Assembly (NCBI GenBank): GCA_016235165.1 | Contig: JACRLX010000002.1 | Coordinates: 62,001-126,000, forward strand | Length of the DNA stretch: 64,000 bases | Source of the DNA: Rhodocyclales bacterium | Lineage (GTDB): Bacteria; Pseudomonadota; Gammaproteobacteria; Burkholderiales; Rhodocyclaceae | Reading direction: 5' to 3' | Shown here: positions 1 through 64,000 of the stretch, one piece after another | Layout of the letters: the number at the start of each line of letters is the position of its first letter | Numbering within the stretch: the stretch's first letter is position 1 | Notes under the pieces: generated by a model | Seen by the model: the letters and a program-made list of their open reading frames with translations, nothing else | Databases searched by the model: none | What the model was told of the DNA's origin: nothing | Translations under genes and position numbers: made by a program

Positions 1-296
1 CGGACTTCGAGCAGCATGCGAGTTGCCTTCCAGGCCCGCGCCAGATCGAACAGCTGCCGCAACAAGGCGGCACCACGTCCGGCGCGCTGAAGTTCCGGCA
101 CCACCGTGATATTGAGCAGGTGCGCCTCGTCCGGCGCCGGCATCATGACCGCATACGCGGCAATCTCGCCGGCTTCACGCACCAGCCAGGCACCATGGCC
201 GGCGGCCAGCGAGTCGGCAAAGTTGCCGCGCGTCCAGGGAAAGGCGTGGCAGCGCTGTTCCAGGGCCACCACGGCGTCAAGGTCGATGGTTTGCAT
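1..296 (-). CDS. rimI: Ribosomal protein S18-alanine N-acetyltransferase, partial
   Basis: GNAT-family acetyltransferase expected to acetylate the N-terminal alanine of ribosomal protein S18 in the cytoplasm. Only the first 98 codons are present; the gene runs off the left edge. The acetyl-CoA binding motif Q-R-A-G-R-G-A is visible at about residues 70-76, just after the strand LLNITVVP, and the N-terminal HAFPW motif typical of RimI is at 17-21. I place the start at the ATG at 296. An in-frame TTG at 317, overlapping the tsaB stop codon, would add seven residues and is a real alternative. It follows tsaB directly on the same strand, a common pairing in Proteobacteria. Confidence 0.88.
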   Translation of the reverse strand, partial: MQTIDLDAVVALEQRCHAFPWTRGNFADSLAAGHGAWLVREAGEIAAYAVMMPAPDEAHLLNITVVPELQRAGRGAALLRQLFDLARAWKATRMLLEV

Positions 297-313
297 GGCG
301 CTGATTTCCGTGT

Positions 314-1003
314 TCAATTCGCGCCGCCACGCGCGAGTCGCTCCGCCGTGGTCAATGCCACCTTGTCGCGCACATAGACCGGCTGGGCGGCGGCGTAATC
401 CGGCGCCAGGCCTTGCGCGAAGCGAGGTGCCGCAAGGCGCAACACGGCCTCGGCGGTCGGCCAGGCATCGGCTTGCACGCCGAGCAGATCCGGCGCGCGA
501 CCGCACAGCAACTCGCCATAGGCCGCAAAGCCGTCGCCCACGCCCCAGGCCTGCTCGAAAGTCGGCGCTGGCGCCACGGCGGGAGCAACACAAATCGGCG
601 CCATGAGTTCCGTCACCTGGTTTCCGGATACCGCATAGCCGGCGCAATAGATCTCGTTCATGCGCGCGTCGAGGCAGGTCCATGCCCTGCACTTCCCGCT
701 GGCGAGCGCCAATGCCTCCAGGGTAGACACCGGCAGCAGCGGAATCCCAAGCCCCCAACCCAAGCCTTGCGCCACGCCGCAGGCGAGCCGCAAGCCGGTG
801 AAGCTGCCCGGCCCGGCGCCGAAGGCGATGCCATGCAGATCGGCCGGCCGTATCCCGCCCTGATCGAGCAGTTCATGGATCCACGGCAGCAGGTTTTGCG
901 AGCCGCCGTTGGGATGGTCGCCGCCACGCGACACACAACGGCCATCCTGCCAGAGCGCTACGGAAAGTTGCCGGGTCGCGGTCTCGATGCCAAGCAGATG
1001 CAT
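314..1003 (-). CDS. tsaB: tRNA threonylcarbamoyladenosine biosynthesis protein TsaB
   Basis: Partner of TsaD and TsaE in forming the N6-threonylcarbamoyl group of adenosine 37 in ANN-decoding tRNAs. The ASKHA-fold N-terminus (HLLGIETAT) and the family motif GAGPGSFTGLRL are clear. The protein is 229 residues from the ATG at 1003. A TTG at 1021 lies in frame but gives an unlikely N-terminal extension. The stop lies close to the rimI start, so translation is probably coupled. The gene carries one copy of the dispersed 22-bp repeat (560-581), read here as VAPAPTF. Confidence 0.92.
   Translation of the reverse strand: MHLLGIETATRQLSVALWQDGRCVSRGGDHPNGGSQNLLPWIHELLDQGGIRPADLHGIAFGAGPGSFTGLRLACGVAQGLGWGLGIPLLPVSTLEALALASGKCRAWTCLDARMNEIYCAGYAVSGNQVTELMAPICVAPAVAPAPTFEQAWGVGDGFAAYGELLCGRAPDLLGVQADAWPTAEAVLRLAAPRFAQGLAPDYAAAQPVYVRDKVALTTAERLARGGAN
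560..581 (+). repeat. Dispersed 22-bp repeat, copy 1
   Basis: Copy of the sequence AGTCGGCGCTGG followed by CGCCACGGCG. It differs from the commonest form at one base and lies inside tsaB. Confidence 0.75.
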
Positions 1004-1025
1004 GGGTCTTTGTCTCGGCAAGGGC

Positions 1026-1880
1026 CTATTTCCGGCCGCCGAGCAAGCCGCGCAGGGTTTCCTGCAGGTCCGCCGGAAGCAACACCGTCTTGGCGTTGTC
1101 CGAGCGCGCCAGATTGCCGATTACATTGACGTATTTTTCGCCGAGGATATAGCGCATCGGGCCCTCCTCGTCGCCGATCGCCGATGCAACCCGCCTGATC
1201 GACTCGGCGCTGGCATCGGCCAGGGTCACCTGCGCCTCGGCATTGAGCCGGGCAGCCTGAAGCTGCGCCTCGGCGTTCAGGATGGTGGCCTGCTTGTTGC
1301 CCTCCGCCTTGGTCACCATGGCCTTGCGCTCCCGCTCGGCGCTGGCCTGGGCCTCCATCGCGCGCTGCATCGATTCCGAGGGCTTGATGTCCTGGATCTC
1401 CACCGATTTGACGGTCAGGCCCCAGTCAATGGCCTCGTCGGCGATGCTCTCACGCAGCCGCGCCTTGATCTTGTCGCGGTTGGACAGGGCCTCGTCGAGC
1501 TGCATCTCGCCGATGATCGAGCGCAAGGTGGTCATGATCATGTTGCGGATCGCCTCCGAGAAATCGGTGACGCCGTATACCGCCTTGATCGGATCGGTGA
1601 CCTTGATGAAAGCGATCGCATTGGTCACGATCACCGCATTGTCCTTGGTGATCACTTCCTGTTCCTGCACATCGAGGATGATGTCCTTGGTCACCAGCTT
1701 GTAGCGCACCTGGTCCAGATAGGGAACGATGATGTTGAGTCCCGGATGCAGGGTACCGTGGTACTTGCCCAGGCGTTCGACGATCCATTCCTCGCCCTGG
1801 GGCACGATGCGCACGCCCTTGGCGATGGTAACGGCCACGAATACGAATATGGCGACAACGACGATGGCAATTTCGCCCAT
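1026..1880 (-). CDS. qmcA: SPFH/Band 7 membrane protein, QmcA/stomatin type
   Basis: Inner-membrane SPFH-domain protein of 284 residues, family of QmcA and stomatin-like proteins that form large membrane-organising oligomers and work with proteases such as FtsH. One N-terminal membrane segment (about residues 3-20) is followed by the band 7 domain (starting around VRIVPQGEEWIVERLGKYH, to about 190). A long alanine- and glutamate-rich helical region at about 180-240 is likely coiled coil. It is immediately downstream of an NfeD-family gene on the same strand, the standard pairing for this subfamily. Exact cellular role is not shown by the sequence. Confidence 0.9.
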   Translation of the reverse strand: MGEIAIVVVAIFVFVAVTIAKGVRIVPQGEEWIVERLGKYHGTLHPGLNIIVPYLDQVRYKLVTKDIILDVQEQEVITKDNAVIVTNAIAFIKVTDPIKAVYGVTDFSEAIRNMIMTTLRSIIGEMQLDEALSNRDKIKARLRESIADEAIDWGLTVKSVEIQDIKPSESMQRAMEAQASAERERKAMVTKAEGNKQATILNAEAQLQAARLNAEAQVTLADASAESIRRVASAIGDEEGPMRYILGEKYVNVIGNLARSDNAKTVLLPADLQETLRGLLGGRK

Positions 1881-1891
1881 GAATCACTCCT

Positions 1892-2344
1892 TCAGTATTT
1901 GCCAACCTTGAGCAATTGCCCGTCGACCGCCAGCACCCGCACCCGCTCGCCGGCGGCGATCGACTCGTCAGCCAGGCAGGGCCAGACATCGGAGCCCATC
2001 ACCGGCTTCTGGAAACGAACCTCGCCACGCCCGGAACTGACGCCCAGTGGCTCGACGGCGCGCACCAGCACGCCTATTTCACCCAGGGCTTCGTCAGCCT
2101 GCCCCGTGCGCGTTCCAGCCGCATCGCGACGGAACACGCGAAACCAGAGCACTGTCATCGCCACCGAGGCCAAGGTCCACAGCGCCACCTGGGTACTGAA
2201 TGCAAGGTCGGGAAGCAGCATCATGGCGAAACCGACCAGCAGGGCGCCAAGCCCGAACCAGATGACGAAGAAACTGGCAACGAACAACTCCAGCAGGCCC
2301 AGACCAAGCCCGAGTACCACCCAATGCCACCACGCGATTTCCAT
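1892..2344 (-). CDS. NfeD-family membrane protein
   Basis: 150-residue short NfeD protein (membrane-anchored OB-fold) that accompanies stomatin-like proteins. Three hydrophobic segments occupy roughly residues 6-30, 32-48 and 55-70. The remaining 75 residues form the soluble OB-type domain (GEIGVLVRAVEPLG...GERVRVLAVDGQLLKV). It is the first gene of a pair with the band 7 gene 11 bases downstream, suggesting a shared transcript. The product probably forms a membrane complex with the SPFH oligomer; this is inferred from the family and the neighbourhood. Confidence 0.85.
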   Translation of the reverse strand: MEIAWWHWVVLGLGLGLLELFVASFFVIWFGLGALLVGFAMMLLPDLAFSTQVALWTLASVAMTVLWFRVFRRDAAGTRTGQADEALGEIGVLVRAVEPLGVSSGRGEVRFQKPVMGSDVWPCLADESIAAGERVRVLAVDGQLLKVGKY

Positions 2345-2538
2345 GCCTTTCGAATCCCTGATCAGAAGACAATCGGGGTAATCCGCTGTCGCGGACCAAG
2401 CCCGAACCCAATCTTATCTTTTTTTCGGCAGCGCTCGCCGGGGCTGGTCCCGCCAAAAGCCGGCGCCAGAAGCTAACGGCGCCCTCCCGGCAGCGGGCAA
2501 CAGGCAGCAGGAAGATGCGTGGAAATCCCGCAAAAAAA

Positions 2539-2569
2539 TTGATCCAGATAAAGAATCTTGGACTACACT
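2539..2569 (+). promoter_or_regulatory. Possible sigma70 promoter of hupB
   Basis: TTGATC at 2539-2544 and TACACT at 2564-2569 with a 19-base spacer lie 65 bases upstream of hupB. The spacer is longer than ideal, so this is a weak call. Confidence 0.3.
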
Positions 2570-2633
2570 GCGCTACCATTCGCTCGGCAAACCTTTCGCA
2601 GCATCAACACCACTCATCCTCAGGAGGTCATAC

Positions 2634-2930
2634 ATGAACAAATCCGAACTGATTGAAATCACCGCCAAGGAAGCCGACATCAGCAAGGCCGCGGCCGAGA
2701 AGGCCTTGTCAGCTGCGATGGCTGCCATCGTCAAGGCTGTCGCCAAGGGCGATACCGTGACCCTGGTCGGCTTTGGCACCTTCAAGTCGTCGAAGCGCGC
2801 CGCCCGTGTGGGCCGCAACCCGCAGACCGGCAAGGAACTGAAGATTGCCGCCACCACCGTGCCGCGCTTCACCGCCGGTGCCGGTTTCAAGTCGGCCGTT
2901 GCCGGCAAGAAGGCCGCGAAGAAGAAGTAA
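2634..2930 (+). CDS. hupB: DNA-binding protein HU
   Basis: Histone-like nucleoid protein of 98 residues that bends DNA as a dimer. The family signature around GRNPQTGKEL and the PRF of the DNA-binding arm (VPRFTAGAGF) are intact. The C-terminus is a short lysine/alanine tail (AGKKAAKKK), slightly longer than in E. coli HU. A strong ribosome binding site (AGGAGG, 8 bases before ATG) fits an abundant protein. The gene is monocistronic: an intrinsic terminator follows 20 bases after the stop. It is convergent with the methyltransferase gene on the minus strand. Confidence 0.97.
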   Translation: MNKSELIEITAKEADISKAAAEKALSAAMAAIVKAVAKGDTVTLVGFGTFKSSKRAARVGRNPQTGKELKIAATTVPRFTAGAGFKSAVAGKKAAKKK

Positions 2931-2942
2931 GCAACAGGCGGT

Positions 2943-3752
2943 TCAGCGAGAAGGCCCGCCTAGTGCGGGCCTTTTTGTTTGGTCGCGTTGCCGGCGGGCC
3001 TCGAACAGACAAATCGCCGCCGTTGCCGCGACATTCAATGACTCCGTGGCGGCCGCAAGCGGTATCGTGGCCGCCACGTTGGCGGCAGCCCGCAAGGATG
3101 GCGAAAGGCCGGCCCCCTCGTTGCCGAACAGCCAAAGCACCGGGTTCGACAAATCCAGTTGATAGAGTTCCTGCCCGTCACGCGCCACGGTAGCGATGGA
3201 CAAGACCGTGCTGTCGCAAACGGCGGCAAGCAGATCGGCCTGCTCGCGAATCCGCAGGGAAAAATGCGCCCCCTGTGCGGCGCGTAACACCTTCATGGTC
3301 CAGGCTCCGGCGCAACCAGGGCCCAGCAGTACATCGACGATGCCGGCCGCCGCCGCGCTGCGCAGTATGGTACCGACATTGCCGGCATCCTGGATACCGT
3401 CGAGCAGAACCGCGTCGCCGCGCAACGTCGAGGCTTCCGGCCGGGGGGGCGCGAAGACCGCGGCAATCCCCGTGGGCGCGGCGATGCCGGTGATCTCGCG
3501 GAACAGGGCATCGCCGAAGCACAGGCATTCCGCATGCCTCATCCGCACCAGCAATCCGGTCACCTGAGGATTGCGCATGCCCCCCTCGCTGACCAGCAAC
3601 TGCCTTACCGGTACGCCGCGCTCCATGCAGGCGGCAACCAGGTGTATGCCATCGGCAATCGCAAGGCCATCCCGCGCCGGATCATCCGCCAGCTTGCGCA
3701 GCGCCTTGAAACGCGGATTGTGGCGCGAGGCGATGATCAAGGCCGGATTCAT
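2943..3752 (-). CDS. TrmH/SpoU-family RNA 2'-O-methyltransferase
   Basis: SPOUT-class methyltransferase of 269 residues, expected to methylate a ribose 2'-OH in rRNA or tRNA with S-adenosylmethionine. An N-terminal substrate-binding domain (residues 1-100) precedes the knotted SpoU domain. The three family motifs are visible: motif 1 [18 protein letters not shown] at 120-137, motif 2 [12 protein letters not shown] at 206-217 and motif 3 [13 protein letters not shown] at 230-242. The target nucleotide cannot be read from the sequence; RlmB-like 23S activity is one possibility. The start ATG at 3752 overlaps the rnhB stop, so it is the last gene of the lpx-rnhB string. Its final codons overlap the hupB terminator. 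Confidence 0.9.
2951..2977 (+). terminator. Intrinsic terminator of hupB
   Basis: Stem AAGGCCCGC / GCGGGCCTT with a short TAGT-type loop followed by a T-rich run. It lies inside the last codons of the convergent TrmH-family gene, so the same bases encode that protein's C-terminus. Confidence 0.9.
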
Positions 3753-4321
3753 CGCGAGGCCTCCAGCAAGGCTCGCACCGGCGCAAAGCTGCGGCGATGG
3801 AAGGGTGCCGGGCCATGTCGCTCCAGCGCCGCGCGATGGAAGGCCGTGTCGTAGCCCTTGTGCCGGTCCAGCCCGTAATGCGGGTAGGCCTCGTGGATGC
3901 GACGCATCTCGGCATCCCTGGCCGTCTTGGCCAGGATCGAGGCCGCCGAGATCGCCGGCTCCGACGCGTCGCCACCAATGATCGCGCGCGCCGGTATGCC
4001 CAGCGGCGGACAGCGATTGCCGTCGATCAGGGCTTCCGTCGCCGCCATCGGCAGCGCCTCGACCGCGCGTCGCATCGCCAGCATCGTGGCCTGCAGAATG
4101 TTGATGGCATCGATTTCCTCGACCGAGGCCGACGCGATGCTCCATGAAATCGCGAACTCGCGGATCAGCGGCGCCAGGGCTTCGCGTTTGCGCTCCGACA
4201 AACGCTTGGAATCGTCGAGCCCGGCAATCGGCCGGTCCGGATCGAGGATCACCGCCGCGGCATACACCGGGCCGGCAAGCGGGCCGCGGCCCGCCTCGTC
4301 GACGCCGCAGACCAGGCGCAT
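3749..4321 (-). CDS. rnhB: Ribonuclease HII
   Basis: Endonuclease that cleaves the RNA strand of RNA-DNA hybrids and removes misincorporated ribonucleotides. It has 190 residues. The catalytic DEAGRG motif is at residues 8-13 (Asp8, Glu9) and another acidic residue is at about 100 (LIDG). The ATG at 4321 overlaps the lpxB stop and the stop overlaps the start of the downstream methyltransferase gene, so the three are translationally coupled. lpxB-rnhB adjacency is common in Proteobacteria. Confidence 0.95.
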
Positions 4322-5463
4322 CACGCCTTCCGCAGGTAGGGCAAGACCGCCTCGGCCGCCTTGCTCGATGTATCCTGGCGCAGCAAGCGATGGACGGCGT
4401 CGAAGACGCGTGCGATGGCCAGTCCGGCCTGCTTGTCCACCAGCAGATTGCCCAGCGCCTGGGCGAGATTCTCGGGCGTCGCCTCGTCCTGGAGAAACTC
4501 CGGCACCACGTAGCGCCCGGCAAGGATGTTCGGCAATCCGACCCAGGGCAGGTAGCGCATGCCGCGCATCAGGCGCCACGACCACGGAGACATCTTGTAG
4601 GCGATGACCATCGGTCGCCCGACCAGCGCAGTTTCGAGGGTCGCCGTCCCGCTGGCGACGAGGACCACGTCGCTGGCGGCAACCGCGTCGGCGGCATGGC
4701 CGAACATCAGGGTAAACGGGAGTTCGTCGGCCTTCAGCTTCCACAACGCGGTTTCAAATTGCAGGCGGGTTTCGCGCGAGACCAGTGGCACCAGGAATTG
4801 CAGGCGCGGATGCTTTGCCAGCAGCAGCTTCGCCGTCTCGATGAAGGTCTCGGCCATGAAATGAAGTTCCGCCTGGCGACTTCCCGGCAACAGCGCGATC
4901 ACCGGGCGATCCTGTGCCACGTCCAGGCGTTCCCGCACCGCACGTTGATCGACCCCCAGCGGAATGACATCGGCCAGGGGATGGCCGACATAAGTGCATT
5001 TGACGGGCGTGTCCCGATACAGATCCGGCTCGAAGGGATACAGCGCCAGGATATGCACCACGGACTGCACAATCTTGTGCATGCGTTGCCGCCGCCAGGC
5101 CCAGATCGACGGGCTGACGAAATGCACGGTGGGAATGCCCGCGGCCTTGAGTCTCTTTTCCAGCCACAAATTGAAATCGGAACCGTCGACGCCGATGAAC
5201 ACATCGGGGCGCTCCGTGAGCAAACGGCGCAGCAACTGGCGTCGCATGCGCGTGATGCCGCGGTAGTGCCTGAGTACTTCGGCATAACCGCGCACGGCCA
5301 GTATTTCGGCCGGCCAGAGCGACTCGAAGCCTTCACGCTGCATCTTCGGCCCGCCGATGCCGTGGAACACGGCTTCGGGTACGTGCCGGCGCAGGGCGGC
5401 AATCAGGTGGGCGGCAAGTTGATCGCTGGAGGCCTCGCCGGCCACCATCGCTATTCGTACCAT
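4321..5463 (-). CDS. lpxB: Lipid-A-disaccharide synthase
   Basis: GT19 glycosyltransferase that condenses UDP-2,3-diacylglucosamine with lipid X to give the lipid A disaccharide at the inner face of the inner membrane. It has 380 residues, the usual length. Typical stretches are the N-terminal [15 protein letters not shown], the central [10 protein letters not shown] and LLPGSRQAE, and the C-terminal [18 protein letters not shown]. It starts at the ATG at 5463 (TGATG overlap with the lpxA stop) and is the fourth lipid A or fatty-acid gene in the cluster. Confidence 0.97.
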
Positions 5464-6236
5464 CAGCGGATAATGCCCCGCCCCGGCGCATCGAGAAAAC
5501 CTGCCAACAGCGCCAGCCCCGGCGTGACCACGGCCTCGGCGCTGATTGCCGCCCTGGCTTCTTCGAGCTTCATGCCGTTCTTGTACAGCGTCTTGAAGGC
5601 ACGCTTCACCGCCGCGATCGATTTTGCGTCGAAGCCCCGGCGCTTGAGGCCCTCCGCGTTGATGCTGCGCGGCTCGGCCGGATTGCCGGCGGCGGTAACG
5701 AAAGGAGGAAGGTCCTGCAACAGGATGGTGCCCATCGCCGTAAAACTGTGGGCGCCGATCCGTACAAATTGATGGACCACGGTAAAGCCGCCGAGGATGG
5801 CCCAATCGCCGACCTGGACATGCCCCGCGAGTTGCGTGTTGTTGGCGAAGATGGTCTGGTTTCCCACCTGGCAGTCATGCGCCAGATGCACATAGGCCAT
5901 GATCCAGTTGTCGTCGCCCAGCCGGGTTACTCCGACGTCCTGCGCGGTCCCGCAGTTGAAAGTGCAGAACTCGCGGATGCTGTTCCGGTCGCCGATTTCG
6001 AGCCGGGTAGGCTCGCCCGAATACTTTTTGTCCTGCGGGGCTTCGCCGATCGAGCAGAACTGGTAAATGCGGTTGTCGCAGCCGATACGGGTATGCCCGG
6101 CGAGCACGACATGCGGCCCGATCCTGGTGCGATCGCCGATTTCGACGTGCTCGCCAACGACCGAGTACGGTCCGATCTCGACATCGCGGCCAATGCCGGC
6201 CGCCGGATGCACGATGGCTGTCGGATGAATGCTCAT
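5463..6236 (-). CDS. lpxA: UDP-N-acetylglucosamine acyltransferase
   Basis: First enzyme of lipid A synthesis, transferring an R-3-hydroxyacyl chain from ACP to UDP-GlcNAc. The 257-residue protein shows the left-handed beta-helix of hexapeptide repeats over residues 1-190 and a C-terminal helical domain. The catalytic histidine is in VHLAHDC (His120, equivalent to His125 of E. coli). The [10 protein letters not shown] stretch is typical of LpxA. Start overlaps the fabZ stop by four bases (ATGA). Confidence 0.97.
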
Positions 6237-6712
6237 TGCGGCGTGGGTCGTACCGCGCAGATCAGGTCGGCTTCCGCGGCGACCTGGTCAGCGACCCTGG
6301 CTACCGCGGAGAACTTCCATATCCCGCGCTTGTTCGCGACCAGGCGGACCTCGATCAGCAGTTGGTCGCCGGGCCCGACCGGCCGCTTGAAACGGGCATT
6401 GTCGATGCCGACGAAGTAATACACCGACTTGTCGTCCGGCTTGCTGCCCATGGTCTTGAAGGCCAGGATCGCGGCGGTCTGCGCCATGGCTTCGACGATC
6501 AACACGCCCGGCATCACCGGATGGTGGGGATAGTGCCCGGGGAAATAAGGTTCGTTGACGCTGACATTCTTCAGCCCCGTGATCCGCTCTCCGGGAACGA
6601 CGTCCAGCACTCGATCGACCAGAAGAATGGGATAGCGATGCGGCAGGTAGTCGAGTATCTGATGGATGTCCATGCCGGACATGCCTTGTCCGTTTGCCGC
6701 ATTGCTGCTCAT
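6233..6712 (-). CDS. fabZ: 3-hydroxyacyl-ACP dehydratase
   Basis: Hotdog-fold dehydratase of fatty acid elongation that also balances the hydroxyacyl pool used by LpxA and LpxD. Catalytic residues are seen as His60 in [10 protein letters not shown] and Glu74 in LIVEAMAQ. It is 159 residues from the ATG at 6712, which overlaps the lpxD stop. A Met at residue 14 ([13 protein letters not shown]) is where many homologues begin and could be the real start. It lies between lpxD and lpxA as in E. coli. Confidence 0.96.
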
Positions 6713-7734
6713 TTGGTTTTCTCCAGTGCGGCAAGCCGCTGTTCGAGGGCCCGGATTTTATCGGCCATGGCATCAAGATGGCGCAGGCGGGAAAAATTTC
6801 GCAGCCACTCGCCATGTTCCAGGAAAGGCACCGTGCCGCTGTATGCACCGGGTTTGGCTATCGACTTGGCCACCAGCGTGCCGGCGGAAACGTTGACGTC
6901 GTCGGCGAGGGTGAGATGCCCCAGGATGATCGCGCCGCCGCCCACGGTGCAGCGCCGGCCTATCGTCGCGCTTCCGGCGATGCCGACGCAACCGGCCATC
7001 GCCGTATGTGCGCCGATGCGAACGTTGTGACCGACCTGGATCTGGTTGTCCAGCTTGACGCCATCCTCGATCACTGTGTCGCCGAGGGCACCCCGGTCTA
7101 TCGTGGTACCGGCACCGATCTCGACGTCATCACCAATGAGCACGCGACCGGTTTGCGGAATTTTCACCCAGGTCGCATCGCTATCGCGGGCGAAGCCGAA
7201 ACCGTCGGCGCCGATCGCCGCGCCACTGTGGATCAGGCAGCGCTCGCCGATGCGGCAGCCGGCATACACGGCGACATTGGCCGCCAGCCGCGTTGCCGCC
7301 CCGATGACGGTGCCATTGCCGATGCTGCAGTTGGGCTCGATCACCACTCCCTCGCCAATCTCGACCCCAGGACCAATCCAGACATTCGCCCCGATGCTGG
7401 CACTGGCCGCAACGCTTCCTTCCACCACGGCCGAGGAATGCACGCCAGCTTGTGGCGCCGGCGGCGGATTCAGCCACTGCGCAACCCGGGCGAAGTACAG
7501 GTAGGGGTTGGGGGTCAGAATTGCCGCGTTCAGGGCACTAGCCAGCGGAGGCGCCATGATCACGGCGGAGGCACGCGTGTGTTCGAGCTGACCCCGGTAC
7601 CTTGGATTGGCGAGAAAGGCCAGGTCTCCCGGGCCAGCCGCATCCAGCGGCGCGATGCGAGAAATCGCCGTGTCGCCAGCGCCGACTATTTCTCCGCCCA
7701 GGCGGGCGACGATCTCGTCGAGCCGCAACTCCAC
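6709..7734 (-). CDS. lpxD: UDP-3-O-(3-hydroxyacyl)glucosamine N-acyltransferase
   Basis: Third lipid A enzyme, adding the N-linked hydroxyacyl chain. It has 341 residues: a uridine-binding N-terminal domain (1-100), a hexapeptide-repeat beta-helix (about 105-300) and a C-terminal helix ending in EQRLAALEK. The conserved VGHNVRIG segment carries the expected catalytic histidine. It contains a copy of the 22-bp repeat (7666-7687) near its N-terminus, read as VGAGDTAIS. It starts 11 bases after the skp stop. Confidence 0.96.
7666..7687 (-). repeat. Dispersed 22-bp repeat, copy 2
   Basis: Exact match to the commonest form (AGTCGGCGCTGG then CGACACGGCG) on the minus strand, inside lpxD. Confidence 0.8.
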
Positions 7735-7745
7735 GGCTGGGGAGC

Positions 7746-8246
7746 TTACTTCGTGCCGTCGCCCAGCGCCTTGATCACTTTTTCGGTGATGTCGATGCGC
7801 GGGTTAACGTAGGCCGCTTCCTGGAAAATGATGTCGTATTTCTCGGCCTCGGCGATCTGCTTGATGATCTTGTTCACCCGCTCGAAAATCGCCGCCATCT
7901 CCTCGTTCTGGCGCTGACTGAGATCCTCGCGGAACTCGCGCTGCTTGCGCTGGAAATCGCGGTTCAGGTCGTTGAACTCACGCTCCTTGTTGCGGCGGTC
8001 AGACTCGGCCATGGTGACGGCATTCTTTTCCAGGTTTTCCTGCATCCCCTGCAACTGCTTGGCCAGGCGTTGCAGATCCTGATCGCGCTTCTCGAAATCC
8101 TTTTCGATCTTCTTCTTGGCCTTGGCAGCCTGCGGTGCGTCGTTGAGGATCTTCTGGATATTGATGGCGCCGATCTTTCCCTCGGCCAGGGCCGCGCAGG
8201 AGATCGACAAGAGCATGAGGCCGGAAACGAAAAATTTCTTCAACAT
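7746..8246 (-). CDS. skp: Periplasmic chaperone Skp/OmpH
   Basis: Periplasmic holdase that carries unfolded outer-membrane proteins to the BAM complex. An N-terminal signal peptide (MLKKFF, then a hydrophobic run to CAALA at about residue 21) precedes the OmpH domain. A charged, heptad-rich region at about 45-125 forms the tentacle-like coiled-coil arms. It is 166 residues, close to E. coli Skp. It sits directly after bamA in the same operon, the usual arrangement. Confidence 0.93.
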   Translation of the reverse strand: MLKKFFVSGLMLLSISCAALAEGKIGAINIQKILNDAPQAAKAKKKIEKDFEKRDQDLQRLAKQLQGMQENLEKNAVTMAESDRRNKEREFNDLNRDFQRKQREFREDLSQRQNEEMAAIFERVNKIIKQIAEAEKYDIIFQEAAYVNPRIDITEKVIKALGDGTK

Positions 8247-8269
8247 GGTTCTCTCAAGTAAAAAATACG

Positions 8270-10549
8270 TCAGAACACTGAGCCCATCTGGAACTGCAGG
8301 CGCTGCACCTTGTCATCCACCTTCTTGTTGAACGGATTGGCATAGGAGAATTTCAGCGGCCCCATCGGCGAGTTCCACGACAGGGCCAAGCCGCCGCTGT
8401 AGCGCAGGCTGCCGAAGCTGAACTTGGAATCATAGCCCCAGACATTGCCCGCATCGACGAAAGCACTCAGGCGCATGGAGGTATCACGCCCCATGCCGGG
8501 AACCGGGAAAAGGATTTCAGCATTACCGATCAGGCGCTTGTTGCCGCCGACGGCTTCATTGGTGGCCGCATCGCGCGGACCCAGCGATCCGGAGTCGAAG
8601 CCGCGCACCGAACCGATACCGCCGGCATAAAAATTCTTGAAGAAGGGGAGTTCCTTGTTGCTGTAGCCCTTGGCCAGCCCGACCTCGCCGTTCAAGGCCA
8701 GCGTCAGCTTGCGATCAAGCGGGAAGTAATGCTGGTGCTGATAGACCGCCTTGACATAGGTTGCCGAGCTGCCGGGCAAGGCGACTTCGAGCGTGGCACG
8801 ACGGTAGTCGCCGCGGGTGGTCACCAGCAGGCTGTCGCGCCCATCCTTCTGCCATCCGCCCGAAGCCAGCAGCGTGTTGCTCTTGGCCCCGAACTGCGTG
8901 ACGTAGTTCCGGTAGCGGATCGGGCTGTTCGCATCGGTCTTGAGCGTCGTCCGGTCGTAGGAAAGACCAAGATTGATGTAATCGTCCTCGGCAATCGGAA
9001 TGCCCCAGCGCATCCCGCCGCCCAGCGAATCCGAACCGAAGCTGCCGACGGCGAGCGTGCTGGTATCGGTATTGCGCAAGTACAGATCGAAGCCCTGGCT
9101 CACGCCATCGACCGTGAAATAGGGGTCCGTATGCGACAGCGAATACACGCGGTTTGACTTGCTGGTGCTGATCTGGACGCCGACATGCTTGCCGCTGCCG
9201 AACAGGTTCTGCTGCTGCACCGCGCCGGACACGGTGAACTTTTCGGAACTGGAAAAACCGGCACCGAGCATGATGTTTCCGGTCGGTTTTTCCTTGACCT
9301 TGACCTCCATGTCGACCTGGTCCGTGGTTCCGGGCACAGGAGGTGTCTCGACGGTCACCTCGTCGAAGTAACCCAGCTTATCCACCCGCGCTTTCGAGCG
9401 ATTGATCTTTTCTCCGTCGTACCAGGCGGATTCGGCCTGGCGCAGTTCGCGCCGCACCACCTCGTCGCGGCTGCGGGTGTTGCCGGTTACGTTGATGCGA
9501 CGCACATACACCCGGCGACCGGGATCGACAAAGATCGTGAAAGCGACTTCCCGCTTCGCCTTGTCGAGTTCCGGGGCGGCATTCACGTTGGCGAAGGCAT
9601 AGCCTTCGTTACCCAAGCGTTCGCTGATGGCCTTGGTGGTCTCGGTCATGCGCTCGCGGGCGAAGACTTCACCCGGTTTGACCTGCACCAGCTTGACCAA
9701 CTCATCTTCCGGAATCAGGAGCTGGCCGGCAAGCTTGACCGAGGACACGGTGTATTTCTCGCCTTCCGTGATATTGACGGTGATGAAAATGTCCTGCTTG
9801 TCCGGCGAGATGGATACCTGGGTCGATTCGATGTTGAATTCAAGATAGCCGCGATCCAGGTAGAAGGAGCGCAAGGTCTCCAGGTCGCCGGAAAGCTTCT
9901 GTTTGGAATACTGGTCGTTCTTGGTGTACCAGGTCAGCCAGCCCGGCGTGCGCAGGACCATCAGATCGAGCAGGTCCGACTCCGCGATCGCGCTGGCACC
10001 GATGATGTTGATCTGGCGAATCTTGGCGATATCGCCTTCCACCACCGCGAAATTGACGCCGACACGATTGCGCTCCAGGGGCGTGATGGTCGTCGTCACC
10101 TGAACCGCATAATGCCCCTGGGCCAGGTATTGGCGCTTTAGTTCCTGCTCCGCGCGTTCGACCATGGCACGATCGAAAATCCGGGATTCGGCCAAGCCGA
10201 CTTCACGCAGGGATTTTTTCAGGTCTTCCGGCTTGAATGCCTTCAAGCCAGTGAATTCAAGCGAGGCAATCGCCGGGCGTTCGTCGAGGACCACCACGAG
10301 AACCTGCCCATCGATCTCCAGCCGCACGTCCTTGAAAAAGCCGGTGGCGAACAGTGCCTTGATCGCGGCGGCGGCCTTTTCGTCGTTCATGGTGTCGCCG
10401 ACCTTGACCGGCAGGTAGGAGAACACCGTACCCGCTTCCGTGCGCTGGATGCCCTCGACGCGAATATCCTTGATCTGGAATGGCTCGAACGCCATCACGG
10501 CACGGGCCAACAGGGCAACGACCAGTCCGGCGAGCAGTTTTTTCTTCAT
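8270..10549 (-). CDS. bamA: Outer membrane protein assembly factor BamA
   Basis: Central component of the machine that inserts beta-barrel proteins into the outer membrane. It has 759 residues: a signal peptide (1-20), five POTRA repeats over about residues 22-420 and a 16-strand barrel for the rest. The barrel motif VRGF is present in GGIGSVRGFDSGSLGP and the last residue is phenylalanine, as expected for a BAM substrate. It is placed between rseP and skp with gaps of 15 and 23 bases, so co-transcribed. Confidence 0.97.
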   Translation of the reverse strand: MKKKLLAGLVVALLARAVMAFEPFQIKDIRVEGIQRTEAGTVFSYLPVKVGDTMNDEKAAAAIKALFATGFFKDVRLEIDGQVLVVVLDERPAIASLEFTGLKAFKPEDLKKSLREVGLAESRIFDRAMVERAEQELKRQYLAQGHYAVQVTTTITPLERNRVGVNFAVVEGDIAKIRQINIIGASAIAESDLLDLMVLRTPGWLTWYTKNDQYSKQKLSGDLETLRSFYLDRGYLEFNIESTQVSISPDKQDIFITVNITEGEKYTVSSVKLAGQLLIPEDELVKLVQVKPGEVFARERMTETTKAISERLGNEGYAFANVNAAPELDKAKREVAFTIFVDPGRRVYVRRINVTGNTRSRDEVVRRELRQAESAWYDGEKINRSKARVDKLGYFDEVTVETPPVPGTTDQVDMEVKVKEKPTGNIMLGAGFSSSEKFTVSGAVQQQNLFGSGKHVGVQISTSKSNRVYSLSHTDPYFTVDGVSQGFDLYLRNTDTSTLAVGSFGSDSLGGGMRWGIPIAEDDYINLGLSYDRTTLKTDANSPIRYRNYVTQFGAKSNTLLASGGWQKDGRDSLLVTTRGDYRRATLEVALPGSSATYVKAVYQHQHYFPLDRKLTLALNGEVGLAKGYSNKELPFFKNFYAGGIGSVRGFDSGSLGPRDAATNEAVGGNKRLIGNAEILFPVPGMGRDTSMRLSAFVDAGNVWGYDSKFSFGSLRYSGGLALSWNSPMGPLKFSYANPFNKKVDDKVQRLQFQMGSVF

Positions 10550-10564
10550 CGGGATAAGCAGGAT

Positions 10565-11938
10565 CTAGCCTGAAACCAGGCGATTGATATCGTTGTAGAA
10601 GGCAAAGGCCATCAGCAGCGCCAGCAAGGCAAAACCGATTTGTTGGCCGATTTCAAGAGCCCGTTCCGACACCGGACCACCCTTGAAAAACTCGACGAGA
10701 TAATACATCAAATGCCCTCCGTCCAGAACGGGCACTGGCAGCAGATTGAGTACCCCCAGGCTGATGCTGATCAGCGCCAGAAAGCGCAGGTAATAGCTCG
10801 GCCCCAGGCGTGCCGACTGACCCGCATAGTCGGCAATGGTGACCGGTCCGGAAAGGTTCTTCCAGGAGAGCTCGCCGGTCAGCATGCGCCCCATCATGCG
10901 CAAGCTCAGCACCGAGGTATCCCAGGTCTGGACCAGCGCGCGACCGAGCGCGGCAACGGGGCCGTGGCTGACTACCGTGGTCATTTCGTGAAGCTCGCCT
11001 TTTCCTTCCATCGCCATCAATCCAAGGCGGCCGACTTTGCGCCCGCCATCCTCGACGAGTTTCGGCGTCACCACAAGCTCCAAGCCGGCGCCATCGCGCA
11101 CGATGTCGAACCGCAGGCGGCTACCTGGCGAGGCACGCGCAATCGCGGCCAGTTCGGACCATTCGCCGATCGGCTTGCCCTCGATCGCCGCCACGCGGTC
11201 GCCGACCCGGAATCCGGCGGCATCGGCCGCCGATCCGGGCTGTACGTTGCCGACCACCGCCGGCAGGCGTGGCCGAAACAGCACCAGGCCAAGCGGACGC
11301 AGCGGGTCCTTCTCCAGTTCTTCCAGATCGAATTGGGTGCTGGCAATGCGCACCACAGCGGTCTCGCGTTGCAGACTCACGACCTCGAGCTCGACCACTT
11401 CCTTGTCGAGGGCGCGGCGCATCACTTCCCAGCGCAAATCCTGCCAGGTCTGGATCGGCCTGCCATTGACCGCACGCACGGTACTTCCCTCGCTGATACC
11501 GACTACCGCCGCCGGAGTTCCGGCGGGAGGCAGCGCCAGGCGTGGCTTCAGCTCGGTAACACCGTGTATGAACAACGCCCAGTACAGCACGATCGCCAGC
11601 AGGAAGTTGGCAGCCGGGCCGGCGGCCACGATGAACGCGCGCCGGCCGACCGACTGGCGATTGAAGGCACGGTCGAGTTCGGCGGCGGGAACCTCGCCCT
11701 CGCGCTCGTCGAGCATCTTGACGTAGCCGCCGAGCGGAAACGCCGAGATCGCCCATTCCGTGCCGTCCACGCCCTTGCGCCGCATCCAGATGACCTTGCC
11801 GAAACCGAAGGCAAAACGCAGTACCTTGACATTGCAGGCTCGCGCCGCGAGGTAGTGCCCCATTTCGTGCACCACCACCAGGACGGCCAGCGCCACGATG
11901 AAGGCCCCCCCATACCAGCCCCAGAGCTGAGGATTCAT
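10565..11938 (-). CDS. rseP: Site-2 zinc metalloprotease RseP
   Basis: Intramembrane protease that cleaves anti-sigma factor RseA and leftover signal peptides. It has 457 residues from the ATG at 11938, which overlaps the dxr stop. The zinc motif HEMGH is at residues 24-28 in the first membrane segment. The second metal motif LDGGH is near the C-terminus ([12 protein letters not shown]). Two periplasmic PDZ domains lie between them (the second around [18 protein letters not shown]). C-terminal membrane segments end in NDINRL. Confidence 0.96.
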
Positions 11939-13113
11939 CCGCCGAAGCGTCGGGAAAGGAGTTCGCTCGCCGTGTCGCGGCCCTGGCGATCCGCCTCGAT
12001 CACCGCATCGAGGTCGGGCAGTTCCTGCCGCGGCACGGCATCCAGGGTCGCCGCGATCAGATCGGCAATGCCAAGAAAAGACAGGCGCCGTTCCAGGAAG
12101 GCTGTAACCGCGACCTCGTTGGCCGCGTTCAGCACGGCAGCGGCGTTGCCCTCGGCACGCAAGGCACGATAGGCGAGTTCCAGACAAGGGAAGCGAACAG
12201 GGTCGGGGCGTTCGAAATTCAATTGCCCCACGGCAAACAAATCCAGCGGCGAAACGCCGGAGTCGATCCGCTGCGGCCAGTTCAGGGCGTGGGCGATCGG
12301 CGTGCGCATGTCGGGGTTGCCCAGTTGGGCAAGTACCGAGCCGTCGATATAGTCGACCAGGGAATGGATCACGCTTTGCGGATGGATCACCACCTCGATG
12401 CGATCCGCCGGCGCATTGAACAGCCAGTGGGCCTCGATCACTTCCAGCCCCTTGTTCATCATGGTCGCGGAATCGACCGAGATCTTGCGCCCCATCGACC
12501 AGTTGGGGTGCGCCACGGCCTGCTCCGGAGTTACGGTCTGCAACTGTGCATGGGGTGTCGTCCGAAACGGGCCGCCGGAGGCTGTCAGCAGGATGCGGCG
12601 CACGCCACTGCGGGCCATGCTTCCCGAGTAGCCATGTGGCATGGACTGGAACACCGCATTGTGTTCGCTGTCGATCGGCAACAGGAGGGCGCCCGAGCGC
12701 CGCACCTCGGCCATGAATACGGCCCCGGCCATCACCAGGGCCTCCTTGTTGGCAAGCAGCACACGCTTGCCTGCGCGTGCGGCCGCCAGCGTCGGCGCGA
12801 GCCCCGCGGCACCGACGATGGCCGCCATCACGGCGTCGGCATCGGGCAGCGAAGCGATGGTTTCAAGCGCCTGCGGCCCATGGAGAATTTCAGTTCCGGG
12901 CTCGGCGGCCAGCAACCCGGTCAGACGCTTCGCCTCCGCCGCGCCGGCCACGACCGCATAGGCCGGGCGAAACTTGCGACATTGATCTGCCAGCAGATCC
13001 ACTTGCCGATGGCCGCTCAAGGCCAGCACTTCGAAACGATCCGGATGGCGCGCCAGCACATCCAGCGTGCTGACGCCGATCGATCCGGTCGAGCCAAGAA
13101 CGGTGATTTTCAT
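11935..13113 (-). CDS. dxr: 1-deoxy-D-xylulose-5-phosphate reductoisomerase
   Basis: Second enzyme of the MEP isoprenoid pathway, converting DXP to MEP with NADPH. It has 392 residues. The dinucleotide-binding motif GSTGSIG is at residues 7-13. The metal and substrate segments [10 protein letters not shown] and [19 protein letters not shown] are intact. It overlaps both cdsA and rseP by four bases. The product pathway feeds UppS encoded nearby. Confidence 0.97.
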
Positions 13114-13913
13114 GGACGCAGCAAATACAGGATCAGGGCTGCCACGGGCAGGGTCGAGGTCAGGGCATCGATGCGGTCGAGCACGCCGCCGTGGCCGGGC
13201 AGCAACTGGCTGCTGTCCTTGATGCCCGCCTGGCGCTTGAGCAATGATTCAAAAAGATCGCCCATCACGCTGACGGCGGTAAGCACCAGCAGCAGGCAGG
13301 CCAGCACGGGCCAAGACAATGGCAGTTTGCCGCCGAGAGGACTGAGGCCAAGCACCAGGCTGCCATAGAGCAGGACACCGGCCACCGCGCCGGCCACGCC
13401 CTCCCAGGTCTTGCCGGGGCTGATGTTTGGCGCCAGTTTGTGGCGCCCGAAGGCACGCCCGGCAAAGTAAGCGGCGATGTCCGCTACCCAGACCAGCGCC
13501 ATCACAGCCAGCATCAGCCAGGTATCGACCGCGTGCAGCGCCACCATTGCCGCCCACGTTGGCAGTATTACCAGGGCGCCGAGCAGGTAGCCGAACATGT
13601 CGTTGCCGGCGAGGGTCCATTTGTAGCGAAACCAGAACGGCACCACCAGCAACCAGAACGCCGTGGCCAGACCCAGCAGGATGGGCACCAGTTGCGGCAG
13701 GTTGACCGTCAATTGCCAGCAGCTGATCAGCATCGCGCCGCCAAACATGTAGCGGGCAGGCATGTCCTGCTTCATCAGGCCCGCCCACTCCCAGGCCGCC
13801 AGGGCGGCAATCGCGGCAAATGCCAGGGCGGCGGCAAACGGCGGCAGGGCGAACAGGATCAGCCCCAGCGCGGCAACCAGCACAAGGGCGGTGATGATTC
13901 GTGTCTTAAGCAT
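13110..13913 (-). CDS. cdsA: Phosphatidate cytidylyltransferase
   Basis: Integral membrane enzyme making CDP-diacylglycerol from phosphatidic acid and CTP for phospholipid synthesis. It is about 267 residues from the ATG at 13913 ([12 protein letters not shown]). A TTG at 13937 is in frame but deep inside uppS and less likely. Seven or more hydrophobic segments are visible. The family signature S-x-x-K-R-x4-K-D appears as [21 protein letters not shown] followed by LDRIDAL near the C-terminus. The start overlaps the uppS stop. Confidence 0.95.
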
Positions 13914-14712
13914 CGTGGCCGGTAGCCGGCAACCCAAGAGTCGGCGCTGGCGACACGGCGTTTTCCGTCAATTGTTCGCTGGTGCGGCCGAAGCGGCGCT
14001 CCCGACGACGATAGGAAAGTACGGCGGCATCGAGCGCAGCGTCGTCGAAATCAGGCCACAGGGTATCGGTGAAATACAGCTCGCTGTAGGCCAGCTGCCA
14101 GAGCAGGAAGTTGCTGATCCGCTGCTCGCCACCGGTACGAATGAAGAGATCGGGTTCCGGCGCATAGGCCATGGCGAGATGTGGCGCCAGATCGGCCTCG
14201 CCGAATGCACCGACCTTCTCCGGGTGCGCCAGCGCGAGCTGGTTCATGGCTTGCAGGATGTCCCAGCGGCCGCCATAGTTGGCGGCGATGGTCAGCGTCA
14301 GGCGACTGTTGTTGGCCGTCAAGGCCTCGCCTTCGCGGATCAGGGCCACCAGCCGGGGCTCGAAGGCCGACAGGTCGCCAACGACCTTCAGTCGCACCGA
14401 GTTGGCGTGGAGCTTGCCGATCTCGCTTTGCAGCGCACTGACGAACAGATTCAGCAGGAAGGAGACTTCCTCGACTGGGCGGCGCCAGTTTTCCGAGGAA
14501 AAGGCAAACAGGGTCAGGTATTCGATACCGCGCGCAATGCAGGCCTTGACCATGGAACGCACGGTCTCGACACCGCGCTTGTGGCCGGCGACGCGCGGCA
14601 TGAAACGCTTCTTTGCCCAGCGCCCGTTGCCATCCATGATGATGGCCAGATGGCGCGGCACGGCGCCCACTTCCGGGATAGCCTGGGTCGAGCTGGTGAA
14701 TTTCCTTGGCAT
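13906..14712 (-). CDS. uppS: Undecaprenyl diphosphate synthase
   Basis: Cis-prenyltransferase that builds the C55 lipid carrier for peptidoglycan and O-antigen synthesis. It has 268 residues. The catalytic motif [11 protein letters not shown] starts at residue 26 (Asp27). The isopentenyl-diphosphate binding motif [15 protein letters not shown] and the downstream FTDTLWPDF are present. It carries a copy of the 22-bp repeat near its C-terminus (13939-13960), read as AVSPAPT. It lies between frr and cdsA, as in E. coli. Confidence 0.97.
13939..13960 (+). repeat. Dispersed 22-bp repeat, copy 3
   Basis: Exact match to the commonest form, antisense within uppS close to its 3' end. Confidence 0.8.
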
Positions 14713-14728
14713 TCCGTCCTCCCGCTGA

Positions 14729-15286
14729 TCAGACGGCCATCAGATCCTTCTCTTTTTCCGCCAGCAGGCGATCGACTTCCGCGACGTAACGATCCGTCAG
14801 GCGTTGCATATCGTCCAGCGCCTTGCGCTCGTCGTCCTCGCCGATTTCCTTCTTTTTCAGGGCATCCTTGAGGTGCGCGATGGCATCGCGGCGCAGATTG
14901 CGAATTGCAACCTTGGCGTTCTCACCTTCGTGCTTGATCACCTTGATCAGGTCGCGGCGGCGCTCCTCGGTCAGCGCCGGCATCGGCACCCGGATCAACT
15001 CCCCCTGGGAGGCCGGATTCAGGCCCAGGTCGGAATCACGGATCGCCTTTTCAACCTTTGCCACCATGGGCTTTTCCCACGGCTGGACGCCGATGGTGCG
15101 GGCATCGATCAGTGTGACGTTGGCCACCTGGTTGATCGCCACCATGTTGCCGTAGTATTCGACCTGGACATGATCGAGCAGACCCGTGTGCGCCCGCCCG
15201 GTGCGAACCTTCGACAGATCCGCCTTCAGCGACTCCAGGCTTTTCTGCATTTTCTGTTCGGAAGTTTTTTTCAGCTCGTGAATCAT
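14729..15286 (-). CDS. frr: Ribosome recycling factor
   Basis: Splits post-termination ribosomes together with EF-G. It is 185 residues, the standard length, from the ATG at 15286 ([13 protein letters not shown]). Conserved segments include [15 protein letters not shown], the INQVANV stretch and [14 protein letters not shown]. It follows pyrH by 8 bases and precedes uppS by 16 bases, in the conserved rpsB-tsf-pyrH-frr string. Confidence 0.98.
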
Positions 15287-15294
15287 GCCGCCTC

Positions 15295-16011
15295 CTACAC
15301 GTGAACCAGTGTGCCCTCGTCCTCCCCCATCACAACGCGCTTGAGCGCGCCGGACTTGAAGATCGAGAACACGTTGATCGGCAGTTTCTGGTCGCGGCAC
15401 AGCGCAAATGCCGTCGCATCCATGACCGCCAGGTTGCGGCCTATCGCCTCGTCGAAACTGATGCGGGCGAAGCGCGTCGCGGCTGGATCCTTTTTCGGAT
15501 CGGCGGTGTAGATGCCATCGACCTTGGTCGCCTTGAGCACTATCTCGGCACCGATTTCAGACCCGCGCAATGCGGCAGCCGTGTCCGTGGTGAAGAAAGG
15601 ATTGCCGGTGCCGGCACCGAAAATGACGACCTTGCCTTCCTCAAGATAGCGAATGGCCTTGCCGCGGATATAGGGCTCGACCACCTGCTCGATGTTGAGC
15701 GCCGACTGCACGCGGGCATTGATGCCTGCCTGGCGCATGGCATCGGAAAGCGCCATGGCGTTCATCACCGTCGCCAGCATGCCCATGTAGTCGGCGGTGG
15801 CGCGGTCCATGCCTGTCGCCGTGCCAGCCAGGCCGCGAAAGATGTTGCCGCCGCCTATCACCACGCCGGTCTCGACACCGAGATCGGTGACGGCCTTGAT
15901 TTCGCCGACGATCGCGCCAAGCACCGTCGTGTTGATGCCATAGGCATCATCCCCCATCAAGGCCTCTCCGGAGAGCTTAAGCAGGATGCGACGGAACTTC
16001 GGCGTGACCAT
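15295..16011 (-). CDS. pyrH: Uridylate kinase
   Basis: Hexameric UMP kinase of the amino-acid-kinase family, making UDP for nucleic acid and sugar-nucleotide synthesis. It has 238 residues. N-terminal [13 protein letters not shown], the glycine-rich [11 protein letters not shown] and the C-terminal phosphate-binding [12 protein letters not shown] segment are typical. Only two bases separate it from tsf upstream. Confidence 0.98.
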
Positions 16012-16013
16012 GA

Positions 16014-16925
16014 CTATTGCTTTTCCGTATCGTCTTTCTTCGCGGCGGCGGCCTGGGCGGCCACTTCGGCAGCGAAGTCGCTCACCTTTTTCTCGATACC
16101 TTCACCAACGATAAAGAGCGTGAAGCCGGCCACCGACGCCGCTTTCTGCTTCAACAACTGCTCGATGGTCTGTTTGCCGTCCTCGGCCTTGACGAAAACC
16201 TGCCCGAGCAGGGTCACGTCCTTGAGGTACTTCTGCACCGTGCCTTCGGCGATCTTCTCCAGCATGGCTTCCGGCTTGCCGGCTTCGCGCGCCTTTTCGA
16301 TGGCAATGCGACGCTCGGTATCGAGCAACTCCGCCGATACGCCGGACGAGTCCAACGCCTTGGGTTTCGATGCCGCGATGTGCATCGCAATGTCCTTGGC
16401 CAACTGCTCATCGCCGCCGACCACATCGACCAGCACGCCGATCTTCGCGCCACCGTGGACATAGGACGCCAGCTTGCCCTTGGCCTCGACGCGAACGAAG
16501 CGGCGAATGCTCATGTTCTCGCCGATCTTGCCCACCAGCGCGGTGCGCGTCGACTCGACCGTGCCCTCACCGAGCGGCAGCGCGGACAGCGCGGCAACGT
16601 CGGCCGGCGCCTTTTCCGCCACCAGCCGCGCGCAATCGGCAGCCAGCTTGAGGAACTCGTCGTTCTTGGCGACGAAGTCGGTCTCGCTGTTGATCTCGAA
16701 AATACTGCCCAGCTTGCCGTCGCCGGCGACGTGGATCGCTACCACGCCCTCGGCGGCAACGCGCGCGGCCGCCTTGGTCGCCTTGTTGCCCAGCTTGACG
16801 CGCAGGATTTCCTCGGCCTTGGCCATGTCGCCTGCGGCTTCGGTCAGTGCCTTCTTGCATTCCATCATCGGCGCGTCGGTCTTTTCGCGCAGTTCCTTGA
16901 CCATGCTTGCGGTGATTTCCGCCAT
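16014..16925 (-). CDS. tsf: Elongation factor Ts
   Basis: Guanine nucleotide exchange factor for EF-Tu. It has 303 residues from the ATG at 16925. The UBA-like N-terminus with [12 protein letters not shown] is followed by the signature [11 protein letters not shown] at the core domain. The C-terminal dimerisation region ends in a charged tail. A 133-base gap to rpsB holds a strong inverted repeat (16937-17050), unusual for this pair. Confidence 0.98.
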
Positions 16926-16936
16926 TTTGCTAACCC

Positions 16937-17050
16937 CGTGAAACGTGAAAAGTGAAACGTGAAACGCAAGAAGCGCAATACCGTGGCACGACCGCCGGCC
17001 GCCAGAGGCGGCCGGCGTCATGTTTCACGTTTCACGCTTCCCGTTTCACG
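16937..17050. repeat. Nested inverted repeat between rpsB and tsf
   Basis: Outer arms of 30 bases (16937-16966 and 17021-17050) match at about 26 positions when one is reverse-complemented. They are built from repeated GTGAAAC units. Inside them is a perfect 11-bp hairpin (CGCCGGCCGCC / GGCGGCCGGCG, AGA loop). There is no T-run, so it is not a standard terminator. It could be an RNA hairpin affecting expression of tsf relative to rpsB, or a mobile repeat unit. Confidence 0.8.
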
Positions 17051-17058
17051 ATCTTGAA

Positions 17059-17808
17059 TTACTCGGCAGCGTCCTCGACCTCGACAAACTCGTCGTCACC
17101 GGCCAGTTGCTGCACCACTTCGTTGATCGACTGGCTCTTGCCTTCCAGGATCGCATCGGCTACGCCGCGCGCATAGAGGCGGATCGCGCCGGAGGAGTCG
17201 TCGTTGCCCGGAATGACATAGGCCACGCCCTCGGGCGAATGGTTGGTGTCGACCACGCCGATCACGGGAATGCCCAGCTTGCCGGCTTCGGTGATCGCGA
17301 TCTTGTGATAGCCGACGTCGATCACGAAAATCGCATCGGGCAGGCCGCCCATGTCCTTGATGCCGCCGATGGACTTGCGCAGCTTGTCGATTTCGCGCTG
17401 GCGGGTCAAGGCTTCCTTCTTGGAAAGCTTCTCCTGGCCGCCTTCCTCGATCGCCTGTTCAAGATCCTTGAGCCGCTTGACGGAAAGCTTCAGCGTCTTG
17501 AAATTGGTCATCATGCCACCCAGCCAGCGGTCATCGACATAGGGCATGCCGCAACGCTGGGCTTCCTCGGCGACGATCTCGCGCGCCTGGCGCTTGGTGC
17601 CGACGAACAGGATGGTGCCCTTCTTGGCCGCCATCTTGCGGACGAAAGCCATCGCCTCGTTGTACTTGGCGAGGGTCTTTTCAAGGTTGATGATGTGGAT
17701 CTTGTTGCGATGGCCGAAAATGAACGGGGCCATCCTGGGGTTCCAGAAACGGGTCTGGTGGCCGAAATGGACGCCGGCCTCCAGCATCTGGCGCATGGTA
17801 GTGCTCAT
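17059..17808 (-). CDS. rpsB: 30S ribosomal protein S2
   Basis: Small-subunit ribosomal protein of 249 residues. The characteristic N-terminus [20 protein letters not shown] and the segments [10 protein letters not shown] and [14 protein letters not shown]-type C-terminal region ([13 protein letters not shown]) are clear. I start at the ATG at 17808; the longer in-frame extension is not conserved in the family. A consensus promoter lies about 125 bases upstream, leaving an untranslated leader that may bind S2 for autoregulation (known in E. coli; not shown here). Confidence 0.98.
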
Positions 17809-17931
17809 CGATTGTCTCCGATATGGGTTGAACCGCCGCCCGGCCGTGCTGCTCAACGCGTCTCGCGTTCAGCCACCCTATCGGCGCCGGGCGTGTGGAT
17901 TTTGCACGGGACCATCCCGGACAAGCTGGCA

Positions 17932-17961
17932 ATTATAGCCGAGGCATCAACGTCGACACAA
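17932..17961 (-). promoter_or_regulatory. Probable sigma70 promoter of the rpsB operon
   Basis: On the minus strand, TTGTGT (17961-17956) and a perfect TATAAT (17937-17932) are separated by 18 bases. Transcription would start near 17925 and give a leader of about 115 bases before rpsB. Confidence 0.65.
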
Positions 17962-18092
17962 GACCTGTCAGCCTTCCCTCGCGGCATCGCGACCAGAATC
18001 GTCCGGTCGCTGCAAGCCTATGCAATAAGTAGTATCTTCCCATTCCGCGCGCATTTTCCACAGACTCCTCACCCAGCCGGAGTATCCGATTC

Positions 18093-18851
18093 GTGAGCCT
18101 TTTGACCAAAAACCGCCTCGCCGCCGACGCTGAAATCGACCATCAGTTTCGCAGTCACGCACCGCTCGACCGTTTCGATCCGACCCGGACCAATGTTTCC
18201 CCCGCGATACGCGAGGCAATCAACGACACCGCGCCGATCGAGGCCATCGTCCTCACGGTGGATATCCGGCGCTCCTCCTGCGTGCTGAAGGAATCCATCG
18301 AGATTCCCCAGTACGCAAAAATCCTCGACGATTTCGTTGCCGAGTTCCGTACCGTGTTGCATTACCACGGTGGCTGGTTCGACAAGTTCACCGGCGATGG
18401 TTTTATCTGCTACTGGCTGGTCGAGCAATCGTTTCCCGAGCGCATGGAGACGGTGCTGGACTTCTGCTGCTCGGTCATGAACAATTTCCGCAGCTATTAC
18501 TATCCTGCCTTCGTCGGCAACATGCGCAACGAGCCGGCGGGAATCGGCCTCTCGATCGGCGTCGACGCCGGCCCCTGCTACCTGACGCCCATCGTCGGCG
18601 ACCTGACCATCATCGGCTCCCCCATCGTCGGTTCCGTGCGCATGTGCGACACCTGCCCGCCCTACCACCTGCTGCTGAACGCCTATCCCGGCAGCCGATT
18701 GCGCGAAGGCATGAGCAGCAGCAGCGGCCGCCTGTCGGACGACATCACCTACCAGCTACAGGCCAAAACCGTCGCCACGAAGGAATACCCGGACGGCCAA
18801 ACCGCCTATTCCGTGGAGTTTTTCCGCAAGGGCGAACGCCTGTTCTACTAG
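18093..18851 (+). CDS. Class III adenylate/guanylate cyclase-like protein
   Basis: 252-residue protein with a single class III nucleotide cyclase homology domain (about residues 48-230) and no membrane segment or sensor domain. The two metal-binding aspartates fit Asp57 in LTVDIRRSS and Asp102 in FDKFTGDGF. The later segment IIGSPIVGSVRM (about residues 171-182) keeps the transition-state arginine but has glycine where active cyclases usually have asparagine, so activity is uncertain. I use the GTG at 18093 with CGGAG upstream. It sits divergent to rpsB and upstream of map, an unusual place. Its stop codon overlaps the left end of the palindromic element at 18850, so the original C-terminus may have been altered. 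Confidence 0.75.
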   Translation: MSLLTKNRLAADAEIDHQFRSHAPLDRFDPTRTNVSPAIREAINDTAPIEAIVLTVDIRRSSCVLKESIEIPQYAKILDDFVAEFRTVLHYHGGWFDKFTGDGFICYWLVEQSFPERMETVLDFCCSVMNNFRSYYYPAFVGNMRNEPAGIGLSIGVDAGPCYLTPIVGDLTIIGSPIVGSVRMCDTCPPYHLLLNAYPGSRLREGMSSSSGRLSDDITYQLQAKTVATKEYPDGQTAYSVEFFRKGERLFY

Positions 18852-18998
18852 GGTCTGCCCTCTTCGGGTTGTCGCGCAATGGGGCGTCTGCGGCGTTGTC
18901 GGGCTTGGCAATGGAACAACCATTGCCTGCACCCTCCGCCTTGCATCCATCCCCCTTGCGCGGCAACGCATCGCGCCGACTAAATGAGAACAGACCCT
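18850..18998. mobile_element. MITE-like palindromic element
   Basis: A 149-base element with imperfect 13-bp terminal inverted repeats, AGGGTCTGCCCTC at 18850-18862 and GAGAACAGACCCT at 18986-18998. Subterminal arms are also related (GTTGTCGCGCAATGGGG on the left, CCCCCTTGCGCGGCAAC on the right). The centre is a perfect hairpin GGCAATGG-AACAA-CCATTGCC (18907-18927). It has no coding capacity. Terminal GGGTCTG sequences are typical of REP/RAYT-associated non-autonomous repeats; that assignment is from memory. The stop codon of the cyclase-like gene overlaps its first two bases. Confidence 0.75.
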
Positions 18999-19011
18999 AG
19001 GGTCTGCCCTC
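18999..19011 (+). repeat. Extra copy of the element end
   Basis: AGGGTCTGCCCTC repeats the left terminal repeat directly beside the right end of the element, creating the perfect 16-bp palindrome CAGACCCTAGGGTCTG at 18991-19006. It may be a remnant of a second, tandem element. Confidence 0.6.
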
Positions 19012-19058
19012 GCTCGGCGGCAGGCTAAAATGCGGGATTCCAACCGCAAGCCCCGCGC

Positions 19059-19868
19059 ATGGCCATTTCCATAAAAACCGCCGAAGACATCGCCGCGATG
19101 CGGATCGCCTGTCGCCTCGCCGCCGAAGTCCTCGATTACGTCGAGCCTTTCGTCAAGCCGGGCGTCACCACGGCCGAGCTCGATCGCCTGTGCCATGACT
19201 ATATGGTCGATGTCCAGGGTTGCATTCCGGCACCGCTTAACTACGCCCCCCCCGGCTACGCCCCCTATCCCAAATCGATCTGCGCCTCGGTGAATCATCA
19301 GGTCTGCCATGGCGTACCGAATGATCGCGCCCTGAAAAAAGGCGACATCGTCAATCTCGACATCACCACCATCAAGAACGGTTGGCATGGCGATACCAGT
19401 CGCAGCTTCTGCGTCGGCGAGACATCGATCTTGGCGCGCAGGCTGGTCACGATCACCCATGAATGCATGTGGGCCGGCATCGCCCAGGTCAAGCCCGGCG
19501 TCCATCTCGGTGCAATCGGCGCCGCCATCCAGAAATATGCCGAGGGCGCGGGTTACTCGGTGGTCAGGGAATTCTGCGGGCACGGCATCGGCCGCAACTT
19601 TCACGAAGAACCCCAGGTGCTCCATTACGGCAAGGCAAGCGACGGCCCGATCCTGCAACCGGGGATGGTGTTCACCATCGAGCCGATGATCAATGCCGGC
19701 AAGGCGGCGATCTCCGAATTGCCCGACGGATGGACCATCGTCACCAAGGATCGCAGCCTGTCGGCGCAATGGGAGCACACGGTCTGCGTCACCGAGTCCG
19801 GCGTCGAAGTCCTGACACTCTCGGCGGGCACCCCCCCCTGCCCGGAGCACATCAAAGTAAGCTCCTGA
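19059..19868 (+). CDS. map: Methionine aminopeptidase, type I
   Basis: Removes the initiator methionine from nascent proteins. It has 269 residues. Metal ligands are visible as Asp101 (VNLDITT), Asp112 (WHGDTSRSF), the histidine in GHGIGRNFHEEP, the glutamate in FTIEPM and the C-terminal glutamate before SGVEVLTL (WEHTVCVTE segment). It lies between the cyclase-like gene and glnD on the plus strand, divergent from rpsB, as in many Proteobacteria. No strong ribosome binding site is seen. A TAAAAT at 19026-19031 could be its -10 box, next to the palindromic element. Confidence 0.97.
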   Translation: MAISIKTAEDIAAMRIACRLAAEVLDYVEPFVKPGVTTAELDRLCHDYMVDVQGCIPAPLNYAPPGYAPYPKSICASVNHQVCHGVPNDRALKKGDIVNLDITTIKNGWHGDTSRSFCVGETSILARRLVTITHECMWAGIAQVKPGVHLGAIGAAIQKYAEGAGYSVVREFCGHGIGRNFHEEPQVLHYGKASDGPILQPGMVFTIEPMINAGKAAISELPDGWTIVTKDRSLSAQWEHTVCVTESGVEVLTLSAGTPPCPEHIKVSS

Positions 19869-19891
19869 GGCCAGGGATACTGCCGGCACGA

Positions 19892-22465
19892 ATGCACGAT
19901 TTGCGCGAACTCGCGACACTATCCCGCCAACGCCTGGCGGAAGCTCAGCAAGCGCTGATTGCCGACTGGCATCGGCAAAAGGACGGTGCCGCGCTGCTGA
20001 CGAAACGCGCCCTGCTGGTGGATACGCTGCTGCGCGAGGTCTGGGTCGCGCTGGCCATGCCGGAGATCTGCACCCTCGCGGCCGTGGGCGGCTATGGACG
20101 CGGCGTGCTGCATCCCGGCTCCGACGTCGATCTCGTGATCCTGGTGCCCGATGCGGACCACGCCGCCTGCAATCCGCAGTCGGCGCAGCGGCTGGAGCAG
20201 TTGATCGGCCTGTTGTGGGACATCGGCCTCGACATCGGCCACAGCGTGCGCAGCATCGACCAGTGCCTGGATGAAGCCGAGCGCGACATCACGGTGCAAA
20301 CCGCCTTGCTGGAGGCCCGTTTCCTTGCCGGATCACAAGCCTTGTTCGACGAGTTCGAGCAGAGCTTCAACGCCAGCCTGAAGCCGGAGGAGTTCCTCAA
20401 GGCAAAGCGGCTGGAGCAGGCGGAACGCTACGCCAAATTCAACGATACGCCCTACAGTCTGGAACCGAACTGCAAGGAAAGCCCCGGTGGCATACGCGAC
20501 CTCCAGGTCATCCTGTGGATCGCTCGCGCCGCCGGCATCGGCGACGACTGGAAATCGCTGGCGGGTGCCGGACTTGTCACGACTACCGAAGTACGGCAGT
20601 TCGAGCGTGTCGACAAGTTGCTGCGCGATTTGCGCATCGAATTGCACCTGCTGGTCGGTCGCCGCGAAGAAAGATTGCTGTTCGACCACCAGGAAAAGCT
20701 TGCCGCCGCCCTGGGAATCAAGGCGACGGAATCCAAACGCGCCTCCGAAGTCCTGATGCAGCGCTACTACCAGAATGCCAAGCTGGTCACCCAGCTCAAC
20801 TCCCTGGTGCTACAGGAACTGGATCAGCGCCTGGTTCCATCCAAACCGGGGCCACCGATCGTCATCGACAGTCATTTCCAGATGGTACGCGACCAGCTCG
20901 ACGTGCGTGACGAGCAGGTTTTCACGGAGCACCCACCGGCCCTCCTCGAATGCTTCCTGCTGCAAATGCAGCGCTCCGAAATCAAGGGCATGACGCCGCG
21001 CACCTTGCGTGCCCTGTGGCGCGCGCAAGGCGGCATCGACACGGCGTTTCGCCGCGACCCGGCCAATCGCGCCCTGTTCCTCAGCCTGTTTCAGCAAGCG
21101 CATCTGATCCACCCGCTGCGCCGCATGAACCAGTACGACATCCTGGGCCGCTACCTGCCTGCCTTCGGTCGCATCGTCGGCCAGATGCAGCATGACCTGT
21201 TCCATGTGTATACCGTGGACCAGCACATTCTGCAGGTGATGCGCAACCTGCGGCGCTTCGCGATGCCGGAATTCGCCCACGAATATCCCTTCTGTTCGCG
21301 CCTGATGGCCGGATTCGAGAAACGCTGGCTGCTTTATCTCGCGGCATTGTTCCACGACATCGCCAAGGGACGAGGCGGCGACCACTCGCAACTCGGCAAG
21401 CGTGACACGGCAGCCTTCTGCCGCGAACACGATGTCGACGACAGCGATACGTCGCTAGTTGTATTTCTGGTCGAACATCACCTCACCATGTCGCAGGTCG
21501 CGCAAAAGCAGGATCTCGCCGACCCGGAAGTCATCCTTGCCTTTGCCCGCAAGGTCGGCGACATGCGCCGCCTGACGGCGCTGTATCTCCTGACCGTGGC
21601 CGACATCCGGGGCACCAGCCCCAAGGTCTGGAACAACTGGAAGGGCAAGCTGCTGGAAGACCTGTTCCGCATGACGGCCGGCGTGCTGAAGGGCACCGCC
21701 AGCCTGCAACTCTCGGGCGTGGCGGAACGCCAGGAGGAAGCGCGTCGCCTGCTGCGCTACCATGGCTTGCGACCGGATGTCGAAGTAGCCCTGTGGAACC
21801 AGCTGGACACGGCCTACTTCATGCGCCATGAGGCGGAGGAAATCGCCTGGCATACGCGCGCCCTGTATCACCGTCCGGACAGCGCGCAGCCCGTGGTACG
21901 GGCGCGCCTGAACCCGATCGGGGACGGCTTGCAGGTGATGGTCTACGTCCACGACCAGGCTTTGCTGTTCGCTCGCCTGTGCGGCTTTTTCGCCAAGCTC
22001 GGCTACAACATCGTAGACGCCAAGATCCATACCACGCGCCATGGCTGGGCGCTGGACAGTTTTGCGGTGTTTGCGGCCGATGCCAGCCAGTCCCCTCGCG
22101 ACATGATCCAGCTGGTGGAGCACGGGATACGCGAAAACCTGGAAAAGCTCCCCCCCCTGCCCGCCACGCTCGGCGGTCGCCTGTCGCGACTGGTGCGGCA
22201 TTTCCCGATCACTCCCGAAGTCGAGATACGCGCCGACGAGCGCGGCAGCCACTATCTGATGAATGTCACCGCAGCGGACCGCCCCGGCCTGCTGTTCGGC
22301 ATCGCCCGCATCCTGGGCCAACACGGAATCACACTGCATACCGCCAAGATCGCCACCCTGGGTGAACGGGTCGAGGACGTTTTCCTGATCAGCGGCAAGG
22401 AACTTTCGAAAACGGCAACCCTGGTGCGCCTTGAGCAGGACCTGCTGGCGGCGTTGCAGGTCTGA
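19892..22465 (+). CDS. glnD: Bifunctional uridylyltransferase/uridylyl-removing enzyme
   Basis: Nitrogen sensor that uridylylates PII when glutamine is low and removes UMP when it is high. It has 857 residues from the ATG at 19892. The nucleotidyltransferase motif GGYGRG is at about 66-71 with the catalytic SDVD at 77-80. The HD hydrolase motif HDIAKGRGGDHS is in the middle, and two ACT glutamine-binding domains form the last 180 residues. It starts 23 bases after map. The next gene on the right is convergent, five bases away. Confidence 0.96.
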   Translation: MHDLRELATLSRQRLAEAQQALIADWHRQKDGAALLTKRALLVDTLLREVWVALAMPEICTLAAVGGYGRGVLHPGSDVDLVILVPDADHAACNPQSAQRLEQLIGLLWDIGLDIGHSVRSIDQCLDEAERDITVQTALLEARFLAGSQALFDEFEQSFNASLKPEEFLKAKRLEQAERYAKFNDTPYSLEPNCKESPGGIRDLQVILWIARAAGIGDDWKSLAGAGLVTTTEVRQFERVDKLLRDLRIELHLLVGRREERLLFDHQEKLAAALGIKATESKRASEVLMQRYYQNAKLVTQLNSLVLQELDQRLVPSKPGPPIVIDSHFQMVRDQLDVRDEQVFTEHPPALLECFLLQMQRSEIKGMTPRTLRALWRAQGGIDTAFRRDPANRALFLSLFQQAHLIHPLRRMNQYDILGRYLPAFGRIVGQMQHDLFHVYTVDQHILQVMRNLRRFAMPEFAHEYPFCSRLMAGFEKRWLLYLAALFHDIAKGRGGDHSQLGKRDTAAFCREHDVDDSDTSLVVFLVEHHLTMSQVAQKQDLADPEVILAFARKVGDMRRLTALYLLTVADIRGTSPKVWNNWKGKLLEDLFRMTAGVLKGTASLQLSGVAERQEEARRLLRYHGLRPDVEVALWNQLDTAYFMRHEAEEIAWHTRALYHRPDSAQPVVRARLNPIGDGLQVMVYVHDQALLFARLCGFFAKLGYNIVDAKIHTTRHGWALDSFAVFAADASQSPRDMIQLVEHGIRENLEKLPPLPATLGGRLSRLVRHFPITPEVEIRADERGSHYLMNVTAADRPGLLFGIARILGQHGITLHTAKIATLGERVEDVFLISGKELSKTATLVRLEQDLLAALQV

Positions 22466-22470
22466 ACTCG

Positions 22471-22755
22471 CTACGACTTCCCTTGATCGAGGTGGCGCGG
22501 CAACTGGTACTTCAGGCATTCACCGAGGCTGGCCACATCCAGCGCCAGATCAGGCCTGGGCTTCAAGCGAAGGGCCAGCGAACCCTGTTCACCGCAGGGC
22601 GCCATGCTGTCGATTTTCATGCATTCCCCGGTGGAACAACCCCAAGCCTTGGCCTGGCAGCGGCCAATGGCATCGATCACCGACTGGGCGTTGCCGCCGA
22701 CCTCTTCGAAATGTATGACAATTTCCTCTCCCTGCTTTTCGATCTGATATTTCAT
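22471..22755 (-). CDS. Small conserved-looking hypothetical protein
   Basis: 94-residue protein I do not recognise. It is soluble and acidic in its first half (KQGEEIVIHFEEVGG) with three cysteines in a short central region: RCQAKAWGCSTGEC at about 32-45 and one more in MAPCGEQ, plus GECLKYQ near the end. The cysteine spacing could bind metal or be redox active, but this is only a suggestion. It converges on glnD with five bases between stops. Codon use looks like the neighbours, so I take it as real. Confidence 0.65.
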   Translation of the reverse strand: MKYQIEKQGEEIVIHFEEVGGNAQSVIDAIGRCQAKAWGCSTGECMKIDSMAPCGEQGSLALRLKPRPDLALDVASLGECLKYQLPRHLDQGKS

Positions 22756-22823
22756 GTCCCCTCCCCGGCCGCATCTTTCTGCCTATTTTAGTCCCGGGTT
22801 GCAATGGCTGGGAATGCGCCGCT

Positions 22824-23651
22824 TCAGCCGCGCATTCCCAGCGAAGCTTCAAGCTGCCGCACCAGACCGATCAGTCGCGGGCGTACCTCACCGAGCAGGA
22901 ACTCCCGGGACAGGGTGAAGGATGGACCGCCGCAGTTGATTGCCATCGGCGGCAGGCCGCCACCGGGTCGCAGCGGCACGGCGATGGCATTGACATCGGA
23001 TTGCCATTCGCCGAAGGAGCTGACGCAACCGGTCTCGCGATACTCCTTCAAGGAGCGCTCAATGCCGTCGCGGATCGCCGGCCAGGCCACCTCGTCCAGT
23101 TCGCGCACGCGTTCCATGACGTCCTCGCGCTCGCGCTCGGGAACCATCGCCAGATAAGCCCGCCCCATCGCTGTGGTGGCGATGGGAATGCGCGAACCGA
23201 TGTCGAGCGACAGCGTCAGTGCCGCCGAGCTGCGCGCATTGCCGACATAAATCATCGACAGGCGATCGCGGCTGCCGAGCGAAACCATGGCCTTGGAGAA
23301 ATCGGCCAGTTCCTGCATCAGCGGCCGCGCCAGGTCGCGCACATCGAGCCGCGCCAACATGGCGCTGCCGAGGGCAAGCGTCGAGGTGCCAAGACGATAC
23401 TTGCCGGTATCCTCGACATAGACCAGGTAGCCAAGCTTGGTCAGGGTGTAGGTCAGGCGCGACACGGTCGATTTGGGCAAGCGGCAACGCTTGGCGATGT
23501 CCTGGTTGCCGAGCATTTTTTCGCCGGAACTGAAGCAGGAAAGCACCGACAGGCCACGCGCCAAGGCGGTAACGAAATGTCGGTCTTCCTTGGCGGGCAG
23601 CTCCGCCACGGGCAGCGGTGCCACGACAACGGTTTTTTTGGTCCTGGCCAT
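22824..23651 (-). CDS. IclR-family transcriptional regulator
   Basis: 275-residue regulator with an N-terminal winged helix-turn-helix (about residues 25-85; GNQDIAKRCRLPKSTVSRL is the recognition region) and the C-terminal GAF-like IclR effector domain. Start: the ATG at 23651 has GGAG nine bases upstream; an earlier ATG at 23660 lies directly on that site and is less likely. It directly follows the nitronate monooxygenase gene (stop and start two bases apart), so it is probably cotranscribed with the enzyme and exporter. A likely operator, ATTCCGC-TAT-GCAGAAT, lies at 26253-26269 between the exporter and the opposing CoA genes, suggesting it controls both directions. Confidence 0.88.
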   Translation of the reverse strand: MARTKKTVVVAPLPVAELPAKEDRHFVTALARGLSVLSCFSSGEKMLGNQDIAKRCRLPKSTVSRLTYTLTKLGYLVYVEDTGKYRLGTSTLALGSAMLARLDVRDLARPLMQELADFSKAMVSLGSRDRLSMIYVGNARSSAALTLSLDIGSRIPIATTAMGRAYLAMVPEREREDVMERVRELDEVAWPAIRDGIERSLKEYRETGCVSSFGEWQSDVNAIAVPLRPGGGLPPMAINCGGPSFTLSREFLLGEVRPRLIGLVRQLEASLGMRG

Positions 23652-23652
23652 T

Positions 23653-24627
23653 TCATTCATCTCCAAAGTCGGTTGCGGAGCACAAGGCCCGCCGCGCGGC
23701 ATGATATTCACGCCCGAGGCGCGCCACAAGCTCGGCGACCGGCGCTATCTCGTCGATCGTCCCGACCCCCTGGCCGACACCCCAGATGTCGCGCCAGGTC
23801 TTGGTACGGTCGGAACCGAAGCTCATGCTGGTCTTGTCGCGCGGCGGCAGGTTGTCCGGATCGAGGCCCTGGGCCACGATGCTGGGGCGCAGGTAGTTGC
23901 CATGGACACCGGTGAAGTAGGGCGTGTAGACCACGTCCGCCGCGCTGCTGGCGAGAATCATCCGTTTGTAGTCGTCGACGGCATTGGCTTCGACGGTAGG
24001 AATGAAGCGAGTGCCGATGTAGGCAAGGTCCGCGCCCATCGCCTGGGCGGCCAGAATCTGCCCGCCACGGGTTATGGCACCTGAAAGGGCGATCGGCCCG
24101 TCCCAGAAGCGGCGCACCTCGGCAACCAGGGCAAACGGGCTCAGCGTTCCGGCATGGCCGCCGGCCCCCGCCGCCACCAGGATCAGGCCATCGACACCGG
24201 CCTCCAGGGCCTTCTGTGCGTGACGAACATTGATCACGTCGTGGAACACGATGCCGCCATAGGCGTGCACTTCCTTGACCACGTCGCCCGGTGTGCGCAG
24301 GCTGGTGATGATCATCGGCACCTGGTGCCTGACGCACAGCGCGATGTCGTGGTCGAGCCTGTCGTTCGAGTGATGGACGATCTGGTTGACCGCAAAGGGA
24401 CCGATCTTGCGTCCCGGCTCGGCACGACGTGCCGCCGCGATCTCCTCGCTCATCATCGCCAGCCATTCGTCGAGCAATTCCTTCGGCCGCGCATTGAGCG
24501 CCGGAAAGGAGCCGACGATGCCGGCCTTGCACTGCGCCAGCACCAGCTCGGGCCGCGATACGATGAACATTGGCGCGCCGATCACCGGCAGCGCGAGATT
24601 GTCGGCCAGCACCCGGGGCAAGCTCAT
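23653..24627 (-). CDS. Nitronate monooxygenase / 2-nitropropane dioxygenase family
   Basis: FMN-dependent TIM-barrel enzyme of 324 residues. Typical segments are the N-terminal LPVIGAPMFIVSRPELV, the flavin-binding VAAGAGGHAGTLSPF and the C-terminal ALSGAITRGGQILAAQAMGADLAYIGTRF region, which marks the family. The substrate is not determined by the sequence: members oxidise nitronates but many act as enoyl or oxidoreductase partners. The ATG at 24627 overlaps the exporter stop by four bases, and the IclR gene follows immediately, so the three form one unit. Confidence 0.85.
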   Translation of the reverse strand: MSLPRVLADNLALPVIGAPMFIVSRPELVLAQCKAGIVGSFPALNARPKELLDEWLAMMSEEIAAARRAEPGRKIGPFAVNQIVHHSNDRLDHDIALCVRHQVPMIITSLRTPGDVVKEVHAYGGIVFHDVINVRHAQKALEAGVDGLILVAAGAGGHAGTLSPFALVAEVRRFWDGPIALSGAITRGGQILAAQAMGADLAYIGTRFIPTVEANAVDDYKRMILASSAADVVYTPYFTGVHGNYLRPSIVAQGLDPDNLPPRDKTSMSFGSDRTKTWRDIWGVGQGVGTIDEIAPVAELVARLGREYHAARRALCSATDFGDE

Positions 24628-26066
24628 GGAATTTTCTCCCAAGTCGTGACGCGCGCCCGCCCGGTCATGCGCCAGGCGGGAAACAGCGCGAGAAAGTAAA
24701 CCAGCGCGATCAGGAAGAAACCCTCCTGCATGGGTTGCAGGCCATGCACGGCTTCCAGCTGACGCTCCCTCGCTTCGAGAAACAGCGCGATCAAGGTAAC
24801 CCCCAGCGCACCGCCCAACTGACGAAAGAAGTTGATCGAGGCGGACCCGGCGGCTTCGCTGCCATAGGGCAGCAAGCGCAGCGCCCCGGCATTCAGTCCG
24901 GGGATGATCAGGCCCAGGCCGACGCGACCCACGGCGACCCACAGTGCCAGCAGCCAGAATCCGGTCAGCGGCGAGGACAAGCCCATCAGGATCGCCGACA
25001 ACGCGAAGCAGGCGAGCCCCGCCATCGCGACGCGATTCGAGGGAAAGCGGTCGGCGAGCTTTCCCGCCTGCACCAGCACCAAGGCCAGCACCGCGCCGCC
25101 GGGCAGCAACATCAGGCCCGCCTCGTAGCCGCTGAAGCCGAGGCCGATCTGGGCAAACACCGGAGCCAGATAGGTCGAGCCGTAGATGCCGACTCCATAG
25201 GCCAGGGCCACCAGGGTCGCGGCGCCGAAGCCGGCTTCGCGAAAAATGCGAAAGTCGAGCAAGGGATGCAGCGTGGTGCGTTCCCAGACCACGAAGGCCG
25301 CCGCCAGCGCCAAGCCCAGAGCCAGGGCCAGCGAACCCGCCAGCGGCTGCCGGATCAAGGCAGCCAGGCCTCCGAGCACCAGGCAAAGCGCAAGCACCAC
25401 CAGTCCAAGGCCGGGCAGGTCGAGCGGACGCTTATGCGCGCCGCTGGGAGGTCGCCCGGCGACGACATAGCGCGGCGCCAGGGCAATGGCCGCGAGACAT
25501 AGCGGCACCGTCACCAGGAACACCGCACGCCAGCCGAAATGATCCACCAGCAGGCCGCCCGCCACCGGGCCCACCGCCGGCGAAAGCACGATGCCCAAGC
25601 CGTAGGCACCCATCGCCCGCCCCCGCTCCTCCGGCGGGAATACGTCGATGATGACCAGCATTGAAAGCGGCTGGATCAGTCCGGCAATGCTGCCCTGGCC
25701 GATGCGGCACAGCGCCAGGATCTCGAAGCGATCGCTGATCGCGGCGAGCACGGAGAACATCACCAACAGCGCCAGCGCGCCGACGAAGGCGCGGCGCAGT
25801 CCGAAACGCTGCATCGCCCACATCGCCAGCAACATCGACGTCGTGGTGGCGGCAAGGAAGCCGGTCGACAGCAATTGCACCTGGTCATGCCCGACGTGAA
25901 ACACGCGAATGATCTCGGGCAGGGCCACATTGACCACCGTCGCCTCCATGATGGCCGATACGGTGCCGAGCATCACCGTGAGCACCGCCCACCAGCGATA
26001 GCCGGGGCCGTGGCGGCGAAACAGGGCGGCGACCTCCTCCTGCCGGGCTTGGGTTTCAGCACTCAT
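24624..26066 (-). CDS. MFS transporter, DHA2 (EmrB/QacA) family
   Basis: 480-residue membrane protein with about 14 hydrophobic segments starting at WWAVLTVMLGTVSAIMEATVV, the DHA2 pattern. The conserved helix 5 region (YGLGIVLSPAVGPVAGGLL) fits the antiporter motif C (GxxxGPxxGG). It probably exports a drug-like or metabolic compound using the proton gradient; no membrane-fusion partner is encoded next to it. It is the first gene of the exporter-monooxygenase-IclR unit and is divergent from the thioesterase/acyl-CoA dehydrogenase genes. Confidence 0.88.
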   Translation of the reverse strand: MSAETQARQEEVAALFRRHGPGYRWWAVLTVMLGTVSAIMEATVVNVALPEIIRVFHVGHDQVQLLSTGFLAATTTSMLLAMWAMQRFGLRRAFVGALALLVMFSVLAAISDRFEILALCRIGQGSIAGLIQPLSMLVIIDVFPPEERGRAMGAYGLGIVLSPAVGPVAGGLLVDHFGWRAVFLVTVPLCLAAIALAPRYVVAGRPPSGAHKRPLDLPGLGLVVLALCLVLGGLAALIRQPLAGSLALALGLALAAAFVVWERTTLHPLLDFRIFREAGFGAATLVALAYGVGIYGSTYLAPVFAQIGLGFSGYEAGLMLLPGGAVLALVLVQAGKLADRFPSNRVAMAGLACFALSAILMGLSSPLTGFWLLALWVAVGRVGLGLIIPGLNAGALRLLPYGSEAAGSASINFFRQLGGALGVTLIALFLEARERQLEAVHGLQPMQEGFFLIALVYFLALFPAWRMTGRARVTTWEKIP

Positions 26067-26252
26067 GAACGCGTGGGCGAGCTACGTTTTCAGTATTTTG
26101 TTCCGGATAGTGGCACAACGGCCAATCCAGCGTCAAGCCGGGGAATCTTTCGCTACCCCGCAAATTGCCATTGAAACAGAGAACCAGCGGGGCGATTGAC
26201 ATTTCACGGCCAGAAGCGAAGAATCCGCATCATTCGCATTTATCAGAATCAA

Positions 26253-26269
26253 ATTCCGCTATGCAGAAT
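26253..26269. promoter_or_regulatory. Candidate IclR-family operator
   Basis: Imperfect palindrome ATTCCGC-TAT-GCAGAAT (6 of 7 arm positions pair), the form of many IclR-family operators. It lies 18 bases before the thioesterase start in the divergent region, with the IclR gene in the opposing unit. Confidence 0.5.
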
Positions 26270-26287
26270 TTTTTGGGGTTGTAAATC

Positions 26288-26728
26288 ATGACCCAAACTC
26301 CCGATCTTCTCGCCCTTGGCCGCCGCATCCTTGCCGAGCAACCCTTCAGCGTTCTGCTCGGCGCCGAGCTGACCGCATTCGAGCCGGGGCGCGCCGAATT
26401 GCGTCTGTTGGTGCGACACGACCTCAAGCAGCAATATGGCTTCGTCCATGGCGGCGTCCTCAGTTATCTGGCCGACAACGCACTGACCTATGCGGGCGGC
26501 AGCGCACTATCGGGGCAAGGCATCGTCACCTCGGAGTTCAAGATCAACTACTTGCGGCCGGCCATCGGCGATACGCTGGTCGCGCGCGCCCAGGTCGTCC
26601 ATGCCGGCAAATCGCAGGCCGTATGCCGCTGCGACGTCTTTGCCCTCGCCGGCACGGAAGAAAAGCTTTGCGCCACGGCGCAGGGAACCATCACCGCGCC
26701 GGCTGGTGCCGCAAGCAGGGAGCCCTGA
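26288..26728 (+). CDS. PaaI-type hotdog thioesterase
   Basis: 146-residue acyl-CoA thioesterase of the PaaI group, expected to hydrolyse aryl- or acyl-CoA esters that would trap CoA. The family motif is visible as FVHGGVLSYLADNALTYA (His-Gly-Gly and the active-site Asp). The C-terminal strand KSQAVCRCDVFALAGTEEKLCATAQGT-type pattern is normal. It is the first gene of a plus-strand CoA-ester catabolic set; the next gene begins with a TTG directly after its stop. Confidence 0.85.
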   Translation: MTQTPDLLALGRRILAEQPFSVLLGAELTAFEPGRAELRLLVRHDLKQQYGFVHGGVLSYLADNALTYAGGSALSGQGIVTSEFKINYLRPAIGDTLVARAQVVHAGKSQAVCRCDVFALAGTEEKLCATAQGTITAPAGAASREP

Positions 26729-26729
26729 G

Positions 26730-27896
<1,167 letters not shown>

Positions 27897-27906
27897 GGCT
27901 CCGGAC

Positions 27907-29016
27907 ATGAATTTCGACTTCAACGAAGACCAGCGCGCGCTGGCCGACACGGTCCGTCGCTTCGTTGCCAAAGACTACGGCTTCGAGCGACGCCGCGCCA
28001 TCCGCGACTCGGCAAGTGGCTGGAGCCGCGCCGTCTGGCAGGAACTAGCCGAACTCGGCGTGCTGGCCGTCGGCGTCGGCGAGGGCCATGGCGGCCTCGG
28101 CTATGGCCCGCTCGAAACCGGGCTGGTGATGAATGCCTTCGGCGCCGGCCTGCTGCTCGAACCCTATCTTGCCGCCGCAGTGGTCGCTCCGGCGCTGATT
28201 CGCCGTGCCACCAGCGCCGACTTTCAGGATCAATGGCTGCCGCGAATCGCCACCGGCGACAGCATCGTGGTGTTCGCCCATCAGGATGGGCGCGGCGAAG
28301 CGGTACGCGCAATCGACGGCAAGCTCAGCGGGCGCAAGACCGTGGTGACCCACGCCGACTGCGCCGACCTGCTGCTGGTATCTGCGCGGGCCGCCGACGG
28401 CGGTGTGCGCCTGTTTGCGCTTGCCCCGGCAGCGCCCGGAGTCACACTGCGCGGCTACCCGACACTCGATGGCCAGCGCGCCGCCGACCTGCTACTCGAC
28501 CAGGCGACGGCTACAGAAGTCGGCGCTGGCGACACGGCGAATAATGCTACGCAAGCCATCGACGCCGCGCTCGACATCGGCCTCGCCGCCCTCTGCGCCG
28601 AAGCGATCGGCATCATGGAAGCCACCGTGGCCGCCACCGTCGACTACCTCAAGACCCGCCGCCAGTTCGGCCAGCCCATCGGCCGCTTCCAGGCACTTCA
28701 GCATCGCATGGCCGACATGCTGCTGCACCAGGAACAGTCGCGTTCGATGAGCTATCTTGCCGCCATGCAATGCACCAACCCGGACCAGAAATTGCGCCAG
28801 CGCACGCTGTCCGCCGCCAAGGTCACCATCGGCCAGGCCTGCCGCTTCATCGCCCAGAACGCGGTACAGTTACATGGCGGCATGGGCATGACCGACGAAC
28901 TGATCCTGAGCCACTGGTTCAAGCGCCTCACCGCCATCGAGATGAGCTTCGGCGATACCGATTTCCATTTGCAGCGCTTCGCTGCGCAACTGTCGCGGGA
29001 GGCGCAGGCCGCATGA
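27907..29016 (+). CDS. Acyl-CoA dehydrogenase, subunit-like (second of pair)
   Basis: 369-residue acyl-CoA dehydrogenase homologue with the usual three domains. The flavin/ETF region is less canonical than in the first protein (the GAGSDL-type segment is replaced by VFAHQDGRGEAV). The C-terminal motif LHGGMGMTDELILSHWFKR is kept, and the later SFGDTDFHLQRF lacks the YEGT glutamate. Being adjacent to the first dehydrogenase and partly degenerate fits a heteromer. Two copies of the 22-bp repeat lie in the gene in opposite orientation. Its stop overlaps an ATG (29013) that probably began the lost CoA ligase. Confidence 0.87.
   Translation: MNFDFNEDQRALADTVRRFVAKDYGFERRRAIRDSASGWSRAVWQELAELGVLAVGVGEGHGGLGYGPLETGLVMNAFGAGLLLEPYLAAAVVAPALIRRATSADFQDQWLPRIATGDSIVVFAHQDGRGEAVRAIDGKLSGRKTVVTHADCADLLLVSARAADGGVRLFALAPAAPGVTLRGYPTLDGQRAADLLLDQATATEVGAGDTANNATQAIDAALDIGLAALCAEAIGIMEATVAATVDYLKTRRQFGQPIGRFQALQHRMADMLLHQEQSRSMSYLAAMQCTNPDQKLRQRTLSAAKVTIGQACRFIAQNAVQLHGGMGMTDELILSHWFKRLTAIEMSFGDTDFHLQRFAAQLSREAQAA
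28201..28222 (-). repeat. Dispersed 22-bp repeat, copy 4
   Basis: AGTCGGCGCTGG then TGGCACGGCG on the minus strand; the most diverged of the eight. It lies inside the second acyl-CoA dehydrogenase gene, read as TSADF. Confidence 0.65.
28518..28539 (+). repeat. Dispersed 22-bp repeat, copy 5
   Basis: Exact match to the commonest form, 295 bases from copy 4 in the same gene but in the opposite orientation, read as VGAGDTA. Confidence 0.8.
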
Positions 29017-29467
29017 CGGCAGCCCAGGCCTGCGGCGACCTGCGGCGCAGCGGCGCCGAGATCGACGCGCGCCGAGTTCCTTTGCCCAGCAATCGCTGTT
29101 GCAGGGCAAGTTGCTGGTGCTGGAGGAGAAATTCGACGGCCTGGTCAGTGTCGGCGACATGGGCTACCTCGACGAGGAAGGCTTTCTCTACGTCTGCGAT
29201 CGCGCTTCCGACATGGTGATTTCGGGCGGCGTGAATATCTACCCGGCGGAGATCGAGCATGTACTGATCGGCCTGCCCGGCGTTGCCGAAAGCGGCGCCA
29301 CGCTCGATGTCGATGTCCTGCGCCGCGAACTTGGCCAGCGCATTGCCGGCTACAAGGTGCCGCGCCGCATCGACATCGTCGCCGCCCTGCCGCGCGACGA
29401 CAACGGCAAGCTGCAAAAGCGCGAGATCCGCGACGCCTACTGGAGCGGCCGTTCGCGCCGGATATGA
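29013..29467 (+). pseudogene. Remnant of an AMP-forming acyl-CoA ligase
   Basis: The C-terminal domain of an acyl-CoA synthetase is still readable from about 29069: LVSVGDMGYLDEEGFLYV, then DRASDMVISGGVNIYPAEIE and the final IAGYKVPRR...DDNGKLQKREIR with the catalytic lysine. The N-terminal adenylation domain (some 350-400 residues) is gone. About 25-30 residues are also missing after GLPGVAESGA, where the text jumps to TLDVDVLRRELG. An ATG at 29013 overlapping the preceding stop probably marks the original start. Intact, it would have supplied CoA esters to the dehydrogenases upstream. Confidence 0.8.
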
Positions 29468-29568
29468 GCGCCCACCCGCATCCCTTCGACGCGGCCATCG
29501 CACTCCGGCCGGAGCCACCGCATCGCTGGCATGGCCGTACCAGCGATGCCCATTGGTACAAGGAATGA
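29464..29568 (+). pseudogene. Remnant of an acyl-CoA thioesterase N-terminus
   Basis: A 34-codon frame starts at an ATG overlapping the ligase stop and reads MSAHPHPFDAAIAL then RPEPPHRWHGRTSDAHWYKE before a stop. This matches the first about 30 residues of thioesterase-II-like hotdog proteins (FDAAIAL...HRWRGRTSPAYW). The rest of the gene is absent. Assignment is from memory of the family pattern, so moderate confidence. Confidence 0.5.
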
Positions 29569-29591
29569 ACCCACCCTCAGGAGCCACGAAC

Positions 29592-30698
29592 ATGATGCAA
29601 CACGCCCGTGCCGTGATCAGCCGCGAAATCGGCCAGCCCGTCGTCGTCGAAACCGTCAGTGTCGATTCGCCGCAGCGCGGCGAGGTAATGATCAAGCTCG
29701 CCGCCTGCGGCGTATGCCACAGCGATCTCTCCGCCACCAACGGCACCATCCCCTTCCCGCTGCCGGTGGTATTGGGCCACGAGGGTGCCGGCAGCATTGT
29801 CGCGGTCGGCGAAGGCGTCAGCGGCTTCGCCGTCGGCGATCACGTCGTCAGTTCCTTCGTCAGCATGTGCGGCAAATGCCGCTATTGCCAGACCGGCCGT
29901 CCGCAGCTATGCGACCAGGCGGCCAAGGCCGGTTACACCCTGCCCGACGGCAGCACGCGCTTCAGGGATGCCGCCGGCAATCCGCTCAATATCTTTTCCG
30001 GCTGCGGCGTGATGGCCGAGTACGCCACCTTGCACATCGACAACGTGGTCAAAATCGACGCCGCGATGCCGCTCGATAAGGCGGCGCTGATCGGCTGCGG
30101 CGTGATGACCGGCGTTGGCGCCGCGGTCAATACGGCGCGCGTCGAACCGGGTTCGGTCTGCGTGGTGTTCGGCTGCGGCGGCGTCGGCCTCAACGCCATC
30201 CAGGGCTGCGCCATCGCCGGCGCCCGCAGCATCGTCGCCGTCGATACCGCGGATGCAAAGCTGGAAATGGCACGCCAATTCGGCGCCACCCATACCCTAA
30301 ACGCCAAGAGCGAGGAGAACATCGTCAAGGCCCTGAAAAAGCTCACCGAGGGCGGCGCCGACTACGCCTTCGAGTGCGTCGGCCTGGGCGAGATCGCGGC
30401 GCAGGCCTATGGCTGCCTGCGCAAGGGCGGTACCGCAGTGGTGGTGGGCGTCGCCGGCCCCAAGGACAGCACGACGATACGTACCTCCAGCCTGACCTTC
30501 GAAGAGAAGACGCTCAAAGGCAGCTACTTCGGCTCGGCGCGCCCGCAGCAGGATTTCCCGCGCCTGATCGGCCTCTATCGCGGCGGCCGGCTCAAACTCG
30601 ACCAGTTGATCACCCGCACCTACTCGATCGAGGAGGCCCCGCAGGCATTCGCCGACCTCGCCGCGGGACGGAATGCGCGGGGTGTGATATTGTTTTAG
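29592..30698 (+). CDS. Zinc-dependent alcohol dehydrogenase, class III-like
   Basis: NAD(P)-dependent medium-chain dehydrogenase of 368 residues. Catalytic zinc ligands are Cys42 (CGVCHSD), His63 (GHEGAG) and a later cysteine (LIGCGVMTG). The structural zinc cysteines are at 93, 96, 99 and 107 (CGKCRYCQTGRPQLC). The dinucleotide motif is GCGGVGLNAIQG. A good ribosome binding site (AGGAG) precedes the ATG at 29592; a second ATG follows directly. It closes the beta-oxidation-like block and probably oxidises an alcohol or hydroxymethyl intermediate; the substrate is unknown. Confidence 0.9.
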   Translation: MMQHARAVISREIGQPVVVETVSVDSPQRGEVMIKLAACGVCHSDLSATNGTIPFPLPVVLGHEGAGSIVAVGEGVSGFAVGDHVVSSFVSMCGKCRYCQTGRPQLCDQAAKAGYTLPDGSTRFRDAAGNPLNIFSGCGVMAEYATLHIDNVVKIDAAMPLDKAALIGCGVMTGVGAAVNTARVEPGSVCVVFGCGGVGLNAIQGCAIAGARSIVAVDTADAKLEMARQFGATHTLNAKSEENIVKALKKLTEGGADYAFECVGLGEIAAQAYGCLRKGGTAVVVGVAGPKDSTTIRTSSLTFEEKTLKGSYFGSARPQQDFPRLIGLYRGGRLKLDQLITRTYSIEEAPQAFADLAAGRNARGVILF

Positions 30699-30726
30699 CC
30701 TGAAATATCGGTCAGGGGAACATCTG

Positions 30727-31551
30727 GTGAGGCAACGCAAACTGCATGTCCTGCATCGTCCTGCCACGGACGGCAACGGCCATCCGCCGCTGGTCTTCGT
30801 GCATGGCGGCTACATTCATTCCGGCTGCTGGGATCTCAACTTCCTGCCCCATTTCAACCAGCTCGGCTATCACTGCCATGCCCTCGACCTTTCCGGACAT
30901 GGCGCCAGCGAAGGCCGCGACGACTTGCATCGCTACGACATCGACCACTACGCCGGCGATGTCGCCCAGGTGGTCGACAGCCTGCCCAATCCGCCCGTGC
31001 TGATCGGTCACTCGATGGGCGCCCTGGTGGTGCAGCGTTATCTCGAAAAAGGCAAGGCCGCCGGGGTGGTGATGATGGCGCCGGTGCCGACCACCGGGCT
31101 TGCCGCCGCCAGCATCCAGCTCAATGCTCGGCAGCCGGATTTCCTGGTCGAAGCGGCACGCGCGGTGCGTGGCAAATACACCGATAAAACGATCAAGGTA
31201 ATGCGCGAGACCTATTTTTCGCCCGATGTCACCCACGAGGAATTCACCGCCTTCAAGCCCCTGGTACAGGACGAATCGACCACCGCGATCACCGAAATGA
31301 TGGCGCTCTCCTGGCGTCCGCCGCAACGTTCGCGGCCGAAAATTCCGGCACTGGTGATGGGTGGCGAGAAGGACGCCATTTTTCCCTCCAATCTGCTGCA
31401 CTTCACCGCCAGCGGCTGGAACGCCGAAACCTTCGTGATTCCGCGCGCCGGGCACATGATCATGATGGAGCCGCACTGGACGGTCGCGGCCGAGAAAATC
31501 GAGAACTGGCTGGCGCGCCGGCTCGGCCCGCGACTGGCGGCGGCAGCCTGA
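30727..31551 (+). CDS. Alpha/beta hydrolase
   Basis: 274-residue hydrolase with the catalytic triad Ser96 (GHSMGA), Asp216 (GGEKDAIFP) and His243 (AGHMIMMEP). The oxyanion segment is VFVHGGYIHSG. I use the GTG at 30727 with AGGGGA seven bases upstream. It sits 28 bases after the alcohol dehydrogenase gene, so probably in the same transcript. It could act on an ester, lactone or thioester intermediate. It is not an obvious match to the semialdehyde hydrolase of meta-cleavage pathways, and lies far from that operon. Confidence 0.85.
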   Translation: MRQRKLHVLHRPATDGNGHPPLVFVHGGYIHSGCWDLNFLPHFNQLGYHCHALDLSGHGASEGRDDLHRYDIDHYAGDVAQVVDSLPNPPVLIGHSMGALVVQRYLEKGKAAGVVMMAPVPTTGLAAASIQLNARQPDFLVEAARAVRGKYTDKTIKVMRETYFSPDVTHEEFTAFKPLVQDESTTAITEMMALSWRPPQRSRPKIPALVMGGEKDAIFPSNLLHFTASGWNAETFVIPRAGHMIMMEPHWTVAAEKIENWLARRLGPRLAAAA

Positions 31552-31558
31552 AGCACGC

Positions 31559-32233
31559 ATGTTCAGCCGCGCCACTTTCGGCTTCCTCAAGGAACTCGCT
31601 GCCAACAACAATCGCGAGTGGTTCGAGGCCAACAAGCCCCGTTACGAAGCCACGGTGCGCGAGCCGGCGCTCGAATTCATCGCCGCGATGGCCCCGCAGC
31701 TTGCCAAGTTCGCCCCGCATTTCCGCGCCGAGCCGCGCAAGATGGGCGGTTCGCTGATGCGCGTGTTCCGCGACACGCGCTTTTCGCGCGACAAGACGCC
31801 CTACAAAACCAACATCGGCATCCAGTTCCGCCACGAACTGGGCAAGGATGTTCATGGACCCGGCTTCTACGTGCATATCGCCGGCGATGAATGCTTTTTC
31901 GGCGCCGGCTGCTGGCATCCGGAAGCCGATGCACTTGGCCGCATACGCGACCTGATCGCCGCCGATCCCAAGCGCTGGTTTGTCGCCCGCGACGCCGCCA
32001 AGTTCGCCAGGCACTGGACTCTCGCCGGTGACAGCCTGTCACGTCCGCCACGCGGATATGCGGCAGACCATCCGGCGATCGAGGACCTGAAGCGCAAGGA
32101 TTTCATCGGTCTTGCCGCACTGCCCGCGACCGAGGCCACGGGCGATGGCCTGGTCAAGCTGGCCGCGCAGCGTTTTGCCGAAGCGGCACCGCTGATGCAG
32201 TTTCTCTGCGCCGCGCAGGGCGTCCAGTACTGA
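31559..32233 (+). CDS. DUF2461 domain-containing protein
   Basis: 224-residue protein of the DUF2461 family (TIGR02453), function unknown. Recognisable are the N-terminal FLKELAANNNREWFEANK, the central RVFRDTRFSRDKTPYKTNIG and GPGFYVHIAGDECFFGAG. It is soluble with no signal peptide. It begins 7 bases after the hydrolase stop and is followed by the truncated pseudouridine synthase gene, so it may end up on the same transcript without a shared role. Confidence 0.88.
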   Translation: MFSRATFGFLKELAANNNREWFEANKPRYEATVREPALEFIAAMAPQLAKFAPHFRAEPRKMGGSLMRVFRDTRFSRDKTPYKTNIGIQFRHELGKDVHGPGFYVHIAGDECFFGAGCWHPEADALGRIRDLIAADPKRWFVARDAAKFARHWTLAGDSLSRPPRGYAADHPAIEDLKRKDFIGLAALPATEATGDGLVKLAAQRFAEAAPLMQFLCAAQGVQY

Positions 32234-32247
32234 GCGGCGAGAGCCGC

Positions 32248-32700
32248 GTGCTGCCTATCCTCTACCGCGACGGGCACCTCGTCGCCGTGCATAAGCCCGC
32301 CGGCCTGCTGGTTCATCGCAGCGACCTCGACCGCCACGAAACCCGCTTCGCCCTGCAGTTGCTGCGCGACCAGATCGGCCATCGCGTGCATCCGGTACAC
32401 CGGCTCGACAAAGGCACCTCCGGCGTATTGCTGTTCGCCCTCGATGCCGAATCGGCATCGGTCGTCGGTGGCCAGTTCGAGCGTGACGAAGTCGACAAGC
32501 GCTACCTGGCGGTGGTGCGCGGCTGGCCGCCGCAGCACCGCCTGATAGACCATCCCTTGAGCCGGCGTTTCGACGACTATGGCCGCAAGTTGGCGCCAGA
32601 ACTGCGGCCGGCGCCGTTGCCGGCGATCACCAGCTACCGTCGCCTGCCCGCCGGCGCCGGACTTTGCAGCGCTGATCGCGACACTGGCCTGGAGCGATGA
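32248..32700 (+). pseudogene. Truncated RluA/TruC-type pseudouridine synthase
   Basis: The first about 130 residues follow the tRNA pseudouridine-65 synthase pattern: ILYRDGHLVAVHKPAGLLVHRS, catalytic aspartate in HRLDKGTSGVLLFA, then KRYLAVVRGWPP. Family members run on for another 90-110 residues including the conserved GRRHQIRRH region, but here the frame ends after ITSYRRLPAGAG with an unrelated tail. A different frame from 32642 reads PPAPDFAALIATLAWSDEVP to a stop at 32719, which may be the end of another lost gene. A deletion joining two genes is the simplest reading; the product is probably inactive. Confidence 0.7.
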
Positions 32701-32788
32701 AGTGCCGACGCAATTGTAGAGACCCAACGACACCAGCTTCCCAGCCTCGCCGATAGAAGCGGTCTGCTGGTCTGCCTAGAATTTGTGC

Positions 32789-33061
32789 ATGGCTCAGACC
32801 GCTGCCCCGACCCACCTGGTTGTCATATCCACGCCCGATGGCGAACGCAGCTTTACCGTCAGCGGACTGAGCGGCGAGGAAGTACGGGTACTTCTTTCCA
32901 AAGCATCCGAAGGCCGCTTCTTCAAAGTCATCGAACTCGACACCGCGCAGCAGCAGAGCAAGGCCTTGAGCCACCTTTCCGACGCCACGGGCGCGCTGGC
33001 TGTCCTCTTCGTGGTCTCGGCCTTCCTCATCCGTCGCCTGCAACGCTGGTTGCAGCAATAG
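32789..33061 (+). CDS. Small protein with C-terminal membrane anchor
   Basis: 90-residue protein, not recognised. A soluble region (VVISTPDGERSFTVSGLSGEEVRVLLSKASEGRFF split by no known motif) is followed by one hydrophobic helix at about 67-83 (GALAVLFVVSAFLI) and a basic end RRLQRW, the pattern of a tail-anchored inner-membrane protein. I use the ATG at 32789; a TTG at 32783 is also in frame. It is flanked by the truncated pseudouridine synthase and the helicase gene; nothing suggests a function. Confidence 0.55.
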   Translation: MAQTAAPTHLVVISTPDGERSFTVSGLSGEEVRVLLSKASEGRFFKVIELDTAQQQSKALSHLSDATGALAVLFVVSAFLIRRLQRWLQQ

Positions 33062-33202
33062 TCGCAGGTCGGGCCTGCCCCCAGGCCCGGCAAACATTTC
33101 CGCTAATTCGGGGCTGAGTCTGGGATAATGCCGGACCTCGGGCGCCGTTCCTGACTCCGCGCCCGACCTTCCCCTGACTGACCTGCCGACGGCAGGAAGC
33201 AC

Positions 33203-35125
33203 ATGACCGCCACCCAAGACAATACCGCCACCGGGTTCGACAACCTCGGGCTGGCAAAACCATTGCTCGACGCGCTTGCCGCCGTCGGCTACGAAACCCC
33301 GTCACCGATCCAGGCGGCCTGCATTCCTCCGCTGCTTGCCGGCCAGGACCTGCTCGGCGAGGCGCAGACCGGAACCGGCAAGACCGCCGCCTTCGCCCTG
33401 CCGCTGTTGCAGAAGATCGATCTGGCTCGGGCGGTGCCGCAGGCCCTGGTGCTGACACCTACCCGCGAGCTTGCAATCCAGGTCTCCGAGGCGCTGCAGA
33501 AATACGCCCACTTTTTGCCCGGCTTCCATGTCCTGCCGGTGTATGGCGGGCAGAGCATGGTGGTGCAGCTGCGTCAGTTATCGCGTGGCGCCCATGTCAT
33601 CGTCGGCACGCCCGGCCGTGTCATGGACCACCTGGAGCGCAAGAGCCTGAGACTCGACCTGCTCTCGGTGCTGGTACTCGACGAAGCTGACGAAATGTTG
33701 CGCATGGGTTTCATCGATGATGTCGAGTGGATCCTCGAACACACGCCCGAAACCCGTCAAACCGCCTTGTTCTCGGCCACCATGCCGGACCCGATCCGCC
33801 GCGTCGCGCACAAGCATCTGCGCAACCCGAAGGAAGTCCGCATCAAGGCGGCCACCACCACCGTCGCCGCCATCAGCCAGGCCTACTGCCAGACCCATGC
33901 CGGGCAGAAGATGGAAGCCCTGACCCGCGTCCTCGAAGTCGAGGATGACCTCGATGCCGCGATCATCTTCGTGCGCACCAAGACCGCCACCGTCGAGCTA
34001 GCCGAAAAACTGGAAGCGCGCGGCTACGCCGTCGCCGCGCTCAACGGCGACCTGACCCAGGGCCTGCGCGAGCAGGTGATTGACCGCCTCAAGGCCGGCA
34101 ACATCGACATCCTGGTGGCCACCGACGTCGCCGCGCGCGGCCTCGACGTGCCGCGCATCAGCCACGTCATCAACTTCGACATCCCCTACGACACCGAGGC
34201 CTACGTGCATCGGATCGGCCGCACCGGACGCGCCGGGCGCACCGGGCGCGCCATCCTGTTCATCACCCCGCGCGAAACACGGATGCTGAAGGCCATCGAA
34301 TACGCGACGCGGCAGAAGATCCAGCCGCTGGCGATGCCCAGCCTGTCAGACGTGGCCAACCGACGCGTGGCGCAATTCACGCAACAGATCATCGATGCAC
34401 GCAACGAACAGCGCCTCGATTTCTTTTTCGACATGGTGCGCAGCATCGAAGAGACCCACGGCCTTTCCGCACGCGAAATCGCGGCGGCGCTGGCCTGGTT
34501 GCAGCAGCGCGAGCGCCCCTTGCAGGTCGAGGGCACGAGCGAGGAACGGCCGGCACCCTCGCCTTACCAGCGCAAGGAAGACAAAATCGCCGTCCCGCCA
34601 GCGCCGACTTTCGTGCTGCCAGATACGCCCGCGCGCGAACGACGCCGCACCGCGCCGGTGGCGCGGCGCGAGTTCGCCAGCGACCGGCTGAGCAAATACC
34701 GCATCGCCGTTGGCCGCAACCAGGGCGTGCTGCCCAAGGAGATCGTCGGCGCCATCGCCAACGAAGGCGGCATCGACGGCAAGTACATCGGCCAGATCAA
34801 CCTGTTCGACGACTACAGTACGGTCGAACTGCCGGCCGACCTGCCCAGCGACCTGATGGATGCCCTGCAGCGCATTCGCGTGCGCCAGGTGCCGCTCAAG
34901 ACCCGACCGCTGGCGCCGGGTGAAGGCGTCGATACCCGCCCGCCGCGCCGACCTCCCGCTGCCCGCGAGGGTGGCAAGACGGAGTGGAAAAAGTCGGACG
35001 ACACGCGGCCGGCACGTACGCGCAGTGATGACATACGCCCGCCCTGGAAGAAGAACGACGGCGCCAAGGCACCGGCGAAAAAGGCCGAAGCCGCCAGGCC
35101 GACCTGGAAGAAGCGCGAGCGCTAG
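33203..35125 (+). CDS. deaD: DEAD-box ATP-dependent RNA helicase, DeaD/CsdA type
   Basis: 640-residue RNA helicase for ribosome assembly and mRNA unwinding, often cold-induced. All motifs are present: Q motif (FDNLGLAKPLL...PSPIQ), motif I AQTGTGKT, Ia PTRELAIQ, II DEAD, III SAT, V ATDVAARGLD and VI HRIGRTGRAGR. A DbpA-type RNA-binding domain follows (YRIAVGRNQGVLPKEIVGAI) and then a lysine/arginine-rich disordered tail of about 80 residues. A copy of the 22-bp repeat at 34588-34609 encodes part of the linker (AVPPAPT). No cold-shock leader element could be recognised upstream. Confidence 0.93.
   Translation: MTATQDNTATGFDNLGLAKPLLDALAAVGYETPSPIQAACIPPLLAGQDLLGEAQTGTGKTAAFALPLLQKIDLARAVPQALVLTPTRELAIQVSEALQKYAHFLPGFHVLPVYGGQSMVVQLRQLSRGAHVIVGTPGRVMDHLERKSLRLDLLSVLVLDEADEMLRMGFIDDVEWILEHTPETRQTALFSATMPDPIRRVAHKHLRNPKEVRIKAATTTVAAISQAYCQTHAGQKMEALTRVLEVEDDLDAAIIFVRTKTATVELAEKLEARGYAVAALNGDLTQGLREQVIDRLKAGNIDILVATDVAARGLDVPRISHVINFDIPYDTEAYVHRIGRTGRAGRTGRAILFITPRETRMLKAIEYATRQKIQPLAMPSLSDVANRRVAQFTQQIIDARNEQRLDFFFDMVRSIEETHGLSAREIAAALAWLQQRERPLQVEGTSEERPAPSPYQRKEDKIAVPPAPTFVLPDTPARERRRTAPVARREFASDRLSKYRIAVGRNQGVLPKEIVGAIANEGGIDGKYIGQINLFDDYSTVELPADLPSDLMDALQRIRVRQVPLKTRPLAPGEGVDTRPPRRPPAAREGGKTEWKKSDDTRPARTRSDDIRPPWKKNDGAKAPAKKAEAARPTWKKRER
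34588..34609 (-). repeat. Dispersed 22-bp repeat, copy 6
   Basis: AGTCGGCGCTGG then CGGGACGGCG on the minus strand, in the linker region of the helicase gene. Confidence 0.75.
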
Positions 35126-35143
35126 CCGCGAGAGCGAATCATC

Positions 35144-35668
35144 ATGCCCATCTACACCCTCGGCGATCGCCGCCCCGTGCTGGGACGCGACGCCTGGATC
35201 GCCCCCAACGCCACCGTCATCGGCGAGGTGCATCTCGGTGACGAAGCGAGCATTTGGTGGAATGCCGTGCTGCGCGCCGACAACGACCGGATCAGCGTCG
35301 GTGCCGGCAGCAACATCCAGGACGGCTCGGTGCTGCATGCCGACGAAGGGGTGCCGCTGACCTTGGGCACCAACGTCACCGTCGGCCACCTGGTGATGCT
35401 GCACGGTTGCAGCATCGGCGAGCAATCGCTGATCGGCATCAAGTCGGTGGTCCTCAACCGCGCCGTGATCGGCAAACACTGCATCATCGGCGCCAACTCG
35501 CTGATCCCGGAAGGCAAGGTGATCCCCGACCGTTCGCTGGTAATGGGCTCGCCGGGCAAGGTGGTGCGCGAACTGAACGACGAGGAAGTAGCGCGCCTGC
35601 TGTTGGCGGCACAGGGCTATATCGCCAACGCGCGCCGCTACCGGGCGGAACTGAAGCCGGCCGACTGA
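35144..35668 (+). CDS. Gamma-carbonic anhydrase family protein
   Basis: 174-residue left-handed beta-helix protein of the YrdA/PaaY group. The three metal-binding histidines are His65 (VLHADEG), His82 and His87 (VGHLVMLHG). Hexapeptide repeats cover residues 15-130 and a C-terminal helix packs on the trimer. Members range from true carbonic anhydrases to CoA thioesterases such as PaaY, so the reaction is not settled. It begins 18 bases after the helicase gene. Confidence 0.88.
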
Positions 35669-35819
35669 AGGACTTCGCGGGCCATCCCGGTGAGGCGGCG
35701 GCGGGTCCGACCGCTAAGCGACGCCTCCCAATGAAAAGAGCCGTCTGGGTCGCAAGGATCGGTCGGGCTGCGGTGAAGGCAAAGCGAAGCGCCGTGCCGC
35801 CTACTTCTTCGCCTGTCGT

Positions 35820-36011
35820 TCAGCGCCCCAACTCGGCCGCGGTCTGACCGGCAATGCCCCAATTACCCTTCGGCACGTCATGAATCCAGACACGGATGTT
35901 TTCCTTCGGTGTGCCGACCGCTTCGTGGAGGGCCTGCGTCACCTTCTCGATGACGGCTTTCTTCTGTTCATCCGTGCGGCCTTCCAGCAGGTAGATCTGG
36001 GCAAAGGGCAT
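35820..36011 (-). CDS. dmpI: 4-oxalocrotonate tautomerase
   Basis: Isomerises 2-hydroxymuconate to 2-oxo-3-hexenedioate in the dehydrogenase branch of catechol meta-cleavage. The protein is 63 residues, the classic 4-OT length. Pro1 (after Met removal), Arg11 and Arg39 are in place; the aromatic residue at position 50 is tryptophan (KGNWGIAG) rather than the phenylalanine of XylH. It is the last gene of the meta operon, 10 bases after the decarboxylase stop. Confidence 0.92.
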   Translation of the reverse strand: MPFAQIYLLEGRTDEQKKAVIEKVTQALHEAVGTPKENIRVWIHDVPKGNWGIAGQTAAELGR

Positions 36012-36021
36012 GCTGTTCTCC

Positions 36022-36810
36022 TTAAACAAATTTGCAGCCGACCGTGCCCAGGCCCTGCACGCGCAGGTTGATGCTGTCGCCGCGGGCAACCGCGACGGCC
36101 TCGGTGACACCGCCGGAAAGTACCATTGCGCCGGCGGGAATTTCCTGCCCGCGTGCGCCGACATGGTTGGCCAGCATGGCCACGGCCGTGGCCGGGTGAC
36201 CGAGTACAGCCGCGCCGGCCCCTAACGCAACGATCTCGCCGTTCTTTTCCATCACGACGCCCATGCTGCGCAGGTCGACGGCATCGACCGACCGGATGCG
36301 GCTGCCGACAACGCAGCGGGCCGCCGAGGTGTTGTCCGCGACTACGCTCTTCAGGTCGAACTTGAAGTCGCGGTAGCGTGAATCGATCACTTCCAGGCCT
36401 GCCATCACGAAATCGGTGGCCGCCAGCACGCTGCCGATGTGGCAGCCTGGCCCCTTCAGGGCATGCTTGAGGACGAACACGATTTCCGGCTCCACCTTGG
36501 GATGGATCAGTTCGTCGATGCGGATCTCGCCGCCATCCGGAACACTTCCGTAATCGGTGACGAAGCCGAAGCACGGCGTCTCCACCCCCATCTGCTTCAT
36601 CTTGGCGAACGACGTCAGTCCCGCCTTCAGTCCGGGAATCCGGGTACCTCGGGCAAGTTTCCGCCGCCTGATTTCATCCTGGATGGCATAGGCATCGTCC
36701 CAGTCCATCTCTGGATGTTCATCGGTGATCTTCAGCGTGTCGCGGGCTTCGAGTTCGCAGTTCTCGAGGTGCTCGGCAAGCTTTTCTATCGTGGCCTTAT
36801 CTAGTTTCAT
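36022..36810 (-). CDS. dmpH: 4-oxalocrotonate decarboxylase
   Basis: Metal-dependent decarboxylase converting 2-oxo-3-hexenedioate to 2-hydroxypentadienoate, working as a complex with the hydratase DmpE. It has 262 residues of the fumarylacetoacetase/hydratase fold. Typical are PKVEPEIVFVL, a metal-binding glutamate pair, GLEVIDSRYRDFKF and VVADNTSAARCVVG. It is paralogous to the hydratase encoded 2 kb upstream. Gaps of 2 and 10 bases to its neighbours show it is cotranscribed. Confidence 0.93.
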   Translation of the reverse strand: MKLDKATIEKLAEHLENCELEARDTLKITDEHPEMDWDDAYAIQDEIRRRKLARGTRIPGLKAGLTSFAKMKQMGVETPCFGFVTDYGSVPDGGEIRIDELIHPKVEPEIVFVLKHALKGPGCHIGSVLAATDFVMAGLEVIDSRYRDFKFDLKSVVADNTSAARCVVGSRIRSVDAVDLRSMGVVMEKNGEIVALGAGAAVLGHPATAVAMLANHVGARGQEIPAGAMVLSGGVTEAVAVARGDSINLRVQGLGTVGCKFV

Positions 36811-36812
36811 GG

Positions 36813-37850
36813 TCAGGCCGCCCTCAACAGGCCGCGTTCCCTGGCCATCGTCATGGCCGTATCCTCGATCATGTCTTCCTGGCCGCCTACCATGCCGCGT
36901 CGTCCCAGTTCGACCAGAATGTCGCGCGCCGGCACGCCGTACTTTGCCGAGGCGCGCTTGGCGAACAGCAGGAAGGAGCCATAGACGCCGGCATACCCCA
37001 GCGTCAGCGCATCGCGGTCAATGCGGATCGGGAAGTCCATCATTGGCACCACCAGGTCTTCGGCGACGTCGGTAATCTTGGCGACATCGACACCAGTCTC
37101 TATCCCCATCAGGCTGCACACTGCAACCAGTACTTCCATCGGCGTGTTGCCGGCGCCCGCGCCCAGGCCAGCGGCGGCCGCGTCGATCCGATTGGCGCCG
37201 GCTTCGACCGCTGCAATCGAGTTGGCCACACCCATCGCCAGGTTGTGGTGCCCGTGGAAGCCGAGTTCGGTCTCCGGTTTCAGCGCGGCGCGCACGGCAC
37301 CGAGACGTTCCTTGACGCCGTCGGGCAAGAGATGGCCGGCCGAATCGGTAACGTAGATGCAATTGGCGCCGTAGGACTCCATCAGCCTGGCCTGATCCGC
37401 CAGGCCTTCGGCGCTGTTCATGTGGGCCATCATCAGGAACCCGACAGTGTCCATGTCCAGCTTGCGTGCCATGGTGATGTGCTGCTCTGAGACATCGGCC
37501 TCGGTGCAATGCGTGGCGACGCGTATGGTATTCACGCCCATGTCTCTTGCCATCTTCAGATGGTCGACGGTGCCGATCCCCGGCAGCAGAAGGGCCGAGA
37601 TCCTGGCCTGCTTCATCAACGGGATCACGGTCGAGAGGTATTCCTCATCGGTGTGCGCCGGGAAGCCATAGTTGACCGAGGATCCGCCAAGGCCGTCGCC
37701 GTGGGTGACCTCGATCAGCGGAACGCCCGCCGCGTCGAGCCCGGTGGCGATGGCCGCCATTTGCTTCAGCGTCATCTGGTGGCGCTTTGGATGCATGCCG
37801 TCGCGCAGGGTCATGTCGTGGACGGTGATCTTCTTTCCTTTTATGCTCAT
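36813..37850 (-). CDS. dmpG: 4-hydroxy-2-oxovalerate aldolase
   Basis: Class II aldolase cleaving 4-hydroxy-2-oxopentanoate into pyruvate and acetaldehyde; acetaldehyde is channelled to the partner dehydrogenase. It has 345 residues from the ATG at 37850. Catalytic residues are in TLRDGMH (Arg16, Asp17, His20) and the metal histidines in [11 protein letters not shown]. The C-terminal helical domain that contacts the dehydrogenase is present. It lies directly downstream of the dehydrogenase gene (11-base gap), the conserved DmpFG arrangement. Confidence 0.96.
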
Positions 37851-37861
37851 GGCGAATCTCC

Positions 37862-38770
37862 TCAGGCGGCCTTCAGGGTCAGGCGGCCGGCGAGGATTTC
37901 CTCGGCGAACATCTCTGCGGTACGGGCGGCGGCGGCGGTCATGATGTCGAGATTGCCGGCAAACCTGGGCAGAAAGTCCCCGAGACCCTCGACCTCCATG
38001 AACACCGACACGCGCTTGCCGTCGAACACCGGACCATTGACCAGCTTGTAGCCTGGCACGTACTTCTGCACCTCCTTGATCATGGCGTGGATCGATTCCG
38101 TGATCTTCTTCTGGTCGGGTTCGGTCTCGGTCAGGCAATGCACAGTATCGCGCATGATCAGCGGCGGCTCGGCGGGATTGATGATGATGATGGCCTTGCC
38201 CTTCTTCGCCCCACCGACCTTCTCTATCGCCCCCGCGGTGGTGCGGGTAAATTCGTCGATGTTCTTGCGCGTGCCGGGCCCGGCAGACTTGGACGAAACC
38301 GTAGCGATGATTTCGCCATAGGCCACCGCTTGCACTCGGGACACCGCCGCAACCATCGGAATCGTGGCCTGGCCGCCGCAGGTGACCATATTCACATTCA
38401 TCTCGCCCTGGCCGACGTGCGCGACAAGGCTGACCGGAGGCACACAGTAGGGGCCGATCGCGGCCGGGGTCAGGTCGATCATGAGCACGCCGAGCTCGTT
38501 CAGCTTGCGCGAGTTCTCGGGATGAACATAGGCCGAGGTTGCATCGAAGGCGATCCGGATGTCGTCGGCCTTGACCTGCGGCAGCAGACCGTCGATGCCC
38601 TGGTCGGTAGTCTTGAGCCCCATCTCCTTCGCGCGCTTGAGGCCCTCCGAACCAGGATCGACGCCAACCATCCAGACCGGCTCCAGCACCGGGCTGCGCT
38701 TGAGTTTGTAGAGCAGGTCGGTACCGATGTTGCCGGGACCGATCAGCGCACATTTGATCTTCTTGCTCAT
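37862..38770 (-). CDS. dmpF: Acetaldehyde dehydrogenase (acylating)
   Basis: Converts acetaldehyde, NAD and CoA into acetyl-CoA, the last step of the pathway. It has 302 residues. The NAD-binding motif is GPGNIGTDL (11-19) and the catalytic cysteine is Cys131 in [12 protein letters not shown]. It forms a channelling complex with the aldolase encoded next. It lies 10 bases after the hydratase stop. Confidence 0.96.
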
Positions 38771-38780
38771 TATTGGCCTC

Positions 38781-39662
38781 TTAAACGAATTTGACGGAGC
38801 AGCCGCCGATGCCGCCGATGGTGACGCGCAGGCTGTCGCCCTTGACCACCGGAATCATCGCTGCGAGTGAACCGGAAAGAATCACTTCGCCGGCCCGGAG
38901 CGGGATCCCAAGCCGGCCCAGGGTGTTGGCGAGCCAGGCCACCGCGTTGATGGGCGAACCCATGGTGGCGGCCCCGGCGCCGGTACCGACGATCTCCCCG
39001 TTCTGCTCGAGGATCATGCCGCAGGTCGTCAGATCGACGTCGCGCGGGTCGACCAGGCGATCACCGAGCACGAAGACGCCGCAGGATGCGTTGTCGGCGA
39101 CGGTGTCCTGGATCTTGATCTTCCAGTTCTCGATGCGCGAATCGACGATTTCGAAGCAGGCCATCACGCCCTCGGTCGCGGCCAGCACATCGGCATTGGA
39201 GACGCCGGGACCGATCAGGTCGCGCTTGAGGACGAAGGCGATTTCACCTTCCGCCTTGGGCTGGATCAGCGTATCCAGGGGGATCGACTCACCCTCGTTG
39301 TAGATCATGCCATCGAGCAGCCAGCCGAAATCCGGCTGGCCGACGCCGAGCATGCTCATCACGGCCCGGCTGGTGACGCCGATCTTCTTGCCAACCACCT
39401 TTTCGCCGGCTTCGATGCGGCGCGCGATCAAGCGCTCCTGGATGCGGTAGGCGTCCTCAATGCTGATATCGGGATGTCTCGCGCTCAGCGGCACCAGTGT
39501 CGCATGTGCGACCAGGGCGTCGAACAGTTCGTCGCCGAGTTGCGTGATCAGGGTCTTGTCCATGAGTAGCATTTCCGGAATGTCATTCGGGTTGGTGCAC
39601 AGGCCGGCGGCCACAAAGCTGTTGGCGATCTCGGGGCTGGCCTGGCTCATCACTTTGCTCAC
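38781..39662 (-). CDS. dmpE: 2-oxopent-4-enoate hydratase
   Basis: Hydrates 2-hydroxypenta-2,4-dienoate to 4-hydroxy-2-oxopentanoate. The core aligns with DmpE from [14 protein letters not shown] at residue 35 onward, ending GGCSVKF. Metal-binding [14 protein letters not shown] and [19 protein letters not shown] are clear. Start choice: GTG at 39662 overlaps the stop of the dehydrogenase gene (GTGA), ATG at 39650 is also possible, and ATG at 39560 gives the usual 260-residue protein. I list the longest because a 100-base gap would be odd in this tightly packed operon. Confidence 0.9.
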
Positions 39663-41119
39663 AGCTTGATGCAGACGTTCTTGAGCTCGGTGTAGAACTC
39701 CAGCGAATGAACTCCGCCCTCGCGGCCGATGCCCGACTGCTTGGAACCACCGAAAGGGGTGCGCAGGTCACGCAGGAACCAGCTGTTGACCCAGGCGAGC
39801 CCGACTTCCATTTTCTGCGCCATGCGATGGGCGCGCGAAAGATCCCTGGTCCAGATCGATGTGGCCAGCCCATACAGGTTGTCATTGGCTTTCGCCAGCA
39901 CCTCGTCTTCCGAATCGAAGGGAGCCACATGGCAGCAGGGTCCGAAGACTTCTTCCTTGATGACCCGCGCCGTCTCGGGCAAGCCGGTCCAGATCGTCGG
40001 TTGCACCCAGCAGCCATCCTTGAGTTCGCCGGGCATGTCGGGAACACCGCCACCGGTGACCAGCGTGGCGCCCTCGACGAGCGCCAGTTTGTAGTAGGAA
40101 AGCACCTTGCTCTGGTGCTCCTTGCTGATCAGCGGCCCGATGCCGGCCGCTGCGTCGTCCGGGACGCCGGGTTTGAGCGCTTCCGCTCCCGCCTTCAGGG
40201 CGGCCACGAACCTGTCGAAAAGCGGGCGCTCGACATAGACCCGCTCGGTACCCAAGCAGACCTGGCCGCAGTTGGCAAAACAGGAGCGCATCGTGCCCTC
40301 GATCGCGGCATCGAAGTCGCAGTCGGCGAAGACGATGGCGGCGTTTTTCCCGCCCATCTCCAGCGAGACCGGGCGCGCGCCGGTCGCCGCCGCCTTCATG
40401 ATGGATTCCCCAGTACGCGTCTCACCGGTAAACGTCAGCGCATCGACACCCGGATGGGTAGTCAGGAATTCACCTGCCGAATTCGGCCCGAAGCCGTTCA
40501 CGACGTTGTAGACGCCCTTCGGAATGCCGACCTTGTTCATCACCTCGCCCAGCAGCACGGCGGTACGGGGGGTCTCCTCGGAAGGCTTGACCACCACGGT
40601 ATTGCCGCAGGCCAGCGCGGGACCGACTTTCCAGGTCATCAGCAGCAGCGGCAGGTTCCACGGGCAGATCACGCCGACCACGCCCACCGGCCGCCGGTAC
40701 CCGTAGTTGATGGCGCTCCTGCCGTCGGGCGTCGCCATTTCGAAAAACTCGCTCGGCACGTTCTTCACCACATCGGCGAAGATCTTGAAGTTCGCCGCGC
40801 CGCGCGGGATGTCGATGTGCGCGGCCAGGCTCTTCGGTTTGCCGGTGTCGGCGCATTCGGCGTCGAGGAATTCGTCGAATCGGTTCGTGATCTCTGCGAC
40901 CAGGGCTTCCAGCAGTTCGACGCGCCGGGCCAGGGTCATCGCGCCCCAGTGCCCCGCCAGGGCAGCGCGGGCGGCGCGCACGGCGGCATCGACTTCCGCC
41001 TTGCCGGCCTCGGCGACGCGGCCGATCACGGCATTGGTGGTCGGCGTGCGGTTGGCGAACCACTTGCCGGTGGCGACGAACTCGCCGTCGATGAAGTTGA
41101 GAATATCTTTCGCGACCAT
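39659..41119 (-). CDS. dmpC: 2-hydroxymuconic semialdehyde dehydrogenase
   Basis: NAD-dependent aldehyde dehydrogenase oxidising the ring-cleavage product 2-hydroxymuconate semialdehyde to 2-hydroxymuconate. It has 486 residues. The catalytic Cys288 is in NCGQVCLGTERVYV and the general base Glu254 in LEMGGKNAAIVF. The N-terminal substrate region (FANRTPTTNAVIG) is typical of DmpC/XylG. This enzyme commits the pathway to the oxalocrotonate branch; no semialdehyde hydrolase (DmpD/XylF) is found in the window. Confidence 0.95.
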   Translation of the reverse strand: MVAKDILNFIDGEFVATGKWFANRTPTTNAVIGRVAEAGKAEVDAAVRAARAALAGHWGAMTLARRVELLEALVAEITNRFDEFLDAECADTGKPKSLAAHIDIPRGAANFKIFADVVKNVPSEFFEMATPDGRSAINYGYRRPVGVVGVICPWNLPLLLMTWKVGPALACGNTVVVKPSEETPRTAVLLGEVMNKVGIPKGVYNVVNGFGPNSAGEFLTTHPGVDALTFTGETRTGESIMKAAATGARPVSLEMGGKNAAIVFADCDFDAAIEGTMRSCFANCGQVCLGTERVYVERPLFDRFVAALKAGAEALKPGVPDDAAAGIGPLISKEHQSKVLSYYKLALVEGATLVTGGGVPDMPGELKDGCWVQPTIWTGLPETARVIKEEVFGPCCHVAPFDSEDEVLAKANDNLYGLATSIWTRDLSRAHRMAQKMEVGLAWVNSWFLRDLRTPFGGSKQSGIGREGGVHSLEFYTELKNVCIKL

Positions 41120-41161
41120 GACGTTTCCTTGCTTGCCTTATCCGTTCGACCCGCCGCGCGA

Positions 41162-41596
41162 TCAGGCCGGCGCGCCGAGTCCTATCGCCGCCAGGCCGGC
41201 GTGTGCGCACTCTTCGTCTTGGGCTTCGGAGGCACCGGAGACGCCGATACCGCCGATCCAGTCGTCGCCGACCCGCAGCGGCAGTCCGCCGCCGAAAACG
41301 ATCAGGCGCGGCTGGCTGGAGAAGCCGAATTTCATCCCCTCGTCGTGACCGATGGCGCCCATCCAGGCCTTGGTCGGAAAGCCGAAACTGGCGGAGGTAT
41401 AGGCCTTGTCGATGGCGATGTCGATGGAATGGATGAAGGCCCCCGGCATGCGCAGGAAGGCCATCAGGTTGCCGCCGCGATCCACCACCGCAGCATTGAT
41501 CTTCCAGCCCCGCCGCTCGGCGTGGGCAATAGCCGCGGCAACCGCGGCCTGTGCCGCGTCGCAACTGATGCCGGGGATGGCAGCAGTGACTTGCAC
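41162..41596 (-). CDS. HbpS/GlcG-family protein
   Basis: 144-residue protein of the heme-binding-protein-S/GlcG fold (formerly DUF336). The pattern VVDRGGNLMAFLRMPGA...IDKAYTSASFGFPTKAW is typical, as is the C-terminal VGDDWIGGIGVSGASEAQDEECA. Members have been linked to heme or cobalamin binding and occur next to oxygenase genes; what it does here is not known. It lies 2 bases before the end of the dioxygenase gene and inside the operon, so a role in iron supply or enzyme repair is conceivable. Confidence 0.85.
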   Translation of the reverse strand: MQVTAAIPGISCDAAQAAVAAAIAHAERRGWKINAAVVDRGGNLMAFLRMPGAFIHSIDIAIDKAYTSASFGFPTKAWMGAIGHDEGMKFGFSSQPRLIVFGGGLPLRVGDDWIGGIGVSGASEAQDEECAHAGLAAIGLGAPA

Positions 41597-41598
41597 GA

Positions 41599-42528
41599 TC
41601 AGGTCACCACCGAGAGGAAGGCGTCGTTGAGTTTGCGGTCATGGTAGAAAATGCCGCGACCAACTTCGTCGATGGTCCAGGTGATCGGCTTCCAGTCCGG
41701 GTAAGACGAGTAGCCGCCGCTGTAGGTTTCGAAGCGGTTGCCCGAGGGGTCGAAGGCGTAGATCGTGGTGCCGCGGGTAATGCCGTGGCGGGTCGGTCCG
41801 ATGTCGATGGTGACCTTGTTCATCGCCATGATGTCGGCCGCGCGCAGCACCTTCTCCCAGCTTTCGAGCTGGAAGGCGATGTGATGCAACTTGCCCGGCT
41901 CAGCATGGCGCACGAAGGCGAGGTCATGGGCCTTGGTGCTGCAGGAGAGCCAGATCGCGAGGTCGGTCTTGCCGTCCTCCAGCAGCACGTGCTCGACCAG
42001 ATAGAAGCCAAGCACGTCGACCAGGATCGCCTGCGCCTTCTCGATGTCGGGACCGTATAGCAGGGCGTGATCCATGCGCAACGGCGCAATGCCGTGCTCC
42101 GCGGCCGGCGTCCATGCCTCGGGATTCAGGTAGGGCATGCCATTGCCGACGTCCGTCTTTTCGGCATACAGCTCGATCTTGTGGCCGGTGGGCAGTTCGA
42201 AGCGAACGCGCTCGCCGGTTTCGAGCAGTTCACCGGCGGCAATGCGCTCGGTGGCCAGACCATAGGCGCGCAGGTCAGCGTCGAACTTGTCGAGCGCGGC
42301 CTTGCCATCCACCTTGAAGGCAAAAAAATCTACGCCGGCCATGTCGGCCTGGCGCAGGATCACGCTGTTGTGATCGCGCTCGTCCCATGCCTTGAAATAG
42401 ACGCGGCCCTGCTTGTCGCGACCGGTCTCGACCAGGCCGAGCACGTCTCCGTAAAACTTCACGCTTTCTTCCAGGTCAAGCACACGCAGTTGGATGTGAC
42501 CCGGACGCAGCACTCCCTTCATTGCCAT
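41599..42528 (-). CDS. dmpB: Catechol 2,3-dioxygenase
   Basis: Extradiol dioxygenase opening catechol (or alkylcatechols) to 2-hydroxymuconate semialdehyde. It has 309 residues with two vicinal-oxygen-chelate domains. Iron ligands are His154 (RMDHALL), His215 (KLHHIAF) and Glu267 (RFETYSGGY). Second-sphere His201, His248 and Tyr257 match XylE. It is preceded by a ferredoxin gene that would reactivate its oxidised iron. Confidence 0.97.
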   Translation of the reverse strand: MAMKGVLRPGHIQLRVLDLEESVKFYGDVLGLVETGRDKQGRVYFKAWDERDHNSVILRQADMAGVDFFAFKVDGKAALDKFDADLRAYGLATERIAAGELLETGERVRFELPTGHKIELYAEKTDVGNGMPYLNPEAWTPAAEHGIAPLRMDHALLYGPDIEKAQAILVDVLGFYLVEHVLLEDGKTDLAIWLSCSTKAHDLAFVRHAEPGKLHHIAFQLESWEKVLRAADIMAMNKVTIDIGPTRHGITRGTTIYAFDPSGNRFETYSGGYSSYPDWKPITWTIDEVGRGIFYHDRKLNDAFLSVVT

Positions 42529-42587
42529 GTAATGTTCCCTCCTTGGTTTGGTTCGACTGAAAATTCCCGCCAGCGACGGCTACGGAG

Positions 42588-42935
42588 CTAGCCCGGCATT
42601 GGGGATTGCGCGGCTCCAGCTTCTGGCGCACCCCGAGACACACTTCTTTGGATCTTTCCGATTACCTTCAGCCGCAGGTCGCTGGTAGCCCATATCCGGC
42701 AGGCGAGGACGCGATGACTCTCTTCATCCTCGACGCTGATGTGCGCACGGCTCATCACCCGCTTGCGATAGGTGCCGGACAGGACCTCGATCTTGCAAAC
42801 GCCGCACCCGCCGCCACTGCATCCGACCGGAATTCCCTTCCGGCCCAATGCGGCCATGCCTTCGAGCACGGTGTTCCGGTCCGAGGTACGGAAGACTTCG
42901 TTCGTGTTTTCGATCGTGACGGTGAAATTGGCCAT
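42588..42935 (-). CDS. dmpQ: XylT-like [2Fe-2S] ferredoxin
   Basis: Plant-type ferredoxin of 115 residues that re-reduces inactivated Fe(III) catechol 2,3-dioxygenase. Cluster cysteines are Cys39, Cys44, Cys47 (C-x4-C-x2-C in GCSGGGCGVC) and Cys79 (VLACRIW). I start at the ATG at 42935 (MANFTVTIEN). It is the first gene of the meta operon, with a probable promoter 30-60 bases upstream. Confidence 0.92.
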   Translation of the reverse strand: MANFTVTIENTNEVFRTSDRNTVLEGMAALGRKGIPVGCSGGGCGVCKIEVLSGTYRKRVMSRAHISVEDEESHRVLACRIWATSDLRLKVIGKIQRSVSRGAPEAGAAQSPMPG

Positions 42936-42965
42936 TTCGACGTGGTGGCAGGTATCCTGAACAGG

Positions 42966-42995
42966 ACTGTATGCGCGTTCACCCATACGGTCCAA
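42966..42995 (-). promoter_or_regulatory. Promoter of the meta-cleavage operon
   Basis: On the minus strand, TTGGAC (42995-42990), an 18-base spacer and TACAGT (42971-42966). A LysR-type dyad is 20 bases upstream of the -35 box, so its centre falls near -64 from the expected start. The 12 bases ATTGGACCGTAT around the -35 box recur in the ABC importer promoter. Confidence 0.6.
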
Positions 42996-43015
42996 TGCTA
43001 TATTTGCATCGATCG

Positions 43016-43030
43016 ATACCTTCTAGGTAT
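43016..43030. promoter_or_regulatory. LysR-type operator dyad, meta operon/lysR
   Basis: ATACC-TTCTA-GGTAT, a T-N11-A dyad in the divergent region between the ferredoxin and lysR genes. It can serve activation of the meta operon and autoregulation of lysR, whose start is 43 bases away. Confidence 0.7.
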
Positions 43031-43072
43031 GATCTACCATCCACTGCCACGAGATACCGTCGTCCCGAAATC

Positions 43073-43969
43073 ATGGAACTTCGACAACTCAGGTATTTTG
43101 TCGCACTTGCCGAGGAGCTCAACTTCGGCCGCGCCGCGGAAAAGCTCCACATCTCCCAACCGCCGCTGACGCGCCAGATCCAGCAGCTTGAAAGTGACGT
43201 AGGCGCGCGTCTGTTCACTCGCAGTTCGCGCGGCGTTGAACTGACCCAAGCCGGCATCGCACTGCTCGACGACGCCCGGCGCATTCTCGATCAGATCGGC
43301 GTTGCCAAGGAACGCGCCGGGAAGTTCGGCCTCGGCCGGATCGGACGCCTCGATGTCGGCATTTTCGGTTCAGCCATCCTCAACCATATCCCACGGCTCC
43401 TGCTGCAATTCCGCCATCGCTATCCGGAAGTGCAGATCGCCCTGCACGAACTGACCAAGGCGGAGCAAATCGCCGCACTGCGCGAAAAGCGACTGACCAT
43501 CGGCTTCAACCGGCACGTTACCGTCGAACCAGACATCATGGTCGAAACGGTATTCCTGGAGCCTCTCCTGGTCGCACTGCACAGCAAGCATCCGCTGGCG
43601 CGGCACAAGGCGATACGCATCTCCGAGGTAGTGGACGAACCGCTGGTACTCTATCCGAGCAATACCCGCCCCGGCTTTGCCGACGACGTGATGGCGCTGT
43701 TCCGGACCGAGGGCGTGAAACCCAGGGTGACACAGGAAGTGACCGACGTGGTCACGGCGGTCGCACTCGTGGCCAGCGGCTTTGGCATCTGCATCACGCC
43801 GGAAGCTGCGAGCACCTTGCGTCTTCCAGGTGTGGTCTATCGCCCGGTCAAGGCCACACCACCGCCGACCATCGACCTTGCCTGCCTGTACCGGCGCGAT
43901 GACGAGTCACCCATTCTCGCCGCCTTCCTGGAGGTCGTAAGGAAATATGGGGCCGGACGGAGCGCGTAG
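43073..43969 (+). CDS. LysR-family transcriptional regulator
   Basis: 298-residue LysR regulator. The N-terminal winged helix is LRQLRYFVALAEELNF then AAEKLHISQPPLTRQI; the rest is the periplasmic-binding-like effector domain resembling CatR/BenM-type aromatic regulators. It is divergent from the meta-cleavage operon. Identical operator dyads at 43016-43030 and 44109-44123 suggest it activates both the meta operon and the ABC importer. The inducer is probably a pathway intermediate, but this cannot be read from the sequence. Confidence 0.92.
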   Translation: MELRQLRYFVALAEELNFGRAAEKLHISQPPLTRQIQQLESDVGARLFTRSSRGVELTQAGIALLDDARRILDQIGVAKERAGKFGLGRIGRLDVGIFGSAILNHIPRLLLQFRHRYPEVQIALHELTKAEQIAALREKRLTIGFNRHVTVEPDIMVETVFLEPLLVALHSKHPLARHKAIRISEVVDEPLVLYPSNTRPGFADDVMALFRTEGVKPRVTQEVTDVVTAVALVASGFGICITPEAASTLRLPGVVYRPVKATPPPTIDLACLYRRDDESPILAAFLEVVRKYGAGRSA

Positions 43970-44108
43970 CAGGCTCCTGCCACCGAGCGCAGCTCGCATG
44001 GCGCAGCATGTGGGACAACCGAATCCGCTTCCGGCATTTTGGGGCGCCATGCCTCCGCCAATTGGCGCCGCCAATCGACGGCTCCGAATCCGAGTCCGGA
44101 AGTACTCA

Positions 44109-44123
44109 ATACCTTTTCGGTAT
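44109..44123. promoter_or_regulatory. LysR-type operator dyad, ABC importer
   Basis: ATACC-TTTTC-GGTAT, identical at 13 of 15 positions to the dyad upstream of the meta operon. Extra GTATTG units follow at 44141 and 44151, suitable as activation half-sites. Confidence 0.7.
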
Positions 44124-44143
44124 TGACTTTGTACGAAATGGTA

Positions 44144-44173
44144 TTGGACCGTATTGAGTTTAATTCCTAAGCT
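44144..44173 (+). promoter_or_regulatory. Promoter of the ABC importer operon
   Basis: TTGGAC at 44144-44149 lies exactly 20 bases after the operator dyad, the same spacing as in the meta operon. The -10 region (TAAGCT at 44168) is poor, as in many activator-dependent promoters. Confidence 0.5.
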
Positions 44174-44234
44174 GCCCTCCTCAATCCTGCCGAACAAAAG
44201 GGCGTGGTGTCAACAAACAAGAGGAGAAACAGCG

Positions 44235-45524
44235 ATGAGCAAGGTCAATCTCGAAAAGGCAACGGTCAACTTCAGCCGTCGCAGCGCGATCAAGGCGCTC
44301 GGCGGTCTGACTGCCGGTTCCATATTGCCGACCCCGTGGGTGCATGCCCGGAACAATACCATCAAGATCGGCTACGTCAGCCCGCAGACCGGACCTCTCG
44401 CGGTATTCGGCGAGCCGGACGCGTTTACGCTAGGCGAGATGAAGAAAGCCCTGGCCGGCGGGATCAAGGTCGGCGGCAAGAGCTATGCCGTCGAATTCGT
44501 GGTCAAGGATTCGCAGTCGAACTCCAACCGCGCGGCCGACGCTGCCTCCGAACTGATTCTCAAGGACAAGGTGAATATCGTCGTCGCCGGTTCGACGCCC
44601 GCGACCACCAACCCGGTGGCCGACCAGTGCGAACTCAACGGCGTGCCCTGCGTCACCAACGACACGCCCTGGCAGCCACACTTCTTCGGTCGCGGCGGCG
44701 ATCCGAAAAAGGGTTTCGAGTGGACCTACCACTTTTTCTGGGGCCTTGAAGATGTGATCGGCGTGTTCGCCAACCTGTGGACCCAGATTCCGACCAACAA
44801 GGCCATCGGCTCACTGTTCCCCAACGATTCCGACGGCAATGCCTGGGGCGATGCCAAGCTCGGCTTTCCGCCGGTACTGGCGCAGAAGGGCTTCAAGCTG
44901 GTGGACAAGGGACGCTTCCAGTCGCCGGCCGATGACTTTTCGGCCTACATCGCCGAATTCAAGAAGAACAACGTTGAGATCGTCACCGGCGTCTTGCCAC
45001 CGCCGGACTTCGCCAACTTCTGGTCGCAGGCCGGCCAGCAAGGCTTGAAACCAAAGATTGTCACTGCCGCCAAAGCGACCGAGTTTCCCGCTGCGATCCA
45101 GTCCTTCGGGCCGCGCGCCGAAGGTCTCACGGTCGAGGTCTGGTGGTCGCCGGTGCACCCTTTCAGTTCCAGCCTCAACGGCATGTCGTCCACTGCTCTA
45201 GCAGCGGCTTACACCAAGGCCACTGGCCGTCCCTGGGCAATGCCACTGGCGTTCAAGCATTCTCTGTTCGAAGTCGCGCTCGACGCGTTGAAGCGCTCGG
45301 CCGACCTGAAGCCGGAATCGATCCGCAACGCGATCCGCGATACCGATCTGAAGACCATCGTCGGCCCGCTCAACTTCAAGAAGGGTCCGGTGCCGAACAT
45401 CGCCAAAACCCCGTTGGTCGGCGGTCAGTGGAAAAAGGCCGGCAAGGGCTTCGAACTGGTGGTGGTCGAGAACAGCCTGGCGCCGATGGTACCGGTCAAA
45501 GACAGGCTCGATCCGATCAAGTAA
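44235..45524 (+). CDS. ABC transporter substrate-binding protein, branched-chain amino acid/aromatic type
   Basis: 429-residue periplasmic binding protein of the LivJ-like family. The N-terminus carries a twin-arginine signal, SRRSAIKALGG at 14-24, with probable cleavage after VHA near residue 38, so export may use the Tat route. The mature part shows IKIGYVSPQTGPLAVFGE and typical two-lobe pattern. A strong ribosome binding site (AGGAG) precedes the ATG at 44235. Linked to a meta-cleavage pathway by shared operators, it probably binds an aromatic acid or similar growth substrate; the ligand is inferred. Confidence 0.9.
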   Translation: MSKVNLEKATVNFSRRSAIKALGGLTAGSILPTPWVHARNNTIKIGYVSPQTGPLAVFGEPDAFTLGEMKKALAGGIKVGGKSYAVEFVVKDSQSNSNRAADAASELILKDKVNIVVAGSTPATTNPVADQCELNGVPCVTNDTPWQPHFFGRGGDPKKGFEWTYHFFWGLEDVIGVFANLWTQIPTNKAIGSLFPNDSDGNAWGDAKLGFPPVLAQKGFKLVDKGRFQSPADDFSAYIAEFKKNNVEIVTGVLPPPDFANFWSQAGQQGLKPKIVTAAKATEFPAAIQSFGPRAEGLTVEVWWSPVHPFSSSLNGMSSTALAAAYTKATGRPWAMPLAFKHSLFEVALDALKRSADLKPESIRNAIRDTDLKTIVGPLNFKKGPVPNIAKTPLVGGQWKKAGKGFELVVVENSLAPMVPVKDRLDPIK

Positions 45525-45575
45525 GGCAGGTGCCAGCACAAGGACGACAGCGCTCCGGCCGCCGTCTGCCTCGAC

Positions 45576-46298
45576 ATGAAACTGCTCGAACTCAAGGGCG
45601 TATCCAAATCCTACGGCGCCCTCAAGGTGACCGACGACCTCACGTTCTCGCTCGACAAGGGCGAGGCGCTGGGCATCATCGGTCCCAATGGGGCGGGGAA
45701 AACCACGCTCTTCAATCTGGTGACCGGCAACGTGCGGCCGGATGCGGGCACGGTGCTGTTCAACGGCCGTGACGTGACCAGGCTTTCCGCCTCGGTGCGC
45801 TGCCACATGGGCATCGGCCGCTCCTATCAGGTGCCGCATCCGTTCGGCGGCATGACGGTGCTCGAGAACGTGCTGGTCGGCGCCACCTTCGGCGCCGGGC
45901 ATTCCGAGCGTGCCGGCACGCCGCTGGCGATGGCGGCGCTGGAACGTACCGGCCTGCTGGCCAAGGCCAACCGCCTGGCCGGTTCGCTGCCGCTGCTCGA
46001 CCGCAAGCGCCTCGAACTGGCGCGGGCCCTGGCCACCGAGCCGGACCTGCTGCTGCTCGACGAAATCGCCGGCGGCCTGACCGAGCACGAGGTGGCGGAA
46101 CTGATCGAATCGATCCAGGAGATCCGCGCCGACGGCACCTCCATCATCTGGATCGAGCACATCGTGCATGCCCTGATTGCGGTGGTGGATCGCCTGCTGG
46201 TGATCAATTTCGGCAGCCTGCTGACCCAGGGCGAACCGGCGGCGGTGATGGCGAGTCCGGAAGTGCAGGAAATCTATCTGGGGATCGCGGTCGAATGA
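45576..46298 (+). CDS. ABC transporter ATP-binding protein, LivG type
   Basis: 240-residue ATPase. Walker A GPNGAGKTT is at 36-44 and Walker B LLLLDE in the usual place. The signature loop reads LPLLDRKRLELARAL where most LivG proteins have LSYGQQRRLE, so the ABC signature is diverged though the following RLELARAL is kept. It is the first of two ATPases in a complete LivFGHMJ-like set; the next gene overlaps by four bases. Confidence 0.92.
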   Translation: MKLLELKGVSKSYGALKVTDDLTFSLDKGEALGIIGPNGAGKTTLFNLVTGNVRPDAGTVLFNGRDVTRLSASVRCHMGIGRSYQVPHPFGGMTVLENVLVGATFGAGHSERAGTPLAMAALERTGLLAKANRLAGSLPLLDRKRLELARALATEPDLLLLDEIAGGLTEHEVAELIESIQEIRADGTSIIWIEHIVHALIAVVDRLLVINFGSLLTQGEPAAVMASPEVQEIYLGIAVE

Positions 46299-46993
46299 CT
46301 CTGCTCGAAGCCCGCGGCGTCACCGCGTTTTATGGCGACTTCCAGGCCCTCTACGGCATCGACCTGAAGGTGGAGGAGGGCGAGACCGTGGCCGTGATCG
46401 GCTCCAACGGCGCCGGCAAGTCGTCCTTCCTGCGCACCCTGACGGGGCTGCAGTCGTCGGCGCCGGAGAGCATCCGTTTCCATGGCGAGCCCATCGGCGG
46501 CCTGCCGGCGCATCGCATCGTGGCGCTGGGTCTGGCCATGGTGCCGGAAGGCCGGCGATTGTTTCCCAGCCTGACGGTGGAAGAGAACCTGCTGGTCGGC
46601 GCCTATTCGAAACGCCCCGGACCGTGGAATCTGGAGCGCCTGTACGCGATGTTCCCGATTCTCGGCGAGCGGCGAAACAATCCCGGCACCGCGCTGTCGG
46701 GCGGACAGCAGCAGATGGTGGCCATCGGCCGGGCGTTGATGTCGAATCCGCGCCTGCTGTTGTGCGACGAGATCTCGCTGGGGCTGGCGCCGGTGATCAT
46801 CAAGGACATCTACGACGCGCTGCCCGGCATCAAGGCCGAGGGCACCTCGGTGCTGGTGGTGGAACAAGACGTCGGCCAGGCGATGAAGGTGGCGGACCGC
46901 CTCTACTGCTTTCAGGAAGGCCGCGTGTCGCTCGAAGGCCGGCCCGGCGAACTGGGGCGCGAGCAGATTTCGCTCGCCTATTTCGGAGTCTGA
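46295..46993 (+). CDS. ABC transporter ATP-binding protein, LivF type
   Basis: 232-residue ATPase with Walker A GSNGAGKSS, a full signature LSGGQQQMVAIGRAL and Walker B LLLCDEISLGLAP, typical of LivF. It pairs with the preceding ATPase as the energising unit of the importer. It overlaps that gene by four bases and is followed by the LivH-type permease three bases later. Confidence 0.94.
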   Translation: MTLLEARGVTAFYGDFQALYGIDLKVEEGETVAVIGSNGAGKSSFLRTLTGLQSSAPESIRFHGEPIGGLPAHRIVALGLAMVPEGRRLFPSLTVEENLLVGAYSKRPGPWNLERLYAMFPILGERRNNPGTALSGGQQQMVAIGRALMSNPRLLLCDEISLGLAPVIIKDIYDALPGIKAEGTSVLVVEQDVGQAMKVADRLYCFQEGRVSLEGRPGELGREQISLAYFGV

Positions 46994-46996
46994 GCC

Positions 46997-47869
46997 ATGG
47001 GTGAGTGGATCAACACCATTCTGCAAGGTCTCCTGCTCGGCGGCCTGTATTCGCTGTTCGCCACAGGGCTGGCGCTGTCCTTCGGCGTCATGCGCATGAT
47101 CAACATTGCCCATGGCGATTTTGCGATCCTGGCTGCATTTGCCGCCATCGCCGTGGTCGAGCCGCTGGGCCTGAGTCCGTTTCTGGTGTTGCTGGTGATC
47201 GTGCCGCTGATGGGCGTTTTCGGCTATCTGCTGCAACGCCTGATCCTCAACCGCACGCTGGGTCAGGACATCCTGCCGCCGCTGCTGGTGACCTTCGGCT
47301 TTTCCATCGTCATCCAGAACCTGCTGCTGGTAACGTTTTCCGCCGATACGCGCAGCCTGAATGTCGGCGAGCTGGGCACGGCCAGCCTGGCACTGAGCGG
47401 GGAGGTCGCGGTCGGCGTGCTGCCGCTGATCATCATGGCGGTGGCGGTGGGCGTGCTGCTCGGCCTGCAATGGCTGTTTTCGGCCACGCCCCTGGGCCGG
47501 GCTTTCCGGGCTGCGTCGGACGACCGCGAGGCGGCGCAGTTGATGGGCATCGACAACCGCCATATCTACGGCCTGGCGATGGCACTGGCAATGTCCATCG
47601 TGGCGATAGCCGGAGTATTCCTCGCCATCCGCGCCAATATTGCGCCGTCCGAAGGCCCGGCACGCTTGTTGTACGCATTCGAGGCGGTAATCATTGGCGG
47701 CCTCGGTTCGTTCTGGGGCACGCTGGTTGGCGCCATCATTCTTGGTGTCGCGCAGACGATCGGTGGCAAGTTCGATCCGGGCTGGGGCATCCTCGCCGGA
47801 CATCTGGCCTTCCTGGCGGTGCTGGTGGTGCGGCCCAACGGTCTGTTCGCCCGCACCCGCGATCGATAG
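46997..47869 (+). CDS. ABC transporter permease, LivH type
   Basis: 290-residue inner-membrane permease with about eight hydrophobic segments. It begins WINTILQGLLLGGLYSLFATG, the hallmark of LivH. The coupling-helix region AFRAASDDREAAQLMGID and the C-terminal GLGSFWGTLVGAIILG are conserved. It forms the translocation pore with the LivM-type protein encoded next. Confidence 0.94.
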   Translation: MGEWINTILQGLLLGGLYSLFATGLALSFGVMRMINIAHGDFAILAAFAAIAVVEPLGLSPFLVLLVIVPLMGVFGYLLQRLILNRTLGQDILPPLLVTFGFSIVIQNLLLVTFSADTRSLNVGELGTASLALSGEVAVGVLPLIIMAVAVGVLLGLQWLFSATPLGRAFRAASDDREAAQLMGIDNRHIYGLAMALAMSIVAIAGVFLAIRANIAPSEGPARLLYAFEAVIIGGLGSFWGTLVGAIILGVAQTIGGKFDPGWGILAGHLAFLAVLVVRPNGLFARTRDR

Positions 47870-47881
47870 CAAGGCATCTTG

Positions 47882-48919
47882 GTGAACGCCTCCCATTCCA
47901 CACCCATCTCCGCGCTTGTCGTCCGACGCGGCACCCGCACCAGTCGGGTCGGGGTCGTCGTCGGTCTGATGCTGCTATTGGCGATCATCGGCGCGCCTTG
48001 GTGGGCCGAGCGTTCGAGCCAGCGCCTGCTGGCCGAATTCCTCTACGTGCTGGCGCTGGCCCAAATGTGGAACCTGCTGGCCGGCTATGGCGGTTTGCTC
48101 TCGGTGGGACAACAGGGCTACATCGGCATCGGCGGATACTGCCTGGTGGTGCTGGGCCTGGAGTTCGGCGTGAATCCCTTCCTCATCGTGCCGTTGGCCG
48201 GAGTAGTGACGGCGTTGGTGGCGATACCGACGGCGGCGGCGCTGTTCCGTTTGCGCGGCGCCTATTTCGCGGTCGGCACCTGGGTCGTGGCCGAAGTATT
48301 CCGCCTGCTGGTGGCCAATACGGCCAGTGTAGGTGGCGGCTCGGGCACCTCGATCACTCGCACCGTGATGGGCATTCCGGCCTGGTGGCGCGAATCGACC
48401 ACGCTGTGGATAGCGCTGGCTCTCGGTGCCGGCACCACGCTGGCGGTGTACCTCCTGTTGCGCTCGCGGCACGGCTTGGCGCTGACGGCGGTGCGCGACA
48501 GTGAGCCGGCGGCGGAAAGCCTGGGCATCTCGGTATCGCGTGTTAAGTGGTTTGTCTACATCGCGTCGGCCGCCGGTTGCGGCATGGTCGGGGCGCTGAT
48601 CTTCATCACCAAGCTGCGTATCTCTCCGGAGGCTGCGTTCTCGATGGATTGGTCCGCCGCCATGTTCTTCGCCGTGATCATCGGCGGCATCGGCACTATC
48701 GAAGGCCCGATCATCGGCACCTTGGTGTATTTCCTTTTGCGCGAATTCCTCAGCGACTACGGCAGCTGGTATTTGATCGTGCTGGGCTCGATCGCCGTCG
48801 CCTTCATGCTCTGGATTCCGTGTGGTATGTGGGGGCTGGTGGCGAGCCGGTTTGATCTTCATTTTTTCCCGGTGCAGCGCCGCGTAGGTAATCTGCCAGT
48901 CGAGGAGCAAACCCGATGA
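47882..48919 (+). CDS. ABC transporter permease, LivM type
   Basis: 345-residue permease with about nine membrane segments. The LivM pattern is seen in NLLAGYGGLLSVGQQGYIGIGGY, RLRGAYFAVGTWVVAEVFR and the coupling segment LTAVRDSEPAAESLGI. I use the GTG at 47882 with AAGG upstream; a TTG three bases earlier is also in frame. It completes the importer. Its stop overlaps the hemerythrin gene start. Confidence 0.92.
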   Translation: MNASHSTPISALVVRRGTRTSRVGVVVGLMLLLAIIGAPWWAERSSQRLLAEFLYVLALAQMWNLLAGYGGLLSVGQQGYIGIGGYCLVVLGLEFGVNPFLIVPLAGVVTALVAIPTAAALFRLRGAYFAVGTWVVAEVFRLLVANTASVGGGSGTSITRTVMGIPAWWRESTTLWIALALGAGTTLAVYLLLRSRHGLALTAVRDSEPAAESLGISVSRVKWFVYIASAAGCGMVGALIFITKLRISPEAAFSMDWSAAMFFAVIIGGIGTIEGPIIGTLVYFLLREFLSDYGSWYLIVLGSIAVAFMLWIPCGMWGLVASRFDLHFFPVQRRVGNLPVEEQTR

Positions 48920-49485
48920 GGCCCGCAATGCGCGTGTTGGCGAAAGAGCATCTGGCGCTGCGCGCCGTGGCACGGATCGTGGCCATCGAAGCAGAAGTGC
49001 TACGCCGTGACGGGCGGGTCGATCTCGACCTGTTGGAGGACATCGCCGCCTATATCGCGGAGTTCCCCAACCGAATTCATCACCCGAAGGAAGAGGATTT
49101 CCTCTTCCGCCACATGCGAATACGGGCACCACAGCGTTGCGGCGAGATCCTCGACCGCCTGCTGGCCGAACATGTCGAGGAGAGCGAAAGCATCGGGACG
49201 TTTCGCACGGCGCTTGCCGCCTACCGCAATGGCCTACCGGCTGCCGACACGCATCTGGCAAATGTCGCGGCATCGTATGCAAAGTACCTTGACCGCCATA
49301 TCGAGTTCGAGAATACCCAGGCGTTTCCATTGGCGACGGAAGTCCTGCAGGAATCGGACTGGGCGGAGATTGATGCGGCTTTTCTGGCCAATGACGATCC
49401 ACTGGTGACAGGCGACCAGGACTCCCGATACACCGAACTGCACCGTCGAATTCTGCGAATGGGTGCACTGCCCCCCGGGCTCTGA
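48916..49485 (+). CDS. Hemerythrin HHE domain protein
   Basis: 189-residue four-helix protein with candidate di-iron ligands His12 (KEHLALR), His55/His56 (RIHHPKEEDF), Glu60, His86 (LAEHVEES), His128 and Glu132 (DRHIEFENTQAFP). It probably binds oxygen, nitric oxide or iron in the cytoplasm. The ATG overlaps the LivM-type stop by four bases, so it is coexpressed with the importer and, through the shared operator, with an iron-dependent dioxygenase. A role in oxygen or iron handling during aromatic breakdown is an inference. Confidence 0.85.
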   Translation: MRPAMRVLAKEHLALRAVARIVAIEAEVLRRDGRVDLDLLEDIAAYIAEFPNRIHHPKEEDFLFRHMRIRAPQRCGEILDRLLAEHVEESESIGTFRTALAAYRNGLPAADTHLANVAASYAKYLDRHIEFENTQAFPLATEVLQESDWAEIDAAFLANDDPLVTGDQDSRYTELHRRILRMGALPPGL

Positions 49486-49512
49486 ATCATTCAAGTCCAG
49501 GCCAGGGCCGAG

Positions 49513-49659
49513 TCAGGGCGCGAACGCGGCAATGTGGATGCCGGGCGTGACGCGCGCCTGCGCCAGGTACATGGAGCTGAATTTCCCGGCGCCGATGAGC
49601 AGTACGCGCACCGGATTGCCATCGTCCGCCCGGCGTTACAGCAGTCGATGAAAGTTCAT
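49513..49659 (-). pseudogene. Remnant of an NAD(P)-binding oxidoreductase (homoserine-dehydrogenase-like)
   Basis: A 49-codon stretch starts at an ATG overlapping the ftsB stop (ATGA) and reads MNFHRLL, an in-frame TAA, then GNPVRVLLIGAGKFSSMYLA followed by QARVTPGIHIAAFAP before a second stop. This is the N-terminal Rossmann strand of SAF-domain homoserine-dehydrogenase-like proteins. The rest of the protein is absent and the hemerythrin gene of the opposite strand lies next to it. Nonsense mutation plus loss of the remainder makes this a decayed gene. Confidence 0.65.
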
Positions 49660-49937
49660 GGCTTTTTCTGTGGCACCTGGACGAAGACTTCACCGTCCTT
49701 GATCATGCCCAGCTCGTAGCGGGCGCGTTCCTCGATCGCCTCGTAGCCCGCCTTGAGGTCGCGCACTTCGGCGTCCAGCGCGGCATTGCGCTGCTCCAGC
49801 TTCTGGTTTACCTCGCGCTGGGCCTGGACCTGGCGTTCGTATTCCCAGACGCGGACCCAGCCGCCCTTGCCCAACCACAGGGGATACTGCAGCAGGGCAA
49901 TGATCAGCAGCAGGATCAGCGTCGACCAGTTCATCAC
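49656..49937 (-). CDS. ftsB: Cell division protein FtsB
   Basis: 93-residue bitopic divisome protein. One membrane segment (about 5-21, [17 protein letters not shown]) is followed by a coiled coil ([20 protein letters not shown]) and the conserved [19 protein letters not shown] segment. It forms a complex with FtsL and FtsQ. It lies 13 bases downstream of eno, the conserved eno-ftsB order. Confidence 0.94.
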
Positions 49938-49950
49938 TGGGTCGCGCCGC

Positions 49951-51258
<1,308 letters not shown>

Positions 51259-51548
51259 TCAATAGCCTTCGACCAACAACATGTCGAAATCCGATACACC
51301 GGCTCGCGCGGTGCGTGCAGCAACATATTCGGGGGAATCGTAGAAAGTCCTGGCCGCTTCCATGCTGGGAAACTCGACCACCACCACGCGTTGTGGCTGC
51401 CAACTGCCTTCGAGCGTGACATAGGACGCACCACGCACCAGAAACCGGCCACCATGGACTTCGACGGCAATCTGCGACAGACGACGGTATTCCACCATGC
51501 GCTCGGGATCGGTGGAACGCGCATCAACCACCAAGTAGGCGCGCTTGG

Positions 51549-51552
<4 letters not shown>
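51259..51552 (-). CDS. DUF1330 domain-containing protein
   Basis: 97-residue dimeric alpha/beta-barrel protein of the DUF1330 family, function unknown. The pattern [20 protein letters not shown], then [10 protein letters not shown] and [26 protein letters not shown] is characteristic. It overlaps the kdsA stop by four bases and precedes eno by 21 bases, so it is expressed with them without an obvious link. Confidence 0.9.
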
Positions 51553-54849
<3,297 letters not shown>

Positions 54850-54923
54850 GGCCCAGCCCCGCAATCAAAAATTTGAAGGCTAGCACAAACGATCATTTCA
54901 CCCGCAGCCACTTGAGTCACAGG

Positions 54924-54952
54924 CGCGGTCGGCCGAGGTCGGCGCGTATAAT
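54924..54952 (+). promoter_or_regulatory. Possible prfB promoter
   Basis: A perfect TATAAT at 54947-54952 lies 30 bases before prfB. The -35 region at proper spacing is poor, so only the -10 box is supported. Confidence 0.4.
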
Positions 54953-54981
54953 TCCCGGCTTTCGATCTTGCGGGAAATCCC

Positions 54982-56086
54982 ATGGAAGCCGAACGCATCA
55001 ATACCGTCGCCAACCGCATCGCCGATCTGAGCAGTCGCGGCGAACAACTACGGAGGTATCTTTGACTACGACGGCAAAGCGGAAAAGCTGGCGGAACTGA
55101 ACCAGATCCTCGAAGACCCGAAAATCTGGGACGACGCTGAACGCGCCCAGGCGCTCGGAAAGGAAAAGAAATCCCTCGAAGCGGTGGTCGGCACCCTTTC
55201 CAACGTCAGCGGAAAGCTGGTCGATGCGCGCGACCTGCACGCCCTGGCCCGCGAGGAAGACGACGAAGAGACCATGGCCGCTGTCGAAAGCGACCTCGAT
55301 GCGACCGAGAAACTGGTGGCGGATCTCGAATTCCGCCGCATGTTCGCCAATCCGGCCGACCCCAACAACTGTTTCATCGACATCCAGGCCGGCGCCGGCG
55401 GCACCGAGGCCTGCGACTGGGCCAGCATGCTGCTGCGCCAGTACCTGAAATACTGCGAGCGCAAGGGCTGGAAAACCGAACTGCTGGAGCAGACCGACGG
55501 CGACGTGGCCGGCATCCGCAGCGCCTCGATCAAGGTCGAGGGCGACTATGCCTATGGCTTCCTGCGCACTGAGACCGGCGTGCACCGCCTGGTGCGCAAG
55601 AGCCCCTTCGATTCCTCCGGCGGGCGCCACACCAGCTTCGCCAGCCTCTACGTCTATCCCGAGATCGACGACAGCATCGAAGTCGAGATCAACCCCGCCG
55701 ACCTGCGCACAGACACCTTCCGCGCCTCGGGTGCCGGCGGCCAGCACATCAACAAGACCGACTCGGCGGTGCGCATCACCCATGTGCCGACCGGCATCGT
55801 CGTCCAGTGCCAGAACGACCGCTCGCAGCACCGCAACCGCGCCGAGGCCATGGCGATGCTGAAGTCGCGCCTCTACGAGCACGAAATGCGCAAGCGCCAG
55901 GCCGAGGCCGACAAGCTCGAAGCCGGCAAGACCGACGTCGGCTGGGGCCACCAGATCCGCAGCTACGTGCTCGATAACTCGCGCATCAAGGACCTGCGCA
56001 CCAACGTCGAAATCGCCAACACGCAAAAAGTTCTCGATGGCGACCTCGATGCCTTCATCGAAGCCAGCCTCAAGCAGGGCGTTTAA
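54982..56086 (+). CDS. prfB: Peptide chain release factor 2 (with programmed +1 frameshift)
   Basis: Release factor for UAA and UGA stops. The gene is read in two frames: codons 1-27 from the ATG at 54982, then a UGA at 55063-55065 that is bypassed by a +1 shift, giving about 367 residues. The shift site CTTTGAC with a GGAGG element three bases upstream is the classic autoregulatory signal: low RF2 favours the shift. Downstream are the UGA/UAA-reading SPF tripeptide ([11 protein letters not shown]) and the catalytic GGQ loop ([11 protein letters not shown]). It is followed by lysS, the common prfB-lysS pairing. Confidence 0.97.
55051..55066 (+). promoter_or_regulatory. RF2 programmed frameshift site
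   Basis: CGGAGGTATCTTTGAC: internal Shine-Dalgarno-like GGAGG, slippery CTT, in-frame TGA followed by C (poor termination context). The frame moves from codon 27 to GAC at 55064. Confidence 0.95.
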
Positions 56087-56103
56087 CCACACGGAACACC
56101 ATC

Positions 56104-57615
56104 ATGAGCGAGAACCAACAGCCCCCCGTCGACGAAAACCGCCTGATCGCCGAACGCCGCGAAAAGCTTGCCGCCTGGCGTGCAACGGGCCGCGCCTTCC
56201 CCAACGACTTTTCGCGCGAGAACCTGGCCGGCAAGCTTGACGAACTCTACAGCGCGAAAACCCGCGAGGAACTCGAAGCCACGACTATCGAGGTCAAGGT
56301 GGCAGGCCGCATCATGCTCAAGCGCGTCATGGGCAAGGCCAGCTTCGCCAGCATCCAGGATGTCTCCGGCCGCATCCAGATCTTCGTCAGCAACGACATC
56401 ACCGGCGAGGATGCGCACAAGCAGTTCAAGGGCTGGGATCTCGGCGACATCGTCGGCTGCGAGGGCACGCTGTTCAAGACCAGGACCGGCGAGCTGACCG
56501 TGCAATGCAGCGGCATTCGCCTCTTGACCAAGTCGCTGCGGCCGCTGCCGGAAAAGTTCCACGGCCTGACCGACGTCGAGCAGAAGTACCGCGCCCGCGA
56601 GCTCGACCTGATCACCAACGAGCAGACGCGCTTCACCTTCGTCGCGCGCAGCCGGATGATCCAGTCGATCCGCAATTTCATGATGCACCACGGCTTCCTC
56701 GAAGTCGAAACGCCGATGATGCATCCCATCCCCGGCGGCGCCGCGGCCAAGCCCTTCACCACCCACCACAATGCGCTGGACATGGAATTGTTCCTGCGCA
56801 TCGCGCCCGAGCTCTACCTCAAGCGCCTGGTGGTGGGCGGCTTCGAGAAGGTGTTCGAGGTCAATCGCAACTTCCGCAACGAGGGCCTCTCGCCGCGCCA
56901 CAACCCCGAGTTCACCATGATGGAGTTCTACGAGGCCTACAGCAATTACACCCGCCTGATGGACTTCACCGAGGGCCTGCTGCGCCACTCGGCGCGCGAG
57001 GCGCTGGGCACCGAGGTGTTCGAATACCAGGGCCGGACACTGGACCTGTCCAAGCCCTTCGCGCGCCTGACCATCGTCGGCGCCATCCACCACTACCATC
57101 CCGGCTACAGCTTCGAGCAGCTCAACGATGCCGACTGGATCCGGCAGAAGCTCAAGGACCTGCGCGTCGACCTCAAGGCGCCGCACCTGGCCAACGCCGG
57201 GCTCGGCACGCTGCAACTGGTGCTGTTCGAGGAGACCACCGAGGCCGAGCTGTGGGACCCGACCTACATCATCGACTACCCGGCGGAAGTCTCGCCGCTG
57301 GCGCGCGCCAGCGACGGCAACCCGGCGATCACCGAGCGCTTCGAGCTGTTCATTGTCGGCCGCGAGATCGCCAACGGCTTCTCCGAGCTGAACGACCCCG
57401 AGGACCAGGCGGCGCGCTTCATGCAGCAGGCCAAGGCCAAGGAGGCCGGCGACGAGGAGGCGATGTACTACGACGCCGACTACATCCGCGCCCTGGAATA
57501 CGGCCTGCCGCCGACGGGCGGCTGCGGCATCGGCATCGACCGTCTGGTGATGCTGCTGACCGACTCGGCCTCGATTCGCGACGTGATCCTGTTCCCGCAG
57601 ATGCGCCGCGAATGA
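56104..57615 (+). CDS. lysS: Lysyl-tRNA synthetase, class II
   Basis: Charges tRNA-Lys. It has 503 residues: an OB-fold anticodon-binding domain (about 60-150) and the class II catalytic core. Motif 2 is [20 protein letters not shown] and motif 3 is [13 protein letters not shown] near the C-terminus. It starts 17 bases after prfB and its stop overlaps the mnmC start by four bases. Confidence 0.98.
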
Positions 57616-59432
57616 ACTTTCCGCTGATCCCCGCCGAACTCGCGTTCGCCGGGGACGGCACTCCGTTTTCGCCGCGCTATGGCGACATCTACCACTCCAG
57701 CCAGGGCGGCCTGGAGCAAGCCCGCCACGTCTTTCTGGCCGGCAACGATCTGCCCGCGCGCTGGATCGACCGCCAGCGCTTTGTCATCCTCGAAACCGGC
57801 TTCGGCATCGGCCTCAACTTCCTCGCCACCATGCAGGCGTGGCGGGCCACTACAGGCCCAAGCAGCCGGCGCCTGCATTACATCGCGATCGAGAAACATC
57901 CCTTCCGGCGGGATGACCTGGGGCAAGTGCACCGTGGCTGGCCCGAGCTGGCTCCGTTCGCCACCGAACTTCATGAGCTGTGGCCCCTGCCCTTGCCTGG
58001 CCTGCATCGCCTGGATTTCGGCAATGTGATCCTGACCCTCGGCTTCGGTGATGGCGCGGAGGTACTGCCCCAGCTCGGCCTGGTTGCCGACGCCATCTAC
58101 CTCGACGGGTTTGCACCGGACCGCAACCCGGATCTCTGGTCGGATGAGATCATGGCCCAATTGCGTCGTCTTGCCACCGCAGGTACAACGCTGGCCACCT
58201 GGACCACCGCAGGAGAGGTCCGTCGCCGTCTCGCCAGCGCCGACTTTGTCGTCGAACGCAGGCCCGGGTTCGGCAGCAAGCGCGAAATGCTGGTCGGACG
58301 TCGCCCCGGAACTTCCGCCGCACGAAGCTGGTCGCCACGCCGCATTGCTGTTGTCGGTGCCGGCATCGCCGGCGCTGCGACCGCCCATGCCCTCGCCCGG
58401 CGCGGACACCGGGTCAGCGTACTCGACGCCGCCGCCACTGCCGCCAGCGGCGCATCGGGCAACCTTGCCGGTGTGTTTCGCCCCCTGCCTTCGCTTGACG
58501 ATGGCAAGCTGGCGCGCCTGCTGCGCGCCGGTTTTTTGCTCGGCCGACGCTGGTTCGCCTCGCTTCCCGGCACACGCCTGGGCTGGACCGGAGTCCTGCA
58601 TGTCGCCCGCGACGCCCGGCACGAGCAAACCCAGCGGCGCATTGTCGACGAACATTGCCTGCCCGCCGACTATTGCCGCTTCGTCACGCGCGAGGAGGCT
58701 TCGCAAATGGCGGGCTCGCCCGTCGCCCTGGGCGGCTGGTGGTTTCCGCGGGCGGGCTGGATCAATCCTCCCAGCCTTTGCCGCGCCTTGCTGGCGGACA
58801 TCGATTGCCGCTACGACTTTCCCGTCGCCAAGCTGCAAAGACATCCGCAAGGTTGGCGCGTATCCAGCCACGACGAGGAAATCGAAGCCGACGAACTGGT
58901 GCTTGCCAATGGCATTGGCGCACCGGCACTGGCGCCCGATTTTTGCTTGCCGATCCGCCCCGGACGGGGCATGGTCAGCCATCTGCCCGAGGCCGCCACG
59001 CCGGCCATGGATATCGTCGCCACCCGTCTGGGATATGTGACGCCCCCGGTCGACGGGCTGCGCTGCGCCGGCGCCACCTTGCAGGCCGATGATCTCGATG
59101 GCACTCCGCGACTGGCCGACCATGTCGAGAACCTGTTCCGCCTCGACATGCTGCTGCCGGGCTTTGCCCAGGGGATCGATCCGGCACGGCTGGACGGCCG
59201 CGTTTCCTTTCGCCCGATGTCGCCCGATCGCTTGCCGCTGGTCGGCCCGCTGGCTGCCGGCGAAGGCCTGTGGATCAACGACGGGTTTGGCGCAAGAGGC
59301 CTGGTCTTTGCATCGATCTGCGCCGAGCTGCTGGCCAGCCAGATCGACGACGAACCGCTGCCGCTGGAGACTGACCTGGTCCGCTCTCTGGCGCCGGCTC
59401 GCTTCCCGAAACGCGGCTCGGCACGCCGCTGA
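57612..59432 (+). CDS. mnmC: tRNA 5-methylaminomethyl-2-thiouridine biosynthesis bifunctional protein MnmC
   Basis: Completes mnm5s2U at the tRNA wobble base. It has 606 residues in two enzymes. The N-terminal methyltransferase domain shows the SAM motif [10 protein letters not shown] at 61-70, [10 protein letters not shown] at 164-173 and FGSKREM at 220-226. The C-terminal FAD oxidase shows GAGIAG at 249-254 in [20 protein letters not shown]. It starts at the ATG at 57612 overlapping the lysS stop. A copy of the 22-bp repeat encodes ASADF at about 208-212. Confidence 0.95.
58224..58245 (-). repeat. Dispersed 22-bp repeat, copy 7
   Basis: AGTCGGCGCTGG then CGAGACGGCG on the minus strand, one base different from the commonest form; inside mnmC. 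Confidence 0.78.
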
Positions 59433-59439
59433 TCGCCTT

Positions 59440-59456
59440 GTAACAGATGTAACAGT
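59440..59456 (+). promoter_or_regulatory. Tandem TGTAACAG repeat upstream of the glycine-zipper gene
   Basis: TGTAACAG-A-TGTAACAG, two direct copies with a 9-base period, 74 bases before the start codon. Tandem half-sites of this kind suit an OmpR-type response regulator; which one is unknown. Confidence 0.4.
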
Positions 59457-59529
59457 TGATTGCGCTTGTCCCGCGCCGTCAATCGGCGGCGTTAATGTGC
59501 TCATGCGTCGTTCACTTCAGGAGCACATC

Positions 59530-60300
59530 ATGGAAGCCTCACCGTCTCTCCCCGTCATCAGTCCGGTTGCCGCGCCGTCCGCACATCCTCTGCTGCTTGT
59601 TGCCGCTGCGGCGGTAACGATCTTCAGCCTTGCCGGCGTTTCCTATCTTGCCGGCTGGTTGCCCGGCCCCGCGACGCAGGCAAATGAAAATCGTCCGCTC
59701 CCTGCCAACACGGCGGCTGCCGCTCCGGCTGTCAGCCCGCCGATTTCCGTCACCCAATCCGTCAACCTGCCGCAGGAAAAACCCAAGGCGGCAAGCCGCG
59801 CGACGGAAACTGCGGCCCCTGCCGTGCGTCGCAGCGTGGCAAGCCCGGTCGCGCGCACGCCGGAACCGGTCTCCATGCCCACAATCGCCGTGGCGCCAGC
59901 GCCGACTCCCGTGGCCGCGCCGGTAGCGGCGATCTGCCGCGAATGCGGCGTGGTGGAATCCGTGCGCGAAGTCGCGGTCGAGGCCAAGGGCAGCGGCGGC
60001 GGTGCCGTTGCCGGTGGCATCGTCGGCGGCGTCATCGGCAACCAGTGGGGACGCGGCGCAACCCGCGACATCGCCACCGTGCTAGGTGCCATCGGCGGCG
60101 CCTATGCCGGCAATCACATCGAGAAATCGATCAAGGAAAGCAAGCGTTATGACATCAGCGTTCGCTTCGAGGACGGCAGCACGCGCAGCTTCAGCAGCGA
60201 CACCCCACCGACATGGCATGTCGGCGACCGCGTGCGGCTTCAGAACGGTTTGCTGACCAGTGGCGGCGGCAGGTCCTCGATGGATCTGGGAAGTATCTGA
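59530..60300 (+). CDS. Glycine-zipper 2TM domain envelope protein
   Basis: 256-residue protein with an N-terminal membrane anchor (about 20-42, LLLVAAAAVTIFSLAGVSYL). A long alanine/proline-rich periplasmic linker (50-140) leads to a glycine-zipper domain similar to SlyB and the rickettsial 17-kDa antigen (GAVAGGIVGGVIGNQWGRG, GAIGGAYAGNHIEKS at about 158-200). The last 50 residues form a small beta domain. A good ribosome binding site (AGGAG) precedes the ATG at 59530. A role in envelope integrity is inferred from the family. Its 3' end overlaps the convergent gene by 61 bases. Confidence 0.82.
   Translation: MEASPSLPVISPVAAPSAHPLLLVAAAAVTIFSLAGVSYLAGWLPGPATQANENRPLPANTAAAAPAVSPPISVTQSVNLPQEKPKAASRATETAAPAVRRSVASPVARTPEPVSMPTIAVAPAPTPVAAPVAAICRECGVVESVREVAVEAKGSGGGAVAGGIVGGVIGNQWGRGATRDIATVLGAIGGAYAGNHIEKSIKESKRYDISVRFEDGSTRSFSSDTPPTWHVGDRVRLQNGLLTSGGGRSSMDLGSI
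59886..59907 (-). repeat. Dispersed 22-bp repeat, copy 8
   Basis: AGTCGGCGCTGG then CGCCACGGCG on the minus strand, identical to copy 1; read in the linker of the glycine-zipper protein as AVAPAPT. Confidence 0.78.
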
Positions 60301-61160
60301 GTCGTTTGGGTAACAGGATCCGGTAAGGGCGGCCCCTGCATCAGGCTGGCGATGCGGCGGATCGATTCACGGAGCTCCTCGGTCCAGGCCGGCGGATCGG
60401 GAAGCGACGGCGGAATCGCCTGAAGTTGTTCGGCCACTTCCCGCCCGTCCCAGCCGGCGGCGGCCAGCAATTCCATGGCCATGGCTTCGGCCTCGATGAC
60501 CTGCTGAGGCCGGAAACTGGCACGCAGCGCTCGGGAGCCCGCGAAGGATGCGGCCGACGCAACCGCCGTGGTGGTCACCGTGCTCGTGGCCGCGGACGTC
60601 GCCGCGGCGGTGGTCGCGGCACTGCCGGAGACAAGCGCGGGAAGATTGAGAATCGGGAACAGGATCTGTGCGGCGACGCCAACCAGTACCGCAGTGGTCA
60701 CGTTTTCATCATGATGGCCATCGATGATGTGGCTCATCTCACGGGCCAGAACGAAAGCCAGCGCGGCATCATCGAGGTCGAGGGATCGAATGCCGCGATA
60801 CAGCACCACGGTACCGGCGGAACTGGACGCCGCACCGGGATCGCGTTTGTCGGCGACAACAAATTCAAACCTAGGAAAGCGCAAGTGCAAATCGGGATGC
60901 TGGCGGAATGCCACGTCGGCCAGCCTGCGCCCGATTGCCAGTATGCGCTGGTCGAAGGCGCGATCGGCCAGGCAATCGGATTCGCCGCATGCGGGCGCAT
61001 CCGCCGACGTGACCAGTTGCAGCCTCATGTCGAACTCGGAGTACACGGCACTGAAGCCCTGCAATCCCGGCGGCGCCTGCAATTGCTTGCGGATCTCCGG
61101 TGCCGTGCTGCAAGCGGCAGCCAAAAGCGCCAACAGCATGAGCGGCGGCAGACGCCTCAT
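60240..61160 (-). CDS. Degenerate M48-type metallopeptidase-like lipoprotein
   Basis: 306-residue protein with a lipoprotein-like signal (hydrophobic run ending LLAAACS, candidate lipid cysteine 17) and an M48 Zn-peptidase pattern. The region LDDAALAFVLAREMSHIIDG matches the HExxH helix, but the first zinc histidine is arginine (Arg140; REMSH instead of HEMSH). The downstream glutamate helix reads VIEAEAMAMELLAAAGWD, missing the usual aspartate. It is therefore probably not a normal zinc protease and may be a chaperone- or scaffold-like relative. A helix rich in alanine and threonine (about 175-215) separates the two motifs. It is convergent with and overlaps the glycine-zipper gene. Confidence 0.75.
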   Translation of the reverse strand: MRRLPPLMLLALLAAACSTAPEIRKQLQAPPGLQGFSAVYSEFDMRLQLVTSADAPACGESDCLADRAFDQRILAIGRRLADVAFRQHPDLHLRFPRFEFVVADKRDPGAASSSAGTVVLYRGIRSLDLDDAALAFVLAREMSHIIDGHHDENVTTAVLVGVAAQILFPILNLPALVSGSAATTAAATSAATSTVTTTAVASAASFAGSRALRASFRPQQVIEAEAMAMELLAAAGWDGREVAEQLQAIPPSLPDPPAWTEELRESIRRIASLMQGPPLPDPVTQTTQILPRSIEDLPPPLVSKPF

Positions 61161-61220
61161 CGGCGCCCCCCTGATATACGCCAGGACCGCTCCGCTGCGT
61201 GTCCCTTGCGCATCAACCGG

Positions 61221-62618
61221 TCAAGCTCCGAGGGCCGACTCCAGGCGCGCAATCACGCGTTCGCGCCCAAGCACTTCGAGTACCGAATCTATCGACGGCG
61301 ACTGCGGCAGGCCCAGCAGAACCACGCGCAAGGGTATCGCCAGTTGCGGCATCTTGAGCCCGGCGGCGGCGGCGGTTTGCTTGACGGCCTGTCCGAGATC
61401 GGCCGCCTGCCACGAACAATCGGCCAGGCGTGGAAGCAACTGCGCCAACGCCTGACGCGCGACCTCGGTCAGATGTTGGGCCAGCATTTCGACACCTGGG
61501 TTCGGCACTCTGAAATACGGATGCATCGCATCGGCCAGCTCGTTGAGGTTGGCGACGCGATCACGATACAAGGCCGCGACGCGGGCCGGGTCGGGACCGC
61601 CGTCGACGCTGATTTGCTGCCGCGCCAGGCGCCGCCGCGCCTCCATCGCAAGGCGCTGCGGGTCGGCCTGCTTGAGGTAATGCGCATTCAGCCAGTTGAG
61701 CTTTTCGGTGTTGAACTGCGCCGCCGACGCCGTGATGTGGTCGAGATCGAACCATTCGACAAAACGATCCATGTCGAAGATTTCGTCGTCGCCGTGCGAC
61801 CAACCGAGGCGCGCCAGATAGTTCAGCACGGCCTCGGGCAAATAGCCTTCCTCGTCGTATTGCATCACCGACACGGCACCGTGCCGCTTGGAAAGCTTTT
61901 GCCCGTCGTCACCCAGGATCATCGACAGGTGGGCATATTGCGGAACAGGGGCACCCAGGGCCTGCAGCAGGTTGATTTGCCTTGGCGTGTTGTTGACGTG
62001 GTCGTCGCCGCGGATGACATGGGTAATCCGCATGTCGCGATCATCGACCACGACACAAAAATTGTAGGTCGGCGTGCCGTCGGCACGGGCAATGATGAAG
62101 TCGTCGAGCTCGCCATTGGCGAACTCGATACGGCCTTTCACCAGGTCCTGCCAGCCCACCACGCCTTCCCGAGGATTGCGAAATCTCACCACCGGAGCGA
62201 CGCCGTCCGGTGGCGGCGGCAAGGTTTTGCCCGCCTCCGGACGCCAGCGGCCGTCGTAACGCGGCTTTTCCTTGCTCGCCTCCTGCGCCGCGCGCAGGGC
62301 ATCCAGTTCCTCCCGCGACATATAGCAGTGGTAGGCGCTGCCTGCCGCGAGCATTTCGGCGATGACAGCCCTGTAGCGATCCATGCGCTGCATCTGGTAG
62401 AACGGCCCCTCGTCATGGGCCAATCCCAACCACTGCATGCCATCGAGAATCGCCTGCACGGCCTGCGGCGTGGAGCGGGCCACATCGGTATCCTCGATGC
62501 GCAGGATGAAACTGCCGCCATGCCGCCGGGCATAGGCCCAGGAAAACAAAGCCGTGCGAGCGCCGCCGATATGCAGAAAACCGGTGGGGCTGGGGGCAAA
62601 ACGGGTACGAACAGTCAT
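61221..62618 (-). CDS. gltX: Glutamyl-tRNA synthetase
   Basis: Class I synthetase charging tRNA-Glu. It has 465 residues from the ATG at 62618. The HIGH-type motif is [18 protein letters not shown] and the KMSKS-type motif is KLSKRHG. The C-terminal anticodon-binding helical region is complete. It lies 60 bases from the M48-like gene and 100 bases from the divergent tRNA gene. Confidence 0.97.
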
Positions 62619-62718
62619 GGCTAATCGGGGCGGAAACAATGCGCCCATTTTATTCCAGCGCTGTGCCCGCCGATTGACCGCCAAGCAGGCTTTGTGGTTA
62701 AATTCGCGCCTCTTTCGC

Positions 62719-62793
62719 GGGCGGTTAACTCAGCGGTAGAGTGCCACCTTCACACGGTGGAAGCCACTGGTTCGATCCCAGTACCGCCCACCA
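62719..62793 (+). tRNA. tRNA-Val (anticodon CAC)
   Basis: 75 bases including an encoded CCA. The acceptor stem GGGCGGT pairs with ACCGCCC; the anticodon stem is CCACC/GGTGG with loop TTCACAC (anticodon CAC, reading GUG); the T arm is ACTGG-TTCGATC-CCAGT. D arm and a 5-base variable loop are normal. An integrase gene follows 111 bases downstream. Confidence 0.95.
62760..62793 (+). other. Candidate integration (att) site in the tRNA-Val 3' half
   Basis: The intact 3' half of the tRNA gene is directly followed by a sequence of lower GC and a tyrosine integrase reading away from it, the usual left junction of a tRNA-borne element. The second copy of the 3' end expected at the far end is not in the window. 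Confidence 0.5.
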
Positions 62794-62904
62794 TTCCATC
62801 TACCTGATGGAGTTGAGAAATTTGGCATTTGCTGATTTCTCCCCTATCCCGAATCGTGCCAATTGCTCCAAATTTGCTCCAACGCGAGCAATGGAGTGTG
62901 TGCA

Positions 62905-63915
62905 GTGGCAACGATTCGGCAACGAGATGGATTTTGGGAAGCGCGGGTCCGGCGTGAAGGCTGGCCGAAGATCTCAAGAAGCTTCAATTCAAAAGCAGAG
63001 GCAAGAGCGTGGGCTTCGGTCATCGAGTCGGAGATCGAGCGCGGTGTCTTCATCGATCGCACCGAAGCCGAGAAAAACACGCTGGGGGATCTGCTTGTCC
63101 GCTATCAGGCCGAAGTGTCCTGCCACAAGAAGAGCGCCGAGGCTGAACGCTACAGAATCGCATTCCTTCTGCGCGACGACATAGCGAAGGCCAAAGTGGC
63201 GGCCCTGTCAGGCAAGCTCTTAGCATTGTGGCGAGACAAGCGCCTGAAAGGCGCATCAGGATCGACCACCAACCGAGATTTGAACCTCATTTCTCACGTT
63301 ATCACCGTGGCCAGGAAGGAATGGGGCATGCCTATTGAAAATCCGGTCGCGATGATTCGTCGCCCTCCAGAAAACAAGGCCCGCAAACGCCGCTTGGCCC
63401 CTGGAGAAGAGGAACGCCTCCTGGATGCATTGACCGCCGCTGAACGAGACGAGCACGGCCGTTTTACAGGCCCTCAGAACATTTGGCTACGACCGCTGGT
63501 AGTCATGGCACTGGAGACCGCCATGCGCCGCAGCGAGTTGCTTGCGCTGGATTGGCAGGACATCAGCTTCGCGGATTGCTACGCCCGGCTGTATGAGACA
63601 AAAAACGGGGAGTCCCGGGATGTCCCTCTGTCGTCACGAGCAGTGGCCACGCTGATGGCGCTTTCCCGGGACATTTCCGGAAAGGTTTTCCCGATCTCTG
63701 CTTTTGCCGTAAATAAGGGGTTCCCCCGTGCGGTAGAGCGTGCTGGAATAACAAACTTTCGTTTCCATGATCTCAGACACGAAGCAACCAGCAGGATCGC
63801 CGAAAAGCTGGACAACGTCCTGGAGTTGTCAGCGGTAACCGGGCACAAAACCTTAGTCATGTTGAAACGGTACTACCATCCGCGTGCAAAGGATCTGGCG
63901 AAGAAACTAGGCTAA
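62905..63915 (+). CDS. int: Tyrosine-type site-specific integrase
   Basis: 336-residue phage/island integrase. The N-terminus ATIRQRDGFWEARVRREGW is the arm-binding domain. Catalytic residues are Arg208 (ETAMRRSEL), Lys233 (YETKNGESR), His288 and Arg291 (FHDLRHEA), His314 (TGHKTL) and nucleophile Tyr323 (KRYYHP). I use the GTG at 62905 (GGAG eight bases upstream) because homologues begin MATIR; a longer frame from 62863 is less likely. GC is clearly lower than in the flanking housekeeping genes, supporting horizontal origin. The gene looks intact. Confidence 0.92.
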   Translation: MATIRQRDGFWEARVRREGWPKISRSFNSKAEARAWASVIESEIERGVFIDRTEAEKNTLGDLLVRYQAEVSCHKKSAEAERYRIAFLLRDDIAKAKVAALSGKLLALWRDKRLKGASGSTTNRDLNLISHVITVARKEWGMPIENPVAMIRRPPENKARKRRLAPGEEERLLDALTAAERDEHGRFTGPQNIWLRPLVVMALETAMRRSELLALDWQDISFADCYARLYETKNGESRDVPLSSRAVATLMALSRDISGKVFPISAFAVNKGFPRAVERAGITNFRFHDLRHEATSRIAEKLDNVLELSAVTGHKTLVMLKRYYHPRAKDLAKKLG

Positions 63916-63971
63916 ACAGAATTCCAACGTATTAATATACTGGTTTCTTACACGACACGAGGGAGTTAAGG

Positions 63972-64000
63972 ATGAGATCGTTCCTCTTTGGATTAGCACT
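63972..64000 (+). CDS. Possible start of a further gene, cut by the window edge
   Basis: ATG at 63972 with GGGAG ten to thirteen bases upstream starts MRSFLFGLA, which looks like the beginning of a signal peptide or membrane segment. Only nine codons are visible, so no identification is possible. Confidence 0.4.

Follow-up and report, generated by a model that had tools for sequence, protein, structure and literature searches.

Copies of the word in the window

The window, by which we mean the whole 64-kb stretch of DNA that was analyzed, carries eight copies of a 22-bp word, seven of which match AGTCGGCGCTGGCGNNACGGCG exactly; the copy at 28201 has a single mismatch to it. The copies, their host genes, and a long block that is free of copies are as follows.

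560 to 581, + strand: exact copy within tsaB (314 to 1003, - strand), frame AVAPAPT
7666 to 7687, - strand: exact copy within lpxD (6709 to 7734, - strand), residues 16 to 23, frame VGAGDTA
13939 to 13960, + strand: exact copy in the C-terminal tail of uppS (13906 to 14670, - strand), frame AVSPAPT
28201 to 28222, - strand: copy with one mismatch within an acyl-CoA dehydrogenase gene (27907 to 29016, + strand)
28518 to 28539, + strand: exact copy, the second in the acyl-CoA dehydrogenase gene at 27907 to 29016, frame VGAGDTA
34588 to 34609, - strand: exact copy within a DEAD-box RNA helicase gene (33203 to 35125, + strand), frame AVPPAPT
35645 to 49520, no strand: copy-free accessory block of ~14 kb with a meta-cleavage aromatic-degradation cluster, with no alignment to the available syntenic sequence from G018, G006, and G030
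58224 to 58245, - strand: exact copy within mnmC (57612 to 59432, + strand), between its two enzyme domains, frame LASADF
59886 to 59907, - strand: exact copy within a glycine-zipper gene (open frame 59530 to 60300, + strand)

All eight copies lie at the coordinates and on the strands reported in a preliminary description of this DNA, and the core AGTCGGCGCTGG is identical in all eight, as had been claimed. The host genes were also correctly named (TsaB, LpxD, UppS, acyl-CoA dehydrogenase [two copies], DEAD-box RNA helicase, MnmC, and a glycine-zipper protein), and the copies in them are read in the frames AVxPAPT, VGAGDTA, or xxSADF. Dinucleotide shuffles of the window (n = 100) yield a mean of 0.06 matches per window and a maximum of 1. 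The 22-bp word is real, but it extends slightly further than described, with A/G-A-A preferred on the left and A preferred on the right, and the full word is bipartite: RAAAGTCGGCGCTGGCG(R)NACGGCGA. Single copies are non-palindromic. Two of the eight window copies (7666 and 28201) fold better than shuffled sequences, and the other six fold no better.

Abundance and spacing in the genome

A genome-wide search allowing three mismatches, which had been proposed as a check, finds 770 copies in the 4.47-Mb genome (380 and 390 on the two strands), compared with 11 matches to the reversed pattern. This genome was studied in detail on stretches of 862 kb and, later, 1.004 Mb. The word is the top over-represented 12-mer (0.86 Mb examined), and sites with 0 to 4 mismatches form a distinct population (182 sites in 862 kb). 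In the closed genome of the congener G002, there are 69 and 67 exact copies on the two strands, and the 100 of these 136 places that were listed span at least 2.9 of 3.8 Mb, with no restricted domain among them.

Spacing is near-random apart from a scarcity of close pairs; the smallest spacing is 122 bp, which rules out close inverted pairs like those of Neisseria terminators. Adjacent sites have the same orientation in 117 cases and opposite orientations in 89, slightly above chance for the same orientation. The strand bias about origin and terminus that the preliminary description had suggested looking for is not significant, whether measured from GC skew (P = 0.09) or by comparing the two chromosome halves of G002, with the origin assumed near base 1 (P = 0.24). 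Longer forms with an inserted hairpin number five or six in 1.0 Mb, compared with 210 plain sites, and were judged to be secondary rather than the parent element.

Genic context and conservation of the sites

Sites occur at a density of 8.6 to 9.5 per 10 kb outside genes and 1.6 to 1.7 per 10 kb inside, that is, they are 5 to 6 times denser in intergenic DNA. Genic copies occupy pliable protein segments and divergent linkers, and 137 of 146 fall in four reading frames, which are used unevenly, with VGAGxTA, AVxPAPT, and xxASADF favored. In comparisons with four congeners (G018, G006, G002, and G030), identity is 92 to 96% at the fixed bases of the word and 75 to 83% in the flanks. The two spacer bases show no conservation above the flanks, although their conservation in the G006 comparison (14 bases) is no lower than that of the flanks. 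In 13 orthologues, all from genomes that carry the word poorly or not at all, amino acid identity is 37% beneath the site and 68% over the whole protein. The excess of conservation at the fixed bases, the four frames, and the low identity beneath the site support the inference of the preliminary description that the conservation at these linkers and termini is of DNA and not of protein. Of these 13 orthologues, 9 are ungapped at the site and 4 are gapped.

The places of the sites are conserved as well. Nineteen of 21 sites were aligned ungapped and kept in G018, and places are also conserved relative to G006, G002, and G030; sites gapped in the four congener comparisons number 2 of 21, 2 of 9, 3 of 11, and 1 of 9. 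A first all-against-all comparison (n = 90; 53 kept, 9 absent, and 28 gapped) was set aside as motif biased, since the motif had been used to retrieve many of the loci in it.

Distribution among relatives and altered spellings

All 30 congeners searched carry the word, with 95 to 824 copies each. In 8 of the family's 68 genera, at least one genome holds 200 copies or more, and the maximum among 242 genomes from other families is 16. Exact matches that have an organism name come mainly from Rhodocyclaceae/Sulfuritalea metagenome-assembled genomes. Altered spellings are found in two neighboring genera, AGTCGGTGCTGG in G037 and AGTTGGTGCTGGTGACACGCCG in G043, and the latter goes from 94 matches to 603 once AGTTGGTGCTGGTGACACGCCG is admitted. 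An altered spelling in G045 is weakly supported. G016 (95 copies) was considered as a lineage that had lost competence; the presence of ComEC and DprA argues against this, and no other uptake-like word was found in the 47 kb of G016 examined.

Competence genes, accessory DNA, and phages

ComEC is present in 34 of 34 genomes, and DprA is above the cut-off in 32 of 34; both are as common in non-carriers and were rejected as markers of carriers. DprA above the cut-off is absent from the rich carrier G005 (99% complete) and from the carrier G001 (83% complete). The ComP-type pilin family PF16732 was likewise rejected as a marker, since 73 of 81 genomes match it, whether or not they are carriers.

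The longest site-free gap is 41.6 kb, at a surface-glycan locus. Relative to G002, sites are no sparser in unaligned DNA (2.46 per 10 kb) than in aligned DNA (2.14 per 10 kb). Exact copies occur in at least 120 IMG/VR stretches, which contain ~61 further sites per Mb, compared with 137 per Mb in genome loci that were retrieved with this motif. The first exact site is inside a predicted gene in 85 of 120 of these stretches; 8 of 10 scanned proteins from such genes have a PHROG match, and the genes with copies include a terminase gene and methyltransferase genes. Phage DNA failed as a motif-free control: phage genes carry exact copies, and foreign DNA is therefore not free of the word. Scarcity in recently acquired DNA, a feature expected of an uptake signal, is favored by the site-free glycan locus and the copy-free block of the window, whereas the G002 comparison and the phage genes speak against it.

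DISCUSSION

A 22-base word that recurs hundreds of times in relatives of Sulfuritalea looks like a candidate tag for the recognition of own-kind DNA. Among the three options left by the preliminary description, an uptake signal agrees best with these results; a site for segregation or for a nucleoid protein has a lower probability, and a mobile repeat is unlikely. Judged from sequence, the word is probably an uptake signal of natural transformation resembling the DUS and USS systems, longer than these and bipartite. Supporting this are its abundance, its presence on both strands, its spread, the constraint on its fixed bases, its restriction to a clade, the altered spellings, its excess outside genes, its position in divergent linkers, its absence from the glycan locus, and the occurrence of comEC in every genome searched and of dprA in almost every one. 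Counting against it are the equal presence of competence genes and pilins in non-carriers, the DprA gaps in G005 and G001, the copies in phages, the unaligned DNA that is not poorer in sites relative to G002, the orientation of adjacent sites (117/89), and the spacer in G006.

If the word is an uptake signal, a putative receptor at the cell surface, for which a minor type IV pilin is the likeliest candidate, would bind the bipartite word in extracellular DNA and the pilus would pull the bound DNA inward, after which ComEC would pass one strand and DprA and RecA would recombine it. A good copy would raise the frequency with which a DNA fragment is taken up and recombined, and copies arising by chance base changes would thus spread by recombination and be kept where the host sequence tolerates them. 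We offer more tentatively, as a proposal that may well be wrong, that environmental Betaproteobacteria have here evolved, independently, a third language for the uptake of self DNA, with a two-block word longer than the DUS and the USS core and at least two further dialects, and that it tags integron cassettes, coupling integron capture and transformation as one system.

Neisseriaceae DUS are short words with many copies on both strands, commoner outside genes, with dialects that follow genus and with some members that have no obvious word (PMC3630211, PMC5031613). The present word resembles DUS, for which the receptor is ComP, in its dispersal over both strands, with copies accepted within genes and in excess between them, in having genus dialects and some relatives that show no obvious word, and in belonging to a betaproteobacterial host with the ComP-type pilin family PF16732. 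Unlike the 12-base DUS, which has thousands of copies, it is an unrelated word of ~22 to 25 bases in two blocks, with hundreds of copies and no close inverted pairs. The DUS core 5'-CTG-3' also occurs here, a 3-mer match often expected by chance; counting words de novo did not recover the DUS word ATGCCGTCTGAA or its dialects but an unlike word. The Pasteurellaceae USS is the 9-base AAGTGCGGT (PMC5031613). Likenesses to USS are the dispersed word, the weaker extra positions beyond a core, and the dialects, although both the word and the bacterial class are different. USS copies are mostly inside genes, as here, and the USS extensions are A+T-rich, whereas the second block here is G+C-rich.

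It is rather improbable, but worth weighing, that the word is a dispersed site for a clade-specific chromosomal protein, acting in nucleoid organization, in segregation, or as a Chi-like mark of self against nucleases or defense. Hundreds of conserved sites across the whole chromosome and the mild orientation clustering (117/89) are consistent with such a protein, and host phages carry copies too, as expected of a protective mark. Chi and KOPS are likewise conserved, non-palindromic words spread over the chromosome. However, compared with Chi, KOPS, and matS, the present word is longer, its strand bias is not significant (P = 0.09 and 0.24), and it has no restricted domain among the G002 places listed. 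Chromosomal DNA-binding proteins usually need far fewer than ~20 near-fixed bases, a need that this word exceeds at hundreds of sites, and its spelling differs between neighboring genera.

Insertion of a short mobile repeat of the REP/RAYT or MITE type, within genes and between them, is very unlikely because places are conserved, copies are non-palindromic, and the Y1 transposase (PF01797), which 12 of 20 genomes have, is missing from 6 of 17 strong carriers searched. As in REP elements with RAYT transposases, there are hundreds of short, dispersed copies with an intergenic excess. A mobile repeat would also suit the few longer forms with an inserted hairpin and the gaps in some orthologous comparisons (2/21, 2/9, 3/11, and 1/9 in congeners, 4/13 in non-carriers or poor carriers, and 28/90 in the motif-biased set). 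In contrast to REP elements, the copies here are unpaired and mostly genic, 6 of the 8 window copies fold like shuffles, and most comparisons are ungapped, with 19 of 21 places kept in G018 and conservation in G006, G002, and G030. An origin of the word in codon usage, in composition, or in a conserved peptide would suit the uneven frames favoring VGAGxTA, AVxPAPT, and xxASADF, but it is refuted because the reversed-pattern and Markov controls fall far short and the word is richer outside genes; some relatives also are without the word.

To our knowledge, self-DNA uptake tags have been established in just two other bacterial families so far. A literature search, with preprints and most subscription papers outside its reach, found no uptake sequence reported for this family, and no searchable paper text contains the 12-mer of the word. 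If the word is an uptake signal, its addition as an unrelated word in a further family would mean that uptake tags evolve repeatedly, and it would point to natural transformation in largely uncultured bacteria of freshwater, groundwater, and sediment. It would also provide a new test system for the co-evolution of word and receptor, in which the altered spellings in neighboring genera make a search for the receptor by co-variation possible.

Abundance of the repeat

The preliminary description placed eight copies of a 22-bp repeat (two fixed blocks and two spacer bases) in the window, and all eight are present at those positions, seven matching AGTCGGCGCTGGCGNNACGGCG exactly and one with a single change; shuffled windows contain a mean of 0.06 matches to AGTCGGCGCTGGCGNNACGGCG. 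The genome-wide search that it proposed, with up to 3 mismatches, found 380 forward and 390 reverse matches in the whole assembly (4,472,647 bases, 57 contigs, 99.99% complete; the window is C8:62001-126000), compared with 5 and 6 for the pattern read backwards. In 862 kb of this genome, there are 45, 53, 39, 20, and 25 matches at 0 to 4 mismatches, while at 5 and 6 mismatches the counts merge with the background (93 and 481 versus 98 and 575 for the control), and we therefore conclude that these 182 sites are a distinct population. In stretches of this genome, AAAGTCGGCGCT occurs at 202 times the third-order Markov expectation, and when all 12-mers present 25 times or more are compared, no second family comes close to it in overrepresentation. 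Judged from sequence, the repeat is likely to be a dispersed candidate uptake sequence with altered spellings in related genera.

Gene context, spacing, and orientation

Preferred flanks are A/G-A-A on the 5' side and A on the 3' side; of the two spacer bases, the first tends to be a purine, whereas the second is free. In 1.004 Mb, there are 210 sites with up to 4 mismatches. A total of 146 are in predicted genes, 57 are outside, and 6 are on edges (1 site, located at a stretch end, was left out), but the gene finder is crude and began some genes too late, and this count therefore overstates the intergenic share; with the longest possible gene starts, the values are 158, 46, and 6. Site density is 1.6 to 1.7 per 10 kb in genes versus 8.6 to 9.5 outside genes. 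Genic copies lie on the strand of the host gene in 77 cases and opposite to it in 69, and 137 of the 146 are read in four frames (VGAGxTA, AVxPAPT, xxASADF, and xSALA); just two use the Ser-Arg-Arg-Trp frame.

Only 4 of 178 intervals between sites are shorter than 400 bp, versus ~14.5 expected. For 206 intervals, the Kolmogorov-Smirnov comparison with an exponential gives a P value of 0.05, and the variance/mean ratio per 10 kb is 0.93. Adjacent sites have the same orientation in 117 cases and the opposite orientation in 89, which is slightly above chance. The strand bias that the preliminary description had suggested looking for did not emerge: site strand has no significant tie to GC skew (P = 0.09) or, in the closed genome of congener G002, to chromosome half (P = 0.24).

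Distribution and altered spellings

In a search of 81 genomes, all 30 congeners have the repeat, with the lowest counts 95 (G016), 230 (G021), and 305 (G025) and the highest 824 (G022). The search also included one genome from each of 18 further genera in the family, of which G037 has 830 matches, G048 has 375, G043 has 94, and the remainder have 2 to 14; 32 genomes from other families have 0 to 8. In 395 family genomes taken from a larger group and searched with a degenerate pattern, 8 of 68 genera reach at least 200 copies in some genome, as follows.

g1
g8
g14
g19: 258 to 731 copies in 18 of 19 genomes, 1 in G301
g70
g77
g78: 307 to 558 copies in 4 of 4 genomes
g96: 300 to 476 copies in 9 of 9 genomes

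G301, with its single match, has ComEC and DprA; the repeat may be lost or spelled otherwise there. Signals are weak in g98 (1 to 56, six genomes), g55 (54 and 6), g88 (25), g73 (22), and g16 (21 and 5), and there is a small excess in g10, g18, and g85. In an order-wide set of 250 genomes that are at least 85% complete, each of the 242 from other families has at most 16 copies. G059, from another family (f12), has four near-exact copies with an AAA flank (L325 to L329) and is otherwise at background level; these copies are perhaps located in transferred genes.

Exact copies are found in at least 119 stretches of named genomes. Among the 80 named matches listed, most are Rhodocyclaceae, Rhodocyclales, and Sulfuritalea metagenome-assembled genomes, with Rugosibacter and Sulfurisoma also present (Sterolibacteriaceae is the NCBI family for Sulfuritalea, Rugosibacter, and Sulfurisoma); a few carry the database labels Burkholderiaceae, Casimicrobiaceae, Thiobacillus, Propionivibrio, or Gammaproteobacteria.

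De novo word counts yielded AGTCGGTGCTGG in 200 kb of G037 (20 copies versus 14 of our repeat) and AGTTGGTGCTGG in 37 kb of G043, in which 6 of 6 listed sites resemble AGTTGGTGCTGGTGACACGCCG. Matches in G043 rise from 94 with our repeat (up to 3 mismatches) to 603 with a degenerate pattern (up to 2). In 51 kb of G045, from contigs partly picked for hits, AGTCGACG is at 5 of 10 sites, a weak case because there are few sites in that genome. No such enriched word was found in 200 kb of G047 or 80 kb of G035. G047 (g18), in which our repeat is not enriched, has three exact copies, on C1 near 1807611, 4957515, and 5002087.

Evolution of sites

Sites alignable to four other genomes, with identity at fixed bases/spacer/flanks (14 to 38 bases stand behind each spacer figure)
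G018: 21 of 210 sites; 19 kept, 2 gapped; 0.958/0.737/0.831
G006: 9 sites; 6 kept, 1 absent, 2 gapped; 0.921/0.857/0.774
G002: 11 sites; 7 kept, 1 absent, 3 gapped; 0.925/0.375/0.751
G030: 9 sites; 7 kept, 1 absent, 1 gapped; 0.944/0.750/0.758

None of the aligned sites is kept in the poor carrier G016 (2 sites, 47 kb) or between G037 and our genome (1 and 5 sites), and the places of sites therefore turn over between genera. The place of the copy at 13939-13960 (+), in the C-terminal tail of uppS, could be read in 28 congeners; most have a recognizable copy within a linker of variable length, four have a longer form, and G016 and G025 have no copy.

The preliminary description had asked whether homologues without the repeat lack exactly those codons. 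In ~0.4 Mb of DNA from genomes that have no or few copies, orthologues were found for 13 of the 146 genic sites; 4 are gapped at the site and 9 are ungapped, and residues under the site are 37% identical versus 68% for the whole protein. Because of these mostly ungapped alignments and poorly conserved residues, copies seem to arise largely by substitution within tolerant segments.

Foreign and accessory DNA

The longest site-free gap (C17:278332-319947; estimated chance, 206 × exp(-41.6/4.78) = ~0.03) is inside a surface-glycan locus with confirmed genes for NeuB, UDP-GlcNAc 2-epimerase, a DegT aminotransferase, and a cytidylyltransferase. Positions 35645 to 49520 of the window, which carry a catechol meta-cleavage cluster and do not align to the compared stretches of G018, G006, and G030, also have zero sites. 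Among 99 10-kb bins, there are fewer sites in those with low GC (Spearman 0.32, P = 0.001) or atypical codons (0.23, P = 0.02). However, three observations count against scarcity in foreign DNA: a second unaligned block of 11.6 kb has 1 site, site densities relative to the G006 alignment are 1.65 and 1.49, and DNA unaligned to G002 is richer in sites.

At least 120 stretches of viral contigs contain exact copies. With one site per locus subtracted, these contigs have 61 sites per Mb versus 137 for genome loci. Of 10 scanned viral-contig proteins that host copies, 8 match PHROGs, including terminase large subunit, methyltransferases, and anti-repressor. A portion of the contigs may represent prophages that carriers have harbored for a long time.

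Competence genes

ComEC was found in 34 of 34 genomes and DprA above the cutoff in 32; DprA is missing in G001 (83% complete), and in G005, a rich carrier, it is no more than weak. PF16732 pilins are present in 73 of 81 genomes. Our genome has two, one of 151 residues with a pI of 9.4. No receptor stands out. A literature search found no uptake sequence reported for this group. The repeat resembles an uptake sequence by anatomy and evolution, and we file it as a candidate for uptake, the function that defines such sequences. The orientations of adjacent sites and the lack of DprA lower our confidence in this reading very slightly.

Longer forms and integron arrays

In longer forms, a hairpin-like insert divides the repeat right after AGT, e.g., AGTTCCCNNNGGGACGCA...GCGCTGG. 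These forms are located as follows.

C13, near 34983, 158535, 246265, and 290946 (our genome)
C17, near 139045 (our genome)
L219, L223, L228, and L237 (loci)
C176:51063 (G006)

At C13:290941, our gene is 7 residues longer where G047 bears the plain repeat.

An integron cassette array is present at L055:1-6122 and L460 (JALHPU010000019.1, Sulfuritalea sp. bin.273, genome G646); G646 and G022 have identical counts of the repeat. Two attC-like sites are complete.

L055 1904-1974, attC-like site
L055 5177-5246, attC-like site

The 6.1-kb array holds 9 copies on a single strand, which are partly nonindependent because some are located in similar cassettes, and this high density may merely reflect noncoding DNA. 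Strand counts are uneven in G012 (286/367) and G022 (357/467), in the latter perhaps due to one-sided integron arrays.
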